A stretch of DNA of 64,000 nt, taken from Azonexus sp. Its GTDB lineage: Bacteria > Pseudomonadota > Gammaproteobacteria > Burkholderiales > Rhodocyclaceae. This document shows, piece by piece, positions 1 to 64,000 of this stretch; positions within the stretch are counted from its first letter, which is position 1, and each line of letters opens with the position of its first letter. Location of the stretch: positions 1 to 64,000 of the forward strand of contig JAGOBB010000013.1 in NCBI GenBank assembly GCA_017983615.1. Direction: 5' to 3'. The position numbers were made by a program, and so were the translations under genes. Below the pieces are notes generated by a model, which saw only the letters and a list, made by a program, of their open reading frames with translations, was not told the DNA's origin and did no database searches.

Positions 1-1236
1 AGGACACTCTACCCACTCAGACAAAGTGCCGAAGCTGCGCCGCAGACCGTGGATTGTCAGCCCGCTAATCCCTGCGGCTGTACAGGCCTTGGTGTGCTGA
101 ATGCGCGGCTCCTGGAGGCGTCCTGATTCCGCTGTCTTGCTGGCGAAAACCCATTTCGGAGGTTTCCAGTTGGTAAGGTCGTTGTCGACCTTCCTCCCAT
201 TCAGAATGCGGTACTTAGGGGGCGGGGTGTCGTTGATCCGCTTGAGTGTTTTGAGCAGGGCGGCGACATAAGGCGTCAAGGGGATGACTCGCTCGCCGTC
301 CACCTTGTCGTGCATTCGGATGGTATTCCACTTGAAATCAACATCAGACCATTTCAGGCCGGCAATTTCCTCGCGGCGGGCACCAGTCAGCAGCGCCATC
401 TGGAGATAGGTCGCGATGACAGGGTTTTTGATGGAGTCGACCTGCTTGAACCATGCCGGTAGTTGTTCCCGTTGCAGGCAATCATCCTTGGCCGCCTTCT
501 TCGGCAATTGATCCTTGGCAATGCGGGCGGTGCAGGCATCGGCATGGGCCATGGCGCGGTATTCCTTGCGGTCGCTGCACCAGTTCAGGAAGGCACGGAG
601 AAGGCCGAAGGCAAGGCGGGCATGAGTTGGCCGGCGGGCGGCCTCGTCTTGCAGCCAGTTGCGTACCGTGTCTGCGTCGATGTCGGACAGCGGTCGCAGC
701 AGCAAAGGGCGTAGTGCGCCAGGCTGCGTCAGCTCCGGCTCGCCGGGCCTGCGACCACGCGTGCGCTTTTTCCCGCCTTCTTTAGCGACGTTATCGTGAT
801 CAGCAAGGTGGTTGGCGCTCCATCTCGATTTGCGGGTTTCGATGTAGACCTTCCAGGCTTCCAGCGCGGGCGCTTCATTATGCTGGGCTGCCTGGCGTTT
901 TGCTTCTGCCTTCGCGATACGCTCCGCTTTTTCTTGGCGAGGGTCTATCCCTTGGTCAATAAGCGCCTGCAGGCGGCGGGCTTCTTGACGCGCCCCCGGA
1001 AGTACAAGGTTGCCGTCCTTGTCGCGAGCCTCCTCGATGGCCCAGGCCGTCACGTCACCAATCGTCAGGCGCATGACCTTGCTGTTGTAGCGAGTCTGTA
1101 GGATGTAGCTCTTGCGGCCACCTGGTGCCGCGCGAACGGCCAGCCCATTGACTTGACTGTCCCACAGAAACTCTTGTTTGTCGCTAACGCACTTGAACGC
1201 TTCAACGCGGCCTGCGGTCAGGTTGGCTTTGCTCAT
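1..1236 (-). CDS. Tyrosine integrase of an integrated element (C-terminus off the window)
   Basis: Translating the minus strand from ATG at 1234-1236 gives an open frame of 412 codons that is still open at base 1, so the protein is truncated by the window edge and not visibly broken. The N-terminus (MSKANLTAGRVEAF, then GLAVRAAPGGRKSYIL) matches the arm-binding domain of P4-type phage and island integrases. A core-binding region follows. The catalytic domain shows the first arginine in LLTGARREEIAGLKW (about residues 280-295) and the HxLRR-type box as IHGLRRSF (about residues 396-403). The nucleophilic tyrosine would lie beyond the edge. The enzyme would integrate and excise the element lying to the left. 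It sits about 185 bp from the tRNA-derived attachment site, as is usual for island integrases. Several small plus-strand frames here are antisense shadows. Confidence 0.93.
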   Translation of the reverse strand, partial: MSKANLTAGRVEAFKCVSDKQEFLWDSQVNGLAVRAAPGGRKSYILQTRYNSKVMRLTIGDVTAWAIEEARDKDGNLVLPGARQEARRLQALIDQGIDPRQEKAERIAKAEAKRQAAQHNEAPALEAWKVYIETRKSRWSANHLADHDNVAKEGGKKRTRGRRPGEPELTQPGALRPLLLRPLSDIDADTVRNWLQDEAARRPTHARLAFGLLRAFLNWCSDRKEYRAMAHADACTARIAKDQLPKKAAKDDCLQREQLPAWFKQVDSIKNPVIATYLQMALLTGARREEIAGLKWSDVDFKWNTIRMHDKVDGERVIPLTPYVAALLKTLKRINDTPPPKYRILNGRKVDNDLTNWKPPKWVFASKTAESGRLQEPRIQHTKACTAAGISGLTIHGLRRSFGTLSEWVECP

Positions 1237-1419
1237 TGTTTGGCATCCGTGTACTCATTGTGTACTCGCATTCTAGGATGTCAATCAACAAACATCAACC
1301 GCGGACCATAGGGTTACTTTCGTGACTTATCTGGAAATTCCAATAAATATAGACTTCAAAGCGTGAGTACACACTTCAATCAACGTGCATCTATTTTGAG
1401 TTGCTATCGTTGTTCGTTG
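1237..1419. promoter_or_regulatory. Integrase upstream and attachment-arm region with TGTACTC repeats
   Basis: No gene is visible in this AT-rich gap between the integrase start and the tRNA fragment. It holds two direct copies of TGTACTC, at 1250-1256 and 1261-1267, 11 bp apart start to start, and an inverted copy GAGTACA at 1365-1371. Repeats placed like this beside an integrase are candidate arm-type integrase or excisionase sites, or autoregulatory operators of the int promoter. That role is inferred from position only. Confidence 0.4.
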
Positions 1420-1466
1420 GATTCATAACCCATAGGTCGGCGGTTCGACTCCGCCCATCACCACCA
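1420..1466 (+). other. attachment site: 3' fragment of a Met(CAT) tRNA gene
   Basis: The stretch contains the anticodon loop TTCATAA, a variable region, a T arm with stem GGCGG/CCGCC around TTCGACT, a 3' acceptor strand CATCACC, discriminator A and encoded CCA at 1464-1466. The sequence before it does not form a D arm or a 5' acceptor strand (which should read GGTGATG), so this is not a working tRNA. Elements that integrate by P4-type recombinases into tRNA 3' ends leave exactly such a duplicated 3' fragment at the far junction. The intact tRNA should therefore lie to the left of the window, across the element. Confidence 0.8.
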
Positions 1467-1475
1467 AGAATGCAA

Positions 1476-1504
1476 AAGAGCCCTGATTTTTCAGGGCTCT
1501 TTTC
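1476..1504 (+). terminator. Rho-independent terminator after the tRNA fragment
   Basis: AAGAGCCCTGA and its complement form a hairpin with a short T loop, followed by a T run. It probably terminated the original tRNA transcript and was carried along with the 3' fragment. The rest of the gap up to 1692 shows only one copy of the dispersed 14-mer. Confidence 0.8.
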
Positions 1505-1579
1505 ATTTTGGCGCACTACTGTGTCTCTGATTGGGACAGCCGCGGTGAAAATGCCGCACTCGGCCCCGGCAAAGCGGGA

Positions 1580-1593
1580 ATGCTACGGTCGGC
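1580..1593 (+). repeat. Dispersed repeat, copy 1 (ATGCTACGGTCGGC)
   Basis: Exact 14-mer in the gap between the tRNA fragment and the SulP gene. A tracts follow at 1597-1602 and 1607-1611, 10 bp apart start to start. This is the clearest example of the core-plus-two-tracts layout. Confidence 0.9.
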
Positions 1594-1692
1594 CCGAAAA
1601 AATGGCAAAAATCGAAATGTTTCTGCGCCTTGTTTAGGCTGGGGCGGTGTAAACGTGCGCCCAGTGGACGAATCCGCGGGGTTGGCTACGCT

Positions 1693-3387
1693 TCAACAGT
1701 AGTCTTCCTCCGAACCGCCCATCAAATTGGGCAGCAGGATGTAGGCGCGCTGGAGGGCGACTGACAGATCAGGGCAGACATTGTCGTCACCGAGGTGATC
1801 AATGAAGCCTGATCGGTATAGAAGCGATCCCGGTTGGGAGTTGAGTCCGCACACGATCAGCGTACAACCGCGTTTCTTCAGCTTGTCGAGCAGGTTTTCC
1901 AGCCCTTCCAGACCAGTGGTGTCGAGCTGGATCAGTTGCGTCATGTCGAGAATGACGACCTCGGGGTGGCCGGCAGCCGGGTCGAGCAGAGCCTCAAGTT
2001 TATTGACCGCGCCAAAAAACAGCGAGCCGAACAGTTGCCAGGCGGCGACCCGCATGCTGCCGTCCGGATAGAGGAACTGGGGCTCGCTGGCTTCTTCGCG
2101 CAGCGGGCGCCGCTCGACGCGGGTGAGTTCGGACATGCGGTAGATGAAGAACAGGCTGGCCAGCACCATGCCGAGCTCGACGGCGACGGTCAGGTCAAAG
2201 AGCACTGTGACGAAGAAGGTAGCGAGCAGGATGATCCGGTAGTTGTAGGAGTAGCGCTGCAACTCCTTGAACTCATGCCATTCGCCCATGTTGATGGCGA
2301 CGACCATCACGATGGCCGACAGGGCGGCCAGCGGTACATAGGAGGCGAGTGGCGCAGCGATCAGCACGATGCCGAGCAGGGTGATGGCGTGGATGATGCC
2401 GGCAATCGGCGTGCGGCCACCGGACTTGACGTTGGTCGAGGTGCGGGCGATGGCCCCGGTGGCGGCAAAGCCGCCAAACAGGGGGGCGGCAATATTGGCC
2501 AGGCCCTGGGCGACCAATTCCTGGTTGGGGTCGTGGCGGTCGTCGATCTGGCTGTCGGCGACGCGTGCCGAGAGCAGGGACTCGATGGCGCCGAGCAGGG
2601 CGATGGTGATCGCCGGCGAGATCAGTTTGCCGAAGTCGTGAATCGACAGTTCGGGCAGGCCGAAACCGGGCAATTCCTGCGGAATGCCGCCAAAGCGGCT
2701 GCCGATGGTTTCCACCGGCAGTTCGAACAGGAAGGATACCAGGGTGCCGACGAGCAGCACGGCGAGCGGACCGGGAGCCCGGCGCAGCAGTGCCAGGCGC
2801 TGTGCCAGCCAGTTGTAGGAGAGCAGGAATACGAAGCAGGCAGAGGCCAGCCCCAGCGTCGGCAGGTCGACGGTATGGGCATAGGCGGCCAGCGTCTTGA
2901 TGCGATGGAAGAATTCAGCCGGCAGGTTGTCGATGCGCAGGCCGAAGAAATCCTTGATCTGGGCGAGGAAGATGACCACGGCGATGCCGTTGGTGAAGCC
3001 GATGACGACGGTGACCGGGATGAAACGGATCAACTGCCCCATGCGGGCGAGGCCCATGGCGAGCAGGAAGACGCCGGCCAGCATGGTGGCCCCCAGCAGG
3101 TTGTTGTAGCCGTGGATGGCGACGATGCCATAAACGATGGGGATGAAAGCGCCGGTCGGGCCGCCGATCTGGACGCGCGAGCCGCCGAGGGCGGAAATCA
3201 GGAAACCGGCAATGATGGCGGTCCAGATGCCGGCGGTTGGTGAGCATCCGGAAGCGATGGCGAAAGCCATGGCCAGGGGCAGCGCCAGTACCCCAACCGT
3301 GATCCCGGAGGCGATGTCCTTGCCGAGCTGCGTCCGGTTGTACGTTGGCAGGCAGTCAAGCAGCTTGGGGCGGAAGGCGATTTTCAT
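1693..3387 (-). CDS. SulP-family inorganic anion transporter with STAS domain
   Basis: A 564-residue inner-membrane protein. The N-terminal two thirds carry many hydrophobic segments, beginning with the family signature region ASGITVGVLALPLAMAFAIA (about residues 27-46). The C-terminal part, about residues 450-550, is a STAS domain (VVILDMTQLIQLDTTGLEGL). SulP proteins move sulfate, bicarbonate or dicarboxylates; the substrate cannot be read from the sequence. ATG is at 3385-3387. A good sigma70 promoter lies just upstream on the minus strand. It faces a divergent ribbon-helix-helix gene whose probable operator overlaps the promoter, so that regulator may control it. The long plus-strand frame over this gene is antisense. 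Confidence 0.93.
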   Translation of the reverse strand: MKIAFRPKLLDCLPTYNRTQLGKDIASGITVGVLALPLAMAFAIASGCSPTAGIWTAIIAGFLISALGGSRVQIGGPTGAFIPIVYGIVAIHGYNNLLGATMLAGVFLLAMGLARMGQLIRFIPVTVVIGFTNGIAVVIFLAQIKDFFGLRIDNLPAEFFHRIKTLAAYAHTVDLPTLGLASACFVFLLSYNWLAQRLALLRRAPGPLAVLLVGTLVSFLFELPVETIGSRFGGIPQELPGFGLPELSIHDFGKLISPAITIALLGAIESLLSARVADSQIDDRHDPNQELVAQGLANIAAPLFGGFAATGAIARTSTNVKSGGRTPIAGIIHAITLLGIVLIAAPLASYVPLAALSAIVMVVAINMGEWHEFKELQRYSYNYRIILLATFFVTVLFDLTVAVELGMVLASLFFIYRMSELTRVERRPLREEASEPQFLYPDGSMRVAAWQLFGSLFFGAVNKLEALLDPAAGHPEVVILDMTQLIQLDTTGLEGLENLLDKLKKRGCTLIVCGLNSQPGSLLYRSGFIDHLGDDNVCPDLSVALQRAYILLPNLMGGSEEDYC

Positions 3388-3414
3388 GATGCACGCTCAC
3401 AGGTTAAGCGTTGC

Positions 3415-3442
3415 ATTATATGAGTGCTTGATTAATCGTCAA
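3415..3442 (-). promoter_or_regulatory. sigma70-type promoter of the SulP gene
   Basis: On the minus strand TTGACG (3437-3442) is followed after 16 bp by a perfect TATAAT (3415-3420). Transcription would start near 3407, about 20 bp before the ATG. The -35 box directly abuts the TGTTAAT direct repeats. Confidence 0.65.
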
Positions 3443-3494
3443 TGTTAATCACATGTTAATATGATTCGATACAAATCCAATAAGAGCGAATCAT
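3443..3494. promoter_or_regulatory. Probable operator between the SulP and ribbon-helix-helix genes
   Basis: TGTTAAT occurs twice in direct orientation, at 3443-3449 and 3454-3460, 11 bp apart, so both copies face the same side of the helix. An inverted pair ATGATTCG (3461-3468) and CGAATCAT (3487-3494) follows, the second copy overlapping the start codon. A TAATAT at 3457-3462 could be the -10 box for the rightward gene. Repeats one helical turn apart are typical of ribbon-helix-helix operators, so autoregulation is likely. The function is inferred. Confidence 0.5.
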
Positions 3495-3684
3495 GGAGAA
3501 TAGAACTGCACGCCTGACGATCCTGATCGATCCACGGAAAAAGAAAATATTCGAGGAGATATGCACTGCCAACGACTTGACGCCATCGCAGGTCGTGCGC
3601 CGGCTGGTCCGTCAGTACATCATCGACAACGCAGGAAGTCGTGAATTGCCGGACTGGCTGAAACCGAGCGCCAAGGGCGATTAG
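3493..3684 (+). CDS. Small ribbon-helix-helix (CopG/Arc-like) DNA-binding protein
   Basis: A 63-residue protein. A short beta strand (ARLTILID) is followed by two helices (KKKIFEEICTANDL and TPSQVVRRLVRQYIID), the standard ribbon-helix-helix fold that dimerises and places the strand in the major groove. The C-terminus is short and polar. No toxin gene follows, so this is more likely a stand-alone repressor than an antitoxin. The upstream direct and inverted repeats and the divergent SulP promoter suggest that it represses itself and perhaps the transporter. Its stop codon interlocks with that of the convergent membrane-protein gene. Confidence 0.75.
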   Translation: MENRTARLTILIDPRKKKIFEEICTANDLTPSQVVRRLVRQYIIDNAGSRELPDWLKPSAKGD

Positions 3685-4013
3685 TCCAGCGTTTCGCTTT
3701 CCTTGGTGCGGACTTTGTCGGGGTGGTTGGTCGCCAGGTAGGCGTCGTACGCTGCCTGCATCTCCGTACTCTGCTTGGAAATTTCCCGGAGGATGCGCGC
3801 CACTGCCCAAAACATGACAGCAGCGCCGCCTGCCGTGCAGGCGAAAGCTTCTGCGGTCGAGGTTGGAAAATCGGCCAGGATCGCGCCATTCCCTGTGGCG
3901 AACCAGCTCGCCCCGATGGCGACGCAGCCGAGGCCGAAAACATCGGCGATGGCGTAGGCGAAGATGCGAAGGGTCAGTCGAGGACGGGGTGGGCGCAGGC
4001 GGGATGTCAGCAT
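3681..4013 (-). CDS. Small inner-membrane protein of unknown function
   Basis: A 110-residue protein read from ATG at 4011-4013, which has a GAGG about 8 bp upstream. A longer frame to a TTG at 4079 has no good ribosome site and was not chosen. Two hydrophobic segments are visible (about residues 16-38 and 45-72: IFAYAIADVFGLGCVAIGAS and AFACTAGGAAVMFWAVARI), followed by a charged C-terminal tail (EISKQSTEMQAAYDAYLA). The family is not recognised. It converges on the ribbon-helix-helix gene with overlapping stop codons. Confidence 0.6.
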   Translation of the reverse strand: MLTSRLRPPRPRLTLRIFAYAIADVFGLGCVAIGASWFATGNGAILADFPTSTAEAFACTAGGAAVMFWAVARILREISKQSTEMQAAYDAYLATNHPDKVRTKESETLD

Positions 4014-4079
4014 GGTGTGAGCCTCGAAGGGGGGTGACTGAAAAAAGTCTTCCGGAGGACTTGACAATGTGAAAGTCAA

Positions 4080-4361
4080 GTCTGTGACTTATGCACAGTA
4101 ATGGGGCGTAGTTTGATCGGATGGCGAGAGCTTGGTGGTAGATTTATCAAATTGGTATTTTCGATTGATAGATCGTTAAAAATCAATTGGTTAGAAATAA
4201 GCTCAAGTTTCGGGCACGGTAAGGAAAAACCTTGTGGAACGGCAACTTAGCTTTCTGGCTTCTGATTAACTCACAGAGTTATCCACAGTTTTTGTGGATA
4301 GTTCGAAAAGCTTAAACCCTGTAGCCGGATTGCTGGCCAAAGTTAAAGTGATACTTGAACT
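4080..4361. other. AT-rich gap with DnaA boxes and an IHF site
   Basis: This gap holds no gene. It contains a perfect DnaA box TTATCCACA (4279-4287), a second match to TTATNCACA (TTATGCACA, 4089-4097) and an opposite-strand near match TGTGGATAG (4293-4301). A perfect match to the IHF consensus, AATCAATTGGTTA, lies at 4181-4193 in the most AT-rich part. The first and third boxes also form an inverted repeat TATCCAC/GTGGATA around a T-rich loop. DnaA boxes plus IHF in an AT-rich gap are seen in replication control loci such as oriC and datA. No dnaA gene is nearby, so a DnaA-binding accessory locus is the more likely reading, if it is real. Confidence 0.4.
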
Positions 4362-4392
4362 TGTGCGGCGATTTTGCTGCGCCGCAACAAGA

Positions 4393-4424
4393 AACGGCCC
4401 GCGTCGCGGGCCGTTCCAGATGGC
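4393..4424 (-). terminator. Terminator of metG
   Basis: A perfect 10-bp GC-rich stem AACGGCCCGC / GCGGGCCGTT with a 3-base loop, 15 bp beyond the metG stop. On the minus strand a T-rich stretch follows. A second small hairpin (TGCGGCG/CGCCGCA, about 4362-4386) lies just beyond it. Confidence 0.75.
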
Positions 4425-4430
4425 ATGAGT

Positions 4431-6521
4431 TTATTTGACCCTCATGCCGGGTTCGGCGCCGGAATCCGGCGACAGCAGGAATATCCCCGGCGTTTTGCCC
4501 GTGGCATCCGAAGCGGCCAGAACCATGCCTTCGGACAACCCAAATTTCATTTTTCGTGGCGCCAGATTTGCAACCACGACGGTCAGGCGACCAATCAGTT
4601 GTGCCGGGTCGTAAGCGGCCTTGATGCCGGCAAACACGTTGCGCGTTTCATTGTTGCCAACATCCAGCGTCAGACGAACTAGTTTGTCGGCCCCTTCAAC
4701 GTGTTCGGCGTTGGCGATGCGGGCAATGCGCAAGTCGACCTTCATGAAGTCGTCGATATTGCAGAACGGCTCCCAGGGGCTTTCTGCCTTGACCTCGTTT
4801 TGCTGGTGCTCGGCATGGCGTTGCGGCGACTGTTGTTCCTGCGTCGGCGCCAGCGATTCCTTGTTGGCTTCGACCAGTTTCTCGATCAGCTTGGCATCGA
4901 CGCGAGTCATCAGGTGCTCGTAGGTATTCACTGCGTGGCCCGCTGCCAGCAGGCTCTGCGTATCGTTCCAGCTCAGTGGGGCGATGTTCAGGAAGGCTTC
5001 GACCTTGGCGGCGACGACCGGCAGGATGGGCTTGAGGAGTACCGTGAGCAGACGGAACAGGTTCAGGGCATTGGTGCAGGCGGCGTGCAGTTCGACTTCC
5101 CGGCCTTCCTGCTTGGCCAGTTCCCAAGGCTTGACGCTGTCGACGTACTGGTTGGCCGCGTCAGTCAGGGCCATGATTTCGCGCATGGCTTTGCCGAATT
5201 CGCGGGCCTCGTAAAGTTCGCCGACGCGGGCGGCAGCTTCCTGAATTGATTTGATCGCCGGCAGGTCGGCTGCGGCCGGGGCCAGCTGGCCGTTGAAGCG
5301 TTTGGCGATGAACCCGGCCGAGCGGCTGGCGATGTTGACGTATTTGCCGACCAGGTCGGAATTGACGCGGGCACAGAAGTCTTCGAGATTGAGGTCGATA
5401 TCCTCCATGGTCCCCGACAGCTTGGCAGCGTAGTAATAGCGCAGCCATTCCGGGTTGAGACCGGTGTCGAGGTAGCTTTGGGCGGTGATGAAGGTGCCGC
5501 GGGATTTCGACATTTTTGCGCCATCGACCGTCAGGAATCCGTGGGCGAAGATCTTGGTCGGTGTCCGGTAGCCGGCGTGGGCCAGTTCGGCCGGCCAGAA
5601 CAGAGCGTGGAAATAGAGAATGTCCTTGCCGATGAAATGGTAAAGCTCGGTCTTGCTGTCCGGCTTGAAGTACTCGTTGAAATCCAGGCCGTTGCGCTTG
5701 CACAGATTCTTGAAGGAACCCATATAACCAATCGGTGCGTCCAGCCAGACGTAGAAGTACTTGCCCGGCGCATCGGGGATTTCGAAACCGAAATACGGGG
5801 CATCGCGGGAAATGTCCCAGTCGGTCAGCTTGTTCTCGCCGGGGGCGCCCAGCCATTCCTGCATCTTGTTGGCGGCTTCGCTCTGAAGGGTGCCGTTCTC
5901 GCGGCTGGTGTACTGGCGCAGGAACGCCTCGCAGCGCGGGTCGGACAGCTTGAAGAAGTAATGTTCCGAAGTCCGCAATTCCGGCTTGGCGCCGGAAATG
6001 GCCGAGTAGGGGTTCTTGAGATCGGTCGGGGCATAGGCGGCACCGCAGGATTCGCAATTGTCGCCGTACTGGTCCTTGGCGCCGCACTTGGGGCACTCGC
6101 CCTTGATGAAGCGGTCGGGCAGGAACAGTTGCTTGACCGGGTCGTAATACTGTTCGATGGTTCGCGTTTCAATCAGGCCGGCGGCGCGCAGCTTCAGGTA
6201 AATGTCGTTGGCGCATTCGCGGGTCTCGTCCGAGTGGGTGCTGTGATAGTTGTCGAAACCAACCAGAAAGCCCGAAAAATCCCGTGAATGCTCGCCATGG
6301 ACCCGCGCGATCAGCTGCTCGGGCGTGATGCCTTCCTTTTCGGCACGCAGCATGATCGGCGTACCGTGCGTGTCGTCGGCGCAAACGTACCAGCATTCGT
6401 TGCCGGACATCTTCTGGAATCGGACCCAGATATCGGTCTGGATATATTCGACCAGATGACCAAGATGAATGGCGCCGTTGGCATAAGGCAGGGCGGAAGT
6501 AACGAGGATTTTGCGCGACAT
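4431..6521 (-). CDS. metG: Methionyl-tRNA synthetase
   Basis: Charges tRNA-Met with methionine in the cytoplasm. It is a 696-residue class I enzyme. The HIGH box appears as HLGH near residue 20 ([14 protein letters not shown]). Zinc cysteines lie around residue 144 ([18 protein letters not shown]), and KMSKS lies near residue 335 ([11 protein letters not shown]). The last 110 residues form the EMAP/Trbp111-like tRNA-binding domain ([11 protein letters not shown]), so this is the long dimeric form. ATG at 6519-6521 ([11 protein letters not shown]) was chosen over a TTG nine bases upstream. The terminator is 15 bp beyond the stop. It is divergent from the response regulator and near mrp, a common proteobacterial neighbour. 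Confidence 0.97.
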
Positions 6522-6719
6522 GAGAGGCAAGGCTTTAAAGATAAAGGCTGATTTTACCGCGAGGAATGTCGCCCCGGGATTTCGTGACCCAAACTCGAGG
6601 CGTGCAGCGCCAGATTGTTAGGGAAGGTAAACGAGTGTCATGGCTTGGTAAAAGATGCCATATCGATCATTGCCGAATGCTAATGTTCGGCGCAGAATTC
6701 GCGCGAATTGGGAGGGTCT

Positions 6720-7403
6720 ATGATTTTTGCGGTAGTCGAGGATAGTCGCAGCCAGGCTGAGGTGCTAAAGGCGCTGCTGAAGAGCGAGGGGCATCAGGTC
6801 GAGGTCTTTGCCGACGGCGCTTCCTGCCTGGAGGCGCTAAAAACCCGCAGCTTCGATTTTTTTGTCATCGACTGGAATCTGCCCGATATGGGTGGGGATG
6901 CGGTCCTCAGGCAGGTCCGGGATCAGTTTGGCTGGGATGTGCCGGTGGTTTTCTGTACCGCACGGACCGACGAAGAGGCTGCTTCCGATATCCTGCGCAT
7001 GGGCGCCGACGACTATATTCCCAAGCCTGTCCGCTACATGGAGTTCATGGCGCGTATCCATGCCCTGTTGCGTCGCCGAAAGCCGCGTCCGAGCATGCTC
7101 CAGTTCGGCAGCATCGAGATCGATCTGGAAGGGCGCCGGATTCGCTTGGGCGGAGCGGATGTCGATCTGACCCAACGTGAGTTTGAACTGGCGGTCATTC
7201 TGTTGCGCAATGTCGGCCGTGTGCTGTCCAGGGAAGAGTTGCTTGCCGGGGTTTGGGCGCGAGATACCGACGTCGATACGCGCACCGTCGATACTCACGC
7301 CAGCCGGTTGCGTAAGAAACTTGGCCTGGCGGGCGAAAGCGGGTTGATGCTTTCTTCTGTCTATGGGCAGGGGTATCGACTCGATACCGTCCAGCCCGTC
7401 TGA
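6720..7403 (+). CDS. OmpR/PhoB-type response regulator
   Basis: A 227-residue two-domain regulator. The receiver domain (residues 1-115) has the acidic pair VVED, the phospho-acceptor aspartate in FFVIDWNLPDMGG (about residue 47) and the lysine of YIPKPVR (about residue 100). A winged-helix DNA-binding domain follows (residues 125-225: LTQREFELAVILLRNVGRVL, then DTRTVDTHASRLRKKL). ATG at 6720 follows a strong GGGAGGG ribosome site and was chosen over a TTG at 6708. No histidine kinase is adjacent, so this is an orphan here. Its targets cannot be inferred. Confidence 0.92.
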   Translation: MIFAVVEDSRSQAEVLKALLKSEGHQVEVFADGASCLEALKTRSFDFFVIDWNLPDMGGDAVLRQVRDQFGWDVPVVFCTARTDEEAASDILRMGADDYIPKPVRYMEFMARIHALLRRRKPRPSMLQFGSIEIDLEGRRIRLGGADVDLTQREFELAVILLRNVGRVLSREELLAGVWARDTDVDTRTVDTHASRLRKKLGLAGESGLMLSSVYGQGYRLDTVQPV

Positions 7404-7481
7404 ACGTCGGACCGGTTTCGGGTATACTGGACCAAATCGCTCGGGTATTGCCCGGCGCCCCATCCCGAAACCGGAGTTTCC

Positions 7482-8573
7482 ATGAGTCTGACAGAACAGC
7501 AAATCAAGACCGCGCTATCGGCAGCGGTTGACCCCAATACCGGCAAGGATTTTGTCGCCGGGAAGGCCGTGAAGAATATCAAGATCGATGGCGACGATGT
7601 CTCCTTCGACATCGAACTCGGCTATCCGGCTAAAACGCAGATCGATGCGATTCGCAAGCAGGTAATCGCTGCCGTACGCACGGTGTCTGGCGTAGGCAAC
7701 ATCTCGGCTAACGTTTTCACCAAGATCGTCGCGCACTCGGTGCAGATGGGTGTCAAGCTATTGCCGGGGGTCAAGAACATCATTGCTGTCGCTTCCGGCA
7801 AGGGGGGCGTCGGCAAGAGTACGACGGCCGTCAATCTGGCACTGGCGCTTTCCCAGGAAGGTGCTCGCGTCGGTATCCTGGATGCCGACATCTATGGTCC
7901 TTCGCAGCCGCAGATGCTGGGCCTGGCCGATCAACAGCCGGAATCCCGCGACGGCAAGAGCATGGAGCCGCTAGAGGCCTATGGCCTGCAGGCGATGTCC
8001 ATCGGCTTCATGGTCGATGTCGAGACGCCGATGGTGTGGCGTGGCCCGATGGTGGCACAGGCGCTCGATCAGCTGCTCGGCGAGACCAACTGGCGTGATG
8101 TCGATTACCTGATCGTCGATATGCCGCCGGGCACCGGCGATATCCAGTTGTCGCTCTCCCAGAAGGTGCCTGTCACCGGTGCCGTGATCGTCACGACGCC
8201 TCAGGACATTGCGCTGCTCGACGCACGCAAGGGTCTGAAAATGTTTGAAAAGGTGAATATTCCGATCCTCGGCATCGTCGAGAACATGAGCATTCATATC
8301 TGTTCCAATTGCGGGCATGAGGAACATATCTTCGGTGCCGGTGGCGGCGAGCAGATGTGCAAGGACTACGACGTCGAGTTTCTGGGCAGCCTGCCGCTCG
8401 AAATGGCCATTCGCGAAATGGCCGATGGCGGCAAGCCGACCGTGGTCGGCGCCCCGGATTCGCGAACTGCCGAGATCTATCGCACCATCGCCCGCCGGCT
8501 GGCGGTGAAGATTGCCGAGAAGGCCAAGGACATGACGTCGAAATTCCCGAATATCGTCGTGCAGAACACCTAA
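7482..8573 (+). CDS. apbC: Iron-sulfur cluster carrier, Mrp/ApbC P-loop ATPase
   Basis: Carries and transfers Fe-S clusters to apoproteins in the cytoplasm. The 363-residue protein has an N-terminal MIP18/DUF59 domain (about residues 5-80) and a deviant Walker A ASGKGGVGKST near residue 105. It also shows the family motif DADIYGPSQPQ, a Walker B-like DYLIVDMPPGTGD and the cluster-binding CSNCGHEEHIF near residue 275. The length is normal for the family. It is followed by a clear terminator and then dcd. Proximity to metG is frequent in proteobacteria. Confidence 0.95.
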   Translation: MSLTEQQIKTALSAAVDPNTGKDFVAGKAVKNIKIDGDDVSFDIELGYPAKTQIDAIRKQVIAAVRTVSGVGNISANVFTKIVAHSVQMGVKLLPGVKNIIAVASGKGGVGKSTTAVNLALALSQEGARVGILDADIYGPSQPQMLGLADQQPESRDGKSMEPLEAYGLQAMSIGFMVDVETPMVWRGPMVAQALDQLLGETNWRDVDYLIVDMPPGTGDIQLSLSQKVPVTGAVIVTTPQDIALLDARKGLKMFEKVNIPILGIVENMSIHICSNCGHEEHIFGAGGGEQMCKDYDVEFLGSLPLEMAIREMADGGKPTVVGAPDSRTAEIYRTIARRLAVKIAEKAKDMTSKFPNIVVQNT

Positions 8574-8593
8574 TTTTTTGCCAAAACCCCACG

Positions 8594-8626
8594 CAAAGGC
8601 GGGTAAAATCCCGCCTTTGTTTTTTG
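8594..8626 (+). terminator. Terminator between apbC and dcd
   Basis: The stem CAAAGGCGGG / CCCGCCTTTG around TAAAAT is followed by a run of six T. It separates the apbC transcript from dcd. Confidence 0.9.
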
Positions 8627-8644
8627 TAGCGCGGACGAGAGAAA

Positions 8645-9211
8645 ATGGCCATCAAATCAGACAAATGGATACGCCGCATGGCGGAACAGCACGGCATGAT
8701 CGAGCCGTTCGAGCCCGAACTTGTGCGTGAGGCCAATGGCCAGAAGATCGTCTCCTACGGCACTTCCAGCTACGGCTACGACATCCGCTGCGCCCGCGAA
8801 TTCAAGGTTTTCACCAACATCAATTCGACGGTCGTCGATCCGAAAAACTTCGATCCGAAGTCCTTCGTCGAGATCGAGTCCGATGTCTGCATCATTCCGC
8901 CGAACTCCTTTGCGCTCGCCCGGACCATGGAATACTTCCGCATTCCTCGCTCGGTGTTGACTGTGTGCCTTGGCAAATCGACCTATGCCCGCTGCGGCAT
9001 CATCGTCAATGTGACGCCGTTCGAGCCCGAGTGGGAAGGCTACGTGACCCTCGAGTTTTCCAACACGACGCCGCTGCCGGCCAAGATCTACGCCGGTGAA
9101 GGTTGCGCCCAGGTGCTGTTCTTCGAATCCGATGAGGTTTGCGAAACCTCTTACAAGGATCGCGGTGGCAAATACCAGGGCCAGGTCGGTGTGACTTTGC
9201 CGAAAATCTGA
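8645..9211 (+). CDS. dcd: dCTP deaminase
   Basis: Deaminates dCTP to dUTP for dTMP synthesis. It is 188 residues long, the usual size of the homotrimeric enzyme. Diagnostic segments are [19 protein letters not shown] near residue 40, [12 protein letters not shown] (about residues 108-119) and the catalytic region [16 protein letters not shown] with the glutamate near residue 138. It pairs functionally with thyA and folA about 3-5 kb downstream. Confidence 0.97.
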
Positions 9212-9243
9212 CGCCAGGCCGTAACGAAATCGTCTTATTCTGT

Positions 9244-9271
9244 GACCCGCTGCGGCGGGTCGCCGCTTTTT
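9244..9271 (+). terminator. Terminator after dcd
   Basis: A 7-bp stem GACCCGC / GCGGGTC with loop TGCG is followed by a short T run, ending just upstream of the decarboxylase ribosome site (AAGGATT). Confidence 0.7.
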
Positions 9272-9282
9272 AAGGATTCACC

Positions 9283-11511
9283 ATGCGCTTCCACTTCCCC
9301 ATCATCATCATCGACGAGGACTTCCGTTCGGAAAATACCTCCGGTTTCGGCATCCGCGCTCTTGCCGAGGCGATCGAGAAGGAAGGCATGGAAGTGGTCG
9401 GGGTGACCAGTTACGGCGATCTGACTTCCTTTGCCCAGCAGCAGTCGCGGGCCAGCGCCTTCATCCTGTCGATCGACGACGAGGAGCTGGCGCTCGAACC
9501 CGAGGAGACGCTCGGTGAACTGCGTGCGTTCGTGACCGAAATCCGCAACCGCAATGCCGAGATTCCCATCTTCCTGCACGGCGAGACGCGCACCTCGCGC
9601 CACATTCCGAACGACGTGCTGCGCGAACTGCATGGCTTCATCCACATGTTCGAGGACACGCCGGAGTTCATCGCCCGCAACGTCAAGCGCGAGGCGCAGG
9701 CCTATCTCGATTCGCTGCCGCCGCCCTTCTTCCGTGCGCTGACCCACTATGCGGCCGACGGCTCGTATTCCTGGCACTGCCCCGGCCATTCGGGTGGCGT
9801 CGCCTTCCTGAAGTCGCCGGTCGGCCAGATGTTCCACCAGTTTTTCGGCGAAAACATGCTGCGTGCCGACGTCTGCAACGCTGTCGAGGAACTCGGTCAG
9901 CTGCTCGACCATACGGGTCCGGTCGCCGCTTCCGAGCGCAATGCGGCGCGCATCTTCAATGCAGACCACCTGTATTTCGTCACCAACGGCACCTCGACCT
10001 CGAACAAGATCGTCTGGCACTCGACGGTGGCGCCGGGCGATATCGTCGTCGTCGACCGCAATTGCCACAAATCCATCCTGCACGCGATCATGATGACCGG
10101 GGCGATTCCGGTCTTCCTGATGCCGACCCGCAACAACTTCGGCATCATCGGGCCGATCCCGAAGAGCGAATTCGCCTGGGAAAGCATTCAAAAGAAGATT
10201 GCTGCCAATCCGTTCATCACCGACAAGACGGCCAAGCCGCGCGTGCTGACCATCACTCAGTCGACCTACGACGGCATCCTCTACAACGTCGAGGAGATCA
10301 AGGCCGAGCTCGATGGCAAGATCGACACCCTACACTTCGACGAAGCCTGGCTGCCGCACGCTGCCTTCCACGATTTCTACGGTGATTACCACGCCATCGG
10401 CGCTGATCGCCCGCGCTGCAAGGAATCGATGATTTTCTCGACGCAGTCGACGCACAAGTTGCTGGCGGGCCTGAGTCAGGCGTCGCAAATCCTCGTTCAG
10501 GATGCCGACAACTACAAACTCGACCGTGACATCTTCAACGAAGCCTACCTGATGCACACCTCGACGTCGCCGCAGTATTCGATCATCGCCTCGTGCGACG
10601 TCGCGGCGGCGATGATGGAGGAGCCGGCCGGCACCGCGCTGGTTGAGGAGTCGATCGCCGAAGCACTCGATTTTCGCCGCGCCATGCGCAAGGTGGACGA
10701 GGAGTGGGGCGCCGACTGGTGGTTCAAGGTCTGGGGGCCGGATGACCTGTCCGAAGAAGGCATCGAGGAGCGCGAGGCGTGGATGCTCAAGCCGGGTGAG
10801 CGCTGGCACGGTTTCAACAATCTGGCCGACGGTTTCAACATGCTCGACCCGATCAAGGCGACAATCATCACCCCGGGTCTCGACGTCGATGGCGACTTCG
10901 CCGACGAATTTGGCATCCCGGCCGCCATCGTCACCAAGTACCTGGCCGAACACGGCGTTATCGTCGAAAAGTGCGGCCTGTACAGCTTCTTCATCATGTT
11001 CACCATTGGCATCACCAAGGGCCGCTGGAACACGCTGGTTACCGCGCTACAGCAGTTCAAGGACGACTACGACAAGAACCAGCCGCTGTGGAAGGTGCTG
11101 CCAGAATTCGTGCAGAAGAACCCGCGCTACGAGCGCGTCGGTCTGCGCGACCTGTGCACGCAGATACACAGCGTCTACAAGCAGAACGACGTGGCCCGCC
11201 TGACCACCGAAATGTACCTGTCGGACATGGTCCCGGCCATGCGTCCGGCCGATGCCTTCGCCAAGATGGCGCACCGCGACATCGAGCGTGTGCCGGTCGA
11301 TGCGCTCGAAGGACGGGTCACGGCGGTGCTGCTGACACCTTATCCGCCGGGCATTCCGTTGTTGATTCCGGGCGAGCGTTTCAACAAGACGATCTGCAGC
11401 TACCTGCAGTTCGCCCGCGAATTCAACGCCCGTTTCCCCGGGTTCGAGACCGACGTGCACGGCCTGGTCAAGGGCGCCGACGGCACCTACTACGTGGATT
11501 GCGTGCGCTGA
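9283..11511 (+). CDS. Orn/Lys/Arg decarboxylase (PLP fold type I)
   Basis: A 742-residue enzyme of the large bacterial basic amino acid decarboxylase family (AdiA, CadA/LdcC, SpeC). An N-terminal response-regulator-like wing domain (about residues 1-130, starting FPIIIIDEDFRSENTSGFGI) precedes the PLP domain. That domain has NGTSTSNKIVWHS (about residues 233-245) and the Schiff-base lysine in STQSTHKLLAGLSQAS near residue 390. A C-terminal domain ends at the stop. Length and motifs fit arginine or lysine decarboxylase best, but specificity is not certain from sequence. It stands alone, with no adjacent amino-acid/polyamine antiporter, which argues for a biosynthetic rather than an acid-resistance role. 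Confidence 0.88.
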   Translation: MRFHFPIIIIDEDFRSENTSGFGIRALAEAIEKEGMEVVGVTSYGDLTSFAQQQSRASAFILSIDDEELALEPEETLGELRAFVTEIRNRNAEIPIFLHGETRTSRHIPNDVLRELHGFIHMFEDTPEFIARNVKREAQAYLDSLPPPFFRALTHYAADGSYSWHCPGHSGGVAFLKSPVGQMFHQFFGENMLRADVCNAVEELGQLLDHTGPVAASERNAARIFNADHLYFVTNGTSTSNKIVWHSTVAPGDIVVVDRNCHKSILHAIMMTGAIPVFLMPTRNNFGIIGPIPKSEFAWESIQKKIAANPFITDKTAKPRVLTITQSTYDGILYNVEEIKAELDGKIDTLHFDEAWLPHAAFHDFYGDYHAIGADRPRCKESMIFSTQSTHKLLAGLSQASQILVQDADNYKLDRDIFNEAYLMHTSTSPQYSIIASCDVAAAMMEEPAGTALVEESIAEALDFRRAMRKVDEEWGADWWFKVWGPDDLSEEGIEEREAWMLKPGERWHGFNNLADGFNMLDPIKATIITPGLDVDGDFADEFGIPAAIVTKYLAEHGVIVEKCGLYSFFIMFTIGITKGRWNTLVTALQQFKDDYDKNQPLWKVLPEFVQKNPRYERVGLRDLCTQIHSVYKQNDVARLTTEMYLSDMVPAMRPADAFAKMAHRDIERVPVDALEGRVTAVLLTPYPPGIPLLIPGERFNKTICSYLQFAREFNARFPGFETDVHGLVKGADGTYYVDCVR

Positions 11512-11524
11512 TCGAATGATCCTG

Positions 11525-11545
11525 GCCGGAACGCGGCGTTCCGGC
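11525..11545. terminator. GC hairpin between converging genes
   Basis: A perfect 9-bp inverted repeat GCCGGAACG / CGTTCCGGC with loop CGG lies between the decarboxylase stop and the folA stop. It has no strong T run on either strand, so it may be a weak bidirectional terminator. Confidence 0.45.
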
Positions 11546-11553
11546 AGGCGGGC

Positions 11554-12030
11554 CTAGCTGCGGCGGTAGCTCAGGAAGCGGAAGCCGCTTCCCTCGGTCG
11601 TCGCAGTCACGGTCCAGTCGGCCGGGGAAATTTCCGGGAACCAGGCATCGCCTTCCGGCTCAAGGTCGACCTCGGTGATCTCCAGGCGGTCGGCGACGGC
11701 CATCGCCTGCCGGTAGATCTGCTCGCCGCCGATGACGAAGGCAAATGCTACGGTCGATGCCATTTTCAGGGCAATTTCCAAAGATTCGGCTAGTTCGGCG
11801 TCGGGCGCGCTGTAGTCGGCCTGCCGGCTGATCACGATGTTGCGCCGGCCGGGCAGGGGACGGAAGCGCGGTGGCAGCGATTCCCAGGTCTTGCGGCCCA
11901 TGATGACCGTGTGACCGGCGGTCAGCGCCTTGAAATGCGCCATGTCTTCCGGGATGTTCCAGATCAACTGGTTGTCCTTGCCGATGACCCGGTTCTTGGC
12001 GACAGCGGCGATGATGACGACTTCGGTCAT
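11554..12030 (-). CDS. folA: Dihydrofolate reductase
   Basis: Reduces dihydrofolate with NADPH, regenerating the cofactor consumed by thymidylate synthase. The 158-residue protein has the substrate site NQLIWNIPEDMAHFK (about residues 19-33), the NADPH motif GHTVIMGRKTWESLP (about residues 39-53) and the second glycine segment FVIGGEQIYRQAM. It is the last gene of a leftward thyA-pgi-folA cluster, with its start 3 bp after the pgi stop. The dispersed repeat lies inside the gene on the opposite strand and encodes STVAFA before FVIGGEQ, in a variable loop. Confidence 0.96.
   Translation of the reverse strand: MTEVVIIAAVAKNRVIGKDNQLIWNIPEDMAHFKALTAGHTVIMGRKTWESLPPRFRPLPGRRNIVISRQADYSAPDAELAESLEIALKMASTVAFAFVIGGEQIYRQAMAVADRLEITEVDLEPEGDAWFPEISPADWTVTATTEGSGFRFLSYRRS
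11745..11760 (+). repeat. Dispersed repeat, diverged copy in folA
   Basis: ATGCTACGGTCG followed by ATGCC instead of GCC. The flank then has T and A/T tracts (ATTTT, AATTT, CCAAA), matching the spacing in the other copies. It is antisense to folA. Confidence 0.75.
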
Positions 12031-12033
12031 GGT

Positions 12034-13623
12034 TCAGTTCCGGAAGGTACGCAGATGCGCGATCAGGCCGCGCGTCGAGGCATCGAGCGCCTCGGTCGGC
12101 GCTTCATCGCGGATGCAGGGAGCTAGCCGGCCGGCCAACTGCTTGCCGAGCTCGACGCCCCACTGGTCAAAGGAATTGAGATTCCACAGCACGCCGAGGC
12201 AGAACACCTTGTGCTCGTAAAGTGCGATCAGCTGGCCGAGTGTGAAAGGTGTCAGTTCGGGCAGGATCAGCGTGGACGACGGCTGGTTGCCGGGAAAGCG
12301 CCGGAAGGGCAGCAGGTGTTCCGGAATGCCGGCGGCGCGCGCTTCCTCGACGGTTTGCCCGAAGGCGAGCGCCGACGACTGGGCCAGGCAGCTGGCCAGC
12401 AGGCCGCTGTGGTGCCCGGGTAGTGGGAAATCGGATTTGCCGAGCGCGATGAAATCGCTGGCGACCAGCGCGCCGCCCTGGTGCAGCAACTGGAAGAACG
12501 AGTGCTGGCCGTTGGTCCCGGCCTCACCCCAGAGAATCGGGTTGGTCGGGTAATCGACCGCCAGTCCGTCGCGATTGGCGCGCTTGCCGTTGCTTTCCAT
12601 CTCCAATTGCTGGAGGTGCGAGGGGAGCAAGGCCAGCGAATGGCTGTACGGAAAGACGCCGTGACTGTGGGCGTCGAGGAAATTGGTGTTCCACAACGCG
12701 ATCAGGGCCATGGTCAGCGGCAGGTTGGCTTCGGCCGGGGTATTGAAGAAGTGCTCGTCGATGTCGTGGGCGCCGGCCAGCAGTCGCTCGAAATTGCGGA
12801 AGCCGACGGCCAGTGCGATCGGCAGGCCAATCGCTGACCACAGCGAGAAGCGCCCGCCGACCCAGTCCCAGAATTCGAAGACGTTTTCCGGGGCGATGCC
12901 GAATTCGGCCGTCGCTGCCAGGTTGGTCGAGGCAGCGACGAAATGGCGGGCAATGGCCTGCTCGTCGTTGGCGGCGGCCCGTATCCAGCTGCGCGCAGTA
13001 TGGGCGTTGGCCATCGTTTCCAGCGTCGTGAAGGTCTTGCTGGCGACGATGAACAGCGTGCTGCGCGGGTTCAGGCGGGTCAGTGTGCTGGCCAGATCGG
13101 CGCTGTCGAGATTGGACACGAAGTGGACGCTGATGTCCGGCTGCTCGAAGGCAGCCAGCGCATGGACGGCCATCCGCGGCCCGAGATCGGAGCCGCCGAT
13201 GCCGATATTGACGACGTCGGTGATCCGCTCGCCGGAAAAGCCGCGCCAGTTGCCGGTGTGGATCTGTTCGCAAAATCGGGCCATCCGTTCCAGCACGGCT
13301 TTGACTTCCGGCGGCGAGGCGGCGCCGGCGCGCAGGTCGGCATGCCTGACCGCGCGGCCTTCGGTGTGGTTGATCGGCTCGCCGGCGCGCATCCGGTCCA
13401 TCCAGTTCCGCCATCCGGCCTGTTCGGCCAGCTGGTGCAGCAGGTTCATGGTCGGCTGGCCCAGGCGCTGTTTCGAAAAATCGAGCAGCAAGGGGCCGTG
13501 GTGCAGCGAAAAGTGCTCAAAGCGCGCCGGGTCGGCCGCGAACAGTTCGCGCAGGTGGCGGTGTTTGATGCTGCGGGCGTGTTCGGCCAGCGCGAGCCAG
13601 GCGGGACGGAGCGGCACCTGCAT
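12034..13623 (-). CDS. pgi: Glucose-6-phosphate isomerase
   Basis: Interconverts glucose 6-phosphate and fructose 6-phosphate. The 529-residue protein starts at ATG 13621-13623, 2 bp after the thyA stop; a longer frame that runs back over thyA is a shadow. Signatures are INHTEGRAVRHADLRA, VNIGIGGSDLGPRMA, the family pattern FSLWSAIGLPIAL and the C-terminal LGQLIALYEHKVFCLG with the catalytic lysine. It sits between thyA and folA with almost no spacing, so it is probably cotranscribed with them. That is an unusual partner, since thyA and folA are normally adjacent. Confidence 0.96.
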   Translation of the reverse strand: MQVPLRPAWLALAEHARSIKHRHLRELFAADPARFEHFSLHHGPLLLDFSKQRLGQPTMNLLHQLAEQAGWRNWMDRMRAGEPINHTEGRAVRHADLRAGAASPPEVKAVLERMARFCEQIHTGNWRGFSGERITDVVNIGIGGSDLGPRMAVHALAAFEQPDISVHFVSNLDSADLASTLTRLNPRSTLFIVASKTFTTLETMANAHTARSWIRAAANDEQAIARHFVAASTNLAATAEFGIAPENVFEFWDWVGGRFSLWSAIGLPIALAVGFRNFERLLAGAHDIDEHFFNTPAEANLPLTMALIALWNTNFLDAHSHGVFPYSHSLALLPSHLQQLEMESNGKRANRDGLAVDYPTNPILWGEAGTNGQHSFFQLLHQGGALVASDFIALGKSDFPLPGHHSGLLASCLAQSSALAFGQTVEEARAAGIPEHLLPFRRFPGNQPSSTLILPELTPFTLGQLIALYEHKVFCLGVLWNLNSFDQWGVELGKQLAGRLAPCIRDEAPTEALDASTRGLIAHLRTFRN

Positions 13624-13625
13624 GT

Positions 13626-14420
13626 TCAGACGGCGACCGCCGCCGCAATATGCGGATGCGGATCGTAGCCGTCGAGGCGGAAGTCTTCGAATCGGAAGGC
13701 GAAGATGTCCTTCACTTCGGGATTGATCCACATGGTGGGCAGCGCCCGCGGTTCGCGGGAGAGCTGCAACCGGGCCTGTTCGAAATGGTTGGAATAGATG
13801 TGCGCATCGCCGAAGGTATGGACGAACTCCCCGGGCTGGTAGCCGCAGACCTGGGCCAGCATCATGGTCAGCAGGGCGTAGGAGGCGATGTTGAACGGCA
13901 CGCCGAGGAAGATGTCGGCGCTGCGCTGGTAGAGCTGGCAAGAGAGTTTGCCGCCGGCGACGTAGAACTGGAACAGGCAGTGACAGGGCGGCAGGGCCAT
14001 GCTGTCCACGTCGCCAGGGTTCCAGGCGGAAACAATGTGGCGCCGCGAATCGGGGTTGTTCTTCAGGCTATTGACCAGTTGGCTGATCTGGTCGATCAGG
14101 CGGCCGTCCGGCGTTTCCCAGCGGCGCCACTGTTTGCCGTAGACCGGGCCGAGGTCGCCGTTTTCGTCGGCCCATTCGTCCCATATCTTGACCCCGTTGT
14201 CCTGCAGGTACTTGATGTTGGTGTCGCCCTGCAGAAACCACAGCAGTTCATGGACGATGGACTTCAGGTGCAGCTTCTTGGTGGTCATCATCGGAAAGCC
14301 GCGGTTCAGATCGAAGCGCATCTGCCAGCCGAAGACCGAGCGCGTGCCGGTGCCGGTACGGTCGGATTTGTCGTGGCCGTTGTCCAGCACGTGGCGCATC
14401 AGGTCGAGATAGGGCTGCAT
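13626..14420 (-). CDS. thyA: Thymidylate synthase
   Basis: Methylates dUMP to dTMP using methylene-tetrahydrofolate. The 264-residue protein has the active-site cysteine in [13 protein letters not shown] near residue 146, and [20 protein letters not shown] with the arginine and serine of the phosphate site. It is the first gene of the leftward thyA-pgi-folA cluster, starting with [15 protein letters not shown] at ATG 14418-14420. FolA regenerates the folate that ThyA oxidises. Confidence 0.97.
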
Positions 14421-14586
14421 CGCTTGGCGAATCCGGAGGGTCGAATGAACGGGGTATTTTAATGGCGATTGGATCGGGGCGCCATGCGGCGGACAGGCTG
14501 ATCGGACGGGATCGCCAAATTGCTCACGGTTGATCGGCCGAGATCGGTTTAGACTGTAAAAAAATAAATTGCTTCACGGAGGAGAC

Positions 14587-16131
14587 GTGCTCAATAAGGT
14601 AGCCAATCTGGGCGGACTGTTCGCGCAGAAATCGGAGCATCCGCTGGCCGATGCGCGCGAACTGCGCAAGGTGCTGAGCGAGTTGCCCAGGGATAACGCC
14701 TTCAAGGCGCTCGATGAAATTGCCGGCTGGCTGGAATCGCTGGCTGGCGTCGCGGATTTTCCGGCGGGTCGTTTGTACGACGTGCTGCAACAATTTGAAG
14801 AAGTGGCCGCGCCGCATCTGAGGCGCCTGTCGCAGGAATATTTTTATACCGCTCGTCTGTCGAAATCGGAAGAAAGGCGCTTGTGGTCAATCAACTACGG
14901 GTTCTGGACGCTGCTGGCTGACGCCTATGAACGTTGCCTGAAAGCCGTTAGCGACAAACCGAGTACCGGAGCGGTGGCGAAGACGGCCCTGCCTCTACTG
15001 ACCGTGCGCCTGATTGCCGCTCTGGGGTGCATGCTCAAGTGGGAGCAGTTCCATTACGGCCCGCTGCGCGGCGAACTCTGGCGTCGCCTGGGGACGGCAT
15101 TGCTGGCGGCCGAGGCGGCTGACGTCGATGACAAGGCAGTGGCCTTGCCGGGTAGGAGCGGAATGACCACGCCGGTGCAGGAATACCAGAAGGTCATGCT
15201 GTTTCAGGCGGCGTCGCTGGACAGTCTGCTGCCGGTGGAAATCGAGGTGGCCGAACGACTGATCGCCCATTTTCTGCCGGGATTCGTCTATACCGAAAAA
15301 GCCTTGATGGACAGCGTCTATTGGTCCGATCTGAGCTTGGCGCAGCCGCCGCAGCGCCTGGCGAGGATGCCGGCGAAGGCGGAGCGAACGCAGCGTTTCA
15401 TCAAGCCGGGAACAGCGTATGACGAAATGCTGGCCATGCTCGACGGACTGGAACGCGGCGGCGATGTACCGGCCGAGATCAGTCTGGGCGCAGCCTACCC
15501 GGCCAAATTGCTGGTGCGCGTGCTGCGCCACCTGACCGCCTATCTGGCGCCGATTCCGCCGCAGCGCCAGCACGACCGACATCGCGTCAAGCACCGAATG
15601 TCGGTGCTGCACGGGCTGGTCAACGCTTTTGTCGTCTTTTCAGGCGAGTTCGGCGGCCGGCCGGCGGGATTGCAGATGGAAAGCTGGGTCGTCGAGAACG
15701 TCAGTCGCGGTGGCTTTGGCGCGGTCTTGGGCAATGTTCCACAAGAATGGTTGCGCGTTGGCGCGCTGATCGCCATGCAACCGGAAGGCGGCGAAAACTG
15801 GCTGGTCGGTGTCATCAGGCGCTGCCACCGCGAGACGGAAAGCGATGCCCGGGTCGGCATCCAGGTGCTGGCCCGGCAGGTGGTTTCGGCCGAACTAAGA
15901 GTGCGGGCGGCGTCCAGCTATGCGGCAGTGGCCGGGGTGCCGGCGCTCTTGCTGCTGGACAGTAATTCGGCCGACGAGCTGCGCGTCGTTCTGCCACCGT
16001 CCACCTTCGATCTGCGTGAAAGCCTCGAATATGCCAGCGACGGCCGGCGTTTCCTGCTGTCGCCGGTGGCGCTGGTCGAGCAGACGGGCGATTACGAGAT
16101 CGCCCGCTATCGGCAGAGCGTTCTGGGGTAG
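14587..16131 (+). CDS. Conserved-looking cytoplasmic protein of unknown function with a PilZ-like C-terminus
   Basis: A 514-residue protein. GTG at 14587 was chosen because GGAGGAG (14578-14584) sits in front of it; a TTG at 14569 has no ribosome site. No signal peptide or membrane segment is visible. The first 330 residues look helical (RRLSQEYFYTARLSKSEERR, then a WSINYGFWTLLADAYERCL stretch). The last 170 residues look like a beta barrel with PilZ-like features (MESWVVENVSRGGFGAVLGN, then RVGALIAMQPEGGENWLVGV, then RVGIQVLARQV). A D/NxSxxG-like element (ENVSRGGFG) is present, but the preceding arginine pair is unclear. The name and role are not recognised. It is monocistronic and divergent from thyA, and its stop codon lies at the edge of a palindromic repeat. 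Confidence 0.7.
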   Translation: MLNKVANLGGLFAQKSEHPLADARELRKVLSELPRDNAFKALDEIAGWLESLAGVADFPAGRLYDVLQQFEEVAAPHLRRLSQEYFYTARLSKSEERRLWSINYGFWTLLADAYERCLKAVSDKPSTGAVAKTALPLLTVRLIAALGCMLKWEQFHYGPLRGELWRRLGTALLAAEAADVDDKAVALPGRSGMTTPVQEYQKVMLFQAASLDSLLPVEIEVAERLIAHFLPGFVYTEKALMDSVYWSDLSLAQPPQRLARMPAKAERTQRFIKPGTAYDEMLAMLDGLERGGDVPAEISLGAAYPAKLLVRVLRHLTAYLAPIPPQRQHDRHRVKHRMSVLHGLVNAFVVFSGEFGGRPAGLQMESWVVENVSRGGFGAVLGNVPQEWLRVGALIAMQPEGGENWLVGVIRRCHRETESDARVGIQVLARQVVSAELRVRAASSYAAVAGVPALLLLDSNSADELRVVLPPSTFDLRESLEYASDGRRFLLSPVALVEQTGDYEIARYRQSVLG

Positions 16132-16222
16132 TTGTTAGTGGTTAGTCGGTAGTTGTTAGCGAAGTTGGGGGGGCGCTGTGGCGCCCTCTGCTTTTGCTAA
16201 AGGCTATCGGCTATAACTAACT
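16130..16222. repeat. TAGT-rich palindromic repeat, copy A
   Basis: An imperfect palindrome about 93 bp long. The left arm has TAGTTGTTAG units, the centre is a GC hairpin GGGCGC/GCGCCC, and the right arm is TTTTGCTAA followed by TATAACTAAC. The central 50 bp closely match copy C at 42658-42752. The left edge contains the upstream gene's TAG and the right edge contains the mogA TAG, so the element provides stop codons to both converging genes. Confidence 0.8.
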
Positions 16223-16804
16223 TTTCACCCGGATCGCCGACTTCGGCCGGAAGGCCTTGATCACAGTCTCGTCGGTTTCCATGTAGGGGCCGCCGATCAG
16301 GTCGATGCAATAGGGTACGGCGGCGAAGATGCCGACGTGGGCAACCGAGCCGTCCGGGTTGCGGACGCCTTCCAGCGTTTCCTTGATCGACTTCGGCTGG
16401 CCGGGCAGGTTGATGATCAGCGCCTGTTTGCGGATCACGGCGACCTGGCGCGACAGGATGGCGGTCGGCACGAAGTTCAGGCTGATCCGCCGCATTTCCT
16501 CGCCGAAGCCTGGCATTTCCTTGTCGGCGACGGCCAGCGTGGCTTCCGGTGTGACATCGCGCAGGGCAGGGCCGGTGCCGCCGGTGGTCAGGATCAGGTG
16601 GCAAATGCTACGGTCGGCCAGTTCAATGAGGGTGTTTTCAATGGTCTCCCGGTCGTCGGCGATCAGCCGCGTCTCGGCGCGCCACGGCGTGGTCAGCGCG
16701 CTGGAAAGCCATTCCTGCAGGGCCGGGATGCCCTTGTCTTCATAGACGCCGGTTGAGGCGCGGTCGCTGATCGAGACCAGTCCGATGACGAGTTCTTCAT
16801 TCAT
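16217..16804 (-). CDS. mogA: Molybdopterin adenylyltransferase
   Basis: Adenylates molybdopterin, the step before molybdate insertion in molybdenum-cofactor synthesis. The 195-residue protein has the MoCF motifs ICHLILTTGGTGPALRDVTP (about residues 68-87) and a later NLPGQPKSIKETLEGV. It overlaps the yjgA end by 8 bp. The dispersed repeat lies inside and encodes LADRSICH on the antisense strand. The stop codon is contributed by palindromic repeat A. No other moa or moe gene is adjacent, though a MoeB/ThiF protein lies about 11 kb away. Confidence 0.93.
   Translation of the reverse strand: MNEELVIGLVSISDRASTGVYEDKGIPALQEWLSSALTTPWRAETRLIADDRETIENTLIELADRSICHLILTTGGTGPALRDVTPEATLAVADKEMPGFGEEMRRISLNFVPTAILSRQVAVIRKQALIINLPGQPKSIKETLEGVRNPDGSVAHVGIFAAVPYCIDLIGGPYMETDETVIKAFRPKSAIRVKS
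16605..16618 (+). repeat. Dispersed repeat, copy in mogA
   Basis: Exact ATGCTACGGTCGGC, antisense to mogA. The downstream tracts are weak here (TT, then TTTT). Confidence 0.9.
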
Positions 16805-17333
16805 TGTCTGCTTCCTCCGGGGCTGGCGTTCCCTGCTTGTCCAGTTCCTGCAGGACCTGGAAGATGGCGCGGAAATTCTTCGGCGGTTTGTTATTTTCCT
16901 GTTCCTTCAGCGCATTGCGGCGCAGCGTACGCAGGTGCTGGAGATCGACGGCCGGCCACAGGGCGGCGATTTCGGCGAGCACCGCTTCGTCTTCGAGCAG
17001 GCGCACGCGGAAACGTTCGAGGCGATGCAGGCGGGCCGTTTCGGCCGACGACTCGCCGCGCAACATGGCCAGCCCGGCGCGGATCGGCTCGTCGTCGACA
17101 CCGCGCATCAGCTTTCCTAGGTAGGCCACCTGCCGCCGACGGGCGCCGTGTGCAGTGATTTTCTGGCATTCGCGCACCGCATCGTAGATGTTTTCCGGCA
17201 GCTTGATCCGCTTCAACTGGCCGACCGACAGCTCGACCAGTTCGGCGCCGAGGTCGCGCAACTCGTGCATCGCCTCCTTCTTCTTGGTCTTCGAGGGGCG
17301 GCCGGTGTCTTCGGTGAAATCTTCTTCGTGCAT
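16797..17333 (-). CDS. yjgA: Ribosome-associated protein YjgA/DarP (DUF615)
   Basis: A 178-residue basic cytoplasmic protein of the DUF615 family, known in E. coli as a factor binding late 50S assembly intermediates. Family features visible are SKTKKKEAMHELRDLGAELV, RIKLPENIYDAVRECQKI and RRQVAYLGKLMRG. It is divergent from pmbA, the same arrangement as in enterobacteria, which supports the assignment. It overlaps mogA downstream by 8 bp. Confidence 0.92.
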   Translation of the reverse strand: MHEEDFTEDTGRPSKTKKKEAMHELRDLGAELVELSVGQLKRIKLPENIYDAVRECQKITAHGARRRQVAYLGKLMRGVDDEPIRAGLAMLRGESSAETARLHRLERFRVRLLEDEAVLAEIAALWPAVDLQHLRTLRRNALKEQENNKPPKNFRAIFQVLQELDKQGTPAPEEADNE

Positions 17334-17403
17334 GGGGTGCTCTTAACGGGCGGGCGATAGCGGGCTGTTATGATAGCGACTTTCCTGCCCAGACGCCGCT
17401 TCC

Positions 17404-18747
17404 ATGTCAGACACCGCCGCATTTTCCTACCCCTTCGCCGCCCTGCAGCAACTTGCCGAGGATGTGCTGAAACACGCCAATGCCAAGGGCGCAACGGCCT
17501 GCGAGGTCGATGTTTCGGAGGGCTTCGGCCAGTCGGTGACGGTGCGCTGCGACGAGGTTGAAACCATCGAGTTCAACCGCGACAAGGGTATCGGCATCAC
17601 CATCTACTCGGGTCAGCGCAAGGGCTACGCCAGCACTTCCGATTTTTCGGCGCAGGCGCTGCGTGAAACAGTCGAGGCCGCGCTCGATATCGCCCGCTTC
17701 ACAGCCGAGGACGACTGCGCCGGCCTGGCCGATGCCGCGTTGATGGCCAAGGACTGTCCCGATCTCGATCTGTACCATCCCTGGGACTTGACGGTCGAGG
17801 ACGCCATCGAAACGGCGCGGCTGTGCGAGCAGGCAGCGTTTGACGCCAGCCCGTTGGTCAGCAATTCGGAAGGCGCTTCGATTTCGACGCAGCAGGCGCA
17901 TTTTGTCTCCGCCAACAGCCTCGGCTTCATGGGCGGCTACCCGACTTCGCGCCACTACATTTCGTGCTCGGTCATCGCCGGCGAGCAGGACGCCATGCAG
18001 CGCGACGACTGGTACACCACCCACCGCAATGCCCGCCGCCTCGACGCGCCGGGACAGGTCGGCCGGATCGCTGCCGAACGCGCCGTCGCCCGGCTCGGCG
18101 GGCGCAAGGTCAAGACCGGCGAATTCCCGGTCATCTTCGAAGCGCCGCTGGCCGGCGGTCTGCTCGGTAGTTTGGTCCATGCCGCCAGCGGTGGGGCACT
18201 CTATCGCAAGTCGTCCTTCCTGCTCGATCAACTTGGCAAGCGGATCATGCCGGAGTTCATCCAGATTTCTGAACGGCCGCATATCCCCTGCGGCCTGGGT
18301 AGTGCCTCCTTCGACAGCGATGGCGTCGCGACCCGCGACCGCGAGGTGGTGACCGACGGCGTGCTGCAGGGCTATTTCCTCAGCACCTACACCGCCCGCA
18401 AGCTGGGCATGCAGACGACGGCCAACGCCGGCGGCAGCCACAACCTGATCATCCAGCCCGGCGAATATGACCTCGCCGGCCTGATCGCCCGCATGGGGCG
18501 CGGCCTGCTGGTTACTGAGCTGCTTGGCCAGGGCATCAACTACGTGACCGGCGACTACTCGCGCGGCGCTGCCGGCTACTGGATCGAAAACGGCAAGATC
18601 GCCTATCCGGTCGAGGAGATCACCATCGCCGGCAATCTGAAAGCCATGCTGGCCGGCATCGTCGCGGTCGGCAACGATGTGCAGGTGCGCGGCACCAAGC
18701 AGACCGGGTCGATCATGATCGACCGGATGACGGTGGCGGGGGACTGA
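17404..18747 (+). CDS. pmbA: Metalloprotease subunit PmbA/TldE
   Basis: Partner of TldD in a heterodimeric zinc protease known to process modified peptides such as microcin B17 and to degrade CcdA. The 447-residue protein shows VDVSEGFGQSVTVRCDEVET near the N-terminus, RDKGIGITIYSGQRKGYAST, the C-terminal GGSHNLIIQPG and LLVTELLGQGINYVTGDYSR. The TldE subunit lacks the HExxH site of TldD, and none is seen here. It is divergent from yjgA; tldD is not in the window. Confidence 0.95.
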   Translation: MSDTAAFSYPFAALQQLAEDVLKHANAKGATACEVDVSEGFGQSVTVRCDEVETIEFNRDKGIGITIYSGQRKGYASTSDFSAQALRETVEAALDIARFTAEDDCAGLADAALMAKDCPDLDLYHPWDLTVEDAIETARLCEQAAFDASPLVSNSEGASISTQQAHFVSANSLGFMGGYPTSRHYISCSVIAGEQDAMQRDDWYTTHRNARRLDAPGQVGRIAAERAVARLGGRKVKTGEFPVIFEAPLAGGLLGSLVHAASGGALYRKSSFLLDQLGKRIMPEFIQISERPHIPCGLGSASFDSDGVATRDREVVTDGVLQGYFLSTYTARKLGMQTTANAGGSHNLIIQPGEYDLAGLIARMGRGLLVTELLGQGINYVTGDYSRGAAGYWIENGKIAYPVEEITIAGNLKAMLAGIVAVGNDVQVRGTKQTGSIMIDRMTVAGD

Positions 18748-18848
18748 TCGCCGTTATTAGGGTTTTCCGCAATTCTCCTTCGTCGGGGATTTGGCCAGAA
18801 TGAATTCGTACCACTCTGGCGTTCCCAATAATTTCTGAAGGAGACAAG

Positions 18849-19937
18849 ATGCAACGTCGTGATTTTCTGAAAAAGGCTTCCATCGGCGCTGCCGCAGGTG
18901 CCGCTGCCACCCTCGCCGCACCGGCGATCGCCGCCGATCTGCCGAGCATCAAATGGCGCCTGACTTCCAGCTTCCCTAAGAGCCTGGACACCATTTTCGG
19001 CGGCGCCGAACAGTTGGCCAATCGCTTGCGCGAACTGACCGGCGGCAAGTTCGACATCCGCGTCTTCCCGGGCGGTGAAATCGTTCCCGGTCTGCAGGCG
19101 CTGGACGCTGTCCAGCAGGGCACCGTCGAGTGCTGCCACACCGCCTCCTACTACTACGTCGGCAAGGATCGCACCTTTGCCTTCGGCACCTGCATCCCGT
19201 TCGGCATGAATGCCCGCCAGACCAACGCCTGGATGTATCAGGGCGGCGGCCAGCAGTTGCTGGACGAATTCTATGCCGGCTACAACTGTGTCTCCTTCGC
19301 TGGCGGCAACAGCGGCTGCCAGATGGGCGGCTGGTGGCGCAAGGAAGTCAAGAGCGTCGCCGACCTCAAGGGCGTCAAGATGCGTATCGGCGGCCTGGGT
19401 GGCGCCGTGCTGACGCCGCTCGGCGTCGTGCCGCAGCAGATTGCTGCCGGTGACATCTACCCGGCGCTGGAGAAGGGCACGATCGACGCTGCTGAGTGGA
19501 TTGGTCCGTACGACGATGAGAAGCTGGGCTTCTACAAGGTCGCCAAGAATTACTACGGCCCGGGCTGGTGGGAGCCGAGCACCTGCCTGGAATTCTTCGT
19601 CAACAAGAAGGAATGGGACAAGCTGCCGAAGGAATACCAGGCTGCCTTCGCTTGTGCCGCCGCCGAAGCCAATGTGACGATGACTGCCGAGTACGATCAC
19701 AAGAACCCGATCGCACTGGCCAAGTTGCTGCAGAATGGCGTCAAGCTGCGTACCTTCTCTAAGGAAATCATGGAAGCGGCCTACAAGTCGGCACAGCAGC
19801 TTTACGCCGACGAAGCCGCCAAGAATCCGGCCTTCAAGAAGATCTACGACTCGTACAGCAAGTACGCCAAGAATCAGCGCGCCTGGTTCGCCGTGGCGGA
19901 AATGCCGATGGACCAGTTCAACCTGGCGCATCGCTGA
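18849..19937 (+). CDS. TRAP transporter substrate-binding protein DctP, copy 1
   Basis: A 362-residue periplasmic binding protein. It starts with a twin-arginine signal (MQRRDFLKKASIGAAAG) ending at APAIAADL. The mature part has the DctP pattern SFPKSLDTIFGGAEQLANRL, then IRVFPGGEIVPGLQALDAVQ, then MGGWWRKEVKSVADLKGVKM. The family resembles TakP-like proteins for keto acids, but the ligand is inferred only weakly. It is followed by a terminator and a close paralogue at 20116. The dctQ and dctM genes lie 2-4 kb away on the other strand. Confidence 0.93.
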   Translation: MQRRDFLKKASIGAAAGAAATLAAPAIAADLPSIKWRLTSSFPKSLDTIFGGAEQLANRLRELTGGKFDIRVFPGGEIVPGLQALDAVQQGTVECCHTASYYYVGKDRTFAFGTCIPFGMNARQTNAWMYQGGGQQLLDEFYAGYNCVSFAGGNSGCQMGGWWRKEVKSVADLKGVKMRIGGLGGAVLTPLGVVPQQIAAGDIYPALEKGTIDAAEWIGPYDDEKLGFYKVAKNYYGPGWWEPSTCLEFFVNKKEWDKLPKEYQAAFACAAAEANVTMTAEYDHKNPIALAKLLQNGVKLRTFSKEIMEAAYKSAQQLYADEAAKNPAFKKIYDSYSKYAKNQRAWFAVAEMPMDQFNLAHR

Positions 19938-19962
19938 CCAGCATTACCCAGTCACCGACTGC

Positions 19963-19996
19963 AGGCGGGGCACCGAAAGGTGACCCCGCCTTTTTC
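19963..19996 (+). terminator. Terminator between the two dctP copies
   Basis: A long stem AGGCGGGG / CCCCGCCT with an inner CACC/GGTG pairing around GAAA is followed by five T. The second binding protein is therefore expressed separately or only by readthrough. Confidence 0.88.
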
Positions 19997-20115
19997 ATGG
20001 GAGCTCGCTGCAGGCATGACAAGATGCTGTTTCTCCTCTAGCCAACCGGCCGGAATTGATCAAGAATCCCTCATCCCTTCGGGGGTTCGTTCATCAACAT
20101 CGACAAGGAGACAAC

Positions 20116-21237
20116 ATGCAACGTCGTGATTTTCTGGCCAAGGCTTCTGCGGGTGCAGCAGCACTGTCACTGGCGGCCTGCGGGAAGAATGAAGAGGCCG
20201 GGAAGTCTGTTTCCGGCGCCCCGGCGGTCCGGGGAGGGTTGCCTGAAATCAAGTGGCGTCTCACTTCCAGCTTCCCGAAGAGTCTGGATACCATCCACGG
20301 CGCTGCCGATGTGCTGGCCAACCGGCTGCGTGCGATGACTGGCGGCAAGTTCGATATTCGCGTCTTCCCGGCCGGCGAGATCGTTCCCGGCCTGCAGGCG
20401 CTCGATGCCGTCCAGCAAGGGACGGTCGAGTGCTGTCATACCTGTTCCTACTATTACGTCGGCAAGGACAAGACCTTCGGCTTCGGCACGTCCATCCCGT
20501 TCGGCATGACCGCGCGCCAGATGAATGCGTGGATCTACTTCGGGGGCGGCCAACAACTGCTCGACGAGTTCTATGCCAACTACAACGTGATTTCGTTCGC
20601 CGGCGGCAATACCGGCACCCAGATGGGCGGTTGGTGGCGCAAGGAAGTGCATACCGTGGCCGATCTGAAGGGGATCAAGATGCGCATCGCTGGCCTGGGC
20701 GGGTCAGTTTTTTCCTCTCTTGGCGTCGTGCCGCAGCAGATTGCCGGTGGCGACATCTATCCGGCGCTGGAGAAAGGAACCATCGATGCCGCCGAATGGG
20801 TAGGCCCGTACGACGACGAGAAACTGGGTTTTTACAAGGTGGCCAGCAACTACTATTACCCCGGTTGGTGGGAGCCGGGTCCAGTCATCCATTTCTTTGT
20901 GAACAAGGCAGAATGGGCCAAATTGCCGAAGGAATACCAGGAAGCGTTCCAAGCGGCAGCCTACGAGGCGAATGTCACGATGGCCGCCGAGTACGATCAC
21001 AAGAATCCGACAGCCCTGGCCCGGCTGATGCAGGCTGGCGTCAAGGTCAAGGAGTTTTCATCCGAAATCCTCAAGGCCAGCGCCCAGTCGGCGGCTGACC
21101 TCTATGCCGACGAGGCGGCCAAGAACCCGGCCTTCAAGAAAATTTACGTCGAGTATGACAAATACCGGCGCACCCAGGCCGCCTGGTTCAGTCTGGCGGA
21201 AAGACGCATGGATGGCTTCCTGCAGACCGGCAAATAG
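20116..21237 (+). CDS. TRAP transporter substrate-binding lipoprotein DctP, copy 2
   Basis: A 373-residue paralogue of the neighbouring DctP. ATG at 20116 follows AAGGAGA; a longer frame to 20056 is less likely. The signal is unusual: twin arginines (MQRRDFLAKAS) followed by a lipobox LAAC near residue 22, so it is predicted to be a Tat-exported lipoprotein, whereas copy 1 should be soluble in the periplasm. Large blocks are the same as in copy 1, for example the IVPGLQALDAVQQGTVECCH region and the conserved WWRKEV. The dispersed repeat begins 4 bp after the stop, followed by a terminator. Confidence 0.92.
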   Translation: MQRRDFLAKASAGAAALSLAACGKNEEAGKSVSGAPAVRGGLPEIKWRLTSSFPKSLDTIHGAADVLANRLRAMTGGKFDIRVFPAGEIVPGLQALDAVQQGTVECCHTCSYYYVGKDKTFGFGTSIPFGMTARQMNAWIYFGGGQQLLDEFYANYNVISFAGGNTGTQMGGWWRKEVHTVADLKGIKMRIAGLGGSVFSSLGVVPQQIAGGDIYPALEKGTIDAAEWVGPYDDEKLGFYKVASNYYYPGWWEPGPVIHFFVNKAEWAKLPKEYQEAFQAAAYEANVTMAAEYDHKNPTALARLMQAGVKVKEFSSEILKASAQSAADLYADEAAKNPAFKKIYVEYDKYRRTQAAWFSLAERRMDGFLQTGK

Positions 21238-21240
21238 CAA

Positions 21241-21254
21241 ATGCTACGGTCGGC
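21241..21254 (+). repeat. Dispersed repeat, copy after dctP2
   Basis: Exact ATGCTACGGTCGGC just behind a stop codon. A tracts follow at 21258-21262 and 21269-21273, 11 bp apart, and a terminator hairpin comes immediately after. Confidence 0.92.
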
Positions 21255-21275
21255 CCCAAAAATGGCACAAAAATG

Positions 21276-21309
21276 AAAAAGGCCCGCGACTCGTTCGCGG
21301 GCCTTTTTT
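21276..21309. terminator. Bidirectional terminator between dctP2 and dps
   Basis: A 9-bp stem GGCCCGCGA / TCGCGGGCC with loop CTCGT is flanked by an A run on the left and a T run on the right. It can therefore end both the rightward dctP2 and the leftward dps transcripts. Confidence 0.9.
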
Positions 21310-21322
21310 ATCCGAAGGTGTT

Positions 21323-21787
21323 TCAGGCTTCCAGCAGGCTGCGCAGCATCCAGGCGTTCTTCTCGTGAATCTGCATGCGCTGTGTCAGCAGGTCGGCGGT
21401 CGGCTCGTCGCCCACCTTGTCGACCAGCGGGAACAGTCCGCGCGCCGTCTTGGTTACGGCTTCCTGCCCGGCGACCAGTTGTCTGATCATGTCTTCGGCC
21501 GATACCTTGCCTTCGCTTTCTTTGATCACCGTCAGCTTGGCGAATTCACGGTAAGTACCGGGGGCGGCGACGCCCAGCGCGCGAATACGCTCGGCGATCA
21601 GATCCAGCGCATTCCACAGCTCGGTGTATTGGTCCATGAACATTACGTGCAGTGTGTTGAACATCGGGCCGGTGACATTCCAGTGGAAATTGTGCGTCTT
21701 CAGGTAGAGAGTGAACGAATCTGCCAGCAGGCGGGACAATCCTTCGGCGATTTTTTCGCGATCTTTCTTGGTGATGCCGATATCCAT
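21323..21787 (-). CDS. dps: DNA starvation/ferritin-like protein Dps
   Basis: A 154-residue Dps: it oxidises and stores iron and protects DNA in the nucleoid. The ferroxidase site residues are visible in [18 protein letters not shown] and [23 protein letters not shown] at 21785-21787 ([16 protein letters not shown]) follows AAGGAGACCACC; a longer frame to 21862 has no such site. It stands between the TRAP binding proteins and the TRAP membrane genes, which otherwise would form one locus. Confidence 0.95.
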
Positions 21788-21893
21788 GGTGGTCTCCTTA
21801 TGGTCAAGAAAAAGCTGGGTTCCATGGCTTGAATAATGCGCCGGACATGGCGAATTCGCCAATTGCGCTTGGCTATTTTCCCGATAGACAGGC

Positions 21894-21920
21894 GAAAAAA
21901 AGCGGGGCAGTGCCCCGCTT
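21894..21920 (-). terminator. Terminator of the dctQM operon
   Basis: The stem AGCGGGGCA / TGCCCCGCT is followed on the minus strand by a run of seven T, 20 bp after the dctM stop. Confidence 0.88.
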
Positions 21921-21940
21921 GAAGTTTAGGCGAGGGACGC

Positions 21941-23434
21941 CTATTTGCTATCGCTTTGCAGGTTCTTCAGCAATTCGGCAGAGGCCTTGTCCTCATCCGA
22001 ACTGCTTGCGTCCGGCTTGTCCTCATCCGCAGGTGTCATCAGCGATTCGAGATCGGCAGCGGCGGGGGCCTTGCCTTCCTTCTCCAAGCGCTGCTGTTCC
22101 TTCTGCGCCTCGTCGCCGTAGCTGACGATGTTCGGGAAGATGATGATCAGCGCGACCATGATGATCTGGATGCAGACGAAGGGAATGGCACCCCAGTAGA
22201 TGTCCGTCGTCTTGACCGAGGCCGGGGCGACCGAGCGCAGGTAGAACAGCGCGAAGCCGAACGGGGGATGCATGAACGAAGTCTGCATGTTGACCGCGAG
22301 CAGCACGCCGAACCAGACCAGGTCGATGCCCAGTTTGTCCGCCACCGGCGCCAGCAGCGGCACGATGATGAAGGAGAGCTCGAAGAAGTCGAGGAAGAAG
22401 GCGAGCAGGAAGACCAGCAGGTTGACCACGATCAGGAAGCCGACCTGGCCGCCGGGCAGCGAGAGCAGCAGGTGTTCGACCCACAGGTCGCCATTGACGC
22501 CGCGGAAGATCAAACCGAATACCGTCGAGCCGACGAGAATGAAGATCACGAAGGACGACAGCTTGCCGGTGGTCTCCATGGCCTGCTTGAGCAACTTGAA
22601 ATCGAGGCGCTTGCGGGCAACGGCCAGGATCAGGGCGCCGGCGGCACCCATGGCGCCGCCTTCGGTCGGCGTCGCGATGCCGAGGAAGATGGTGCCGAGG
22701 ACCAGGAAGATTAGCACCAGCGGCGGGACCAGCGTCGTCAGCACCCGGACCATCAGCTTGAGTCCGCGAAGCGAGCGGGCTTCCGGCGGCAGGGCCGGGC
22801 AGGCGTTGGGCTTCAGGATCGAGAGGATGGCGACGTAGCCGACATAAAGGCCGGTCAGCACCAGACCCGGGATCATCGCGCCTTCGTACATGTCGCCGAC
22901 CGACTTGCCCAACTGGTCGGCCATGATGATCAGCACCAGCGACGGCGGGATGATCTGGGCCAGCGTACCGGAGGCGGCGATGACGCCGCAGGCCAGCTTC
23001 TTGTCGTAACCGTAGCGCAGCATGATGGGCAGGGAGATCAAGCCCATCGAGATGACCGAGGCTGCCACCACGCCAGTCGTTGCGGCGAGCAGGGCGCCGA
23101 CGAAAATTACCGCATAGGCCAGGCCGCCACGCAGCGGACCGAACAATTGGCCGATGGTGTCGAGCAGATCCTCGGCCATGCCCGATCGTTCGAGGATGAG
23201 TCCCATGAAGGTGAAGAAGGGGATGGCCAACAGCGTGTCGTTGGCCATGATCCCGAAGATGCGCTCAGGCAGTGCCTGGAACAGCGCAGGCGTGAGCAGG
23301 CCGAGCTCGATGCCGAGCAGACCGAAGACGATGCCGTTGGCGGCCAGCGCGAAGGCGACCGGGTAGCCGAAAAGGAGGAAGACGACGAGGGAGCCGAACA
23401 TCAGCGGCGCCATATTGGCGATGATCCATTCCAT
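21941..23434 (-). CDS. dctM: TRAP transporter large permease DctM
   Basis: A 497-residue inner-membrane protein with about twelve hydrophobic segments. It is the sodium-driven transport subunit of a TRAP system. Family features are FPVAFALAANGIVFGLLG-like text near residue 25 and FTFMGLILERSGMAEDLLDT near residue 75, plus the later VVLLIFLVLGTIFLGIATPTE region. The tail of about 55 residues is long, charged and rich in D, E, K and S (about residues 443-497), beyond the usual end of DctM. It overlaps dctQ by 1 bp. Confidence 0.94.
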   Translation of the reverse strand: MEWIIANMAPLMFGSLVVFLLFGYPVAFALAANGIVFGLLGIELGLLTPALFQALPERIFGIMANDTLLAIPFFTFMGLILERSGMAEDLLDTIGQLFGPLRGGLAYAVIFVGALLAATTGVVAASVISMGLISLPIMLRYGYDKKLACGVIAASGTLAQIIPPSLVLIIMADQLGKSVGDMYEGAMIPGLVLTGLYVGYVAILSILKPNACPALPPEARSLRGLKLMVRVLTTLVPPLVLIFLVLGTIFLGIATPTEGGAMGAAGALILAVARKRLDFKLLKQAMETTGKLSSFVIFILVGSTVFGLIFRGVNGDLWVEHLLLSLPGGQVGFLIVVNLLVFLLAFFLDFFELSFIIVPLLAPVADKLGIDLVWFGVLLAVNMQTSFMHPPFGFALFYLRSVAPASVKTTDIYWGAIPFVCIQIIMVALIIIFPNIVSYGDEAQKEQQRLEKEGKAPAAADLESLMTPADEDKPDASSSDEDKASAELLKNLQSDSK

Positions 23435-24027
23435 TATTTGGCCTCCTTGGCTTTGGCGGCGGCAATGGCGGCGGCCAGTTCTTCTTCGGCCGTCGGGCCT
23501 TTGTCCTTGTGGTTCGGGTCGTCGATCATCCCGGCCAGGAAGGCGAAACGCTTGATCAGTTCGGAAATGCCCTGCAGGGCGAGCAGCGTGAAGCCGATCG
23601 GGAGCAGAACCTTGACCGGCCAGCGGATCAGGCCGCCGGCGTTGGACGACATTTCCTGGATCTTGTACGACTCGGCAACCAGCGGCAGCGACAGCCAGAG
23701 CACAGTGACGACCATCGGCAGCAGGAAGAACACGGTACCGATGATGTCGATGACGGCCAGACCGCGCGGTGACAGCTTGCCGGACAGCACGTCGATGCGT
23801 ACGTGCTCATTTCTTTGCAGCGTGTAAGGCGAGCAAAGCAGGAAAACAGCAGCGAACAGGTACCACTGGATTTCCAGCAGGCCATTCGAACTGTCGTTGA
23901 AAATAAAGCGATAACTGGCGTTGGCGGCGCAGATGATGGTCATCACCAGCACCAGCCAGAAAGCGCCCCTGGCGACACGCTCATTGAGCCAGTCGATCAG
24001 CTGCGAGAGCTTGAGCAGAAGGGTCAC
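23434..24027 (-). CDS. dctQ: TRAP transporter small permease DctQ
   Basis: A 197-residue membrane protein with four hydrophobic segments and the DctQ pattern GLLEIQWYLFAAVFLLCSPY near residue 55, followed by NEHVRIDVLSGKLSP. The start is GTG at 24025-24027. The TAA stop shares a base with the dctM ATG, so translation is probably coupled. A lysine- and alanine-rich tail ends the protein. Together with DctM and one of the two binding proteins it should form the complete transporter. Confidence 0.93.
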   Translation of the reverse strand: MTLLLKLSQLIDWLNERVARGAFWLVLVMTIICAANASYRFIFNDSSNGLLEIQWYLFAAVFLLCSPYTLQRNEHVRIDVLSGKLSPRGLAVIDIIGTVFFLLPMVVTVLWLSLPLVAESYKIQEMSSNAGGLIRWPVKVLLPIGFTLLALQGISELIKRFAFLAGMIDDPNHKDKGPTAEEELAAAIAAAKAKEAK

Positions 24028-24131
24028 GAAAAGTCCTCCTCGGTTGATAGAATTCCCAGCTTCTAAATGTGGCCGGGGTTAAATGGAAAATCCCAAGGCT
24101 TTCAATTTACAGCGAAGGCGAACGACAAAAA

Positions 24132-24788
24132 ATGGTGGAAATCCCTACACGCCAGCCCACGCGCATCTGCCTGGTGCGCCACGGCGAGACCGAGTGGAAT
24201 GCCGAACGGCGCATCCAGGGGCAGATCGACATCGGCCTCAACGAAACCGGCCTCCGGCAGGCGGTTGCTGCCGGGCGCTGGCTGAAGCATAGCGGGATTA
24301 TGGCGCTCTACAGCAGCGATCTCAAACGGGCCTGGACCACGGCGCAAGCCATTGGCCACGAACTTGGCCTTGATCCGGTGCCGACGCCCGAGATGCGCGA
24401 ACGTCGCTACGGGGTGTTCGAGGGGCTGACCTACGACGAGGCGAAGATCCGGCATCCGGCTGGCTATGCGGCTTTTGAGGGGCGTAACGCCGATTACGAC
24501 TTCGAGAATGGCGAAAGCCTGCTCGCCATGTTCAAGCGCGTGACCGGCAAATTGGAGGAAATCGCGGCCCGGCATGCGGGAGGGATCGTCGCCGTCGTCC
24601 TGCACGGCGGTGTGCTCGACATCATCAACCGCTTCGTGCGTGGCAATTCCCTGGAAACGCCACGCGATTTCCTGATCCCCAATGCCGGCATCAACTGGAT
24701 TGCTACGGTCGATGGCTCGTGGAGCCTGGAATCATGGGCCGAAACCGACCATCTGGAGCCGGGCGCCCTCGACGAGCTTCCGGCGTGA
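24132..24788 (+). CDS. Histidine phosphatase (phosphoglycerate mutase-like)
   Basis: A 218-residue cytoplasmic enzyme of the histidine phosphatase superfamily. The catalytic RHG motif is in ICLVRHGETEWNAERRIQGQ (about residues 12-31). The second histidine is in VAVVLHGGVLDII (about residues 156-168), and a conserved ERRYGVFEGLTYDEA lies between. It resembles GpmB or alpha-ribazole phosphatase types, and the true substrate is unknown. ATG at 24132 is preferred to a GTG at 24069. A diverged copy of the dispersed repeat encodes IATVDG near the C-terminus. It precedes glyA by 40 bp. Confidence 0.85.
   Translation: MVEIPTRQPTRICLVRHGETEWNAERRIQGQIDIGLNETGLRQAVAAGRWLKHSGIMALYSSDLKRAWTTAQAIGHELGLDPVPTPEMRERRYGVFEGLTYDEAKIRHPAGYAAFEGRNADYDFENGESLLAMFKRVTGKLEEIAARHAGGIVAVVLHGGVLDIINRFVRGNSLETPRDFLIPNAGINWIATVDGSWSLESWAETDHLEPGALDELPA
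24701..24715 (+). repeat. Dispersed repeat variant (TGCTACGGTCGATGG)
   Basis: Shares TGCTACGGTCGATGG exactly with the copy in proS (58321-58335, other strand). It lacks the leading A and the downstream tracts, so it may be a decayed copy or chance; two identical 15-mers favour a relationship. Confidence 0.55.
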
Positions 24789-24827
24789 TAAAATCCGACC
24801 CCTTTTCAATGGCTTGAGGCATTCCCC

Positions 24828-26078
24828 ATGTTTTCCGCGAAAGACACCCTGGCAAAAGTTGACCCTGAACTCTGGAAGGCCATCGAGGCCGAGAACCAGC
24901 GTCAGGAAGACCACATCGAACTGATCGCGTCGGAAAACTACGTCAGCAAGGCCGTCATGGAAGCCCAGGGCTCCCAGCTGACCAACAAGTACGCCGAAGG
25001 CTATCCTGGCAAGCGCTACTACGGTGGCTGTGAGTACGTCGATATCACCGAGCAGATCGCCATCGACCGCCTGAAGAAGCTGTTCGGTGCCGATGCCGCC
25101 AACGTCCAGCCGAATTCCGGCTCGCAGGCCAACCAGGCCGTGCTGATGGCCTTCGCCAAGCCGGGCGATACGATCATGGGCATGAGCCTCGCCGAGGGCG
25201 GCCACCTGACCCACGGCATGCCGCTCAACATGTCCGGCAAGTGGTTCAACGTCGTTTCCTACGGCCTGAACGAGAAGGAAGAAATCGACTACCCGCGCAT
25301 GGAAGCGCTGGCCCGCGAGCACAAGCCGAAGATCATCGTTGCCGGTGCCTCGGCCTACGCCCTGCGTATCGACTGGGAACGTTTCGCCAAGATCGCCAAG
25401 GAAGTCGGCGCCATTTTCTGGGTGGACATGGCCCACTACGCCGGGCTGATTGCTGCCGGTTTCTACCCGAACCCGGTGCCCTTCGCCGACGTCGTCACCT
25501 CGACCACGCACAAGACCCTGCGCGGCCCGCGCGGCGGCGTGATCCTGATGAAGGCTGAGCACGAAAAGGCCCTCAACTCTGCGATCTTCCCCGGCCTGCA
25601 AGGCGGCCCGCTGGAGCACGTGATCGCCGCCAAGGCGGTCGCCTTCAAGGAGGCCGCGACGCCGGAGTTCAAGAACTATCAGGAACAGGTCATCAACAAC
25701 GCCCGCGTCATGGCCCGCGTGCTCGGCGAAGAGCGTGGCCTGCGCATCGTTTCCGGCCGTACCGAGAGCCACGTCTTCCTGCTCGACCTCCGTGCCAAGA
25801 ACATCACCGGCAAGGACGCCGAAGCCGCCCTTGGCCGCGCCCACATCACGGTCAACAAGAACGGCATCCCGAACGATCCGCAGAAGCCCTTCGTCACCTC
25901 CGGTATCCGCATCGGCTCTCCGGCCATGACGACGCGCGGCTTCACCGAGATCGAAGCCGAACAGATCGCCCATCTGGTCGCCGACGTGCTCGAGGCGCCG
26001 AACGACGAAGCCGTCGCAGCGACTGTTCGCGAGAAGGTGTCGGCGCTGTGCAAGCGCTTCCCGGTATACGGGGCATAA
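24828..26078 (+). CDS. glyA: Serine hydroxymethyltransferase
   Basis: Converts serine and tetrahydrofolate to glycine and methylene-tetrahydrofolate, feeding ThyA among others. The 416-residue PLP enzyme has the lysine in [17 protein letters not shown] near residue 228. It also has the N-terminal [19 protein letters not shown] and [18 protein letters not shown]. It is followed by nrdR, as in many proteobacteria (glyA-nrdR-ribD), across a gap occupied by a palindromic sequence. Confidence 0.97.
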
Positions 26079-26079
26079 G

Positions 26080-26146
26080 GATCGAGGATTCAGGATCGAG
26101 CTGCTAGTAAAGGCTCACTCGATCCTAACTCCTCGCAGCTAACAGC
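26080..26146. repeat. Palindromic spacer between glyA and nrdR
   Basis: An inverted repeat AGGATCGAG (26093-26101) / CTCGATCCT (26119-26127) encloses GCTGCTAGTAAAGG, with a further CAGCTAACAGCT next to the nrdR start. In style it resembles the TAGT-rich palindromes elsewhere in the window but shares little sequence with them. Confidence 0.5.
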
Positions 26147-26147
26147 T

Positions 26148-26624
26148 ATGAAATGTCCTTTCTGCGGCACTGAAGACACGGCGGTTGCCGATACCCGTCT
26201 GAACGACGATGGTGACGTCGTCCGCCGTCGCAGAAAGTGCAACGCCTGCGACAAGCGTTTCACAACCTACGAACGGGCCGAAATCCAGCTGCCGCAGGTG
26301 GTCAAGAAGAACGGCCTGCGTACAGAGTTCAGCCGGGCCAAGCTGCGTGCCAGCCTGGAGCTGGCGCTACGCAAGCGGCCGGTGTCGATCGAATCGGTCG
26401 ATGCTGCCGTCGCCGATATCGAGGAAAAACTGCTGTCGGCCGGTGAGCGCGAAGTCAGCACGCAGCAGTTGGGCGAGTTGGTCATGCGCGAGCTGAAGAA
26501 GCTCGACAAGGTGGCCTACATCCGCTTCGCCTCGGTCTATCGCAATTTCGAAGACGTCGATGCCTTTTCCAAGGCCATCCGCGAAGTTTCGCCCGCTTCC
26601 TCCAGCACCTCCAAGAAAAAATGA
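26148..26624 (+). CDS. nrdR: Transcriptional repressor NrdR
   Basis: Represses ribonucleotide reductase genes in response to ATP/dATP. The 158-residue protein has the zinc ribbon CPFCG (residues 3-7) with CNACDKRF (about residues 31-38), then an ATP-cone domain ([20 protein letters not shown]). It ends with a short lysine-rich tail. It overlaps ribD by 4 bp (ATGA), so the two are translationally coupled. Confidence 0.96.
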
Positions 26625-27709
26625 GCTTCACGGCCGTCGACCACGGCATGATGGCCCGCGCCCTGCAACTGGCCGAGCGCGGGCTGTGGACGACCGCGCC
26701 CAATCCGCGGGTCGGCTGTGTGCTGGTCAAGAATGGCGAAATCGTCGGCGAAGGTTGGCACGAAAAAGCTGGCGAGCCACATGCCGAAGTCCATGCCCTG
26801 CGCGCTGCGGGCACCAAGGCGAGGGGCGCCACCGCCTATGTGACGCTGGAACCGTGCAGCCATCATGGCCGCACGCCGCCCTGCGCCGAAGCCTTGATCG
26901 CAGCGGGGGTCTCGCGTGTCGTGGCGGCGATGAGTGACCCCAATCCACTGGTCGCCGGCAAGGGCCTCGCCTTACTACAGGCGGCCGGCATCGATACGGC
27001 GGTCGGTTTGCTGGAAAACGAGGCGCGCGAACTGAACATCGGTTTCGTGTCGCGAATGACTCGCGGCCGGCCCTGGCTGCGCCTGAAGGCAGCGGCCAGC
27101 CTGGATGGAAAGACTGCGCTGAACAACGGCGTCAGCCAGTGGATTACCGGGCCGGATGCGCGGCGCGATGGCCATGCCTGGCGGGCCCGGGCCTGCGCCA
27201 TCCTGACCGGCATCGGCACGGTGCGCGACGACGATCCGCAACTGCTGGTGCGCGATGTCGAAACGACCCGCCAGCCGCTGCGCGTGGTTGTCGACAGCCG
27301 CTTCGAGATCTCGATGACGGCGCGCATTCTGCAGAATGGCGGGGTGCTGGTGGTCGGCGCGACCGAAAATGCCGAAAAAATCCAAATGCTACGGTCGGCC
27401 GGAAATTTCGTCGAAATTCTGAAAAATCCCGCCGGCAAGGTCGATCTGAAGGCCTTGCTCGAATTGCTGGCGCAGCGCGGCATCAACGAAGTGCACGCCG
27501 AAGCTGGCTTCAAACTGAACGGGTCCTTGCTGCGCGAAGGGCTGGTCGATGAACTGCTGCTCTATCTGGCGCCCTGCCTGATCGGCCACGACGCCAGCGG
27601 TCTGTTCAACCTGCCGGAACTGACTACCCTAGACGACAGGCGCCGCCTGCAGATTCGCGATCTGCGTCAGGTCGGCGAAGATATTCGCCTGATCGCGCGT
27701 CTCCGTTAG
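26621..27709 (+). CDS. ribD: Bifunctional riboflavin deaminase/reductase RibD
   Basis: Deaminates the pyrimidine product of GTP cyclohydrolase II and then reduces it, two early steps of riboflavin synthesis. Of the 362 residues, the N-terminal deaminase has [14 protein letters not shown] near residue 50 and [18 protein letters not shown] near residue 76. The C-terminal reductase follows from about residue 145 ([20 protein letters not shown]). An exact dispersed repeat encodes QMLRSAGN near residue 258. The last 86 bp overlap the 3' end of the opposing moeB-like gene. The rest of the rib operon is not in the window. Confidence 0.95.
27386..27399 (+). repeat. Dispersed repeat, copy in ribD
   Basis: Exact ATGCTACGGTCGGC in sense orientation. 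It is followed by AAATTT, AAATT and AAAAA tracts at roughly 10-bp steps. Confidence 0.92.
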
Positions 27710-28451
27710 GCCCGCACACGCCGCAGCCGGCGTCCTTGCGGAAACGGATGGTGTTCCATTCCATCGACAGGGCGTCGAGCAGCAGCAGCCGCCCGGTCAG
27801 CGCTTCACCGATGCCGGCAACCACCTTCAGGGCTTCCGCTGCCTGCATGGTGCCGATGATGCCGGTCAGCGGCGCAAAGACACCCATCACCGCGCAGCGC
27901 ACCTCCTCGACATCGTTACCTTCCGGGAACAGGCAGTGATAGCACGGCGAATCGTCGCGGCTCAGGTCGTAAACGCTGATCTGCCCGTCGAAACGGATGG
28001 CCGCACCGGATACCAGCGGCTTGCGGTGGTGAACGCAGGCGCGATTGATCGCATGACGCGTCGCAAAATTGTCCGAGCAGTCGAGCACGACATCGGCGCT
28101 GGCCACCATCTCGTCCAGTGCGGCGCCGGAAAGCCGTTGCTGCAGCGGCACGATCTCGATGTCAGGATTGATCTCGGCCATCGCCTGCTGCCCGGATTTC
28201 GCCTTCGGCATGCCGACGCGCGCCTGGGTATGCATGATCTGGCGCTGCAGGTTGGTGAAATCGACCGTGTCGTCATCGACCAGCGTGATCTTTCCGATGC
28301 CGGCCGAAGCCAGGTAAAGCGCCGCCGGCGAACCGAGGCCCCCAGCCCCGATGACCAGGGCGTGCGCCGCCAACAGGCGCGTCTGGCCCTCGATGCCGAG
28401 AGCGTCGAGCAGGATGTGGCGGCTATAGCGGAGTAATTGGTCGTCGGTCAT
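27624..28451 (-). CDS. MoeB/ThiF-type sulfur-carrier adenylyltransferase
   Basis: A 275-residue E1-like enzyme that adenylates the C-terminus of a sulfur carrier (MoaD or ThiS). The nucleotide site is VIGAGGLGSPAALYLASAGI (about residues 32-51). The conserved aspartate lies in LVDDDTVDFTNLQRQ. A CSDNFATRHAINRACV segment holds the catalytic-region cysteine. Zinc CxxC pairs are CYHC (about residue 174) and CGVC near residue 247. No carrier gene is adjacent, so MoeB and ThiF cannot be told apart. About 24 extra residues follow the last CxxC, and this tail is antisense to the end of ribD. Confidence 0.9.
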   Translation of the reverse strand: MTDDQLLRYSRHILLDALGIEGQTRLLAAHALVIGAGGLGSPAALYLASAGIGKITLVDDDTVDFTNLQRQIMHTQARVGMPKAKSGQQAMAEINPDIEIVPLQQRLSGAALDEMVASADVVLDCSDNFATRHAINRACVHHRKPLVSGAAIRFDGQISVYDLSRDDSPCYHCLFPEGNDVEEVRCAVMGVFAPLTGIIGTMQAAEALKVVAGIGEALTGRLLLLDALSMEWNTIRFRKDAGCGVCGPNGDARSGEYLRRPDADRESAGGACRLG

Positions 28452-28452
28452 G

Positions 28453-28526
28453 TAGTCGGTAGATATTAGTAGCTAGTCGGTAGGTGGGTCTGTTGCTAAC
28501 AACTAGCGACTATCGACTTACAACTA
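28453..28526. repeat. TAGT-rich palindromic repeat, copy B
   Basis: Left arm GTAGTCGGTAGATATTAGTA and right arm GCTAACAACTAGCGACTAT with CTTACAACTA, around a short GTGGGTCTGTT centre that lacks the GC hairpin of copies A and C. The right edge contains the stop codon (TAG on the minus strand) of the 133-residue gene, and the left edge touches the moeB-like start region. Confidence 0.7.
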
Positions 28527-28925
28527 TTTGTATTCCCGCCACTCGGGCGGCGTGTCGTCGTGGTCGCCGTGCGGGTGATGTTCCCAGGCCTTGACGTAGG
28601 CTTCCTGCGCCGAGCGCTTGATCCGCTTTTCGGGGGCGCCGATGTTGTGCAGCTGGGTTTCTTCGACGTAGTAGATCAGCGCCCGCGTCAGCTTGGTGAA
28701 CAAGGTGTTGTCGAGGTGAAAGCCCTTGTCGATCAGATGTTCGTCAAGCTCCCGCAGCGTATGCTGCTGGAGGTCGTAGGCCACGCCAAGCGAGCGCTTC
28801 TCGTACTTGGGCTGAACCTCGACGGCCTCCAGGTGTTGCAGGTCATCGGCCGCTTCGGGCACCTGGCCCGGGGGGAACTTGGAGAATTGAATCTCCCGCT
28901 TTTTCCTGAGGTCTGTGTCGGCCAT
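28524..28925 (-). CDS. Small soluble protein of unknown function downstream of ctpA
   Basis: A 133-residue hydrophilic protein with no signal peptide or membrane segment (MADTDLRKKREIQFSKFPPG at the start, PPEWREYK at the end). It is charged and histidine-rich near the C-terminus. The second of two adjacent ATG codons (28923-28925) is preferred, 6 bp after GGGAGGG. It lies 20 bp after the ctpA stop on the same strand and may be the last gene of the envC-ctpA operon. The family is not recognised. Its stop codon is contributed by palindromic repeat B. Confidence 0.65.
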   Translation of the reverse strand: MADTDLRKKREIQFSKFPPGQVPEAADDLQHLEAVEVQPKYEKRSLGVAYDLQQHTLRELDEHLIDKGFHLDNTLFTKLTRALIYYVEETQLHNIGAPEKRIKRSAQEAYVKAWEHHPHGDHDDTPPEWREYK

Positions 28926-28945
28926 CATCCCTCCCGATCAATGAA

Positions 28946-30370
28946 CTATTGCGCTTTATTCTGCATGATCTGCAGACCCTTGAGAAGATTCAGCGCCTGC
29001 TGGAACTGGTAGTCGGCCTTGCTGGCATATTCCAGGCGTTGCGGCAGGTCATCTTCTCCTTCTTCCTTGCCATTCTTTTCCTTGCCGGGTTTGGCCGGCG
29101 TCTTGGTCTGCGGCTTGGCGTCGGGTTTCGCAGCATCCTTGCCGGCAGCTTCCTTTTCGCGGTCGTTGTTCAGGTGGCGGTCAAGGTCCGCTTCACGGAC
29201 GCGCATGGCGGCGCCGTTCCCGTTCGGTGTTTCCTCGACGACGATGTCCGGCGTGATGCCCTTGGCCTGGATCGAACGACCTTCCGGCGTGTAGTAGCGG
29301 GCCGTGGTCAGCTTGATGGCAGTGTTGCCGGGCAGCGGCAGGACGGATTGGACCGAACCCTTGCCGAAGGTCTGCGTACCGACGACGATGGCGCGCTTGT
29401 GATCCTGCAGGGCGCCGGCGACGATCTCGGAGGCCGAAGCGGAGCCGCCATTGACCAGGACGATCATAGGTACTTTCCGGATTTCCGGCGGCAGCGTCTT
29501 CAATGGGTCTTCCTTGCTGCCGCGGAGGTAGTCCTGCGGGCGTGCCTTGAATTCCTGCTTGGCATCCTCGGTGCGACCGTCGGTCGACACGACCTTGACC
29601 TCCGGCGGCAGGAAGGCAGCCGAAACGCCGATGGCGCCGTTGAGCAGGCCGCCCGGGTCGTTGCGGAGGTCAAGCACCAACCCCTGCAGTTTGCCCTCCT
29701 TGTATAGTCCGGAGAGATGCTTGGCCAGTTCGGCGATGGTGTTTTCCTGGAACTGCGTAATGCGGACCCAGCCGTAACCCGGTTCGACCAGCTTGGACTT
29801 GACGCTCTGTACCTTGATCACTTCGCGGATCAGGGTCAGTTCGATCGGTTTGGTTTCGCCCTTGCGGATTATCGACAGCTTGATCGGCGTCTTCGGTTTG
29901 CCGCGCATCTTCTTGACGGCTTCCGAGAGGGTCAGGCCCTTGACCGGTGTGTCGTCGAGCTTGAAGATCAGGTCGCCGGCCTTGACGCCTGCCTTGAAGG
30001 CTGGCGTGTCCTCGATCGGGGAAATAACTTTGACCAATCCGTCTTCCATGCCGACTTCGATGCCCAGTCCGCCGAATTCGCCCTGGGTGCCGACCTGCAG
30101 ATCCTTGAACGCATCGGCGTCGAGGTAGGTCGAGTGAGGGTCGAGGTTGGAGAGCATGCCGGAGATGGCATTGGTGATCATCTTCTTGTCTTCGACCGGC
30201 TCGACATAGCCCTGTTTGATCGCGCTGTACACTTCGGCGAAGGTGCGCAGTTCGTCGATGGGCAGCCCGGGTTTGACTTCCTTGTCGGCCATCGCCGGGA
30301 AGTTGAGGCTGATGAGAGCGCCAGCGACGAACGCGCCGACGGTCAAACTGATGGTTTTCGTTTTGCTCAT
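28946..30370 (-). CDS. ctpA: Carboxyl-terminal processing protease CtpA (S41)
   Basis: A periplasmic or membrane-anchored serine protease of 474 residues. The order is an N-terminal hydrophobic anchor (TISLTVGAFVAGALISLNFP), a PDZ domain (about residues 85-165, with EFGGLGIEVGMEDGLVKVIS) and the S41 core with Ser/Lys catalytic residues. That core reads VNGGSASASEIVAGALQDHK, then VVGTQTFGKGSVQ. A low-complexity K/P/D-rich linker follows, before a short helical tail. ATG at 30370 overlaps the envC stop (ATGA). CtpA-type proteases commonly control cell-wall hydrolases, and the coupling to envC fits that. Confidence 0.95.
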   Translation of the reverse strand: MSKTKTISLTVGAFVAGALISLNFPAMADKEVKPGLPIDELRTFAEVYSAIKQGYVEPVEDKKMITNAISGMLSNLDPHSTYLDADAFKDLQVGTQGEFGGLGIEVGMEDGLVKVISPIEDTPAFKAGVKAGDLIFKLDDTPVKGLTLSEAVKKMRGKPKTPIKLSIIRKGETKPIELTLIREVIKVQSVKSKLVEPGYGWVRITQFQENTIAELAKHLSGLYKEGKLQGLVLDLRNDPGGLLNGAIGVSAAFLPPEVKVVSTDGRTEDAKQEFKARPQDYLRGSKEDPLKTLPPEIRKVPMIVLVNGGSASASEIVAGALQDHKRAIVVGTQTFGKGSVQSVLPLPGNTAIKLTTARYYTPEGRSIQAKGITPDIVVEETPNGNGAAMRVREADLDRHLNNDREKEAAGKDAAKPDAKPQTKTPAKPGKEKNGKEEGEDDLPQRLEYASKADYQFQQALNLLKGLQIMQNKAQ

Positions 30371-31773
30371 TTCAAGCTTGCCCATTTCATCGGGTCGATC
30401 GGTTGCCCTTGGTGGCGGAGTTCAAAGTATAAACCGGATTCCGGATTGCCCCCGCTGTTGCCGACAGTCGCTACCGTTTCGCCGCCCTTGACGGCCTGGC
30501 CGACCTGTTTGAGCAGGGAATCGTTGTTGCCGTAGATCGATAGATAGGCATTGCCGTGGTCGACGATCAGTAAATTGCCGAAGCCGCGCATCCACTCCGA
30601 GAAGACGACGCGACCACCGGCGATGGCCTTGACCTCGCTGCCAGAGGCGGCCTTGATAAAGAGACCTCGCCAGGTGCCGCCACCGTCGCGTGGCGCGCCG
30701 AAGCGGCCGGAAACGGCACCGCGCACTGGCAGGCGCAGGCTGCCGCGCTGGCGGGCGAAGCTGCCGTCGCTGGGGGCCGGCTCATAGCGATTTTCCGCCT
30801 CGGCCTGGCGCGGTCGCGATGGTTCTGGCGCCGTGGCCTGTCGGGTGGGTTCCTTTTCCTCGCCGGCCGGCGGGCGCTTTTCCCTCTGGCGGGCCGCGGC
30901 AGCGGCCTTCGCTTCGGCCATGCGTGCGGCCTCGGCGGCGCGAGCGGCTTGTGCCGCCTGGGCGGCAAGAATCTTCGACAGACGGTCGATCAGGTTGGTC
31001 AGTCGTTTTTCGTTCTGCTGCAGGTTGCCGATTTCCTTGCGTTGAGCCTTGACCTTGCTGGACAGCTCGGCAAACAGTGCCTTGCGCTCCTCGCGCTGCT
31101 TTTGCAGGTCGGCATGGCGTTTCTGTTGTTCCGCCTCGACTTCGGCCAGTTCGGCGCTGCGTTCCTTGGCGTCGGCGGCGAGGGCCTTCTTGCGGTCAAG
31201 CGTCGCAGCGATTTCGCCCATCAGTTCGGCACGCGTCAGGGCAATGGCCGACAGGTAATGCAGGTCGCGGGCAATTTGGTTCGGGTCGTCGCCGTTGAGC
31301 AGCAATTGCAGCGAATCCGGCGTGCCCCGCAGGTATTGCTTGTAGAGCAGCCTTTCCAGTTGCGACTGTTGCTGGCCGAGCGTGACGCCGAGTTCCTGCG
31401 ACTGCTGTTCGAGGTTGCGGAGTTTTTTTTGCAAATGGGTGCGCTGTTCGTTAAGCTCGTTGAGTTCCCGTTGCAGTCGGGAAATCTGGCGCTCGGACTC
31501 GCGCAAGCGGTCGCCAGCGTCAGCCTTGTTTTCCTCACTGGCCGACAATTCCTTGCGTAGCCCGTCGATTTTGCTGCGTAGCTCGCCGAGATCGGCCTGT
31601 TTTTCGGCGATCTCCGGCGCGGCAACTTCCGGGGCAGGTTTTTTTTCGGCGACCGGGCGCTTGGCTTCGGCCGGCGGGGCGCCAAGGAAAACGGCAGCAA
31701 TCAGCGCTGCCGTCAGCCTTTTGCCTGCGCGCAGTGAGCGGCGCCCGCCGGGAAAGAATGTGCCAAGGGTCAT
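30367..31773 (-). CDS. envC: EnvC-like murein hydrolase activator
   Basis: A 468-residue exported protein. A signal peptide (RLTAALIAAVFLGAPPAEA) is followed by a long coiled coil (about residues 50-260), an A/R/E/K-rich linker and a C-terminal LytM (M23) domain. The metal ligands of active M23 enzymes are missing: the HxxxD position reads GLFIKAASG, and IYGNND stands where a histidine is expected. This is as in EnvC, which activates amidases instead of cutting peptidoglycan itself. ATG at 31773 (MTLGTFFPGG) is preferred to an upstream ATG at 31827. It is coupled to ctpA and divergent from the ArsR gene. Confidence 0.88.
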   Translation of the reverse strand: MTLGTFFPGGRRSLRAGKRLTAALIAAVFLGAPPAEAKRPVAEKKPAPEVAAPEIAEKQADLGELRSKIDGLRKELSASEENKADAGDRLRESERQISRLQRELNELNEQRTHLQKKLRNLEQQSQELGVTLGQQQSQLERLLYKQYLRGTPDSLQLLLNGDDPNQIARDLHYLSAIALTRAELMGEIAATLDRKKALAADAKERSAELAEVEAEQQKRHADLQKQREERKALFAELSSKVKAQRKEIGNLQQNEKRLTNLIDRLSKILAAQAAQAARAAEAARMAEAKAAAAARQREKRPPAGEEKEPTRQATAPEPSRPRQAEAENRYEPAPSDGSFARQRGSLRLPVRGAVSGRFGAPRDGGGTWRGLFIKAASGSEVKAIAGGRVVFSEWMRGFGNLLIVDHGNAYLSIYGNNDSLLKQVGQAVKGGETVATVGNSGGNPESGLYFELRHQGQPIDPMKWASLK

Positions 31774-31849
31774 CGCAGGTTGATTTCGGTTAAGCGAAAC
31801 GCAAATCGCTATTTTATAATGCGCCATTCATCGATAACGAGGTTTTATC

Positions 31850-32167
31850 TTGGAAACACCTTCCTTCAGCCTGATCGACAAGCAGGAGCACATCGAGTTG
31901 GCTGCTCGTGCGCTGAAATCCATCGCGCATCCATTGCGTCTGAAAATCCTCTGCGTGCTCGGCGAGCAGGAAGCCTGCGTGCAGGAGATCGTCGATGCAG
32001 TGGGAACCTCGCAGAGCAACATTTCCCAGCACCTGGCCATCCTCCGCGAGAAAGGCGTGCTGGTCACCCGCAAGGATGCCAATCGCGTTTTCTATCGCGT
32101 CGGCGACCAGCGCACGCTGCAACTGGTCAGCATGATGCGCGAAGTGTTCTGCGGCACGGAGGCGTAA
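31850..32167 (+). CDS. ArsR-family regulator, probable persulfide/sulfide sensor
   Basis: A 105-residue winged-helix repressor (HTH around VQEIVDAVGTSQSNISQHLA). Cysteines 35 (in KILCVL) and 101 (in REVFCGTE) are 66 residues apart. That is the same spacing as the sensing pairs of SqrR (41/107) and BigR (42/108), and the local context is alike. No CxC metal site typical of arsenic or cadmium sensors is present. The start is TTG at 31850 with GAGG 7 bp upstream and TATAAT at 31815-31820. The rhodanese follows after 3 bp, so an operon responding to reactive sulfur is likely. The sensing role is inferred. Confidence 0.85.
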   Translation: METPSFSLIDKQEHIELAARALKSIAHPLRLKILCVLGEQEACVQEIVDAVGTSQSNISQHLAILREKGVLVTRKDANRVFYRVGDQRTLQLVSMMREVFCGTEA

Positions 32168-32170
32168 GCG

Positions 32171-32596
32171 ATGCCGATGGAATTCATCAACCAGAATGTC
32201 CTGCTCATCGCGTTGGTTGTCGTCAGCGGTCTGTCGCTGCTTTGGCCGGCATTTGCCCGTCCCTCTGGCAATGGTGTCAATCCGGGCGAGGCGACGCTGC
32301 TGATTAATCGTGAGGACGCGCATATTGTCGATGTGCGCGAGCCGGACGAATATGCTGCCGGGCATTTGCCGGAAGCGAAGAATATTCCCGTCGCCAAGTT
32401 GGCCGAACGGATCGGCGAACTTGAAAAATTCAAGGACAAGCCGATCATCGTCTGCTGCGCCTCCGGCATGCGCTCGAACAAGGCTTGCGCCGAGTTGAAG
32501 AAGCAGGGCTTCGAAAAGCTGTTCAATCTGACGGGTGGTATCGATGCCTGGGTAGGCGCTGGTTATCCGGTCAAGAAAGGCAGCAAGGCCAAATGA
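32171..32596 (+). CDS. Membrane-anchored rhodanese
   Basis: A 141-residue protein. The N-terminal hydrophobic segment (VLLIALVVVSGLSLLWPAFA) is followed by a single rhodanese domain with HIVDVREPDEYAAGHLPEA and the active-site loop CCASGMRSNKA, whose second cysteine is the expected persulfide carrier. It should transfer or detoxify sulfane sulfur at the membrane. It overlaps the glutaredoxin start by 4 bp and follows the ArsR gene, forming a compact three-gene unit. Confidence 0.93.
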   Translation: MPMEFINQNVLLIALVVVSGLSLLWPAFARPSGNGVNPGEATLLINREDAHIVDVREPDEYAAGHLPEAKNIPVAKLAERIGELEKFKDKPIIVCCASGMRSNKACAELKKQGFEKLFNLTGGIDAWVGAGYPVKKGSKAK

Positions 32597-32853
32597 GCGC
32601 TCGTGTGCTGATGTACACGACGGCGGTTTGTCCGTATTGCGTGCGCGCCAAGCAGTTGCTGAAGGCGCGTGGCGTGAGCGAAATCGAGGAAGTCCGGGTC
32701 GACCTCGACCCGGAGCGGCGCGATGAAATGATGCTGAAAACCCAGCGGCGTACTGTGCCGCAAATCTTCATCGGCGAAACCCATGTGGGTGGCTGTGACG
32801 ATCTTCATGCACTCGATGCGGCCGGCCGCCTGATGCCGCTGCTCGAAGGCTGA
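32593..32853 (+). CDS. grxC: Glutaredoxin (GrxC type)
   Basis: An 86-residue class I glutaredoxin. The redox motif CPYC lies in MYTTAVCPYCVRAKQLL, followed by RRTVPQIFIGETHVGGCDDL, the glutathione-binding cis-proline and GGCDD signature. ATG at 32593 overlaps the rhodanese stop. It is followed by secB after 37 bp; a grxC-secB-gpsA order is common in proteobacteria, so membership in the sulfur unit may be partly ancestral gene order. Confidence 0.95.
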   Translation: MSARVLMYTTAVCPYCVRAKQLLKARGVSEIEEVRVDLDPERRDEMMLKTQRRTVPQIFIGETHVGGCDDLHALDAAGRLMPLLEG

Positions 32854-32890
32854 CCTGAAACGATTCAACCTCTGAAAGAAAACCAAAACC

Positions 32891-33349
32891 ATGGAACAAA
32901 ACGTACAACCCGTCTTCGGTATCGAAAAGCTCTACGTCAAGGACCTGTCGCTTGAAGTGCCGAATGCGCCGGAAATCTTCCTCGAGCGCGAGGCCCCGCA
33001 GATCAACATCCAGCTCAATACCAGCGGCCGTGGCGTCGGCGAGGGTGTATACGAAGTCGTGCTGACCATCACTGTGACGGCCAAGGTGGGCGAAAAGACG
33101 GTTTTCCTGGTCGAAGTCGGTCAGGCCGGTATCTTCCGCATCCAGAACGTGCCGGAAGACCAGATGGAGCCATTGATTGCCGTCGCCTGCCCGAACATCC
33201 TGTTCCCGTATGCCCGCGAAGCAGTGTCGGATGCTGTTACGCGTGCCGGCTTCCAGCCCATCGTGCTGCAGCCGGTCAATTTCGAAGGCATGTATATGCA
33301 GCGCCTGCAGGAACAGGCTGGCGCTCCGGCTGAAGCCTCCATCCAGTAA
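32891..33349 (+). CDS. secB: Protein export chaperone SecB
   Basis: Holds precursor proteins unfolded and delivers them to SecA. The 152-residue protein shows IEKLYVKDLSLEVPNAPEIF near the N-terminus, INIQLNTSGR and the conserved CPNILFPYAREAVSDAVTRA (about residues 99-118). It is followed by a signal-bearing SH3 protein and gpsA in the same direction. Confidence 0.97.
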   Translation: MEQNVQPVFGIEKLYVKDLSLEVPNAPEIFLEREAPQINIQLNTSGRGVGEGVYEVVLTITVTAKVGEKTVFLVEVGQAGIFRIQNVPEDQMEPLIAVACPNILFPYAREAVSDAVTRAGFQPIVLQPVNFEGMYMQRLQEQAGAPAEASIQ

Positions 33350-33359
33350 CGTGGCCAAT

Positions 33360-33800
33360 ATGTGGCGTCGCGCTCTGCTCGCCTTGTCGTTGGTCGGCGC
33401 TGCCGGTGCTGCGCTGGCCATCGACTATCGCTCGGTCAATGTGCCGGCGGCCATCCTTTACGATGCGCCGTCGCAGGCCGGCAAGAAGCTTTACCTGATC
33501 AAGGCGCAGACGCCGGTTGAAGTTGTTGTCAGGCTTGAAGGCTGGTTCAAGGTGCGGGATGCGGAGGGGACGCTCGCCTGGATCGAGGCGCGCCAACTTG
33601 CCGAGCGGCGGACCCTGGTCGTGACCGCGCCGATTGCGGAAATCCGCCAGTCCGACAAGCCGGAAGCACTGGTCGTCGCCGAATTGGAAAAATGGGTGGC
33701 GGTGGAGTTTGTCGAGCCGGCTTCGCCTGGCTGGGCCAAAGTCCGCCATCGCGATGGTGCGACCGGCTATATCCGCGCGACGCAGGTCTGGGGTTTATGA
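33360..33800 (+). CDS. Exported bacterial SH3-domain protein
   Basis: A 146-residue protein with a signal peptide ([20 protein letters not shown]) and two SH3-like repeats. The first has [21 protein letters not shown] with [20 protein letters not shown]; the second has [20 protein letters not shown] with [20 protein letters not shown]. Such domains often bind peptidoglycan peptides. ATG at 33360 was chosen; a GTG at 33351 is also possible. Its stop overlaps the gpsA start (ATGA). Confidence 0.85.
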
Positions 33801-34786
33801 AGATAACGCTGCTTGGGGCGGGCGCCTGGGGAACCGCGCTCGCCATCGCCTTTGCCGGAAAACATGAGGTGACGCTGTGGTCCCGCGAGGAGGATGTCGC
33901 GGCTGATCTGCAAGCGACGCGCGAAAACCACCGTTTTTTCCCGGGTTACCGGTTGCCTGCATCGGTTCGGGTATCGACCGATTTCGCCGGGGCGGTCGCC
34001 GGGGCCGATCTGTTGATCGTGGCGACACCGATTGCCGGCCTGCGGCCGACGGTGGAGCACTTGAAAGCCTTGAATTGCCGCTTGCCGGTGCTCTGGGTGT
34101 GCAAGGGCTTCGAGGCGGGCAGCGGCCGTTTGCCGCATCAAGTTGTGACTGATGTCCTCGGATCGCAGACCATTTGCGGTGCCCTGTCCGGGCCGAGTTT
34201 TGCCGAGGAAGTGGCGGCCGGGCAGCCGACCGCTGTTTCACTGGCGGCCAACGATGCGGTTTTCGCTCGTGAGGCGGCACGGCAGTTGCACACGACTCGC
34301 CTGCGTATTTACGCCAATAATGACCTGGTCGGCGTCGAGGTGGGCGGTGCCGTCAAGAACGTGCTGGCCATCGCCACCGGCGTTTGCGACGGTCTCGGCC
34401 TTGGCCTGAATTCACGGGCAGCGCTGATGACGCGCGGCCTGGCCGAAATTGCCCGTCTTGGCATCGCTCTCGGTGCGCAGCGCGAGACCTTCATGGGGCT
34501 GGCCGGCATGGGCGACCTGATTCTGACTTGCACCGGCGATCTGTCGCGCAATCGTCGCGTCGGGTTGGCTCTGGCCCAGAGCAAGTCGCTGCCGCAGATT
34601 CTCGAAGAACTCGGCCATGTCGCGGAGGGTGTCTATACCGCCCGCGAGGTTGATCAACTGGCGGGCAAACTTGGTGTCGAGATGCCGATCAGTTCAGCCG
34701 TGGCAGCCGTGCTTGATGGCCGGATGTCGGCAGTGCAGGCTGTTGAGCAGTTGATGGCCCGCGACCCCAAGGAAGAGCTCGCTTAA
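33797..34786 (+). CDS. gpsA: Glycerol-3-phosphate dehydrogenase [NAD(P)+]
   Basis: Makes sn-glycerol 3-phosphate for phospholipid synthesis. The 329-residue protein has the nucleotide motif [17 protein letters not shown] at the N-terminus, [20 protein letters not shown], and the catalytic lysine in [20 protein letters not shown] near residue 187. It starts inside the stop of the SH3 gene. Its stop interlocks with the stop of the convergent trmL. Confidence 0.97.
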
Positions 34787-35247
34787 ACGGATCCCGGGAA
34801 GCCGGCCTGGCGCCAGGCTTCAAAAACGGTGACGGCGGCAGCGTTGGACAGGTTGAGGCTGCGCTGCCCCGGCAGCATGGGCAGGCGCAGTCGACGGTCC
34901 GGGGCGAATTCCTCGCGGATTTCGGGCGGCAGGCCGCTGGTTTCGCAGCCGAAGACGAAGACATCGTTTTCCTGCAGCGTCGTTTCGTACAGATTGGCCG
35001 ATCCCCGGGTCGTCATCGCGAACAGACGTCGTCCGGCCAGCGCCGCCTTGCAGGCGGCCCAGTCGGCGTGACGGACGACACGGGCGTACTCGTGATAATC
35101 CAGTCCCGCCCGCCGCAGATTCTTGTCGCTGAGGTCGAAGCCGAGGGGTTCGACCAGATGCAGCTCGGCGCCAGTATTGGCGCACATGCGGATGATATTG
35201 CCCGTATTGGGCGGGATTTCCGGCTGGTAGAGAACGACGGCGAACAC
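34783..35247 (-). CDS. trmL: tRNA (cytidine/uridine-34 2'-O-)-methyltransferase TrmL
   Basis: Methylates the wobble ribose of certain leucine tRNAs. It is a 154-residue single-domain SPOUT enzyme: [20 protein letters not shown] at the N-terminus, [14 protein letters not shown] in the middle and [20 protein letters not shown] in the knotted region. The start is GTG at 35245-35247. It converges on gpsA with a 4-bp overlap of the stops. Confidence 0.95.
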
Positions 35248-35291
35248 GCGACTGGTTTCCTGCGATCAAAGGTGCGGATTAGATCACGGAA

Positions 35292-36008
35292 TCAATCCCT
35301 GAGCGCGCGAGCGACGACGGCGACCGTGACCGAGGCGGCGCCATGCAGTTTCAGCACGCGGGCACATTCGTTGGCCGTGGCACCAGTGGTCAGCACGTCG
35401 TCGACCAGCAGAATTCGCATCCCGCTCAGGTCAGCGCGGCATTCGAAGGCGCCACGCACGTTTTTACGCCGTTCCTTGGGCGCCAATTCGGCCTGGGGAG
35501 TGGTTGGCCGCGTGCGCACCAGAATGCTACGGTCGGCCCGAAAAAAGAGGCAATTTCCAAATTCGCGGGCAATTTCCGCGGACTGGTTGAAGCCGCGCTG
35601 ACGCAGGCGTTCAGGGTGCAAGGGCAGGGGCAGGGTGAGGTCGAAGCTCTCGGCGGCGAGGTGTTTCGCCAGTCGCTGCCCGCACCACTTGGCGACTGCC
35701 AGTTGATGGCCGTATTTCAGGGCATGGACGATGCGGTCGGCCGGGAAGTCGTAGCGAAAGAGGGCTATCGTCCGGTCGAAATGGGGTGGATCCTTCAGGC
35801 AGGCGCCGCAGCGTTCACCGTGCGTGGTACGGTCGGCGCAAATCGGGCAGCTAGTTTGAGGCAGCGGCGGCAAGTCGGCGACACACAATTGGCAAAGCAA
35901 TTCGCTGGCACTGTCTCCGCCGCACAGCAGGCAACTGGCCGGGAGCAGCGCATCGCCGAGGCGCCGGGCAAATCTCTTGAAGCCATCGGGGTGGGGTAAA
36001 ATTGACAT
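35292..36008 (-). CDS. comF: ComF family phosphoribosyltransferase-like competence protein
   Basis: Needed for DNA uptake in naturally competent bacteria. The 238-residue protein has an N-terminal zinc finger (CLLCGGDSASELLCQLC, then CPICADRTTHGERCGAC) and the PRPP-type loop MRILLVDDVLTTGATANECA near the C-terminus. ATG at 36006-36008 (MSILPHPDG) is preferred to longer frames. A copy of the dispersed repeat lies inside, encoding FRADRSIL just before the conserved RTRPTTPQAEL. The gene is divergent from bioB. Confidence 0.92.
   Translation of the reverse strand: MSILPHPDGFKRFARRLGDALLPASCLLCGGDSASELLCQLCVADLPPLPQTSCPICADRTTHGERCGACLKDPPHFDRTIALFRYDFPADRIVHALKYGHQLAVAKWCGQRLAKHLAAESFDLTLPLPLHPERLRQRGFNQSAEIAREFGNCLFFRADRSILVRTRPTTPQAELAPKERRKNVRGAFECRADLSGMRILLVDDVLTTGATANECARVLKLHGAASVTVAVVARALRD
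35524..35537 (+). repeat. Dispersed repeat, copy in comF
   Basis: Exact ATGCTACGGTCGGC, antisense to comF, followed by AAAAAA, AATTT and AAATT tracts. A partial TACGGTCGGC also occurs 300 bp to the right in the same gene. Confidence 0.92.
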
Positions 36009-36091
36009 CCAGCCGGAGCGTCCGCGATAATTCATAATTACCGATTTGTTTCGTGTCTGATTTTTATAGCATTTTTCACGCAAGGCCTCCC

Positions 36092-37087
36092 ATGCAAGCT
36101 AGCTCCATCGCCGCAGTTTCCCCCGATTCTCAGTACATTTCGCAGCCCGCTGTCGCCCGTCGCTGGACGGTTGAAGAGGTGCTCGCCCTCTACGAAATGC
36201 CGCTGATGGACCTGATCTGGCGCGCTCAGGGCGTGCACCGCGAAAATTTCGATGCGAACGCCATTCAACGCTCGACCTTGCTTTCGGTCAAGACCGGCGG
36301 ATGCTCCGAGGATTGCAGCTACTGTTCGCAGTCGGCGCGCTACGACACCGATACCGAGCGCGAGCGCCTGATGCCGCTCGACGAGGTGGTCGCCGCCGCT
36401 CAGGCCGCCAAGGCCAAGGGCGCCTCCCGCTTCTGCATGGGCGCCGCCTGGAAGGGCCCGAAGGACAACGATCTCGACCGCGTGCTCGACATGGTCCGCG
36501 AGGTCAAGGCGCTGGGCATGCAGACCTGTGTCACGCTCGGCATGCTCAAGGAAGGCCAGGCTGAAAAACTCAAGGATGCCGGCCTCGACTACTACAACCA
36601 CAACCTCGATACCGACAAGGATTTTTACGGTCAGGTCATCAAGACCCACACCCACGACGATCGTCTCGACACGCTGGATCAGGTGCGCGAGGCCGGCATC
36701 AACGTCTGCTCGGGCGGCATCATCGGCATGGGCGAATCCCGCAAGAACCGCGCCGCGCTGATCGTCCAGCTGGCCAACCTGCCCAAGCCGCCGGAATCGG
36801 TGCCGATCAACAACCTGGTGCCGATCCCCGGCACGCCGCTGGCCGACAACGCGCGCCTCGATCCTTTCGAGTTCGTGCGCACCATCGCCGCTGCTCGTAT
36901 CGCCATGCCGACCTCGTGGGTCCGTCTGTCGGCGGGGCGCCAGGCCATGAGCGACGAACTGCAGACTCTGTGCTTCCTGGCCGGCGCCAATTCGATGTTC
37001 TACGGCGACCGTTTGCTGACGACCGACAACCCGGACGTCGACCGCGACGACCAGCTATTCGCCCGCCTCGGCGTCAAGGCCGTTTGA
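36092..37087 (+). CDS. bioB: Biotin synthase
   Basis: A radical SAM enzyme that inserts sulfur into dethiobiotin. The 331-residue protein has the cluster motif CSEDCSYC (about residues 71-78) and later [15 protein letters not shown] and [16 protein letters not shown]. The arginine region near the second cluster reads [21 protein letters not shown] at 36092 follows an AAGG; a GTG at 36053 is possible. It is coupled to bioC. Confidence 0.97.
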
Positions 37088-37977
37088 GCGCTGCCAGCGT
37101 GACTGCCGGTTTCGTCGATCGGCGCCACGTCGCCCGACGCTTTTCCCGGGCGGCGCCCAGCTACGGCGAAGGCGATTTTCTGGTCCGTGAAATTGATCGC
37201 CGGATGCAGGAAAGGCTCGACTATGTCAGTCTGCAGCCCCAACGTATTGTCGATCTGGGTTGCAGCCGCGGCGGCAGTTTTGCCGGTTTGTCAGCCCGTT
37301 ATCCCGCGGCCGAATTGGTCGGGTTGGATATTTCGCCGGCAATGCTGACAACCGGGCGTCAGCCACGGCCGGGCTGGCAGCGCTGGCTTGGAATCGGTCG
37401 CAATGCGGATCCCGTGCGCCTGGCCGCCGACGCCGCGCATCTACCACTGCAAGCCCGTTCGGCCGCCCTGGTCTGGTCCAACCTGTTGCTGCACTGGCTG
37501 GACGACCCCATTCCAGCGCTGGCCGAAGCGCATCGGGTGCTGGAGGTCGGCGGCCTGCTGATGTTCTCGACCCTGGGGCCGGACACGCTGCGTGAGTTGC
37601 GCTCGGCCTTTGCCGACGGCTATGCCCATACCCAGCGCTTCGCCGACATGCACGATCTCGGCGACATGCTGGTCGGCTGCGGCTTCGCCGACCCGGTCAT
37701 GGACATGGAAGTTGTCACCCTGACCTACGACGATTTTGACGCGATGCTGGCGGAACTGCGTGCTGCCGGCTCATCCTGCGCCATGAAGGCGCGGCGCCAC
37801 GGCCTGACCGGGCGCCAGACCTGGGCTGCCGCCCGTGCAGCCTACGAGACCATGCGCCGCGATGGTCGCCTGCCAGCAACCTTCGAGGTCATCTACGGTC
37901 ACGCCTGGAAAGCGGCGCCGAAGCAGGCGCCGGACGGCCGCGCCATCATCCGCTTCGACCTGTCGCGCAAGGGCTGA
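37084..37977 (+). CDS. bioC: Malonyl-ACP O-methyltransferase
   Basis: Methylates malonyl-ACP to start pimeloyl synthesis for biotin. It is a 297-residue class I methyltransferase with [20 protein letters not shown] (SAM motif I, about residues 56-75) and [15 protein letters not shown]. The start is not certain: TTG at 37084 overlaps the bioB stop and has AAGG upstream, and GTG at 37099 is the alternative (292 residues). Pairing with bioB supports the name. Confidence 0.88.
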
Positions 37978-37978
37978 A

Positions 37979-38644
37979 TCAGTCCGGTTTCTGCCGGAAG
38001 AATTTCAGTGGCTTGGTGGACTGGAACTTCGGCACCGGAATCGCCTTGCGTTTCCGTTCCCGGATACGCCAGCCGAGCAGCAGGGCAACGCCGGCCGAAT
38101 AGGCCAGCGGCCACAGCACCGCCGTCGCCTTGACCAGCCAGAAGTAATGCACGCAAGCCAGAATGCTGATCAGGTAGATATTGCGGTGCAGTTCCTGCCA
38201 ACGCTTGCCGCCGAGTTTGCGAGTGGCCCAGTTGCTCGACGTTGCGGCCAGCGGAATCAGGAGCACAAAGGCGGCAAAGCCGACGGTCACGAAGGGCCGT
38301 TTGACGATGTCCCTGGCAATCTCGTCGATCTCGAACGAATGCTCGAAGCCGATGAAGGACAGGAAATGCAGGGCCGCGTAGAAAAAGCAGAACAGCCCGA
38401 GCATGCGGCGCAGGCGCGCCATCCAGGGCTGGCCGGCGATCCTTCGCAACGGCGTTACGCAGAGGGTTATCAGCAGCAGATTGAACGTCCAGGTGCCGGT
38501 CCAGCGCTGGACGAACTCGACCGGATTGGGACCGAAATCGCCGGTGTAGGCAGCCCACAACAAGCGGCCGAAGGGCAACAGGCAGACGGCGAATACAGCA
38601 GCCTTGATCAGGCTCAGTTGGCGGGGGGTGGGGTTGAAACTCAT
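37979..38644 (-). CDS. msrQ: MsrQ-type heme membrane protein (ferric reductase-like)
   Basis: A 221-residue inner-membrane protein of the YedZ/MsrQ family with about six hydrophobic segments and the heme-ligand histidines in FFYAALHFLSFIGFEHSF and WQELHRNIYLISILACVHYF. MsrQ passes electrons to the periplasmic methionine sulfoxide reductase MsrP. No msrP lies within the window, so its partner is elsewhere or different. ATG at 38642-38644 (MSFNPTPRQ) was chosen inside a longer frame. The stop lies 2 bp from the convergent bioC stop. Confidence 0.88.
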   Translation of the reverse strand: MSFNPTPRQLSLIKAAVFAVCLLPFGRLLWAAYTGDFGPNPVEFVQRWTGTWTFNLLLITLCVTPLRRIAGQPWMARLRRMLGLFCFFYAALHFLSFIGFEHSFEIDEIARDIVKRPFVTVGFAAFVLLIPLAATSSNWATRKLGGKRWQELHRNIYLISILACVHYFWLVKATAVLWPLAYSAGVALLLGWRIRERKRKAIPVPKFQSTKPLKFFRQKPD

Positions 38645-38720
38645 GCCGGAATTTCTCCGAAAATCGAGGCCGGTGCCTACTCGGTAAACATACCGATGGG
38701 CTCGTCGTTGTGGAGGGCGT

Positions 38721-39563
38721 TCAGGCCAGAAGCGCGGCGCGCAGGTCCAGGATGTCCTCTTCGGCCTCGTGCAGCAGGTCCGCGTAACGCAGCCGATTTT
38801 CCTCGCTTGGGGTCGAGTCCTCGACGAGCGCACCCGCCTTTTGCCAATCCGGCTTGGCATCAGCCAATTGCTTGGCGAAATAGAGGATGTCCCCAAGCGT
38901 GCAGGGGGTTTCCATGTCGCGGCCGTGGCTCTGGTCTCGCACTGCGTCGGTGATCTGGGGCGGTACGCCCAGAATGTGCAACAGACTCTCGCCGATGCCT
39001 TCCTGCCAGCCGGTCAGCAATTCGATCATTGCGACCTGGTTGTTGCGATACTCGGGGTATTCCGCGGCACGATACATCAGGTAGAAAACACCGATATTGT
39101 GCACCAGGCCAGTAAGCATCGCTTCATCCGGATTGACCCGGCCGAGATGCCGGGCCAGGACGCGGGCGATGGCAGCAACCTGGACAGAGTAGTCCCAGGT
39201 CTGGCGTGAAATGCTGTCGTAACCGGCCAGGTGCCGGGATTTCATCATCTGGTCCATGGCAACGGCCAGCGAGGTGGTTCGGACAATCTCGAAGCCAAGC
39301 CGGCCAATGGCGGTGCTCAGGTCGGAAATCCGTTCTCCGCTGGGATTGATGGCAACCGAGTTGGCCAAGCGTAGCAGTTTGCTGGAAATCAGCGGCTCGA
39401 CGCCTATGGCCAAGACAACCTGCTGCAGGTTGGCGAATGGATTCTTGAGCGTGTTGCGGACCAGAATCGCCGCGTCCAGGCAGGTCGGAAAATTGACATC
39501 GCCCGACAGATCGCGGGCGATGTCTTCCAGGATGCGGAAATGGGCTTTTCCGCCGCTTGCCAT
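38721..39563 (-). CDS. HDOD-domain protein
   Basis: A 280-residue cytoplasmic protein with an HDOD domain (about residues 20-215). Visible parts are FPTCLDAAILVRNTLKNPFA, LLRLANSVAINPSG, LSTAIGRLGFEIVRTTSLAV and the HD-like AMLTGLVHNIGVFYLMYRAA. HDOD proteins are non-catalytic signalling modules often tied to c-di-GMP, motility or stress. The start is 1 bp after the CBS-protein stop, so the two are one operon. No output domain follows. Confidence 0.88.
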   Translation of the reverse strand: MASGGKAHFRILEDIARDLSGDVNFPTCLDAAILVRNTLKNPFANLQQVVLAIGVEPLISSKLLRLANSVAINPSGERISDLSTAIGRLGFEIVRTTSLAVAMDQMMKSRHLAGYDSISRQTWDYSVQVAAIARVLARHLGRVNPDEAMLTGLVHNIGVFYLMYRAAEYPEYRNNQVAMIELLTGWQEGIGESLLHILGVPPQITDAVRDQSHGRDMETPCTLGDILYFAKQLADAKPDWQKAGALVEDSTPSEENRLRYADLLHEAEEDILDLRAALLA

Positions 39564-39564
39564 G

Positions 39565-39996
39565 TCAACCGGCAATATAACGTTCCAGTTGATCGATCAG
39601 GAACTGCTGTTCGCGTATCGTTTCCTTGACCAGATCGCCGATCGAGATCATGCCAATCACGCTGCCGTCGTCGTCCAGCACGGGCAGGTGGCGGAAGCGT
39701 TTTTCAGTCATCAGCGCCATGCACTCCTGCAGCGATGAGGTCGGGGTTACGTAGGCTACACGGTCGCTCATGATTTCCCGAACCAGTGTTTCCTTGGATG
39801 TCTTACCCTGAAGGATGATTTTCCGCGCATAGTCGCGTTCAGAAAAGATGCCGACCAGTTGTTCGCCATCCATGACCAGCAGCGCACCGACCTCGTGCTT
39901 GGCCATGACGGTCAGGGCGTGATACACCGTGTCGCCGGGAGCGACAATGGCCAGCGGACGGGTCCGCCCTGCGAGAAGCTGTTTGAGCGTTTTCAT
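39565..39996 (-). CDS. Stand-alone CBS-pair protein
   Basis: A 143-residue protein made of two CBS domains: VYHALTVMAKHEVGALLVMD, then VGIFSERDYARKIILQ, then LQECMALMTEKRFRHLPVLD, then VIGMISIGDLVKETI. Such proteins bind adenine nucleotides and act as energy sensors. It is directly followed by the HDOD gene, suggesting a joint signalling role (inferred). Confidence 0.9.
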   Translation of the reverse strand: MKTLKQLLAGRTRPLAIVAPGDTVYHALTVMAKHEVGALLVMDGEQLVGIFSERDYARKIILQGKTSKETLVREIMSDRVAYVTPTSSLQECMALMTEKRFRHLPVLDDDGSVIGMISIGDLVKETIREQQFLIDQLERYIAG

Positions 39997-40073
39997 GTTG
40001 TTCTCCTGCTCCGTTGGGAAGTGGGTTTGCTCAGTCTAGTCTCCTCGTCGGAGGCTGCCAAGCGGCATAAAAA

Positions 40074-40101
40074 CAAAAAGGCAGCCGAGGCTGCCTTTTT
40101 C
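40074..40101 (-). terminator. Terminator of the cytochrome c gene
   Basis: The stem GGCAGC / GCTGCC with loop CGAG is flanked by A and T runs on both sides, 15 bp beyond the cytochrome stop. Confidence 0.85.
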
Positions 40102-40116
40102 TTAGCAGTGCGCCGA

Positions 40117-40752
40117 TCAGCGCAGGCCGGCGGCGTATTCGGCGACCGCCTTGATCTCGACATCGGATAGTTTGGCAGCAATCGTGCGCATCATCTTTTC
40201 CGGATCGTTGGCGCGTTCTTCGACGCGGAAGGCCTTCAACTGGGCCTCGGTGTATTCGGCGAACTGACCTGCCAGGCGCGGATACTGTGCGGGCAGGCCG
40301 GCACCGGCCGGGCCGTGGCAGCCGGCGCAGGAAGGAATGCCCTTCTTGAAATCGCCCTGGCGCCAGATCTTCTGGCCCAGTGCCAGTTGCTTTTCATCCT
40401 TGGCAGCAGACGGCTTCAGCTTCTGGCTGGCGAACCAGGCAGCGACGTTCTTCATGTCCTCGTCGGACAACGGAGCCGCCATGCCACCCATGATCGGGTT
40501 GTTGCGGGCTGCAGGCTTGTCGCCAACCGGCTTGAAATTGCTCAATTGCTTGTAGATGTATTCTTCGACCTGACCGGCCAGGTGCGGATTGGTAGAGGCG
40601 GGGCTGTTGCCGTCGGCGCCATGGCAGGCGACACAAACGGTTTCTGCAATGACCTTGCCCTTGGCAGGATCGGCTTTTGCCTTGGCTTCTTCGGAAGCAT
40701 GGGTGATGAAACTGGTGGCAAGAAGGATTGCCATTGCCGCTGTACGGATCAT
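40117..40752 (-). CDS. Diheme cytochrome c4-type protein
   Basis: A 211-residue periplasmic electron carrier. A signal peptide (MIRTAAMAILLATSFITHAS) is followed by two class I cytochrome domains with heme sites CVACH and CAGCH. Each has downstream methionine ligand candidates (NNPIMGGMAAPLSDEDM, then DPEKMMRTIAAKLSD). It is divergent from engB, the same arrangement found in many beta- and gammaproteobacteria, where cytochrome c4 donates electrons to terminal oxidases. Confidence 0.93.
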   Translation of the reverse strand: MIRTAAMAILLATSFITHASEEAKAKADPAKGKVIAETVCVACHGADGNSPASTNPHLAGQVEEYIYKQLSNFKPVGDKPAARNNPIMGGMAAPLSDEDMKNVAAWFASQKLKPSAAKDEKQLALGQKIWRQGDFKKGIPSCAGCHGPAGAGLPAQYPRLAGQFAEYTEAQLKAFRVEERANDPEKMMRTIAAKLSDVEIKAVAEYAAGLR

Positions 40753-40817
40753 TTCGAACTCCTAGTGCGCGTTTGATGGGCGCTATGGCCGGAACGGAGG
40801 TTACAAACCTGTTATTC

Positions 40818-40823
40818 TATAAT
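40818..40823 (+). promoter_or_regulatory. -10 box upstream of engB
   Basis: A perfect TATAAT lies 37 bp before the engB ATG. No convincing -35 box is seen at the right distance. Confidence 0.4.
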
Positions 40824-40860
40824 ACTTCCCCGCCCTCTTGGCGGGTCTTCCGAGTTTTTT

Positions 40861-41523
40861 ATGCCTTTGTTCCAGCAGGCGGTGTTTTTGACAACCGTCG
40901 CCAATCTCCGCGATATGCCGCAGGATTCTGTCCGCGAAGTCGCCTTCGCCGGCCGGTCCAACGCCGGCAAATCATCCGCCATCAACACCCTGGCCGGCCG
41001 TGTTCGGCTGGCCTACGTCAGCAAGACGCCGGGCCGGACGCAGCATTTGAACTATTTCACGCTGGCCGCAGGCAAATATTTTGTCGACCTGCCCGGTTAC
41101 GGCTATGCCAAGGCGCCGGAAGCGATTCGTTCGCAATGGGAAGGCTTGATCGGCCCTTACCTGAACAAGCGCGATCAGCTGGCCGGCCTGGTGGTCATCA
41201 TGGATATCCGGCGTCCGATGACGGACCTGGATTTGCGGCTGATCGACTGGTTCCGGCCGACCGGCCGGCCGATCCACATCCTGCTGTCGAAAGCTGACAA
41301 ATTGAGCCGTCAGGAGCAGACCAAGGCCCTGCGTTCGGTCAAGGCCGAAGTGGCGACCTGGGGCGATGCCGATCTGTATTCGGTCCAGCTCTTCTCCAGT
41401 CTGAAAAAGACGGGCGTCGAGGAGGCCGAGCGGGTGCTCGCCGGCTGGCTGGAAATCGAAATCAAGCAGAAAGAAAACAAAGGGCCCCCGGATAAGGGGG
41501 GTCCGGGGGCCAAAATGCCTTAA
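40861..41523 (+). CDS. engB: Ribosome biogenesis GTP-binding protein EngB (YsxC/YihA)
   Basis: A GTPase needed for 50S subunit assembly and cell division. The 220-residue protein has G1 [13 protein letters not shown] (about residues 30-42), G3 [11 protein letters not shown] and G4 [10 protein letters not shown]. The C-terminus (about residues 205-220) is encoded by a strong inverted repeat and is rich in G, P and K. It lies between cytochrome c4 and hemB. Confidence 0.96.
41483..41511 (+). terminator. Strong hairpin inside the end of engB
   Basis: A perfect 10-bp GC stem GGCCCCCGGA / TCCGGGGGCC around a G-rich loop, ending 12 bp before the engB stop. There is no T run, so it may act as a stabilising 3' structure or attenuator rather than a standard terminator. 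Confidence 0.5.
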
Positions 41524-41625
41524 CTCTGTCAAGGCACCCGCTCAGGGAGGTGAAGCGGGAGACAGCGCGTGCCATCTGCAGACTGTGACGCGGGTCAAGG
41601 ACAGAAGTTCCTCCGGAGTTGATAA

Positions 41626-42657
<1,032 letters not shown>

Positions 42658-42660
<3 letters not shown>

Positions 42661-42752
42661 TCGTTTGTCGTTAGTTGCTAGTTGTTAGCGAAGTTTGGGG
42701 GCGCCACGGCGCCCTCTGTTTTTGCTAAAGACTAACTACTAGCGACTAACAA
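42658..42752. repeat. TAGT-rich palindromic repeat, copy C
   Basis: Nearly the same as copy A: TTAGTTGCTAGTTGTTAGCG, then GGGGGCGCC/GGCGCCC around the hairpin centre, then TTTTTGCTAAAGACTAAC and CTAGCGACTAACAAC. The left end contributes the hemB TAG stop; the right end stops 7 bp short of the convergent slmA stop. Confidence 0.8.
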
Positions 42753-42758
42753 CTGCCT

Positions 42759-43367
42759 TTAGCCGCCCGGCGCGCCGGATTGCGACAGGCAGGCGAAGTA
42801 GAGCATCGGCCATTGTTGCGGCCATTGGGTCAGTGGCTCGCGCGTGAATCCGCTGCGGGCATATTGTTCCCAGCGGCCGACGACGTAGCAGCGCAGCAGG
42901 TTGGCCAGGGCGCCGAAGTCGGCGTCCGGCTTCAGGTTTTCCTGCGTTGCGGCGATACGCAGGGCTTGCTTCATGGCCGCCTCGACCTTGTCGAGCAGGG
43001 CATTGATGCGGGTTTGCAGGCGCTCGTTTTCATTGACCAGCGCATCGCCGATCAGCACCCGGGTCATGCCGCGGTTTTTCTGGGCAAAGCGGAGCAGCAG
43101 GCCGATGATCAGTTCGATCTGTTTGAAGCCTTCGGTTTCTTCCGAGGTGATCTGGTTGATCATGCTGAACAGGCTCTGCTCGATGAACTCGATCAGGCCT
43201 TCGAACATCTGCGCCTTGCTGGCGAAGTGGCGGTAGAGCGCCGCTTCGGAGCAGTCCAGCTTGCTGGCCAGCGCGGCGGTGGTGATCTTTTCCCCCTTCG
43301 GGGTTTCCAGCATTTCGGCTAGCGTCTGCAGGATTTGCAGGCGGCGTTCGCCCGGTTTTGTCGCCAT
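42759..43367 (-). CDS. slmA: Nucleoid occlusion factor SlmA (TetR family)
   Basis: Binds sites over the chromosome and blocks FtsZ assembly across the nucleoid. The 202-residue protein has a TetR-type HTH (KITTAALASKLDCSEAALYR, then HFASKAQMFEGLIEFIEQSL) and the SlmA-like middle with MINQITSEETEGFKQIELII. Neighbouring argB and a HAD phosphatase are usual in this group, which supports SlmA over a generic TetR regulator. Confidence 0.93.
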   Translation of the reverse strand: MATKPGERRLQILQTLAEMLETPKGEKITTAALASKLDCSEAALYRHFASKAQMFEGLIEFIEQSLFSMINQITSEETEGFKQIELIIGLLLRFAQKNRGMTRVLIGDALVNENERLQTRINALLDKVEAAMKQALRIAATQENLKPDADFGALANLLRCYVVGRWEQYARSGFTREPLTQWPQQWPMLYFACLSQSGAPGG

Positions 43368-43397
43368 CGGTGTCCCCTCCTCAATTTTGGTTTTTGC

Positions 43398-44042
43398 CTA
43401 ATTTTTCAGCCGACCGTAGCATTTTGGCAGCTGTGTTGCTGAGCGGATTTTAACGTCAACAAAGGGCGATTGGCGTAAGCCAGCGCTCACCCACACGGTC
43501 TTCATGCCGAGTTTCTTGGCGGTGACCAGATTGACCAGGCTGTCCTCGACCATGATGCAGCGGCGGGGATCGAGGTGTTCTGCCCGGAGCAGGGCGCGGA
43601 AGCCGGCGAGCATCGGCTTGGGCTGAAAACGGATGTTCTCGACTGAATAAACGGCGTCGAAACAGGCATCCAGGCCGGTGATGCCGAGTATGGCGTCGGT
43701 GTAATGGCGCGGGGCGTTGGAGAAAATGATTTTGCGACCGGGCAGGCGGCGCAGGGCATGGATCAGCGGCTTTTCGAAGACGACCATGCGGGCGAGGTCG
43801 GGAAACTGGTGGGTTTCGCGCAGGAAGTGTCGCGGGTCGGTGCCATGGTGGCGCATCAGGCCGAGCAGGGTGGCACCGTAGCGGTCCCAGTAGTCCTGGC
43901 GGATGCGTGTGGCTTCGTGTTCGTCGACGCCGAGGTGGCGTTCGATGTATTCGCGCATCGACCGGTTGATGTGCGGGAAGATATGCGGGCTCGCGTTGTG
44001 CAGCGTGTTGTCGAGGTCGAACAGCCAGACGGGGTTTTTCAT
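43398..44042 (-). CDS. HAD-family pyrimidine 5'-nucleotidase-like hydrolase
   Basis: A 214-residue HAD hydrolase: motif I WLFDLDNTLHN at the N-terminus, motif II IIFSNAPRHYT, and motif III/IV CIMVEDSLVNLVTAKKLGMK. It is similar to the pyrimidine 5'-nucleotidases next to slmA in betaproteobacteria; the substrate is not proven. The last residues (QLPKCYGRLKN) are encoded by a copy of the dispersed repeat, so the repeat forms this protein's C-terminus and stop region. Confidence 0.87.
   Translation of the reverse strand: MKNPVWLFDLDNTLHNASPHIFPHINRSMREYIERHLGVDEHEATRIRQDYWDRYGATLLGLMRHHGTDPRHFLRETHQFPDLARMVVFEKPLIHALRRLPGRKIIFSNAPRHYTDAILGITGLDACFDAVYSVENIRFQPKPMLAGFRALLRAEHLDPRRCIMVEDSLVNLVTAKKLGMKTVWVSAGLRQSPFVDVKIRSATQLPKCYGRLKN
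43409..43422 (-). repeat. Dispersed repeat, copy at the end of the HAD gene
   Basis: Exact ATGCTACGGTCGGC on the minus strand, followed by AAAAATT and AAAAA tracts. It is in sense orientation and encodes CYGRL. Confidence 0.92.
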
Positions 44043-44065
44043 CGCGAGACCGGGATTTTCATTGA

Positions 44066-44088
44066 AAAAGCCCGCCAGGGCGGGCTTT
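44066..44088 (-). terminator. Terminator of argB
   Basis: The stem AGCCCGCC / GGCGGGCT with a 2-base loop is followed on the minus strand by five T, 18 bp beyond the argB stop and just before the HAD gene. Confidence 0.88.
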
Positions 44089-44105
44089 CCTGAGGGGCAC
44101 GTGGC

Positions 44106-45493
<1,388 letters not shown>

Positions 45494-45529
45494 GATTGCC
45501 TCCTTGGTTGATCAAGCTTTCCTGATCCC

Positions 45530-45558
45530 AATATAGGAGGGGTTCTGCCGGTTTCAAG
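45530..45558 (-). promoter_or_regulatory. Probable heat-shock promoter of hsp20
   Basis: On the minus strand CTTGAAA (45552-45558), the sigma32 -35 consensus, is followed by CCCCTCC and TATATT (45530-45535). TTGAAA and TATATT are 16 bp apart and could also serve sigma70. It overlaps the nudB stop. Confidence 0.5.
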
Positions 45559-46006
45559 AGCTGGCTTGAATCTGTTCCGGCAGTAACAGGATGGCATCCC
45601 GGTTGGTCCAGGAAAAGCAGCGGTCGGCCGCTTCCCTCAAGGGTAGCCATTGCCAGGCACGATGCTCGGCAGGCGCCGTGGTGACCTCGATCGGCGCGGA
45701 AATACAGAGACTGAAGACGTGTTCGACGTTGTGGGTGACGCCCGGCGCGTAGCGGTGTCGCCATTCGCTGAATATTTCGAAGCTGTTGCTCAGCGACCAG
45801 TCGGAAAAGTCCGCCAGCGGGGCATCGATGCCGGTTTCTTCGAGGACTTCGCGCCGAGCGGTTTCGCTCAAGGCTTCATTCCCTTCGCGGCTACCGGTTA
45901 CCGACTGCCAGAAGCCGGAATGGGCGGCGCGTTCGAGGAGCAGGATCTCCAGCGCCGGGGTGTGGATGACGACGAGGACCGAGACGGGCTGCTTGGGGGC
46001 GGTCAT
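45554..46006 (-). CDS. nudB: Dihydroneopterin triphosphate diphosphatase (Nudix)
   Basis: Removes pyrophosphate from dihydroneopterin triphosphate in folate synthesis. The 150-residue protein has a Nudix box spanning GSREGNEALSETARREVLEE plus TGID (about residues 37-60). It follows aspS with only the RNase and barstar genes between, matching the usual aspS-nudB neighbourhood. It overlaps the barstar stop by 4 bp. Confidence 0.9.
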   Translation of the reverse strand: MTAPKQPVSVLVVIHTPALEILLLERAAHSGFWQSVTGSREGNEALSETARREVLEETGIDAPLADFSDWSLSNSFEIFSEWRHRYAPGVTHNVEHVFSLCISAPIEVTTAPAEHRAWQWLPLREAADRCFSWTNRDAILLLPEQIQASS

Positions 46007-46431
46007 GCCTCGGGGAAGGAGGGAATGCCCCGGGCCGGCGTATCGATCAGTATCCAGAAAGGTTCCAGCCGTTCGCGTCGGGCCTCGGCCACGGCCAGGA
46101 AGACTTCAATCAACGTGGTGAAGTCGTCGGGGTCGGTTGTCCGCAGGCGCTTCATCCCGCTGATCACGAGAACGTGGCCCTTGGCCGGCTGCCAGTCGGG
46201 ATCGCACAGGCAGTCAAACAGGGCGTCGAAGTTGGCGCCGTACCAGATCGGAAAATTGAGGGCGCTGCCCAGTTGGGAGAGCACGCTTTCGACCGATGCC
46301 TGCTCAGCGATATCGGCCTTCATTAGGCAGAAACGAGCACGGCTGGCTGCCGACTCGACCATCGCCAGCCGCGCTGGCGGCAAGTGATACAGGCCGGAAG
46401 CGGCAGCATCCTTCAGCGGGTTATCGCTCAT
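46003..46431 (-). CDS. Barstar-family ribonuclease inhibitor
   Basis: A 142-residue cytoplasmic protein. The inhibitor helix and loop are seen as FPIWYGANFDALFDCLCDPD (about residues 60-79). Asp69 and Asp73 match barstar Asp35 and Asp39, the residues that plug the barnase active site. There is no signal peptide. It overlaps the RNase gene by 4 bp upstream and nudB by 4 bp downstream, so it should be made together with the enzyme that it neutralises. Confidence 0.9.
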   Translation of the reverse strand: MSDNPLKDAAASGLYHLPPARLAMVESAASRARFCLMKADIAEQASVESVLSQLGSALNFPIWYGANFDALFDCLCDPDWQPAKGHVLVISGMKRLRTTDPDDFTTLIEVFLAVAEARRERLEPFWILIDTPARGIPSFPEA

Positions 46432-46799
46432 CGTCCATCCTGTTCCGTGATTCGCCGGAAGGTCCGGTAATGGTCGTCGGTGTAGTAGTACTCGTTGCCC
46501 CGTCCGGCGATGATCCGGCGCGGCCCGCGATCACGACGCCACGGGGTTTTCACCGTGTATTCACGGTAGTAGCCGCGAGGGTGCAGCGGCAGTCGTTTCT
46601 CGAAATTGCCGAAAGCGATGCCATCGCGTTCGTAAGGGAAAGGGCCGCCGGCCTTGATCAGCGCCAGCGTCTCCCGGGCTTCAGGCGGCAAATTTGCCGC
46701 AAAAATCGGGCCGACCGTAGCATTCTGGTCGAAGCTGAATCCAAATGCGCTCCCGATCGCCAGCCAGGCGACGATCAGGAGGCGCAGACAGATCTGCAT
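46428..46799 (-). CDS. Secreted barnase-like ribonuclease
   Basis: A 123-residue protein with a signal peptide (MQICLRLLIVAWLAIGSAFG) and a guanyl-specific RNase domain. Catalytic residues by comparison with barnase: Glu80 in YYREYTVKTP (barnase Glu73), an arginine in RRIIAGR, and His110 in YYTDDHYRTF (barnase His102). Export plus a cytoplasmic inhibitor gives a self-protected toxic RNase, used for nutrient RNA or against competitors (not shown). A dispersed-repeat copy encodes NATVGP at the start of the mature protein. Confidence 0.9.
   Translation of the reverse strand: MQICLRLLIVAWLAIGSAFGFSFDQNATVGPIFAANLPPEARETLALIKAGGPFPYERDGIAFGNFEKRLPLHPRGYYREYTVKTPWRRDRGPRRIIAGRGNEYYYTDDHYRTFRRITEQDGR
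46710..46723 (-). repeat. Dispersed repeat, copy in the RNase gene
   Basis: Exact ATGCTACGGTCGGC on the minus strand, in sense. It is followed by ATTTTT and AAATTT tracts about 11 bp apart. Confidence 0.92.
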
Positions 46800-46805
46800 C
46801 AGCGT

Positions 46806-48605
46806 TTAGCCCGGGCTGACTTCGACCTGGGTTTCGACCTTCTGGCGCAGGCGGACGTGCAGTTCGCGCAGCTGCTTCTCGTCGACCGGCGACGGGGCGT
46901 CGGTCAGCAGGCACTGGGCGCGCTGGGTCTTCGGGAAGGCGATCACGTCGCGGATCGACTCGGCACCAGTCATCATCGTGACGATGCGATCCAGGCCGAA
47001 AGCCAGGCCGCCGTGCGGCGGTGCGCCATACTTCAGCGCATCAAGCAGGAAACCAAACTTGGCCTGCTGTTCTTCCGGGCCGATATTGAGGGCGCTGAAC
47101 ACCTTTTCCTGAACGTCGGATCGGTGGATACGCACCGAACCACCGCCCAGTTCCCAGCCGTTCAGGGCGAGGTCGTAGGCCTTGGCCAGGCACTTGCCCG
47201 GATCGGTCGTCAGCAGGTCGAGATGCTCGTCCTTGGGGCTGGTGAACGGGTGGTGGCAGGCCGTCCAGCGCTTGGATTCGTCGTCGTACTCGAACATCGG
47301 GAAATCGATGACCCACAGCGGCGCCCACTTGGCGCCGGTGACGAAGCCTTTCTCGTGACCGATCTTGATGCGCAGCGCACCGAGGGCGTCATTGACGACC
47401 TTGGCCTTGTCGGCGCCGAAGAAGATCAGGTCGCCCGACTGGGCGCCGGTACGTTCGATGACGGCCTTCAGCGATTCTGCGGAGAGGTTCTTGACGATCG
47501 GCGACTGGAGCCCGGTTTCGTTGATCTGGGTGACGTCATTGACCTTGATGTAGGCCAGGCCCTTGGCGCCGTAGATGCCGACGAACTGGGTGTAGGCGTC
47601 GATTTCGCCGCGGGTCAGCGTGGCGCCGCCCGGAATGCGCATGGCGGCGATGCGGCCGCCTTCGCTGTTGGCAACGCCGGCGAAGACCTTGAAGGCGACG
47701 TCCTTGAAGGCGTCGGTGACTTCGGTCAGTTCGAGGGTGACACGCAGGTCCGGCTTGTCGGAGCCGAAGCGGTGCATGGCTTCGGCGTAGGTCATGCGCG
47801 GGAATTCCGGCAGCTCGACGTCGATGGCTTCCTTGAACACGGTGCGGATCAGCTTTTCCATCAGCGCGGTGATTTCTGCCTCGCTCATGAACGAGGTTTC
47901 AATATCGACCTGGGTGAATTCCGGCTGGCGGTCGGCACGCAGATCCTCGTCGCGGAAGCACTTGACGATCTGGTAGTAGCGGTCGTAACCGGCGACCATC
48001 AGCAGCTGTTTGAACAACTGCGGCGACTGCGGCAGGGCGAAGAATTGGCCGGGATGGACGCGCGACGGTACGAGATAATCGCGGGCGCCTTCCGGGGTGG
48101 ACTTGGTCAGCATCGGCGTTTCAATGTCGATGAAACCGTTGTCGTCAAGGAAGCGGCGGAAGGCACGGGCCGTCTTGTAGCGCAGCATCAGGTTATTCTG
48201 CATTTGCGGCCGGCGCAGGTCGATCACGCGATGGGTCAGACGGACGTTCTCGGAGAGGTTTTCCTCGTCGAGCTGGAACGGTGGGGTGACCGACGGGTTC
48301 AGTACCTCGATTTCGTGGCAGAGGATCTCGATTTCGCCGGAGGCCAGGTTGGCGTTGGTCGTGCCGGCCGGGCGCGGACGGACCTTGCCGGTAATCTTCA
48401 GACAGAACTCGTTGCGTACCGATTCGGCAATCTTGAACGTCTCGGCGCGATCCGGGTCGCAAACGACCTGGGCCAGGCCTTCGCGGTCGCGCAGGTCGAT
48501 GAAGATGACGCCGCCGTGATCACGGCGACGGTGGGCCCAGCCGCACAGGGTGACGATCTGCCCGTCGAGGGCGGCATTGAGTTGTCCGCAATAATGGGTA
48601 CGCAT
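46806..48605 (-). CDS. aspS: Aspartyl-tRNA synthetase
   Basis: Charges tRNA-Asp. It is a 599-residue class IIb enzyme with an N-terminal OB fold ([20 protein letters not shown]), motif 2 around [20 protein letters not shown], the bacterial GAD insert and motif 3 [19 protein letters not shown] at 48603-48605 ([13 protein letters not shown]) was chosen inside a longer frame. The large plus-strand frame over this gene is antisense. Confidence 0.97.
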
Positions 48606-48624
48606 GGAAATTCCGTGGGGTTGC

Positions 48625-49254
48625 TTAAGTGTGGGTGACGACATGAAGGTGGTGCGGCGGCGCCACGACACCCATCGAAATGATGTACTTGAGGGCTTCG
48701 TCGACCGTCATGTCGAGTTCGACGACATCCTGAGCCGGCATCATCAGAAAGAAGCCGGAGGTCGGATTGGGCGTGGTTGGTACGTAGATACTGACGTATT
48801 CCCCGTGCAGGTGGCGCGGGATGTCACCGCCCGGCTGCCCTGTCTGGAACGCAATCGTCCAGCTGCCCTGGTGGGGATACTGGACCAGCAAGGCTTTGCG
48901 GAAGGCATTGCCGTTGGGGGCGAACAGGGTGTCAGAAACCTGCTTGACGCTCTTGTAAACCGAATTGACGACGGGGATGCGCGAGAGCAGCTTGTCCCAC
49001 CAGCCGACCAGCTTCTGGCCAATGAAATTGGCGGCCAGCAGGCCGGTCAGGAAGATCATCAGCAAGGTCAGCACCGCGCCGGCCCCTGGAATGGCGAATC
49101 CGACCAGTGACTGCGGGTGAACCGATTCAGGAAGCAGGCGGAGGGACTGATCCAGTGTGTTGATGATGAGCGACAGCACCCAGCCGGTAATGACCAGCGG
49201 GACCCAGATCAACAGGCCTGTGATGAAGTAACGTTTGATTAGCTGGCCACGCAC
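48625..49254 (-). CDS. DUF502 membrane protein
   Basis: A 209-residue inner-membrane protein with two hydrophobic segments ([20 protein letters not shown] and [20 protein letters not shown]) and a soluble C-terminal domain ([20 protein letters not shown], then [19 protein letters not shown]). The function is unknown; the family is regularly found between fmdB and aspS in betaproteobacteria. The start is GTG at 49252-49254, overlapping fmdB by 16 bp. Confidence 0.9.
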
Positions 49255-49493
49255 GATGAGCAGCTTCCTTCCCCGGTCTGGCAGGGTGGCGGGGCGTCGG
49301 CCTTCTTGCCGCTGCCCTTGAAATCTGTGGCATACCAGCCGCTACCTTTCAATTGGAAACCTGCGGCAGAAAGTTGCTTGCTATAGCTCTCCTTGCCGCA
49401 TTCCGGGCAGGTCGTGAGCTGCGGATCAGCCATCTTTTGCAGATGTTCTTTCTGGAAACCGCAGGAGTCGCAGCGATATTCGTAAATCGGCAT
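49239..49493 (-). CDS. FmdB-type zinc ribbon protein
   Basis: An 84-residue protein with a zinc ribbon MPIYEYRCDSCGF (CxxC) and TTCPECGKESYSKQLSAAGF (second CxxC). A short flexible tail ends in CSSCVAS. This is a putative regulatory family without a firm role. It is the first gene of the fmdB-DUF502-aspS string. Confidence 0.9.
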   Translation of the reverse strand: MPIYEYRCDSCGFQKEHLQKMADPQLTTCPECGKESYSKQLSAAGFQLKGSGWYATDFKGSGKKADAPPPCQTGEGSCSSCVAS

Positions 49494-49563
49494 GGGAATC
49501 CTCCAAAACCTTGAATTATAACCGAGAGTCTGAACGCCCTATATCAGGTTGATGGCAGTAATT

Positions 49564-50418
49564 TCAACCGATGGTGCCCAGGTAGGCTTGGGTGATTGTG
49601 TTTCCCCAAAACAGCGCGATGGCACCGGCGGCCGCCAGGTAGGGGCCGAAGGGAATGGGAATGTTCCGGCCGTGGCGGGCGAGTACGATCAACGATATCC
49701 CGACAACGGCGCCGACCACGGATGAAAGCAGGATGATCGCCGGCAACATCTGCCAGCCTAGCCAGGCACCAAGCGCGGCGAGCAATTTGAAGTCGCCATA
49801 GCCCATCCCTTCCTTACCGGTGGCCAGCTTGAAAAGCCAGAACACGCTCCACAACGCCAGGTAGCCGGCAATGGCCCCAACGACGGCAGTGGGCAGGTCC
49901 GCATAGATGCCCCACAAGTTGAACAGCAGGCCTAGCCAGAGCAAAGGCAGGGTAATCGAGTCGGGGAGCAGTTGGGTGTCGAGGTCGATGGCGGAAAGCG
50001 CGATCAAGGCCCAGATCAGGAGGAGTGCGCCCGCCGCTTGGATGGTTGGCCCGAAATGCCAGGCCGCATAGGCGGAGAGAAGTCCTGTAGCTGCCTCGAT
50101 GATCGGGTAGCGCGGCGATATTCGAATGCCACACCCTGAACATTTTCCTTTCAGGATCAGCAAATAGCTGATCAAGGGAATGTTTTCAAGCGCGGAAATC
50201 CGGTGCCCACAGGCCGGGCAACGAGAGCGTGGCTTGGCCAAGGAGAGTGGCTCTGCACCTGTCAGCATCGCTTCGCCCCGTAGTTCGGCGCACTGCGCCT
50301 GCCATTCCTGCTCCATCATTTTGGGCAGGCGATGAATGACCACGTTGAGGAAGCTGCCAACGCACAGACCTAGCAGCCCGGCCGCGGCAGCCAGGCCGCC
50401 CAGGGTTTCGGGAAGCAT
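49564..50418 (-). CDS. pilD: Prepilin peptidase PilD
   Basis: Cleaves and N-methylates type IV pilin precursors at the inner membrane. The 284-residue protein has the zinc-binding CPACGH and CSGCGI (about residues 71 and 95) and the aspartyl sites IALSAIDLDTQLLPD and GMGYGDFKLLAALGAWLG, with about seven membrane segments. ATG at 50416-50418 overlaps the pilC stop by 1 bp. It forms pilB-pilC-pilD with the genes upstream. Confidence 0.96.
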   Translation of the reverse strand: MLPETLGGLAAAAGLLGLCVGSFLNVVIHRLPKMMEQEWQAQCAELRGEAMLTGAEPLSLAKPRSRCPACGHRISALENIPLISYLLILKGKCSGCGIRISPRYPIIEAATGLLSAYAAWHFGPTIQAAGALLLIWALIALSAIDLDTQLLPDSITLPLLWLGLLFNLWGIYADLPTAVVGAIAGYLALWSVFWLFKLATGKEGMGYGDFKLLAALGAWLGWQMLPAIILLSSVVGAVVGISLIVLARHGRNIPIPFGPYLAAAGAIALFWGNTITQAYLGTIG

Positions 50419-51644
50419 CAAACCACCGCGCCGATCTTGAATATGGGGAGGTACATGGCGACGACCATGCCGCCGATCAGTGTGCCGAGAACGACCATGA
50501 TTACGGGTTCCATCAGGCTGGACATCGCCTCGACGGCGTCATCCACTTCCTGTTCGAAGAAATCGGCCACTTTGGAAAGCATCGAATCAAGCGCGCCGGA
50601 CTCTTCACCAATGGCGACCATCTGAGTCACCATGTTGGGAAATAGATTCACGTTTTGCATTGCTGTGGTCAAATTGGTGCCGGTTGCGACTTCACTCTGG
50701 ATCTGACGTGTGGCGACCTTGTATACATGGTTACCTGCGGCCCCCCCGACCGATTCCAGTGATTCAACCAATGGGACGCCCGCAGCGAACATGGTGGCCA
50801 AGGTTCTTGTCCACCGAGCGATTACTGACTTGCGAATGATGTCGCCGAAGACGGGCATGCGCAAAAGAAATCGATCCATTGCCATCTGTACTTTTTCCGA
50901 GCGCTTCCAGCTTTCGAAGAATGCATACAGCCCACCGCCAATGATGCCGAATATTGCCCACCAGTAGGCGACAAAGTAGTCCGAGATCGCGATGACCACC
51001 AGGGTCGGTACAGGCAGATCGGCGCCGAAACTTTTGAATACATCCTTGAACGCCGGGATCACGAAAATCATGATCACCGCTGTAATGATGAAGGCCACAA
51101 CCAGCACGGCAATTGGGTAGAAGAGGGCTGATTTAATCTTGCCCTTGATGGCAAGGATTTTCTCCTTGTAGGTCGCCAGGCGATCAAGCAGGGTGTCCAG
51201 AATACCGGCTTGCTCGCCTGCAGCAACTAGGTTGCAGTACAGGGCATCAAAATAGAGAGGAAATTTACGGAATGCCTGCGATAGCGAACTGCCAGTCTCG
51301 ACGTCGGACTTGATGTCCAGCAACAGTTTGCCGACCGCCGGATTGGAGTGTCCTCGTCCGACAATATCAAATGATTGGAGCAAGGGGACGCCGGATCGCA
51401 TCATTGTGGCCAGTTGCCGCGTAAACAGGGCAATGTCTTTTTCGGTAACTTTTCCGCCGGTCTTGAAGCGAACCTTCTTGACCTTGGTATTGGTGATTCC
51501 CTGGCGCCTCAGCGTGGTTTGAACGACGGACTCGCTGGCGGCGCGCATTTCTCCACGCACGGTTTTGCCGTCCTTGTTCTTGCCCTCCCACAGGAAGGTG
51601 CTTTCCTTGACTGCCGAGGCTTTGGGTCTTGCGGCGGTAGCCAT
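50418..51644 (-). CDS. pilC: Type IV pilus platform protein PilC
   Basis: The inner-membrane platform of the pilus motor. The 408-residue protein has two T2SS-F domains (about residues 75-200 and 280-400), with ALFTRQLATMMRSGVPLLQS and RTLATMFAAGVPLVESLESV at their starts and three long hydrophobic stretches. The short N-terminal domain reads FLWEGKNKDGKTVRGEM. It lies 16 bp from pilB. Confidence 0.96.
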   Translation of the reverse strand: MATAARPKASAVKESTFLWEGKNKDGKTVRGEMRAASESVVQTTLRRQGITNTKVKKVRFKTGGKVTEKDIALFTRQLATMMRSGVPLLQSFDIVGRGHSNPAVGKLLLDIKSDVETGSSLSQAFRKFPLYFDALYCNLVAAGEQAGILDTLLDRLATYKEKILAIKGKIKSALFYPIAVLVVAFIITAVIMIFVIPAFKDVFKSFGADLPVPTLVVIAISDYFVAYWWAIFGIIGGGLYAFFESWKRSEKVQMAMDRFLLRMPVFGDIIRKSVIARWTRTLATMFAAGVPLVESLESVGGAAGNHVYKVATRQIQSEVATGTNLTTAMQNVNLFPNMVTQMVAIGEESGALDSMLSKVADFFEQEVDDAVEAMSSLMEPVIMVVLGTLIGGMVVAMYLPIFKIGAVV

Positions 51645-51660
51645 ACGGTTTTCCTTTGCG

Positions 51661-53376
51661 TTAGGCGTTGGTGGTGCTCAATACCTCGTCGAGCGAGGTC
51701 ACACCCTGTTTGACTTTCAATAGTCCGGATTCGCGCAGATTCTTGACGCCTTCAACCTTGGCCTGTGCGGCGAGGTCGAGGGCAGAGGCGCCGCTCATGA
51801 TCATGCGTTGCATGGCTTCCGAAATGGGCATTACCTGATAGATGCCGACACGCCCCTTGTAGCCTGTTCCCTTGCATCGATCACAGCCCCCCGGTCCAAA
51901 CAATGTCCAGGATCCATCGAGGTCGGTCTCGGTGTAACCTGCGTCGAGCAGCGCCTGTTCGGGGACTGTCATGGGTTTCTTGCAGTTGCACAGGCGACGT
52001 GCGAGGCGCTGGGCGGTGATCAGCAGCACGCTGGAGGCGATGTTGAAGGTGGGCACGCCCATGTTCATCAGGCGGGTCAGGGTCTGGGGCGCGTCGTTGG
52101 TGTGCAGGGTTGAAAGGACAAGGTGGCCTGTCTGGGCTGCCTTGATGGAGATTTCAGCGGTTTCAAGGTCGCGGATTTCGCCGACCATGATGATGTCCGG
52201 ATCCTGGCGCAGGAAGGCCTTGAGAGCCACCGGAAAAGTCAGGCCGGCCCGATCGTCGACATTGACCTGATTGACCCCGGGCAGATTGATTTCGGCCGGA
52301 TCCTCTGCGGTCGAAATGTTGATGCCGTCCTTGTTGAGGATGTTGAGACAGGTATAGAGAGATACTGTCTTGCCCGAGCCAGTCGGTCCGGTGACCAGGA
52401 CCATGCCATAGGGTCGGCCGATGGCATCCATCAAGGCGGCCTTCTGTTCCGGCTCGTAGCCGAGTGCCTCGATGCCCAGCGTGGCCGATGTGGGGTCGAG
52501 AATACGCATGACGATCTTCTCGCCCTGCAGCGTGGGCAAGGTGCTCACCCGGAAATCGATGGCGCGGCTTTTCGACAGTACCAGTTTCATCCGGCCGTCT
52601 TGGGGGACGCGCTTTTCGGCAATGTTCAGCCGCGAAATGACCTTGATCCGCGAAGCGATCTTTTCCTTGATGGCGAGCGGTGGCGTGGCGACTTCGCGCA
52701 GGATGCCGTCGACGCGGAAGCGAATGCGGTAGAACTTTTCGTACGGTTCGAAATGGATGTCAGATGCACCATCGTTAATGGCGTCGAGCAGCATTTTCTG
52801 AATGAACTTGACTACCGGTGCATCGTCGATGTCCTGGCCAGCTGCGTCGTCGGCCTTTGCGGCTGCCTCTTCGTCGAGAAAGTCGAGATTGATGTCGTCG
52901 CTGGTGAAATTCTTCAGCGACTCTGCGGCTGATTCGGCATATTTCGCGACAAGCGGTGCCAGCTTGGGGTGCTCTACGACAATGGGGTCGACAGCCAGTC
53001 CAGTCTGGAATCGAATTTCATCCAGCGCGCGCAGGTTGGTCGGATCGGCAATGGCTACTGACAGGCGATTGCCGCGCTTATTGAGCGGGATGACCTTGTG
53101 GGTGGCGATCAGCTTGCGGTCGATGGCATCTGAAGGAATATGTGCTTCATCGAAAGCATTCAGGTCGAGCAATGGGTAACCGAAGGTATCGGCGACAAAG
53201 CGGGCGATATCCAGAGCGCCAGCTTTTTGGCTGGAAATGATTTGTTCGATCAGTGAGATTTTTGAACTCTGCGCCTGAGCCAGCAATTGTTCAGCCTCGG
53301 CCTCCTTGAGTTGCCCGGCCTGGACGAGCGCACGCGCCAAGCCGCTGAGTGGAGGATTTTGAGGGGTTGCCGCCAT
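51661..53376 (-). CDS. pilB: Type IV pilus assembly ATPase PilB
   Basis: Powers pilus extension. The 571-residue protein has an N-terminal GspE/PilB domain, Walker A GPTGSGKTVSLY near residue 333, Asp box PAEINLPGVNQVNVDDRAG, Walker B RQDPDIIMVGEIRD and the zinc tetracysteine CNCKKP and CDRCKG near the C-terminus. pilA is not adjacent in this window. With pilC, pilD and comF it shows that the parts of a DNA-uptake pilus are present. Confidence 0.97.
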   Translation of the reverse strand: MAATPQNPPLSGLARALVQAGQLKEAEAEQLLAQAQSSKISLIEQIISSQKAGALDIARFVADTFGYPLLDLNAFDEAHIPSDAIDRKLIATHKVIPLNKRGNRLSVAIADPTNLRALDEIRFQTGLAVDPIVVEHPKLAPLVAKYAESAAESLKNFTSDDINLDFLDEEAAAKADDAAGQDIDDAPVVKFIQKMLLDAINDGASDIHFEPYEKFYRIRFRVDGILREVATPPLAIKEKIASRIKVISRLNIAEKRVPQDGRMKLVLSKSRAIDFRVSTLPTLQGEKIVMRILDPTSATLGIEALGYEPEQKAALMDAIGRPYGMVLVTGPTGSGKTVSLYTCLNILNKDGINISTAEDPAEINLPGVNQVNVDDRAGLTFPVALKAFLRQDPDIIMVGEIRDLETAEISIKAAQTGHLVLSTLHTNDAPQTLTRLMNMGVPTFNIASSVLLITAQRLARRLCNCKKPMTVPEQALLDAGYTETDLDGSWTLFGPGGCDRCKGTGYKGRVGIYQVMPISEAMQRMIMSGASALDLAAQAKVEGVKNLRESGLLKVKQGVTSLDEVLSTTNA

Positions 53377-53453
53377 TGATCGAGGTTAAATGCCGTTTAG
53401 ATCGCCTGATAATGCTACGCAGGCGATTGTTTGTAAAGGTTGTTGGCTGTAGC

Positions 53454-54725
53454 TTAGCCTGTTTCCGGGCGAAAGATGCGTACCGTGACGACACTGCGGT
53501 CCTGGGTTTGCAATATTTCTACGGGAATGCCGGACAGCTTGATGCTGATACCGGATTCGGGAATGTCCTGGAAGTGTTCGAGAATGAGCCCGTTCAGGGT
53601 TTTCGGCCCATCGAGCGGGAAATCCAGTTCGAGCATGCGGTTTATGTCCCGCAAGGGGCGTGAGCCTTCTACGATGACGTCGCCTTCGCTGGTCCAGTGG
53701 AGTTCCTGGCCAAGGCCGGGGATCGATGTCGTGAAATCGCCGACAAATTCTTCAATTATGTCTTCCATGGTCAAAAGGCCGAGTATCTCGCCGTATTCGT
53801 CGACGACGAAGCCGATGCGCTGGCGGTTTTCTTGGAAGAATGCCAGTTGAGAAAATACTGGTGTTCCCGAGGGAATGTAATACGGTGCCTGCAATTGTTG
53901 CAGCAATGCCGCCTCGTCGAAATCCTGGTCGCCCAGGCTGGATAGCAGGCGACGAACGGGAAGGATGCCGACCAGTTGGTCCAGCGATTCGCGGCAGGCG
54001 GGAAGTCGGCTGTGATGACTAGTCGATAGCTGGGTGCGGACTTCCTCCCAGGGCAGGTCGAGGTCGAGGATTTCAATGCTGCCACGCGGGGTCATGACAT
54101 CCTCGACCGTAATCCGGTTCAAGTCGAAGAGGCTGGACAGGATGGCGCGGTGCTTCTGGGGAATGAGATGAGAGGACTCGAGGACGAGGCTGTGGAGTTC
54201 CTCTGGCGAGAGTTGAGCGACTTCGTTGGTCTTCGGAGGGGAGAGACGCAGCAGGCGGAGCAGAGAGCTGGCAAACAGGTTGATGAACCAGACCACCGGG
54301 TAGAAGAGCCGCAGCAACGGTGTCAGCACGTAGCCAAGCACGATGGCCAGGCGGTCAGAATGGGTGGCGCCAATGATTTTCGGCGTAATTTCCGAAAAAA
54401 CGAGGATGGCGAAGGTGACGGCCAACGTGCCGGCGCCCAATGCCCATTTTTCGTCCCCGAACAGTTCGATGGTGATGACGCTGACCAGCATGGCAGCGGC
54501 AGAGTTGACCAGGTTGTTGCCGAGCAGAATGACGCCGAGCATCTTGTCGGTCTGGTTGAGCAGGTCGAGCGCCTTTTGTGCGCCGTGATGACCGGACTGG
54601 GCGAGATGCCTGAGGCGGAAACGGTTGGATGCCATCATGGCCGTTTCGCTTAGCGAAAAAAAAGCCGAGATGGCCAGCAGTACGACTAGGGCGGTGAGCT
54701 GCGCCGATAGGGGGATTTCATCCAC
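53454..54725 (-). CDS. CNNM/HlyC-CorC family transporter-like protein
   Basis: A 423-residue protein with an N-terminal DUF21/CNNM membrane domain (about residues 1-190), a CBS pair (VEDVMTPRGSIEILDLDLPW, then IGFVVDEYGEILGLLTMEDI) and a C-terminal CorC_HlyC domain (RDINRMLELDFPLDGPKTLN). The family is linked to magnesium or cobalt handling. The start is GTG at 54723-54725. It follows the cytochrome assembly gene by 3 bp. Confidence 0.92.
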   Translation of the reverse strand: MDEIPLSAQLTALVVLLAISAFFSLSETAMMASNRFRLRHLAQSGHHGAQKALDLLNQTDKMLGVILLGNNLVNSAAAMLVSVITIELFGDEKWALGAGTLAVTFAILVFSEITPKIIGATHSDRLAIVLGYVLTPLLRLFYPVVWFINLFASSLLRLLRLSPPKTNEVAQLSPEELHSLVLESSHLIPQKHRAILSSLFDLNRITVEDVMTPRGSIEILDLDLPWEEVRTQLSTSHHSRLPACRESLDQLVGILPVRRLLSSLGDQDFDEAALLQQLQAPYYIPSGTPVFSQLAFFQENRQRIGFVVDEYGEILGLLTMEDIIEEFVGDFTTSIPGLGQELHWTSEGDVIVEGSRPLRDINRMLELDFPLDGPKTLNGLILEHFQDIPESGISIKLSGIPVEILQTQDRSVVTVRIFRPETG

Positions 54726-54728
54726 GGC

Positions 54729-55568
54729 TTAAACGCGTCCGAGGATGACTTCGGCGACGAAGCGGCTGCCGACGTAGGCCAGAATCAGCAAGGCGAAGCC
54801 GGCCAGCGTCCAGCGCAAGGCGCGCTTGCCGCGCCAGCCCCAGGCGTGGCGGCCGATTAACAGGGTGGCGAAGATGCCCCAGGACGCGAAGGCGAACAGC
54901 GTCTTGTGATCGATGGTCAGGGCCTTGCCGAACAGTTCTTCGGAGAAGAAGACGCCGCTGCCAACGGTCAGTGTGAGCAGGATGAAGCCGACAAGCAGCA
55001 TCTTGAAAAGCAGGGACTCCATGGTCAGCAAGGGCGGCAGGCTGGTCAGGCTGCGTTTCAGCGAACGCTTGTGCAGGGCGCGTTCGGTGAAGCCCATGAA
55101 GATGGCGTGCAGCGCCGACAGGGTGAGCAGGCTGTAGGCCAGCATGGCGGCGAGGAAATGCAGCTTGAAACCGGTGGCGCTGGCATGCGCGACGAGGTGC
55201 ACGTTGGGGAAGATGACGGGCAGGATGGCACAAACGGCGGCCAGCGGCAGGACCATTGGCTGCATGCCTTCCATGCGGGCCATGAAGCTCTCGAGCCAGT
55301 AGATCAGAACGGCCAGCCACATCATTAGCGACAGCGCGAAACTGAAGGAGAAGCGCATGCCGACGTCGGCGAACAGGGCGTCGTAGAGGCCGGCGGCGTG
55401 GATGACGAGGGCCGCGGCAATGGCCAGGCGCTCCCAGGTTTGCATGGGGCAGGCGACGCACTGATTCTCGCTTTCGCGCCAGCGCGTGTTCCAGAAGTGG
55501 AAGCCGAGCGCTCCGTAAATCAGGGCGGCGAGGATGTGCGGCAGAAGCTGAATTACAATATCGACCAT
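54729..55568 (-). CDS. CcsA/YpjD-type cytochrome c assembly membrane protein
   Basis: A 279-residue inner-membrane protein with about eight hydrophobic segments. It has the tryptophan-rich family pattern and conserved histidines (AALVIHAAGLYDAL, HLVAHASATGFKLHFLAAML, IDHKTLFAFASWGIFATLL). It is related to CcsA and YpjD heme-handling proteins; the precise role is uncertain. It is divergent from ffh, the same pairing as ypjD-ffh in E. coli relatives. Confidence 0.88.
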   Translation of the reverse strand: MVDIVIQLLPHILAALIYGALGFHFWNTRWRESENQCVACPMQTWERLAIAAALVIHAAGLYDALFADVGMRFSFSFALSLMMWLAVLIYWLESFMARMEGMQPMVLPLAAVCAILPVIFPNVHLVAHASATGFKLHFLAAMLAYSLLTLSALHAIFMGFTERALHKRSLKRSLTSLPPLLTMESLLFKMLLVGFILLTLTVGSGVFFSEELFGKALTIDHKTLFAFASWGIFATLLIGRHAWGWRGKRALRWTLAGFALLILAYVGSRFVAEVILGRV

Positions 55569-55597
55569 CCTTGAATTCTACAAGAAGCCCAACTGAC

Positions 55598-56953
55598 ATG
55601 CTCGATAACCTGACCAATCGCCTTGCCCGCGTCATGAAGACGCTGAAGGGCGAAGCGCGCCTGACCGAAACCAATATTGCCGATGCGCTGCGTGAAGTGC
55701 GGATGGCTCTGCTGGAGGCCGATGTGGCCTTGCCGGTGGTCAAGGAATTCATTGCTGCGGTCAAGGAAAAGGCGGTCGGTGAAGAGGTCATCGGTTCGCT
55801 TAGCCCGGGGCAGGCGCTGATCGGTGTCGTCCATGCCGAACTTACCAAGATCATGGGCGCCGCCCACGAGGGCATCAATTTCAATACTCAGCCGCCGGCC
55901 ATCGTGCTGATGGCCGGTTTGCAAGGCGCCGGCAAGACGACGACGGTCGGCAAGCTGGGCAAGTTCCTGAAGGAAAACCACAAGAAGAAGGTGCTGGTGG
56001 TTTCCTGCGACGTCTATCGTCCGGCGGCTATCGAGCAGTTGAAGTCGGTGGCTGGCCAGGCCGGGGTCGATTTCTTCCCGTCGGCGGTCGGCGAGAAGCC
56101 GGAGGCCATCGCCACCGCGGCGATCGACTGGGCCAAGCGCCATTACCACGACGTGCTGCTGGTCGATACGGCCGGTCGTCTGGCCATTGACGAAGAGATG
56201 ATGGCCGAAATCAAGCGCCTGCATGCGGCGATCAACCCGATCGAAACGCTGTTCGTCGTCGATGCGATGCTGGGCCAGGATGCGGTCAATACCGCCAAAG
56301 CCTTCAACGAGGCCTTGCCGCTGACCGGTGTCGTGCTGACCAAGCTGGACGGCGATGCGCGTGGCGGGGCGGCGCTTTCGGTGCGTCACATCACCGGCAA
56401 GCCGATCAAGTTCGCCGGCGTCGGCGAAAAGCTGACTGGTCTAGAAGCCTTCCATCCCGAGCGGATGGCCTCGCGCATCCTGGGTATGGGCGACGTCCTG
56501 TCGCTGATTGAGGAGGCGCGCAAGGGGCTGGACGAGGAAAAGGCGGTCGCCTTCGCCAAGAAGTTGAAGTCCGGCAAGAGCTTCGATCTCAACGACTTCA
56601 AGGACCAGATGGCGCAGATGCGCAGCATGGGCGGCCTGTCGGCGCTGATGGACAAAATGCCGGCGCAGATTGCCCAGGCTGCCGGTCAGTTGCCGGCTGG
56701 CGCCGAGAACAAGATGGTTGGCCGCGTCGAAGGCATCATCAATTCGATGACGCCGGCCGAGCGCGCCAAGCCGGAGTTGATCAAGGCCAGCCGCAAGCGC
56801 CGCATCGCCACGGGCGCTGGGGTGCAGGTGCAGGATGTGAATCGCCTGCTCAACCAGTTCGAGCAGATGCAGAAGATGATGAAGCAGTTCAGCAAGGGCG
56901 GCATCGGCAAACTGATGCGCGGCATGAAGGGCATGATGCCGGGTATGCGCTGA
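55598..56953 (+). CDS. ffh: Signal recognition particle GTPase Ffh
   Basis: Binds signal sequences and 4.5S RNA to target membrane proteins. The 451-residue protein has an N domain, G1 GLQGAGKTTTVGKL (about residues 107-120), G3 DTAGRLAIDEEM, G4 TKLDGDARGG and a methionine-rich M domain (KMMKQFSKGGIGKLMRGMKG). ATG at 55598 was chosen. A dispersed repeat lies 32 bp after the stop. Confidence 0.97.
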   Translation: MLDNLTNRLARVMKTLKGEARLTETNIADALREVRMALLEADVALPVVKEFIAAVKEKAVGEEVIGSLSPGQALIGVVHAELTKIMGAAHEGINFNTQPPAIVLMAGLQGAGKTTTVGKLGKFLKENHKKKVLVVSCDVYRPAAIEQLKSVAGQAGVDFFPSAVGEKPEAIATAAIDWAKRHYHDVLLVDTAGRLAIDEEMMAEIKRLHAAINPIETLFVVDAMLGQDAVNTAKAFNEALPLTGVVLTKLDGDARGGAALSVRHITGKPIKFAGVGEKLTGLEAFHPERMASRILGMGDVLSLIEEARKGLDEEKAVAFAKKLKSGKSFDLNDFKDQMAQMRSMGGLSALMDKMPAQIAQAAGQLPAGAENKMVGRVEGIINSMTPAERAKPELIKASRKRRIATGAGVQVQDVNRLLNQFEQMQKMMKQFSKGGIGKLMRGMKGMMPGMR

Positions 56954-56984
56954 TTTTCCGGTGAATCTGGCGCCGGCCGGGCAA

Positions 56985-56998
56985 ATGCTACGGTCGGC
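56985..56998 (+). repeat. Dispersed repeat, copy between ffh and the transglycosylase gene
   Basis: Exact ATGCTACGGTCGGC in the 70-bp gap between converging genes. It is followed by A tracts at 57002-57008 and 57013-57016, 11 bp apart, then a third run up to the transglycosylase stop. Confidence 0.92.
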
Positions 56999-57024
56999 GC
57001 CAAAAAAAGGCCAAAATCAAAAAA

Positions 57025-57636
57025 TCAGTTTCCGACCTGCGCCAGTCGGCCAGCCTTTTCGTAGCCCCATTGATTTTGCCAGGCGGCACGCACCATGTTC
57101 GGGTACTCGGGCTTGCCGAGGCTGCCGTTGTAGCGGCCGAGGGCGCGGAAAAGGTCGCCCTTCTCGATGTCCAGATAGTGGCGCAGGATGGTGCAGCCGT
57201 AGCGCAGATTGGTGCGCAGATCGAACAGCGAGTCCTCAGGGCGGCCGATGATCTTGACCCAGAAGGGCATGACCTGCATGTAGCCGCGGGCGCCCGCCGA
57301 TGACACGGCATATTTGCGAAAACCCGATTCGACCTGCATCAGACCGAGCACCAGTTGCGGGTCCAGTCCGGCCCGCGTCGCTTCGTAATGCACGCTGCGC
57401 AACAGGTCGATGCGGTATTCCCGGTTCGGGATGCGTTTCTCCAGCCGCGGCGACATCGCCGCCAGCCAGTCGACGGCCTCCATCGGCGTTTTGAATGAAC
57501 TGACCGCTGGCCGGGAGTCGGAAACCGCCTTGTGTAGCGCTGCCTGCGCACTGGCCGACAGCACTTCGTACTTCTGCGCGCCGGCGTAGGCCGCCGACGC
57601 GCCGCTCAACAGCAGGGCCGCAATCAGGCGGCGCAC
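57025..57636 (-). CDS. Lytic transglycosylase (SLT domain)
   Basis: A 203-residue exported protein. A signal peptide ([18 protein letters not shown]) precedes an SLT domain with [20 protein letters not shown] (catalytic glutamate in QVESGF), [17 protein letters not shown] and [14 protein letters not shown]. It cleaves peptidoglycan glycan strands. The start is GTG at 57634-57636 and overlaps the end of proS by 13 bp. Confidence 0.92.
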
Positions 57637-59354
57637 AGCTTCCCTTGCAGAGTGGCCAGGATGTCTATCTGGGCGATCATCGTCGCCTCGGCATCGGTCC
57701 GTCCTTTGTACTCGAACTGACCGTCCTTCAGGCCACGCTCGCCAATCACCACGCGATGCGGGATACCGATCAGTTCCATGTCCGCGAACATGACGCCGGG
57801 GCGCTCGTTGCGGTCGTCGAGCACGACATCGACCCCGGCCTTCTTCAGGTCGGCGTAAAGCTGGTCGGCGGCGGCCTTGACCGCCTCGCTCTTGTGATAG
57901 CCCATCGGCACGATGCAGACTGCAAACGGCGCGATGGCCGGCGGCAGAATGATGCCCCGCTCGTCGTTGCCCTGTTCGATGGCGGCGCCGACGATGCGCG
58001 AGACACCGATGCCGTAACAGCCCATTTCCATGATCTGGCTCTTGCCGTTTTCGTCGAGATAGCTGCAGCCGAGGGCCTCGGCGTATTTTTGGCGCAACTG
58101 GAAAATGTGGCCGACTTCGATGCCGCGCAGGATTTCCAGCGTGCCCTGGCCGTCCGGCGAAGTGTCGCCGGCGACAACGTTGCGCAGATCGGCGACTTCC
58201 GGCTCAGGCAGGTCGCGGCCAAAATTGACACCGCTCAGGTGAAAGCCAGCCTCGTTGGCGCCGCAGACAAAATCGCTCATCACTGCAACGCTGCGGTCCG
58301 CGAAAATGGCCACTTTTTTGCCATCGACCGTAGCAGGGCCGATATAACCGGGCTTGCAGCCGAGGTGTTGCTCGACTTCGCCTTCCGTGGCGAAACGGAA
58401 GGGATTGATGGCGGCAATCTTGCTCGCCTTGATCTCGTTCAGTTCGTGGTCGCCGCGCAACAGCAGTAGCGCAAAGGTCGTGCTGCCGTCTTCCTTCTCG
58501 CTGATCACGGCAATCGATTTGACGATTTTATCCAAGCCTACACCAAGGCATTCTGCCACATCGACACACGCCATCTTGCCCGGCGTGGCGATCTTTTCCA
58601 TGGCTTTCGTCGCTGCTGCGCGCGGCGTGGCCGGCGCTATCGCTTCAGCCAGCTCGACATTGGCGGCGTAACCGGAATCCGGGCAGAAAGCGATGTCGTC
58701 CTCGCCGGAATCGGCCAGGACGTGGAACTCATGCGATCCCGTGCCGCCGATCGAGCCGGTGTCGGCCGCGACAGCGCGGAACTTCAGGCCGAGGCGGGTG
58801 AAGATGCGGCTGTACGTCTCGTACATGTTGCCGTACTCACGCTTCAGATCGTCGAACGAGGTGTGGAAGGAGTAGCCGTCTTTCATCAGGAACTCGCGGC
58901 CGCGCATGACGCCGAAACGGGGACGAATTTCGTCGCGGAACTTGGTCTGCACCTGATAGAGGTGAATCGGCAGTTGGCGATAGCTCTTCACATCGCGGCG
59001 TACGACGTCGGTGATCACTTCCTCATGCGTCGGCCCAATGACGAATTCGCGCTGGTGACGGTCCTTGAAGCGCAGCAGTTCCGGGCCGTATTGCTCCCAG
59101 CGGCCGGATTCCTGCCACAGTTCTGCCGGCTGAACGGCCGGCATCAGCAGTTCCAGTGCGCCGGCATTGTTCATTTCTTCGCGGACGATATTTTCGACCT
59201 TGCGGAGCACGCGCAAACCCAGCGGCATCCAGGTGTAAATGCCGGCGGCGGCGCGCTTGATGTAACCAGCGCGCAACATCATCTTCTGGCTGATGACCTC
59301 GGCGTCGCTCGGGGCTTCCTTGAGAGTGGTGAAAAAGAACTGCGAAGTACGCAT
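57624..59354 (-). CDS. proS: Prolyl-tRNA synthetase
   Basis: Charges tRNA-Pro. It is a 576-residue bacterial-type class II enzyme with motif 1/2 ([20 protein letters not shown], then [20 protein letters not shown]), an INS editing domain in the middle (about residues 225-405) and a C-terminal anticodon domain. A variant of the dispersed repeat encodes ATVDGKK in the editing domain. It is divergent from rppH. Confidence 0.97.
58321..58335 (-). repeat. Dispersed repeat variant in proS
   Basis: TGCTACGGTCGATGG on the minus strand, followed by CAAAAAAG. It is identical over 15 bases to the copy at 24701. Confidence 0.6.
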
Positions 59355-59466
59355 GGGATGCTCTTGAATTCGTTGCGAAACCTCGATTTTACACGGTCCC
59401 GCTTCTTTGCATGTGAACGCCCTTTGTGAAAGAATTGCGCCAACTATTAATTTTTGCAGGATTTCT

Positions 59467-60018
59467 ATGCTCGATCGTGAAGGCTATCGCCCGAACGTCG
59501 GCATCATTCTTTGTAACGCCAGGAACGAGGTTTTCTGGGGCAAGCGCATACGGGAGCATTCCTGGCAGTTTCCGCAAGGTGGCATCAAGCGTGGCGAAAC
59601 GCCCGAAGAAGCCATGTTTCGCGAACTGCACGAAGAGGTCGGGCTGCTGCCCGAGCATGTGCGTATCCTCGGACGGACCAAGGGCTGGCTGCGTTACGAA
59701 GTGCCGACACACTGGATCAAGCGCGAATGGCGTGGATCCTACAAAGGCCAGAAGCAGATATGGTTCCTGCTGCGACTGGTCGGGCGCGACAGCGACGTCA
59801 GTCTGCGCGCGACCAGCAAGCCGGAATTCGATGCTTGGCGCTGGAACGACTATTGGGTGCCGCTCGACGCGGTGATCGAATTCAAGCGTGCCGTTTACGA
59901 GCAGGCGCTGAATGAACTGGTGCGTTTTCTCGATTTCGATCGTAAAGGCGCACGCCATAGAAAAGACGTTCATGAGCCCGCAACGGTCGAATTCCGTCCG
60001 GTTCAAGGTGAGGAATGA
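59467..60018 (+). CDS. rppH: RNA pyrophosphohydrolase RppH
   Basis: Removes pyrophosphate from mRNA 5' ends and so starts RNA decay. The 183-residue Nudix protein has the box [20 protein letters not shown] plus VGL near residue 38 and the family start [20 protein letters not shown] at 59467 was chosen inside a longer frame. It overlaps the next gene by 4 bp. Confidence 0.96.
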
Positions 60019-60554
60019 GCATGCGGATGCTGCGTAGTTCGGTGTTATTCCTGCTTGTAGCGCTGGGGCAGGTCTCCATGGCACTGGCGGACTTCGAGGA
60101 AGACTACGAAACCAAGAAGTGGCAGGAAATGGAGGTTCAGCTTCCCGTGGCGCCAAAGCAGGAGACGTTGCTGCCGTTCTACGTCAGCGCGGCGACGAGC
60201 AATCGTTTCTATATCGACGGTGCGACCCTGAGCGTCGGCAGCGATGGTGTCGTTCGCTACGTTCTCGTCATCCTGTCAGCCGAGGGGGGGCGCAATGTCA
60301 CTTTTGAGGGCATGCGCTGCGAATCGAGGGAGCGCCGAATCTATGCCTCCGGCCGGTTGGATGGTTCATGGTCGAAGTCGCGCAAGAACGAGTGGGTGCG
60401 CATCCAGGACGTCTATGCCAACCGGCACCACGCCGCGCTCTTCCTCGATTATTTTTGTCCCGTCGGAGTGATCGTCAGCAATGCCGATGAAGCGCGTGCC
60501 GCCATCGTGCGTGGTGGGCATCGCGACGTCCAGCAATGGCTAAAGCAGCCGTGA
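60015..60554 (+). CDS. CNP1-like exported protein
   Basis: A 179-residue protein with a signal peptide ([20 protein letters not shown]) and the CNP1-like domain ([20 protein letters not shown], then [20 protein letters not shown]). The function is unknown; the family regularly sits between rppH and coq7 in betaproteobacteria. It overlaps rppH by 4 bp and coq7 by 19 bp. Confidence 0.88.
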
Positions 60555-61174
60555 CCCCGGACAAAATAATCGTTGAATTCGACCGTGCCTTGCGTACGGT
60601 GTTTGCCTCGGCGCGTAGCGTTCGACCGGTTCCTGGTGACAAGCAACCCGAAGCTGGTCTCGATGCCGAGCAGAAACGTCATGTAGTTGGCCTGATGCGG
60701 GTTAATCATTGTGGTGAGATCTGTGCCCAGGCCCTTTATCAGGGGCAGGCGCTGACCTCGCGCGATCCGGCCATCAGGGAAGCGCTGCGCGGTGCGGCCG
60801 ACGAAGAGACCGAGCATCTCGCCTGGACAGAGCAGCGAATCGCCGAACTCGGGGGGCGGAAGAGTTTCCTGAACCCACTCTGGTACGTCGGGTCGCTAAC
60901 GCTTGGCCTGACGGCCGGGGTACTTGGCGACAAGTGGAATCTCGGGTTTCTGGCTGAAACCGAGCGTCAGGTCGAGGCCCATCTGGATAGTCATCTGCTC
61001 AGCTTGCCCGAGGGTGATCTGCGTTCGCGAGCTATCGTTGACCAGATGCGTCTGGATGAAATCCAGCATGCCGAGACGGCGGTCCGTCACGGGGCGGCGG
61101 AGCTGCCCGCGCCGGTCAAGGTGGCCATGAAAATGATGGCAAAAATCATGACGGGCGCGGCTTACCGCCTCTGA
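60536..61174 (+). CDS. coq7: Demethoxyubiquinol hydroxylase Coq7
   Basis: A di-iron hydroxylase of ubiquinone synthesis. The 212-residue protein has the iron ligands in [34 protein letters not shown] and [16 protein letters not shown]. Two hydrophobic stretches fit membrane association. This points to an aerobic ubiquinone-using organism, as expected for a betaproteobacterium. Confidence 0.96.
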
Positions 61175-61190
61175 ATTTCTCTACCGGCCC

Positions 61191-61619
61191 TCAGGCCTCC
61201 TCGACGATTTCGAAGTCGTAGGTAATCTCGGCAGTCTTGCCGATCATGATCGAGGCCGAGCAATACTTGTCTTTCGACAACTCGATGGCGCGCGCCACGG
61301 CATCCGGCTTGAGTTGCTTCCCCTTGACCCGGTAGTGGAAATGGATGTTCGTGAAGACCTTCGGGTCGCTGTCGGCGCGCTCGGCTTTCAGGCTGACATC
61401 ACAGGCGCTGACCTGGTGCCGCCCCTTTTTAAGGATCAATACCACATCGAAGGCTGAGCAGCCGCCAGTTCCAGCCAAGACCATTTCCATCGGGCGCAAC
61501 CCAATATTCCGTCCGCCGGCTTCAGGTGCGCCATCCATCACCACGGCGTGGCCGCTGCCGGTCTCCGCAACAAACGACATCCCGGCGTCGTCCCCCATCC
61601 ATCTCACGGTGCATTCCAT
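61191..61619 (-). CDS. OsmC-family peroxiredoxin-like protein
   Basis: A 142-residue protein. The two reactive cysteines are in LAGTGGCSAFDVVLILKKGR near residue 54 and DKYCSASIMIGKTAEITYDF near residue 119. It is close to the OsmC/YhfA group that reduces organic peroxides. It converges on coq7. Confidence 0.93.
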   Translation of the reverse strand: MECTVRWMGDDAGMSFVAETGSGHAVVMDGAPEAGGRNIGLRPMEMVLAGTGGCSAFDVVLILKKGRHQVSACDVSLKAERADSDPKVFTNIHFHYRVKGKQLKPDAVARAIELSKDKYCSASIMIGKTAEITYDFEIVEEA

Positions 61620-61901
61620 GCTGATCTCCTTGCAAGAGGGGGAATTCTAGCGGATATCGCTTGAATATGGCTGTGTCAGAAGGCAATGCTGCAGAGCAGC
61701 ATTGTTGGCTCATTGTCATCGGCAGTTTGGCTGGGGTCTTGGGCTTAACTGATCGTGAATTTATTGTCGAATGTCACTTAGTTCAATTAGTAATCAGTAA
61801 GTTGAAGTGAATAAATATTACTGATCCATAGATATTTTAATGGATGGTGCGATGCACAAATAACTCTTGCGAACATGAATGGCTTCGTGCACAATGCGAA
61901 G
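61620..61901. other. AT-rich gap without a gene
   Basis: No credible coding frame was found. A small perfect hairpin AATGCTGC/GCAGCATT lies near 61684-61702. The right half is AT-rich and leads into the small RNA candidate. Confidence 0.5.
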
Positions 61902-62012
61902 CGTACGAACTGCAGTGACTTATTAGCGATGAGTTCTTCGGTTCAGATTTGTCTCCTCCACCCTCCTCCTTTGGTGTGGATTTAACGCGGCTCTGCGAGC
62001 CGCGTTTTTTTT
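61902..62012 (+). ncRNA. Candidate small RNA with CU-rich anti-Shine-Dalgarno loop
   Basis: A promoter-like TTGCGA (61867-61872), 17 bp, CACAAT (61890-61895) lies ahead. The region has no frame with a ribosome site. It carries two CTCCTCC motifs (61953-61959 and 61964-61970), complementary to ribosome binding sites, inside a TCCACC/GGTGTGGA hairpin, and ends in a perfect terminator. C-rich exposed loops plus a terminator characterise regulators such as Xanthomonas sX13 or the Rhodobacter CcsR RNAs. No similarity to a known family is claimed. Confidence 0.45.
61984..62012 (+). terminator. Terminator without an upstream gene
   Basis: A perfect 10-bp stem AACGCGGCTC / GAGCCGCGTT with loop TGC is followed by eight T. 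The nearest plus-strand gene ends 800 bp upstream, and osmC lies between on the other strand, so the transcript it ends is unexplained without a small RNA. Confidence 0.88.
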
Positions 62013-62041
62013 GTCTATTTCTCGGCTGGGTGGAGAAAGCA

Positions 62042-62071
62042 TTGACAGTCGCTCGTAGAGTCGACTAGAAT
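62042..62071 (+). promoter_or_regulatory. Promoter of rplM-rpsI
   Basis: A perfect -35 TTGACA (62042-62047), an 18-bp spacer and TAGAAT (62066-62071) give a start near 62078, leaving a leader of about 44 bases before rplM. Confidence 0.8.
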
Positions 62072-62121
62072 CCGCGCCTTTCTCCAATCTGCGCCCAAAT
62101 TTTTCAGGACGGCACACTTAT

Positions 62122-62550
62122 ATGAAAACGTTTTCCGCCAAGCCACATGAGGTGAAGCGCGAGTGGTTTGTGGTAGACGCCACAGACAAGGTGCTCGGCC
62201 GCCTCGCTACCGAAATTGCTCGTCGCCTTCGCGGCAAGCACAAGGCCATCTATACGCCGCACGTTGATACCGGCGATTTCATCGTCGTCACCAATGTCGA
62301 CAAGCTCACCGTTACCGGTAACAAGGCCGAAGACAAGAAGTACTACCGCCACTCCGGTTATCCGGGCGGTATCTACGAAACCAACTTCAAGAAGATGCAG
62401 CAGCGTTTCCCGGGCCGCGCCCTGGAAACTGCCGTCAAGGGTATGCTGCCGAAGGGTCCGCTGGGCTACGCCATGCTGAAGAAGCTGAAGTGCTACGCCG
62501 GTGAACAGCATCCGCACACTGCCCAGCAGCCGAAGGCTCTGGAAATCTAA
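62122..62550 (+). CDS. rplM: 50S ribosomal protein L13
   Basis: A 142-residue protein with the L13 pattern [20 protein letters not shown] at the N-terminus and [13 protein letters not shown]-type text ([20 protein letters not shown]) near the end. It is followed after 9 bp by rpsI, the universal rplM-rpsI pair. Confidence 0.98.
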
Positions 62551-62559
62551 GGGGTCATC

Positions 62560-62952
62560 ATGGCTGAAAGTTATTTCTACGGTACCGGTCGTCGCAAGAG
62601 CGCCGTTGCCCGTGTTTTCATGAAGCGTGGTTCCGGTGTCATCGTTGTTAACGGTAAGCCGGTCGATCAGTTCTTCTCTCGCGAAACCGGCCGCATGATC
62701 GTGCGTCAGCCGCTGGCGCTGGTTGAGCAACTGAGCGGCTTCGATATTAAGGTTAACGTGATCGGTGGCGGCGAGTCTGGCCAAGCCGGTGCTGTTCGCC
62801 ACGGTATTACCCGCGCCTTGATCGAATACGATGCAGCGCTGAAGCCGGCACTTTCCAAGGCTGGTTTCGTTACCCGCGATGCTCGCGAAGTTGAGCGTAA
62901 GAAAGTTGGCTTCCACAAGGCACGTCGCCGGAAGCAGTTCTCCAAGCGTTAA
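62560..62952 (+). CDS. rpsI: 30S ribosomal protein S9
   Basis: A 130-residue protein with [20 protein letters not shown] at the N-terminus and the basic C-terminal tail [16 protein letters not shown] that reaches the decoding P site. It is followed by a terminator. Confidence 0.98.
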
Positions 62953-62971
62953 TTCGCTTCGAGCGCAGGAA

Positions 62972-62999
62972 AGGCCGCCTTTGGGCGGCTTTTTTGTTT
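62972..62999 (+). terminator. Terminator of rplM-rpsI
   Basis: The stem GCCGCC / GGCGGC with loop TTTG is followed by TTTTTT and a further T-rich stretch. Confidence 0.88.
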
Positions 63000-63042
63000 T
63001 CTGGGTGCGCGGTATCATGCGCCCTCCTTTGGGAGAGACTTC

Positions 63043-64000
63043 ATGATCAAAATTGGTATTGTGGGCGGTACCGGATACACCGGTGTCGAGCTACTTCGTT
63101 TGCTGGCCCAGCATCCGCAGGCGGAAATCGTGGCCATCACGTCACGGGGCGATGCCGGCGTGCCGGTCGCCGACATGTTTCCGAGCTTGCGCGGCCGAGT
63201 CGGACTGAAATTTGAAGACCCAGCCAAGGCCAATCTGGCGGCTTGCGATGTCGTCTTCTTCGCAACGCCGAATGGTATCGCGATGCAGCAGGCGCCGGCC
63301 TTGCTCGAGGCCGGTGTGCGAGTGATCGATCTGGCCGCTGATTTCCGGATCAAGGATATTGCCGAGTGGGAGAAGTGGTATAGCATGACCCATGCCTGCC
63401 CCGATTGGGTCGAGAAGGCCGTGTATGGGCTGCCGGAAGTGAATCGCGAGCAGATTCGCTCGGCTCGCCTGGTGGCCAATCCGGGTTGCTATCCGACTGC
63501 GGTTCAGTTGGGCTTCAAGCCTCTAGTGAGTGCCGGTCTTGTCGATTGTGGGTCATTGATTGCAGACGCCAAATCCGGCGTGTCGGGGGCGGGTCGTAAG
63601 GCAGAAACGCATATTCTGTTTGCCGAGGCTTCGGATAATTTCAAGGCGTACGGTGTTTCAGGGCATCGGCATCTGCCGGAGATCCGTCAGGGGCTGGCCG
63701 GTATGGCGGGCGCTGCGGTCGCTCTGACCTTTGTTCCCCATCTAACGCCGATGATTCGTGGCATTCATGCGACGCTCTATGCAAGGGTTCGGACGGAAGC
63801 TGATTTTCAGACCTTGTTCGAACAGGCTTACGCCAAAGAGCCGTTCGTCGATGTGCTGCCCGCGAAGTCTCATCCGGAGACGCGCTCGGTTCGATCGGCC
63901 AACACCTGTCGGATCGCCGTGCATCGTCCACAGGGCGGAGATACGCTGGTGGTCTTGTCGGTAATCGACAATCTGGTCAAGGGGGCGGCAGGCCAGGCCA
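63043..64000 (+). CDS. argC: N-acetyl-gamma-glutamyl-phosphate reductase (3' end off the window)
   Basis: Reduces N-acetylglutamyl phosphate, the step after ArgB in arginine synthesis. The visible 319 codons include the NADPH motif [20 protein letters not shown], the active-site cysteine in [15 protein letters not shown] (about residue 150) and [11 protein letters not shown]. The frame is open to the last base; little more than 20 residues should be missing. ATG at 63043 follows GGGAGAG. Confidence 0.97.

Follow-up and report, generated by a model that had tools for sequence, protein, structure and literature searches.

The window, by which we mean the whole stretch of 64,000 nucleotides that was analysed, contains a dispersed repeat at sites within genes, at gene ends and between genes. 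The original prediction gave nine exact copies of a 14-mer. The recount yields eight, six on the plus strand and two on the minus strand; the prediction's own sum, in which a 12-base copy at 11745 is added to eight exact 14-mers, is correct. Two copies of TGCTACGGTCGATGG had also been listed, at 24701 and 58321. Both are present, the former on the plus strand and the latter on the minus strand (58321-58335), but A/T tracts accompany only the copy at 58321. When up to three mismatches are allowed, the window has 22 matches compared with a mean of 7.67 in shuffled sequence, and 22 was reached in none of 100 shuffles. The sites and their surrounding genes are as follows.

1578-1619, plus strand: full motif copy, with the core and all three A/T tracts; between genes, on the 3′ side of a sulfate permease gene (1693-3387, minus)
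11743-11784, plus strand: copy with a 12-base core (GAT after CGGTC), tracts present; within a dihydrofolate reductase gene (11554-12030, minus)
16603-16644, plus strand: motif copy; within a MoCF_biosynth-domain gene (16217-16804, minus)
21239-21280, plus strand: motif copy; directly past the stop codon that closes a DctP gene (20056-21237, plus)
24698-24739, plus strand: core-only TGCTACGGTCGATGG without A/T tracts, a doubtful member; within a histidine-phosphatase-family gene (24069-24788, plus)
27384-27425, plus strand: motif copy, read in frame as MLRSAG; within a ribD-type gene (26621-27709, plus)
35522-35563, plus strand: motif copy; within a ComF/GntX-like gene (35292-36083, minus)
43383-43424, minus strand: motif copy; spans the 3′ terminus of a HAD-hydrolase gene (43398-44042, minus)
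46684-46725, minus strand: motif copy; within a barnase-type ribonuclease gene (46428-46799, minus)
56983-57024, plus strand: motif copy; intergenic gap adjoining a transglycosylase gene (57025-57636, minus)
58297-58338, minus strand: variant copy with tracts, in which GAT follows CGGTC; within a gene with prolyl-tRNA-synthetase-type domains (57624-59354, minus)

At the 35522 site, the gene caller chose an overlapping ORF (35343-35999, plus) without a Pfam match. Past the copy at 21239-21280, the sequence itself shows a hairpin-like stretch that has a run of T.

The full motif is approximately 40 bp long and consists of the core aAATGCTACGGTCGgC and A/T tracts. In a profile of 96 copies from 464 kb of the source genome, A/T content peaks at +15 to +20, +26 to +30 and +33 to +36, counted from the G of GCTACGGTC, and the profile is flat outside -5 to +37. 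The first tract begins 4 bp past the 14-mer and the second begins 11 bp further on; the A/T tracts proposed to follow the core are thus real, and a third tract, absent from the original list, is present. The GATGG copy at 58321, which has the tracts, looks like a true variant, whereas that at 24701, with only two of five A/T positions in its first tract, may be a chance or decayed match.

Throughout the 2.92 Mb source genome, ATGCTACGGTCG occurs 391 times, 195 copies on one strand and 196 on the other, at a density of one 12-mer per 7.5 kb, and the reversed control occurs 0 times. The counts are therefore far above chance and free of strand bias, and the genome of G029 likewise has no strand bias (96/113). 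According to a 43-position profile that was trained on the same exact copies that it then scored, nearly all copies are exact and perfect copies far outnumber singly mismatched ones: 100 hits score at least 12 (the reversed profile gives 0), and the exact 9-base core is missing in only 5 of the hits scoring at least 17, with 99 hits both at 16 or more and at 18 or more. The copies are also more regularly spaced than random sites, with a coefficient of variation of 0.66 compared with 0.97, and none of 2000 random sets had a value as low. The biggest gap in the map of the 464 kb sampled is 13.4 kb, and among five proteins scanned there against PHROGs, no clear phage structural gene was found.

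A motif of a related dialect is carried by 44 of the 76 genomes of the genus, is absent from 26 and is intermediate in 6. The D1 core is abundant in 3 of these genomes, and at least 100 copies were counted in 36 genomes for the TGCGGTCGAC dialect and in 11 for the TACGGTCAAC dialect. At orthologous places, the CGGTC core is kept in 42 of 54 pairs with carriers of other dialects compared with 4 of 13 pairs in which the partner is the non-carrier G035 or G060 (p 0.002, Fisher). On a ComEC tree of 66 genomes, the D1 species form a single clade (100/99), carriers fall on either side of the midpoint root, and the non-carrier label takes 8 changes, at least 7 of which are forced; the other dialects were matched to this tree by eye. 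The genome G086 has 1256 copies of TGCGGTCGAC genome-wide and just 6 in its 80 kb read, where the motif is not at the top of the word counts. Because such 80-kb word counts are weak, absence in G035, G060 and G018 leans also on the whole-genome forward counts (11, 16 and 20, respectively). Reverse-strand counts in the survey were set aside because the variable-gap pattern lists one reverse site repeatedly.

Outside the genus, carrier-level counts were found in none of 393 sampled genomes of the same order with a pattern that demanded CGGTC[AG][AG]C, and because this core was fixed, other genera with a different core would be missed. At least 68 genome-contig stretches with AAATGCTACGGTCGGC were found, and among those listed, the 19 that do not come from the two carrier MAGs have no A/T tracts as judged by eye. 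AATGCTACGGTCGGC was found in 21 viral contigs, and tracts were seen by eye in two of them (L244 and L247). The named carriers are Betaproteobacteria, and the host does not belong to the Pasteurellaceae; the 16S sequence of a same-genus genome contains the target of the Dechloromonas probe DCMAG455.

Many exact copies resemble a young repeat family, and some gap is present within the motif stretch in 29 of 75 ortholog pairs, as would be expected if the copies had been left behind by a small unit of transposable or REP-like type. However, the gaps lie mostly at intergenic sites (9 of 10 pairs) and at the gene-end site 43409 (8 of 10), and inside genes only 12 of 55 pairs are gapped; the gapless result covers coding sites, with 43 of 55 pairs gapless inside genes compared with 1 of 10 at intergenic sites. 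The alignment of the ribD copy with 29 further genomes of the genus is gapless, and so are 20 of 20 ortholog pairs for the copies at 16607 and 24702, the latter a doubtful member. These coding copies fall in conserved, correctly framed residues. Moreover, other dialects occupy orthologous places: at 16603-16644, where 10 of 10 orthologs are gapless, carriers of other dialects have their own form. The alignments indicate that coding-site copies, where orthologs align well, arose by substitution and not by insertion, and no similarity extends beyond -5 to +37; the longer transposable unit that the original prediction named as its possible undoing was not found. A transposable unit is refuted for the coding sites aligned, and we consider this origin next to impossible for the repeat.

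Placement bears on a role as a transcription terminator or regulatory element. Half of the copies are intergenic (51 of 97 sampled compared with 14.7% expected, approximately 85% of the sampled DNA being coding), convergent gene pairs flank 17 of these 51, and the 21241 copy is followed by its hairpin-like stretch. However, 46 of the 97 copies fall inside called genes, where five frame/orientation classes are represented, and closely spaced inverted pairs forming hairpins are absent from the 464 kb, with nearest neighbours 317 bp apart, so this role is highly improbable. An equally slight chance is given to a highly iterated motif of some other type, for example a HIP1-like site or one that serves methylation or restriction avoidance. 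Its extreme over-representation would fit, and the TGCGGTCGAC dialect contains the palindrome GTCGAC, but the full motif is asymmetric and approximately 40 bp long with A/T tracts, and the dialect cores TACGGTCGGC and TACGGTCAAC lack this palindrome. A site inside the cell at which a protein that organises or segregates the chromosome binds (nucleoid-associated, matS-, KOPS- or Chi-like) would be consistent with the even spacing, near-perfect consensus and genome-wide presence. We consider it unlikely: the strand balance speaks against a polar signal of the Chi or KOPS kind, the absence of the motif from 26 genomes and several dialects in one genus are unlike a housekeeping site, and a core with one-sided, phased A/T tracts is the pattern of an uptake signal. 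HIP1 of cyanobacteria is a short palindrome, and Chi and KOPS are strand-biased; the motif shares with all three its strong over-representation as a short sequence, and it differs in its asymmetric sequence and balanced orientation.

The uptake-signal-like recognition sequence of the original prediction is supported, and we believe, with a probability of roughly 0.83, that the repeat serves as the tag by which a sequence-specific DNA-uptake (natural transformation) system of the genus would recognise self DNA. Under this model, a DNA receptor at the type IV pilus tip or the cell surface would bind the CGGTC-centred core, and the one-sided A/T tracts, phased at about one helical turn, may aid bending or melting of the duplex for entry. 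ComEA and ComEC would then draw in one strand, which would recombine. Point mutation would make new copies, and uptake bias would copy them back into the population by molecular drive; copies are proposed to accumulate since DNA that bears the tag would enter cells at a higher rate. Accumulated copies would be evenly spaced, on both strands and commoner between genes than within them. Drift in receptor specificity would change tags in place at the same loci and give rise to dialects, and lineages losing specificity would lose their tags.

The source genome encodes ComEC, 848 aa long, as well as an HHH protein of ComEA type, and both exceed an NCBIfam cut-off. ComEC was matched in 71 of the 76 genomes and the ComEA-type protein above cut-off in 67, and this presence does not sort carriers from non-carriers. 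The nine genomes without a ComEA-type match include six carriers (G015, G003, G087, G097, G076 and G094), one of which, G097, is a complete genome. Loss of competence genes as the cause of motif loss was not supported, as the integrity of comEC fails to split the two groups. Among 21 non-carriers for which the locus was retrieved, the gene is broken or shortened in five (G035, G018, G088, G098 and G099), and it is so too in the carriers G002, G005, G029 and G067; in G008, G019 and G074 it is likewise split, either at a contig end or between frames. The remaining 16 of these non-carriers have comEC in a single frame, and in G093, G027, G095 and G060 the aligned span contains one or two stops. 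Presence/absence did not point to a receptor: FimT/GspH was matched in 69 of 76 genomes with no visible link to the motif, and the charge of mature FimT-type pilins (pI 6.4-10) did not track the motif. In 10 complete genomes surveyed by eye outside the major-pilin regions, N_methyl pilin clusters, of which two types were fetched, are common to carriers and non-carriers, and no carrier-specific pilin was seen. Neither the FimT/GspH matches nor this survey gave a receptor candidate; for the known uptake signals, the cognate surface receptor is ComP or, as a prediction, ComN.

The cited passages of a 2025 paper name Pasteurellaceae and Neisseriaceae as the only families known to have uptake signals (PMC12616744), and no described uptake signal for this lineage was found in the literature. 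The proposed Haemophilus-like architecture, a core with A/T tracts at helical spacing, holds. As in the Pasteurellaceae USS (Hin AAGTGCGGT, Apl ACAAGCGGT), a short exact core that includes CGGT (TGCGGTC in one dialect of the genus) is followed by one-sided A/T tracts approximately a helical turn apart; the two 3′ segments of the USS correspond to those at +15 to +20 and +26 to +30, and the motif adds a third. Further likenesses, in the parts of the two papers cited here, are many copies without strand bias, an origin by substitution and two types that follow phylogeny (PMC1626085, PMC12616744). In contrast to the USS, the host is betaproteobacterial, the core extends to CGGTC[AG][AG]C, D1 and D3 have ACGG in place of the inner core GCGG, and the first tract starts 6 bp past GGTC, with +9 to +14 between. 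Neisseriaceae, the hosts of the DUS (GCCGTCTGAA and dialects), are Betaproteobacteria, as are the motif's hosts. The DUS is an uninterrupted sequence built around CTG, and A/T tracts do not flank it, whereas the motif has tracts and another core; moreover, no ComP-like receptor was identified for it among the FimT/GspH matches and in the pilin survey. The cited portion of one study describes eight DUS dialects in related species, five family genomes without an obvious one, and 943 to 5918 copies per genome (PMC3630211). A strong consensus is typical of both known uptake sequences, and those of H. influenzae and Neisseria occur about once per kb, according to the cited text of PMC1626085; the motif is less dense than either. 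In addition, USS and DUS form closely spaced inverted pairs that act as terminators, and such pairs are absent from the 464 kb sampled here.

Our best reading is that the motif marks a candidate third system of sequence-specific DNA uptake, with Dechloromonas-like Rhodocyclales as its hosts. That it represents a third uptake lineage, ancestral to one betaproteobacterial genus, with a tag of the Pasteurellaceae kind, in-place dialect switches and several losses, is a tentative extension to which we give less than even odds. If it is true, then, with hosts so distant from Pasteurellaceae, either the same kind of pilus receptor moved between the groups or the entry step forces the design. The origin of uptake signals, the coexistence of two kinds and the role of the A/T tracts have so far rested on the cases of two families. 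A third case in one genus, with carriers, non-carriers, several dialects and some complete genomes, would be a natural comparative set, in which receptor genes could be looked for through their co-variation with dialect and a tree could show where the tag arose, switched and was lost. For the organisms themselves, an uptake tag predicts that DNA is exchanged by transformation among their own kind.

The original prediction described a dispersed 14-bp repeat in the window, and it places correctly all exact 14-mers, both copies of TGCTACGGTCGATGG (24701 and 58321, the latter lying on the minus strand) and the copy at 11745 that keeps 12 bases; only its opening count of nine is one too high, the true number being eight. 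When up to three mismatches are allowed, the window holds 22 matches versus 7.67 in shuffled sequences, and none of 100 shuffles held as many. In the source genome (2,921,885 bases in 34 contigs, 85.66% complete), the abundance of the 12-mer ATGCTACGGTCG is far above chance and balanced between strands, with 195 forward and 196 reverse copies versus none of the backwards control pattern. Moreover, pieces of the motif constitute the four most frequent 10-mers and the eleven most frequent 12-mers of the 464 kb analysed directly (the window and 20 stretches of 20 kb of the same genome).

Alignment of 96 copies on GCTACGGTC, with its G as position 0, revealed AA at -3/-2 (94% and 91%) and T at -1 upstream of the core, followed downstream by G at +9 (79%) and C at +11 (75%). 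The predicted A/T tracts are visible at +15 to +20 and +26 to +30, with GGCC-like bases between them (+22 to +25) and A at +33 to +36. A 43-position profile, trained on the same copies that it then scored, produced 100 matches scoring at least 12, versus none when reversed; 84 matches kept a score of at least 35, and the exact 9-base core was absent from only five of those scoring at least 17. This excess of perfect copies is shared with both known uptake sequences, in which, according to the passages considered from Redfield and colleagues (PMC1626085), perfect copies far outnumber singly mismatched ones.

Based on 384 genes from a simple in-house caller (85.3% coding), the 97 copies divide into 51 intergenic and 46 coding ones, and convergent gene pairs flank 17 of the 51. 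The coding copies occupy five of the six frame and orientation classes, and the peptides that they specify (ATVD, MLRS, CYGR, LTVA and DRSI) are unrelated. By these calls, 33 of the 46 run in the direction of their gene, although at least one of the 33, the copy at 35526, is miscalled because the Pfam-supported gene there lies on the opposite strand. This bias resembles that of Pasteurellaceae and Neisseria, where an orientation bias of coding copies is reported (PMC2346458, in the part considered). The copies are also spaced more evenly than random: the 85 gaps average 5.0 kb with a coefficient of variation of 0.66 versus 0.97, a value that none of 2,000 random placements matched, and only five gaps are shorter than 1 kb (15.5 expected), the closest two copies being 317 bp apart. 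Two genes of the window that contain a copy deserve mention. One (35292-36083) is ComF/GntX-like, a competence-linked family, and scores below the NCBIfam cut-offs; the other (46428-46799) encodes a barnase-type ribonuclease and overlaps a barstar inhibitor gene (46003-46431), the two being likely a toxin-immunity pair.

Such a repeat could instead consist of remnants of a longer transposable unit. However, no conservation was found beyond -5 to +37 in the 96 aligned copies, and the copy at 27386, which encodes conserved LRS-type residues of ribD, is gapless against 29 other genomes of the genus (ribD was matched in 73 of 76, and the best 30 of the 73, own genome included, were aligned). The same codons hold CTACGGTCAAC or CTGCGGTCGAC in several species, with tracts in some. 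Thirteen sites with orthologs in the other stretches examined give 75 pairs, of which 29 are gapped somewhere along the motif. The gapped pairs number 12 of 55 for sites within genes, 8 of 10 for the gene-end site 43409 and 9 of 10 for intergenic sites; all 20 pairs at 16607 and 24702 are free of gaps. At the ortholog of 46710 in G029, a second genome with the source core, the gap has the opposite direction, and a short G/C-rich, hairpin-like insertion breaks the motif. Judged from these alignments, an origin by substitution and not by insertion is shown only for the copies at coding sites.

At the examined sites, the motif possesses every testable sequence-level property of an uptake signal but two: it forms no inverted-pair terminators, and its core is not exactly that of either known family. 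It is neither the Pasteurellaceae uptake signal sequence (USS) nor the Neisseriaceae DNA uptake sequence; a 2025 paper (PMC12616744) presents these as the sole families with such signals, and a 2026 terminator survey (PMC13020248) names both as well in the part considered. Among the matches listed from the literature on uptake sequences in Rhodocyclales, Dechloromonas, Accumulibacter and Azonexus included, and on the motif itself, a scope outside which lie subscription papers and most preprints, no earlier report of the motif was found. The proposal of a new uptake signal stands insofar as the motif works, at the level of sequence, like a USS; its role in uptake, its receptor and its drive are what we infer.

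The source genome encodes ComEC/Rec2 (848 aa, TIGR00361) and a ComEA-type HHH protein (TIGR00426), both above cut-off. Across the genus, ComEC was matched in 71 of 76 genomes and ComEA exceeded its cut-off in 67; weaker matches raise the latter to 75, and most of those listed fall in reading frames about 780-830 aa long, probably a different protein. Six of the nine genomes lacking ComEA over cut-off are carriers, in which the motif is abundant, including the complete genome G097. Neither ComEC nor ComEA separated carriers from non-carriers among the genus genomes, nor did any of the pilins compared. In several species comEC is broken at one of two fixed places, reference residue 311-314 (loci L309, L305, L304, L307 and L286) or 330 (L315, L317 and L319), and in G088 and G002 its halves lie about 32-34 kb apart; the interrupters may be mobile elements with shared end sequences.

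The source core, GCTACGGTCGGC, is abundant in three of the 76 genomes (G000, 117+112; G029, 65+65; G094, 82+101) and occurs 0-4 times in each of the remaining 73. Counting words in other species (80 kb) yielded the related cores TGCGGTCGAC (G020 and G030), CCACGGTCAACC (G084), CTGCGGTCAACC (G097), and TACGGTCGAC and CACGGTCGAC (G061), and none in 80 kb each of G035, G060 and G018. All of these dialects share CGGTC[AG][AG]C, and phased A/T is present in the dialect genomes that were analysed directly, with a weaker signal in G030 and G086. A count of 100 or more is reached by TGCGGTCGAC in 36 of 76 genomes (reversed control at most 25) and by TACGGTCAAC in 11 (maximum 506). In G086, no motif word topped the list for 80 kb (C6:100001-180000, L177-L180), where only six TGCGGTCGAC copies occur versus 1256 genome-wide, so their distribution over the genome may be uneven. 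G003 contains seven exact source-type 12-mers even though TGCGGTCGAC, with 271 copies, is the more frequent core there; they may stem from imported DNA, from contamination or from a mixed dialect.

A generic calibrated pattern, counted on the forward strand and blind to other cores, occurs at least 80 times in 44 genus genomes, 30-52 times in 6 and 3-24 times in 26 (reversed control, 0-32). The order sample comprised 399 genomes. Six of them belong to the genus, and among the remaining 393, seven of which come from other genera of the family, none exceeded 20 for the cores this pattern detects, and a few slightly exceeded their own control (e.g., 14 vs. 5). Two carriers are named, the metagenome-assembled genomes Betaproteobacteria bacterium AG28 and Loclat_bin-15563. 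By 16S sequence the genus is Dechloromonas-like, because the gene of its member G060 contains the exact target of probe DCMAG455, which is listed for Dechloromonas agitata and also covers a few Ferribacterium, Quatrionicoccus and uncultured Rhodocyclaceae sequences; GTDB files the genus under Azonexus. Two related viral contigs, L244 (305-319) and L247 (7669-7683), 41 and 35 kb long with 1.2 and 11.7 kb examined, each show one source-type copy with A/T tracts in the part examined, so the tag may also occur in phages of these hosts.

At places orthologous to source-type copies, the CGGTC core is kept in 42 of 54 pairs with carriers of other dialects and 6 of 8 with G029, versus 4 of 13 with the non-carriers G035 and G060 (Fisher p 0.002, a rough guide only because pairs have sites and ancestry in common). 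Identity over CGGTC versus the flanks is 0.91 vs. 0.81 in carriers and 0.74 vs. 0.82 in these non-carriers, and at the 43409 locus G035 retains a single copy that looks full. In a single-protein tree of ComEC, drawn with a midpoint root from 41 carrier, 19 non-carrier and 6 intermediate genomes (66 in all), the three species with the source core form one clade (support 100/99), and carriers occur on both sides of the root. The non-carrier label requires eight changes, at least seven of which are forced by well-supported branches. On this one-protein tree with its drawn root, the distribution fits an early presence of the motif in the genus, which would have been followed by repeated loss.
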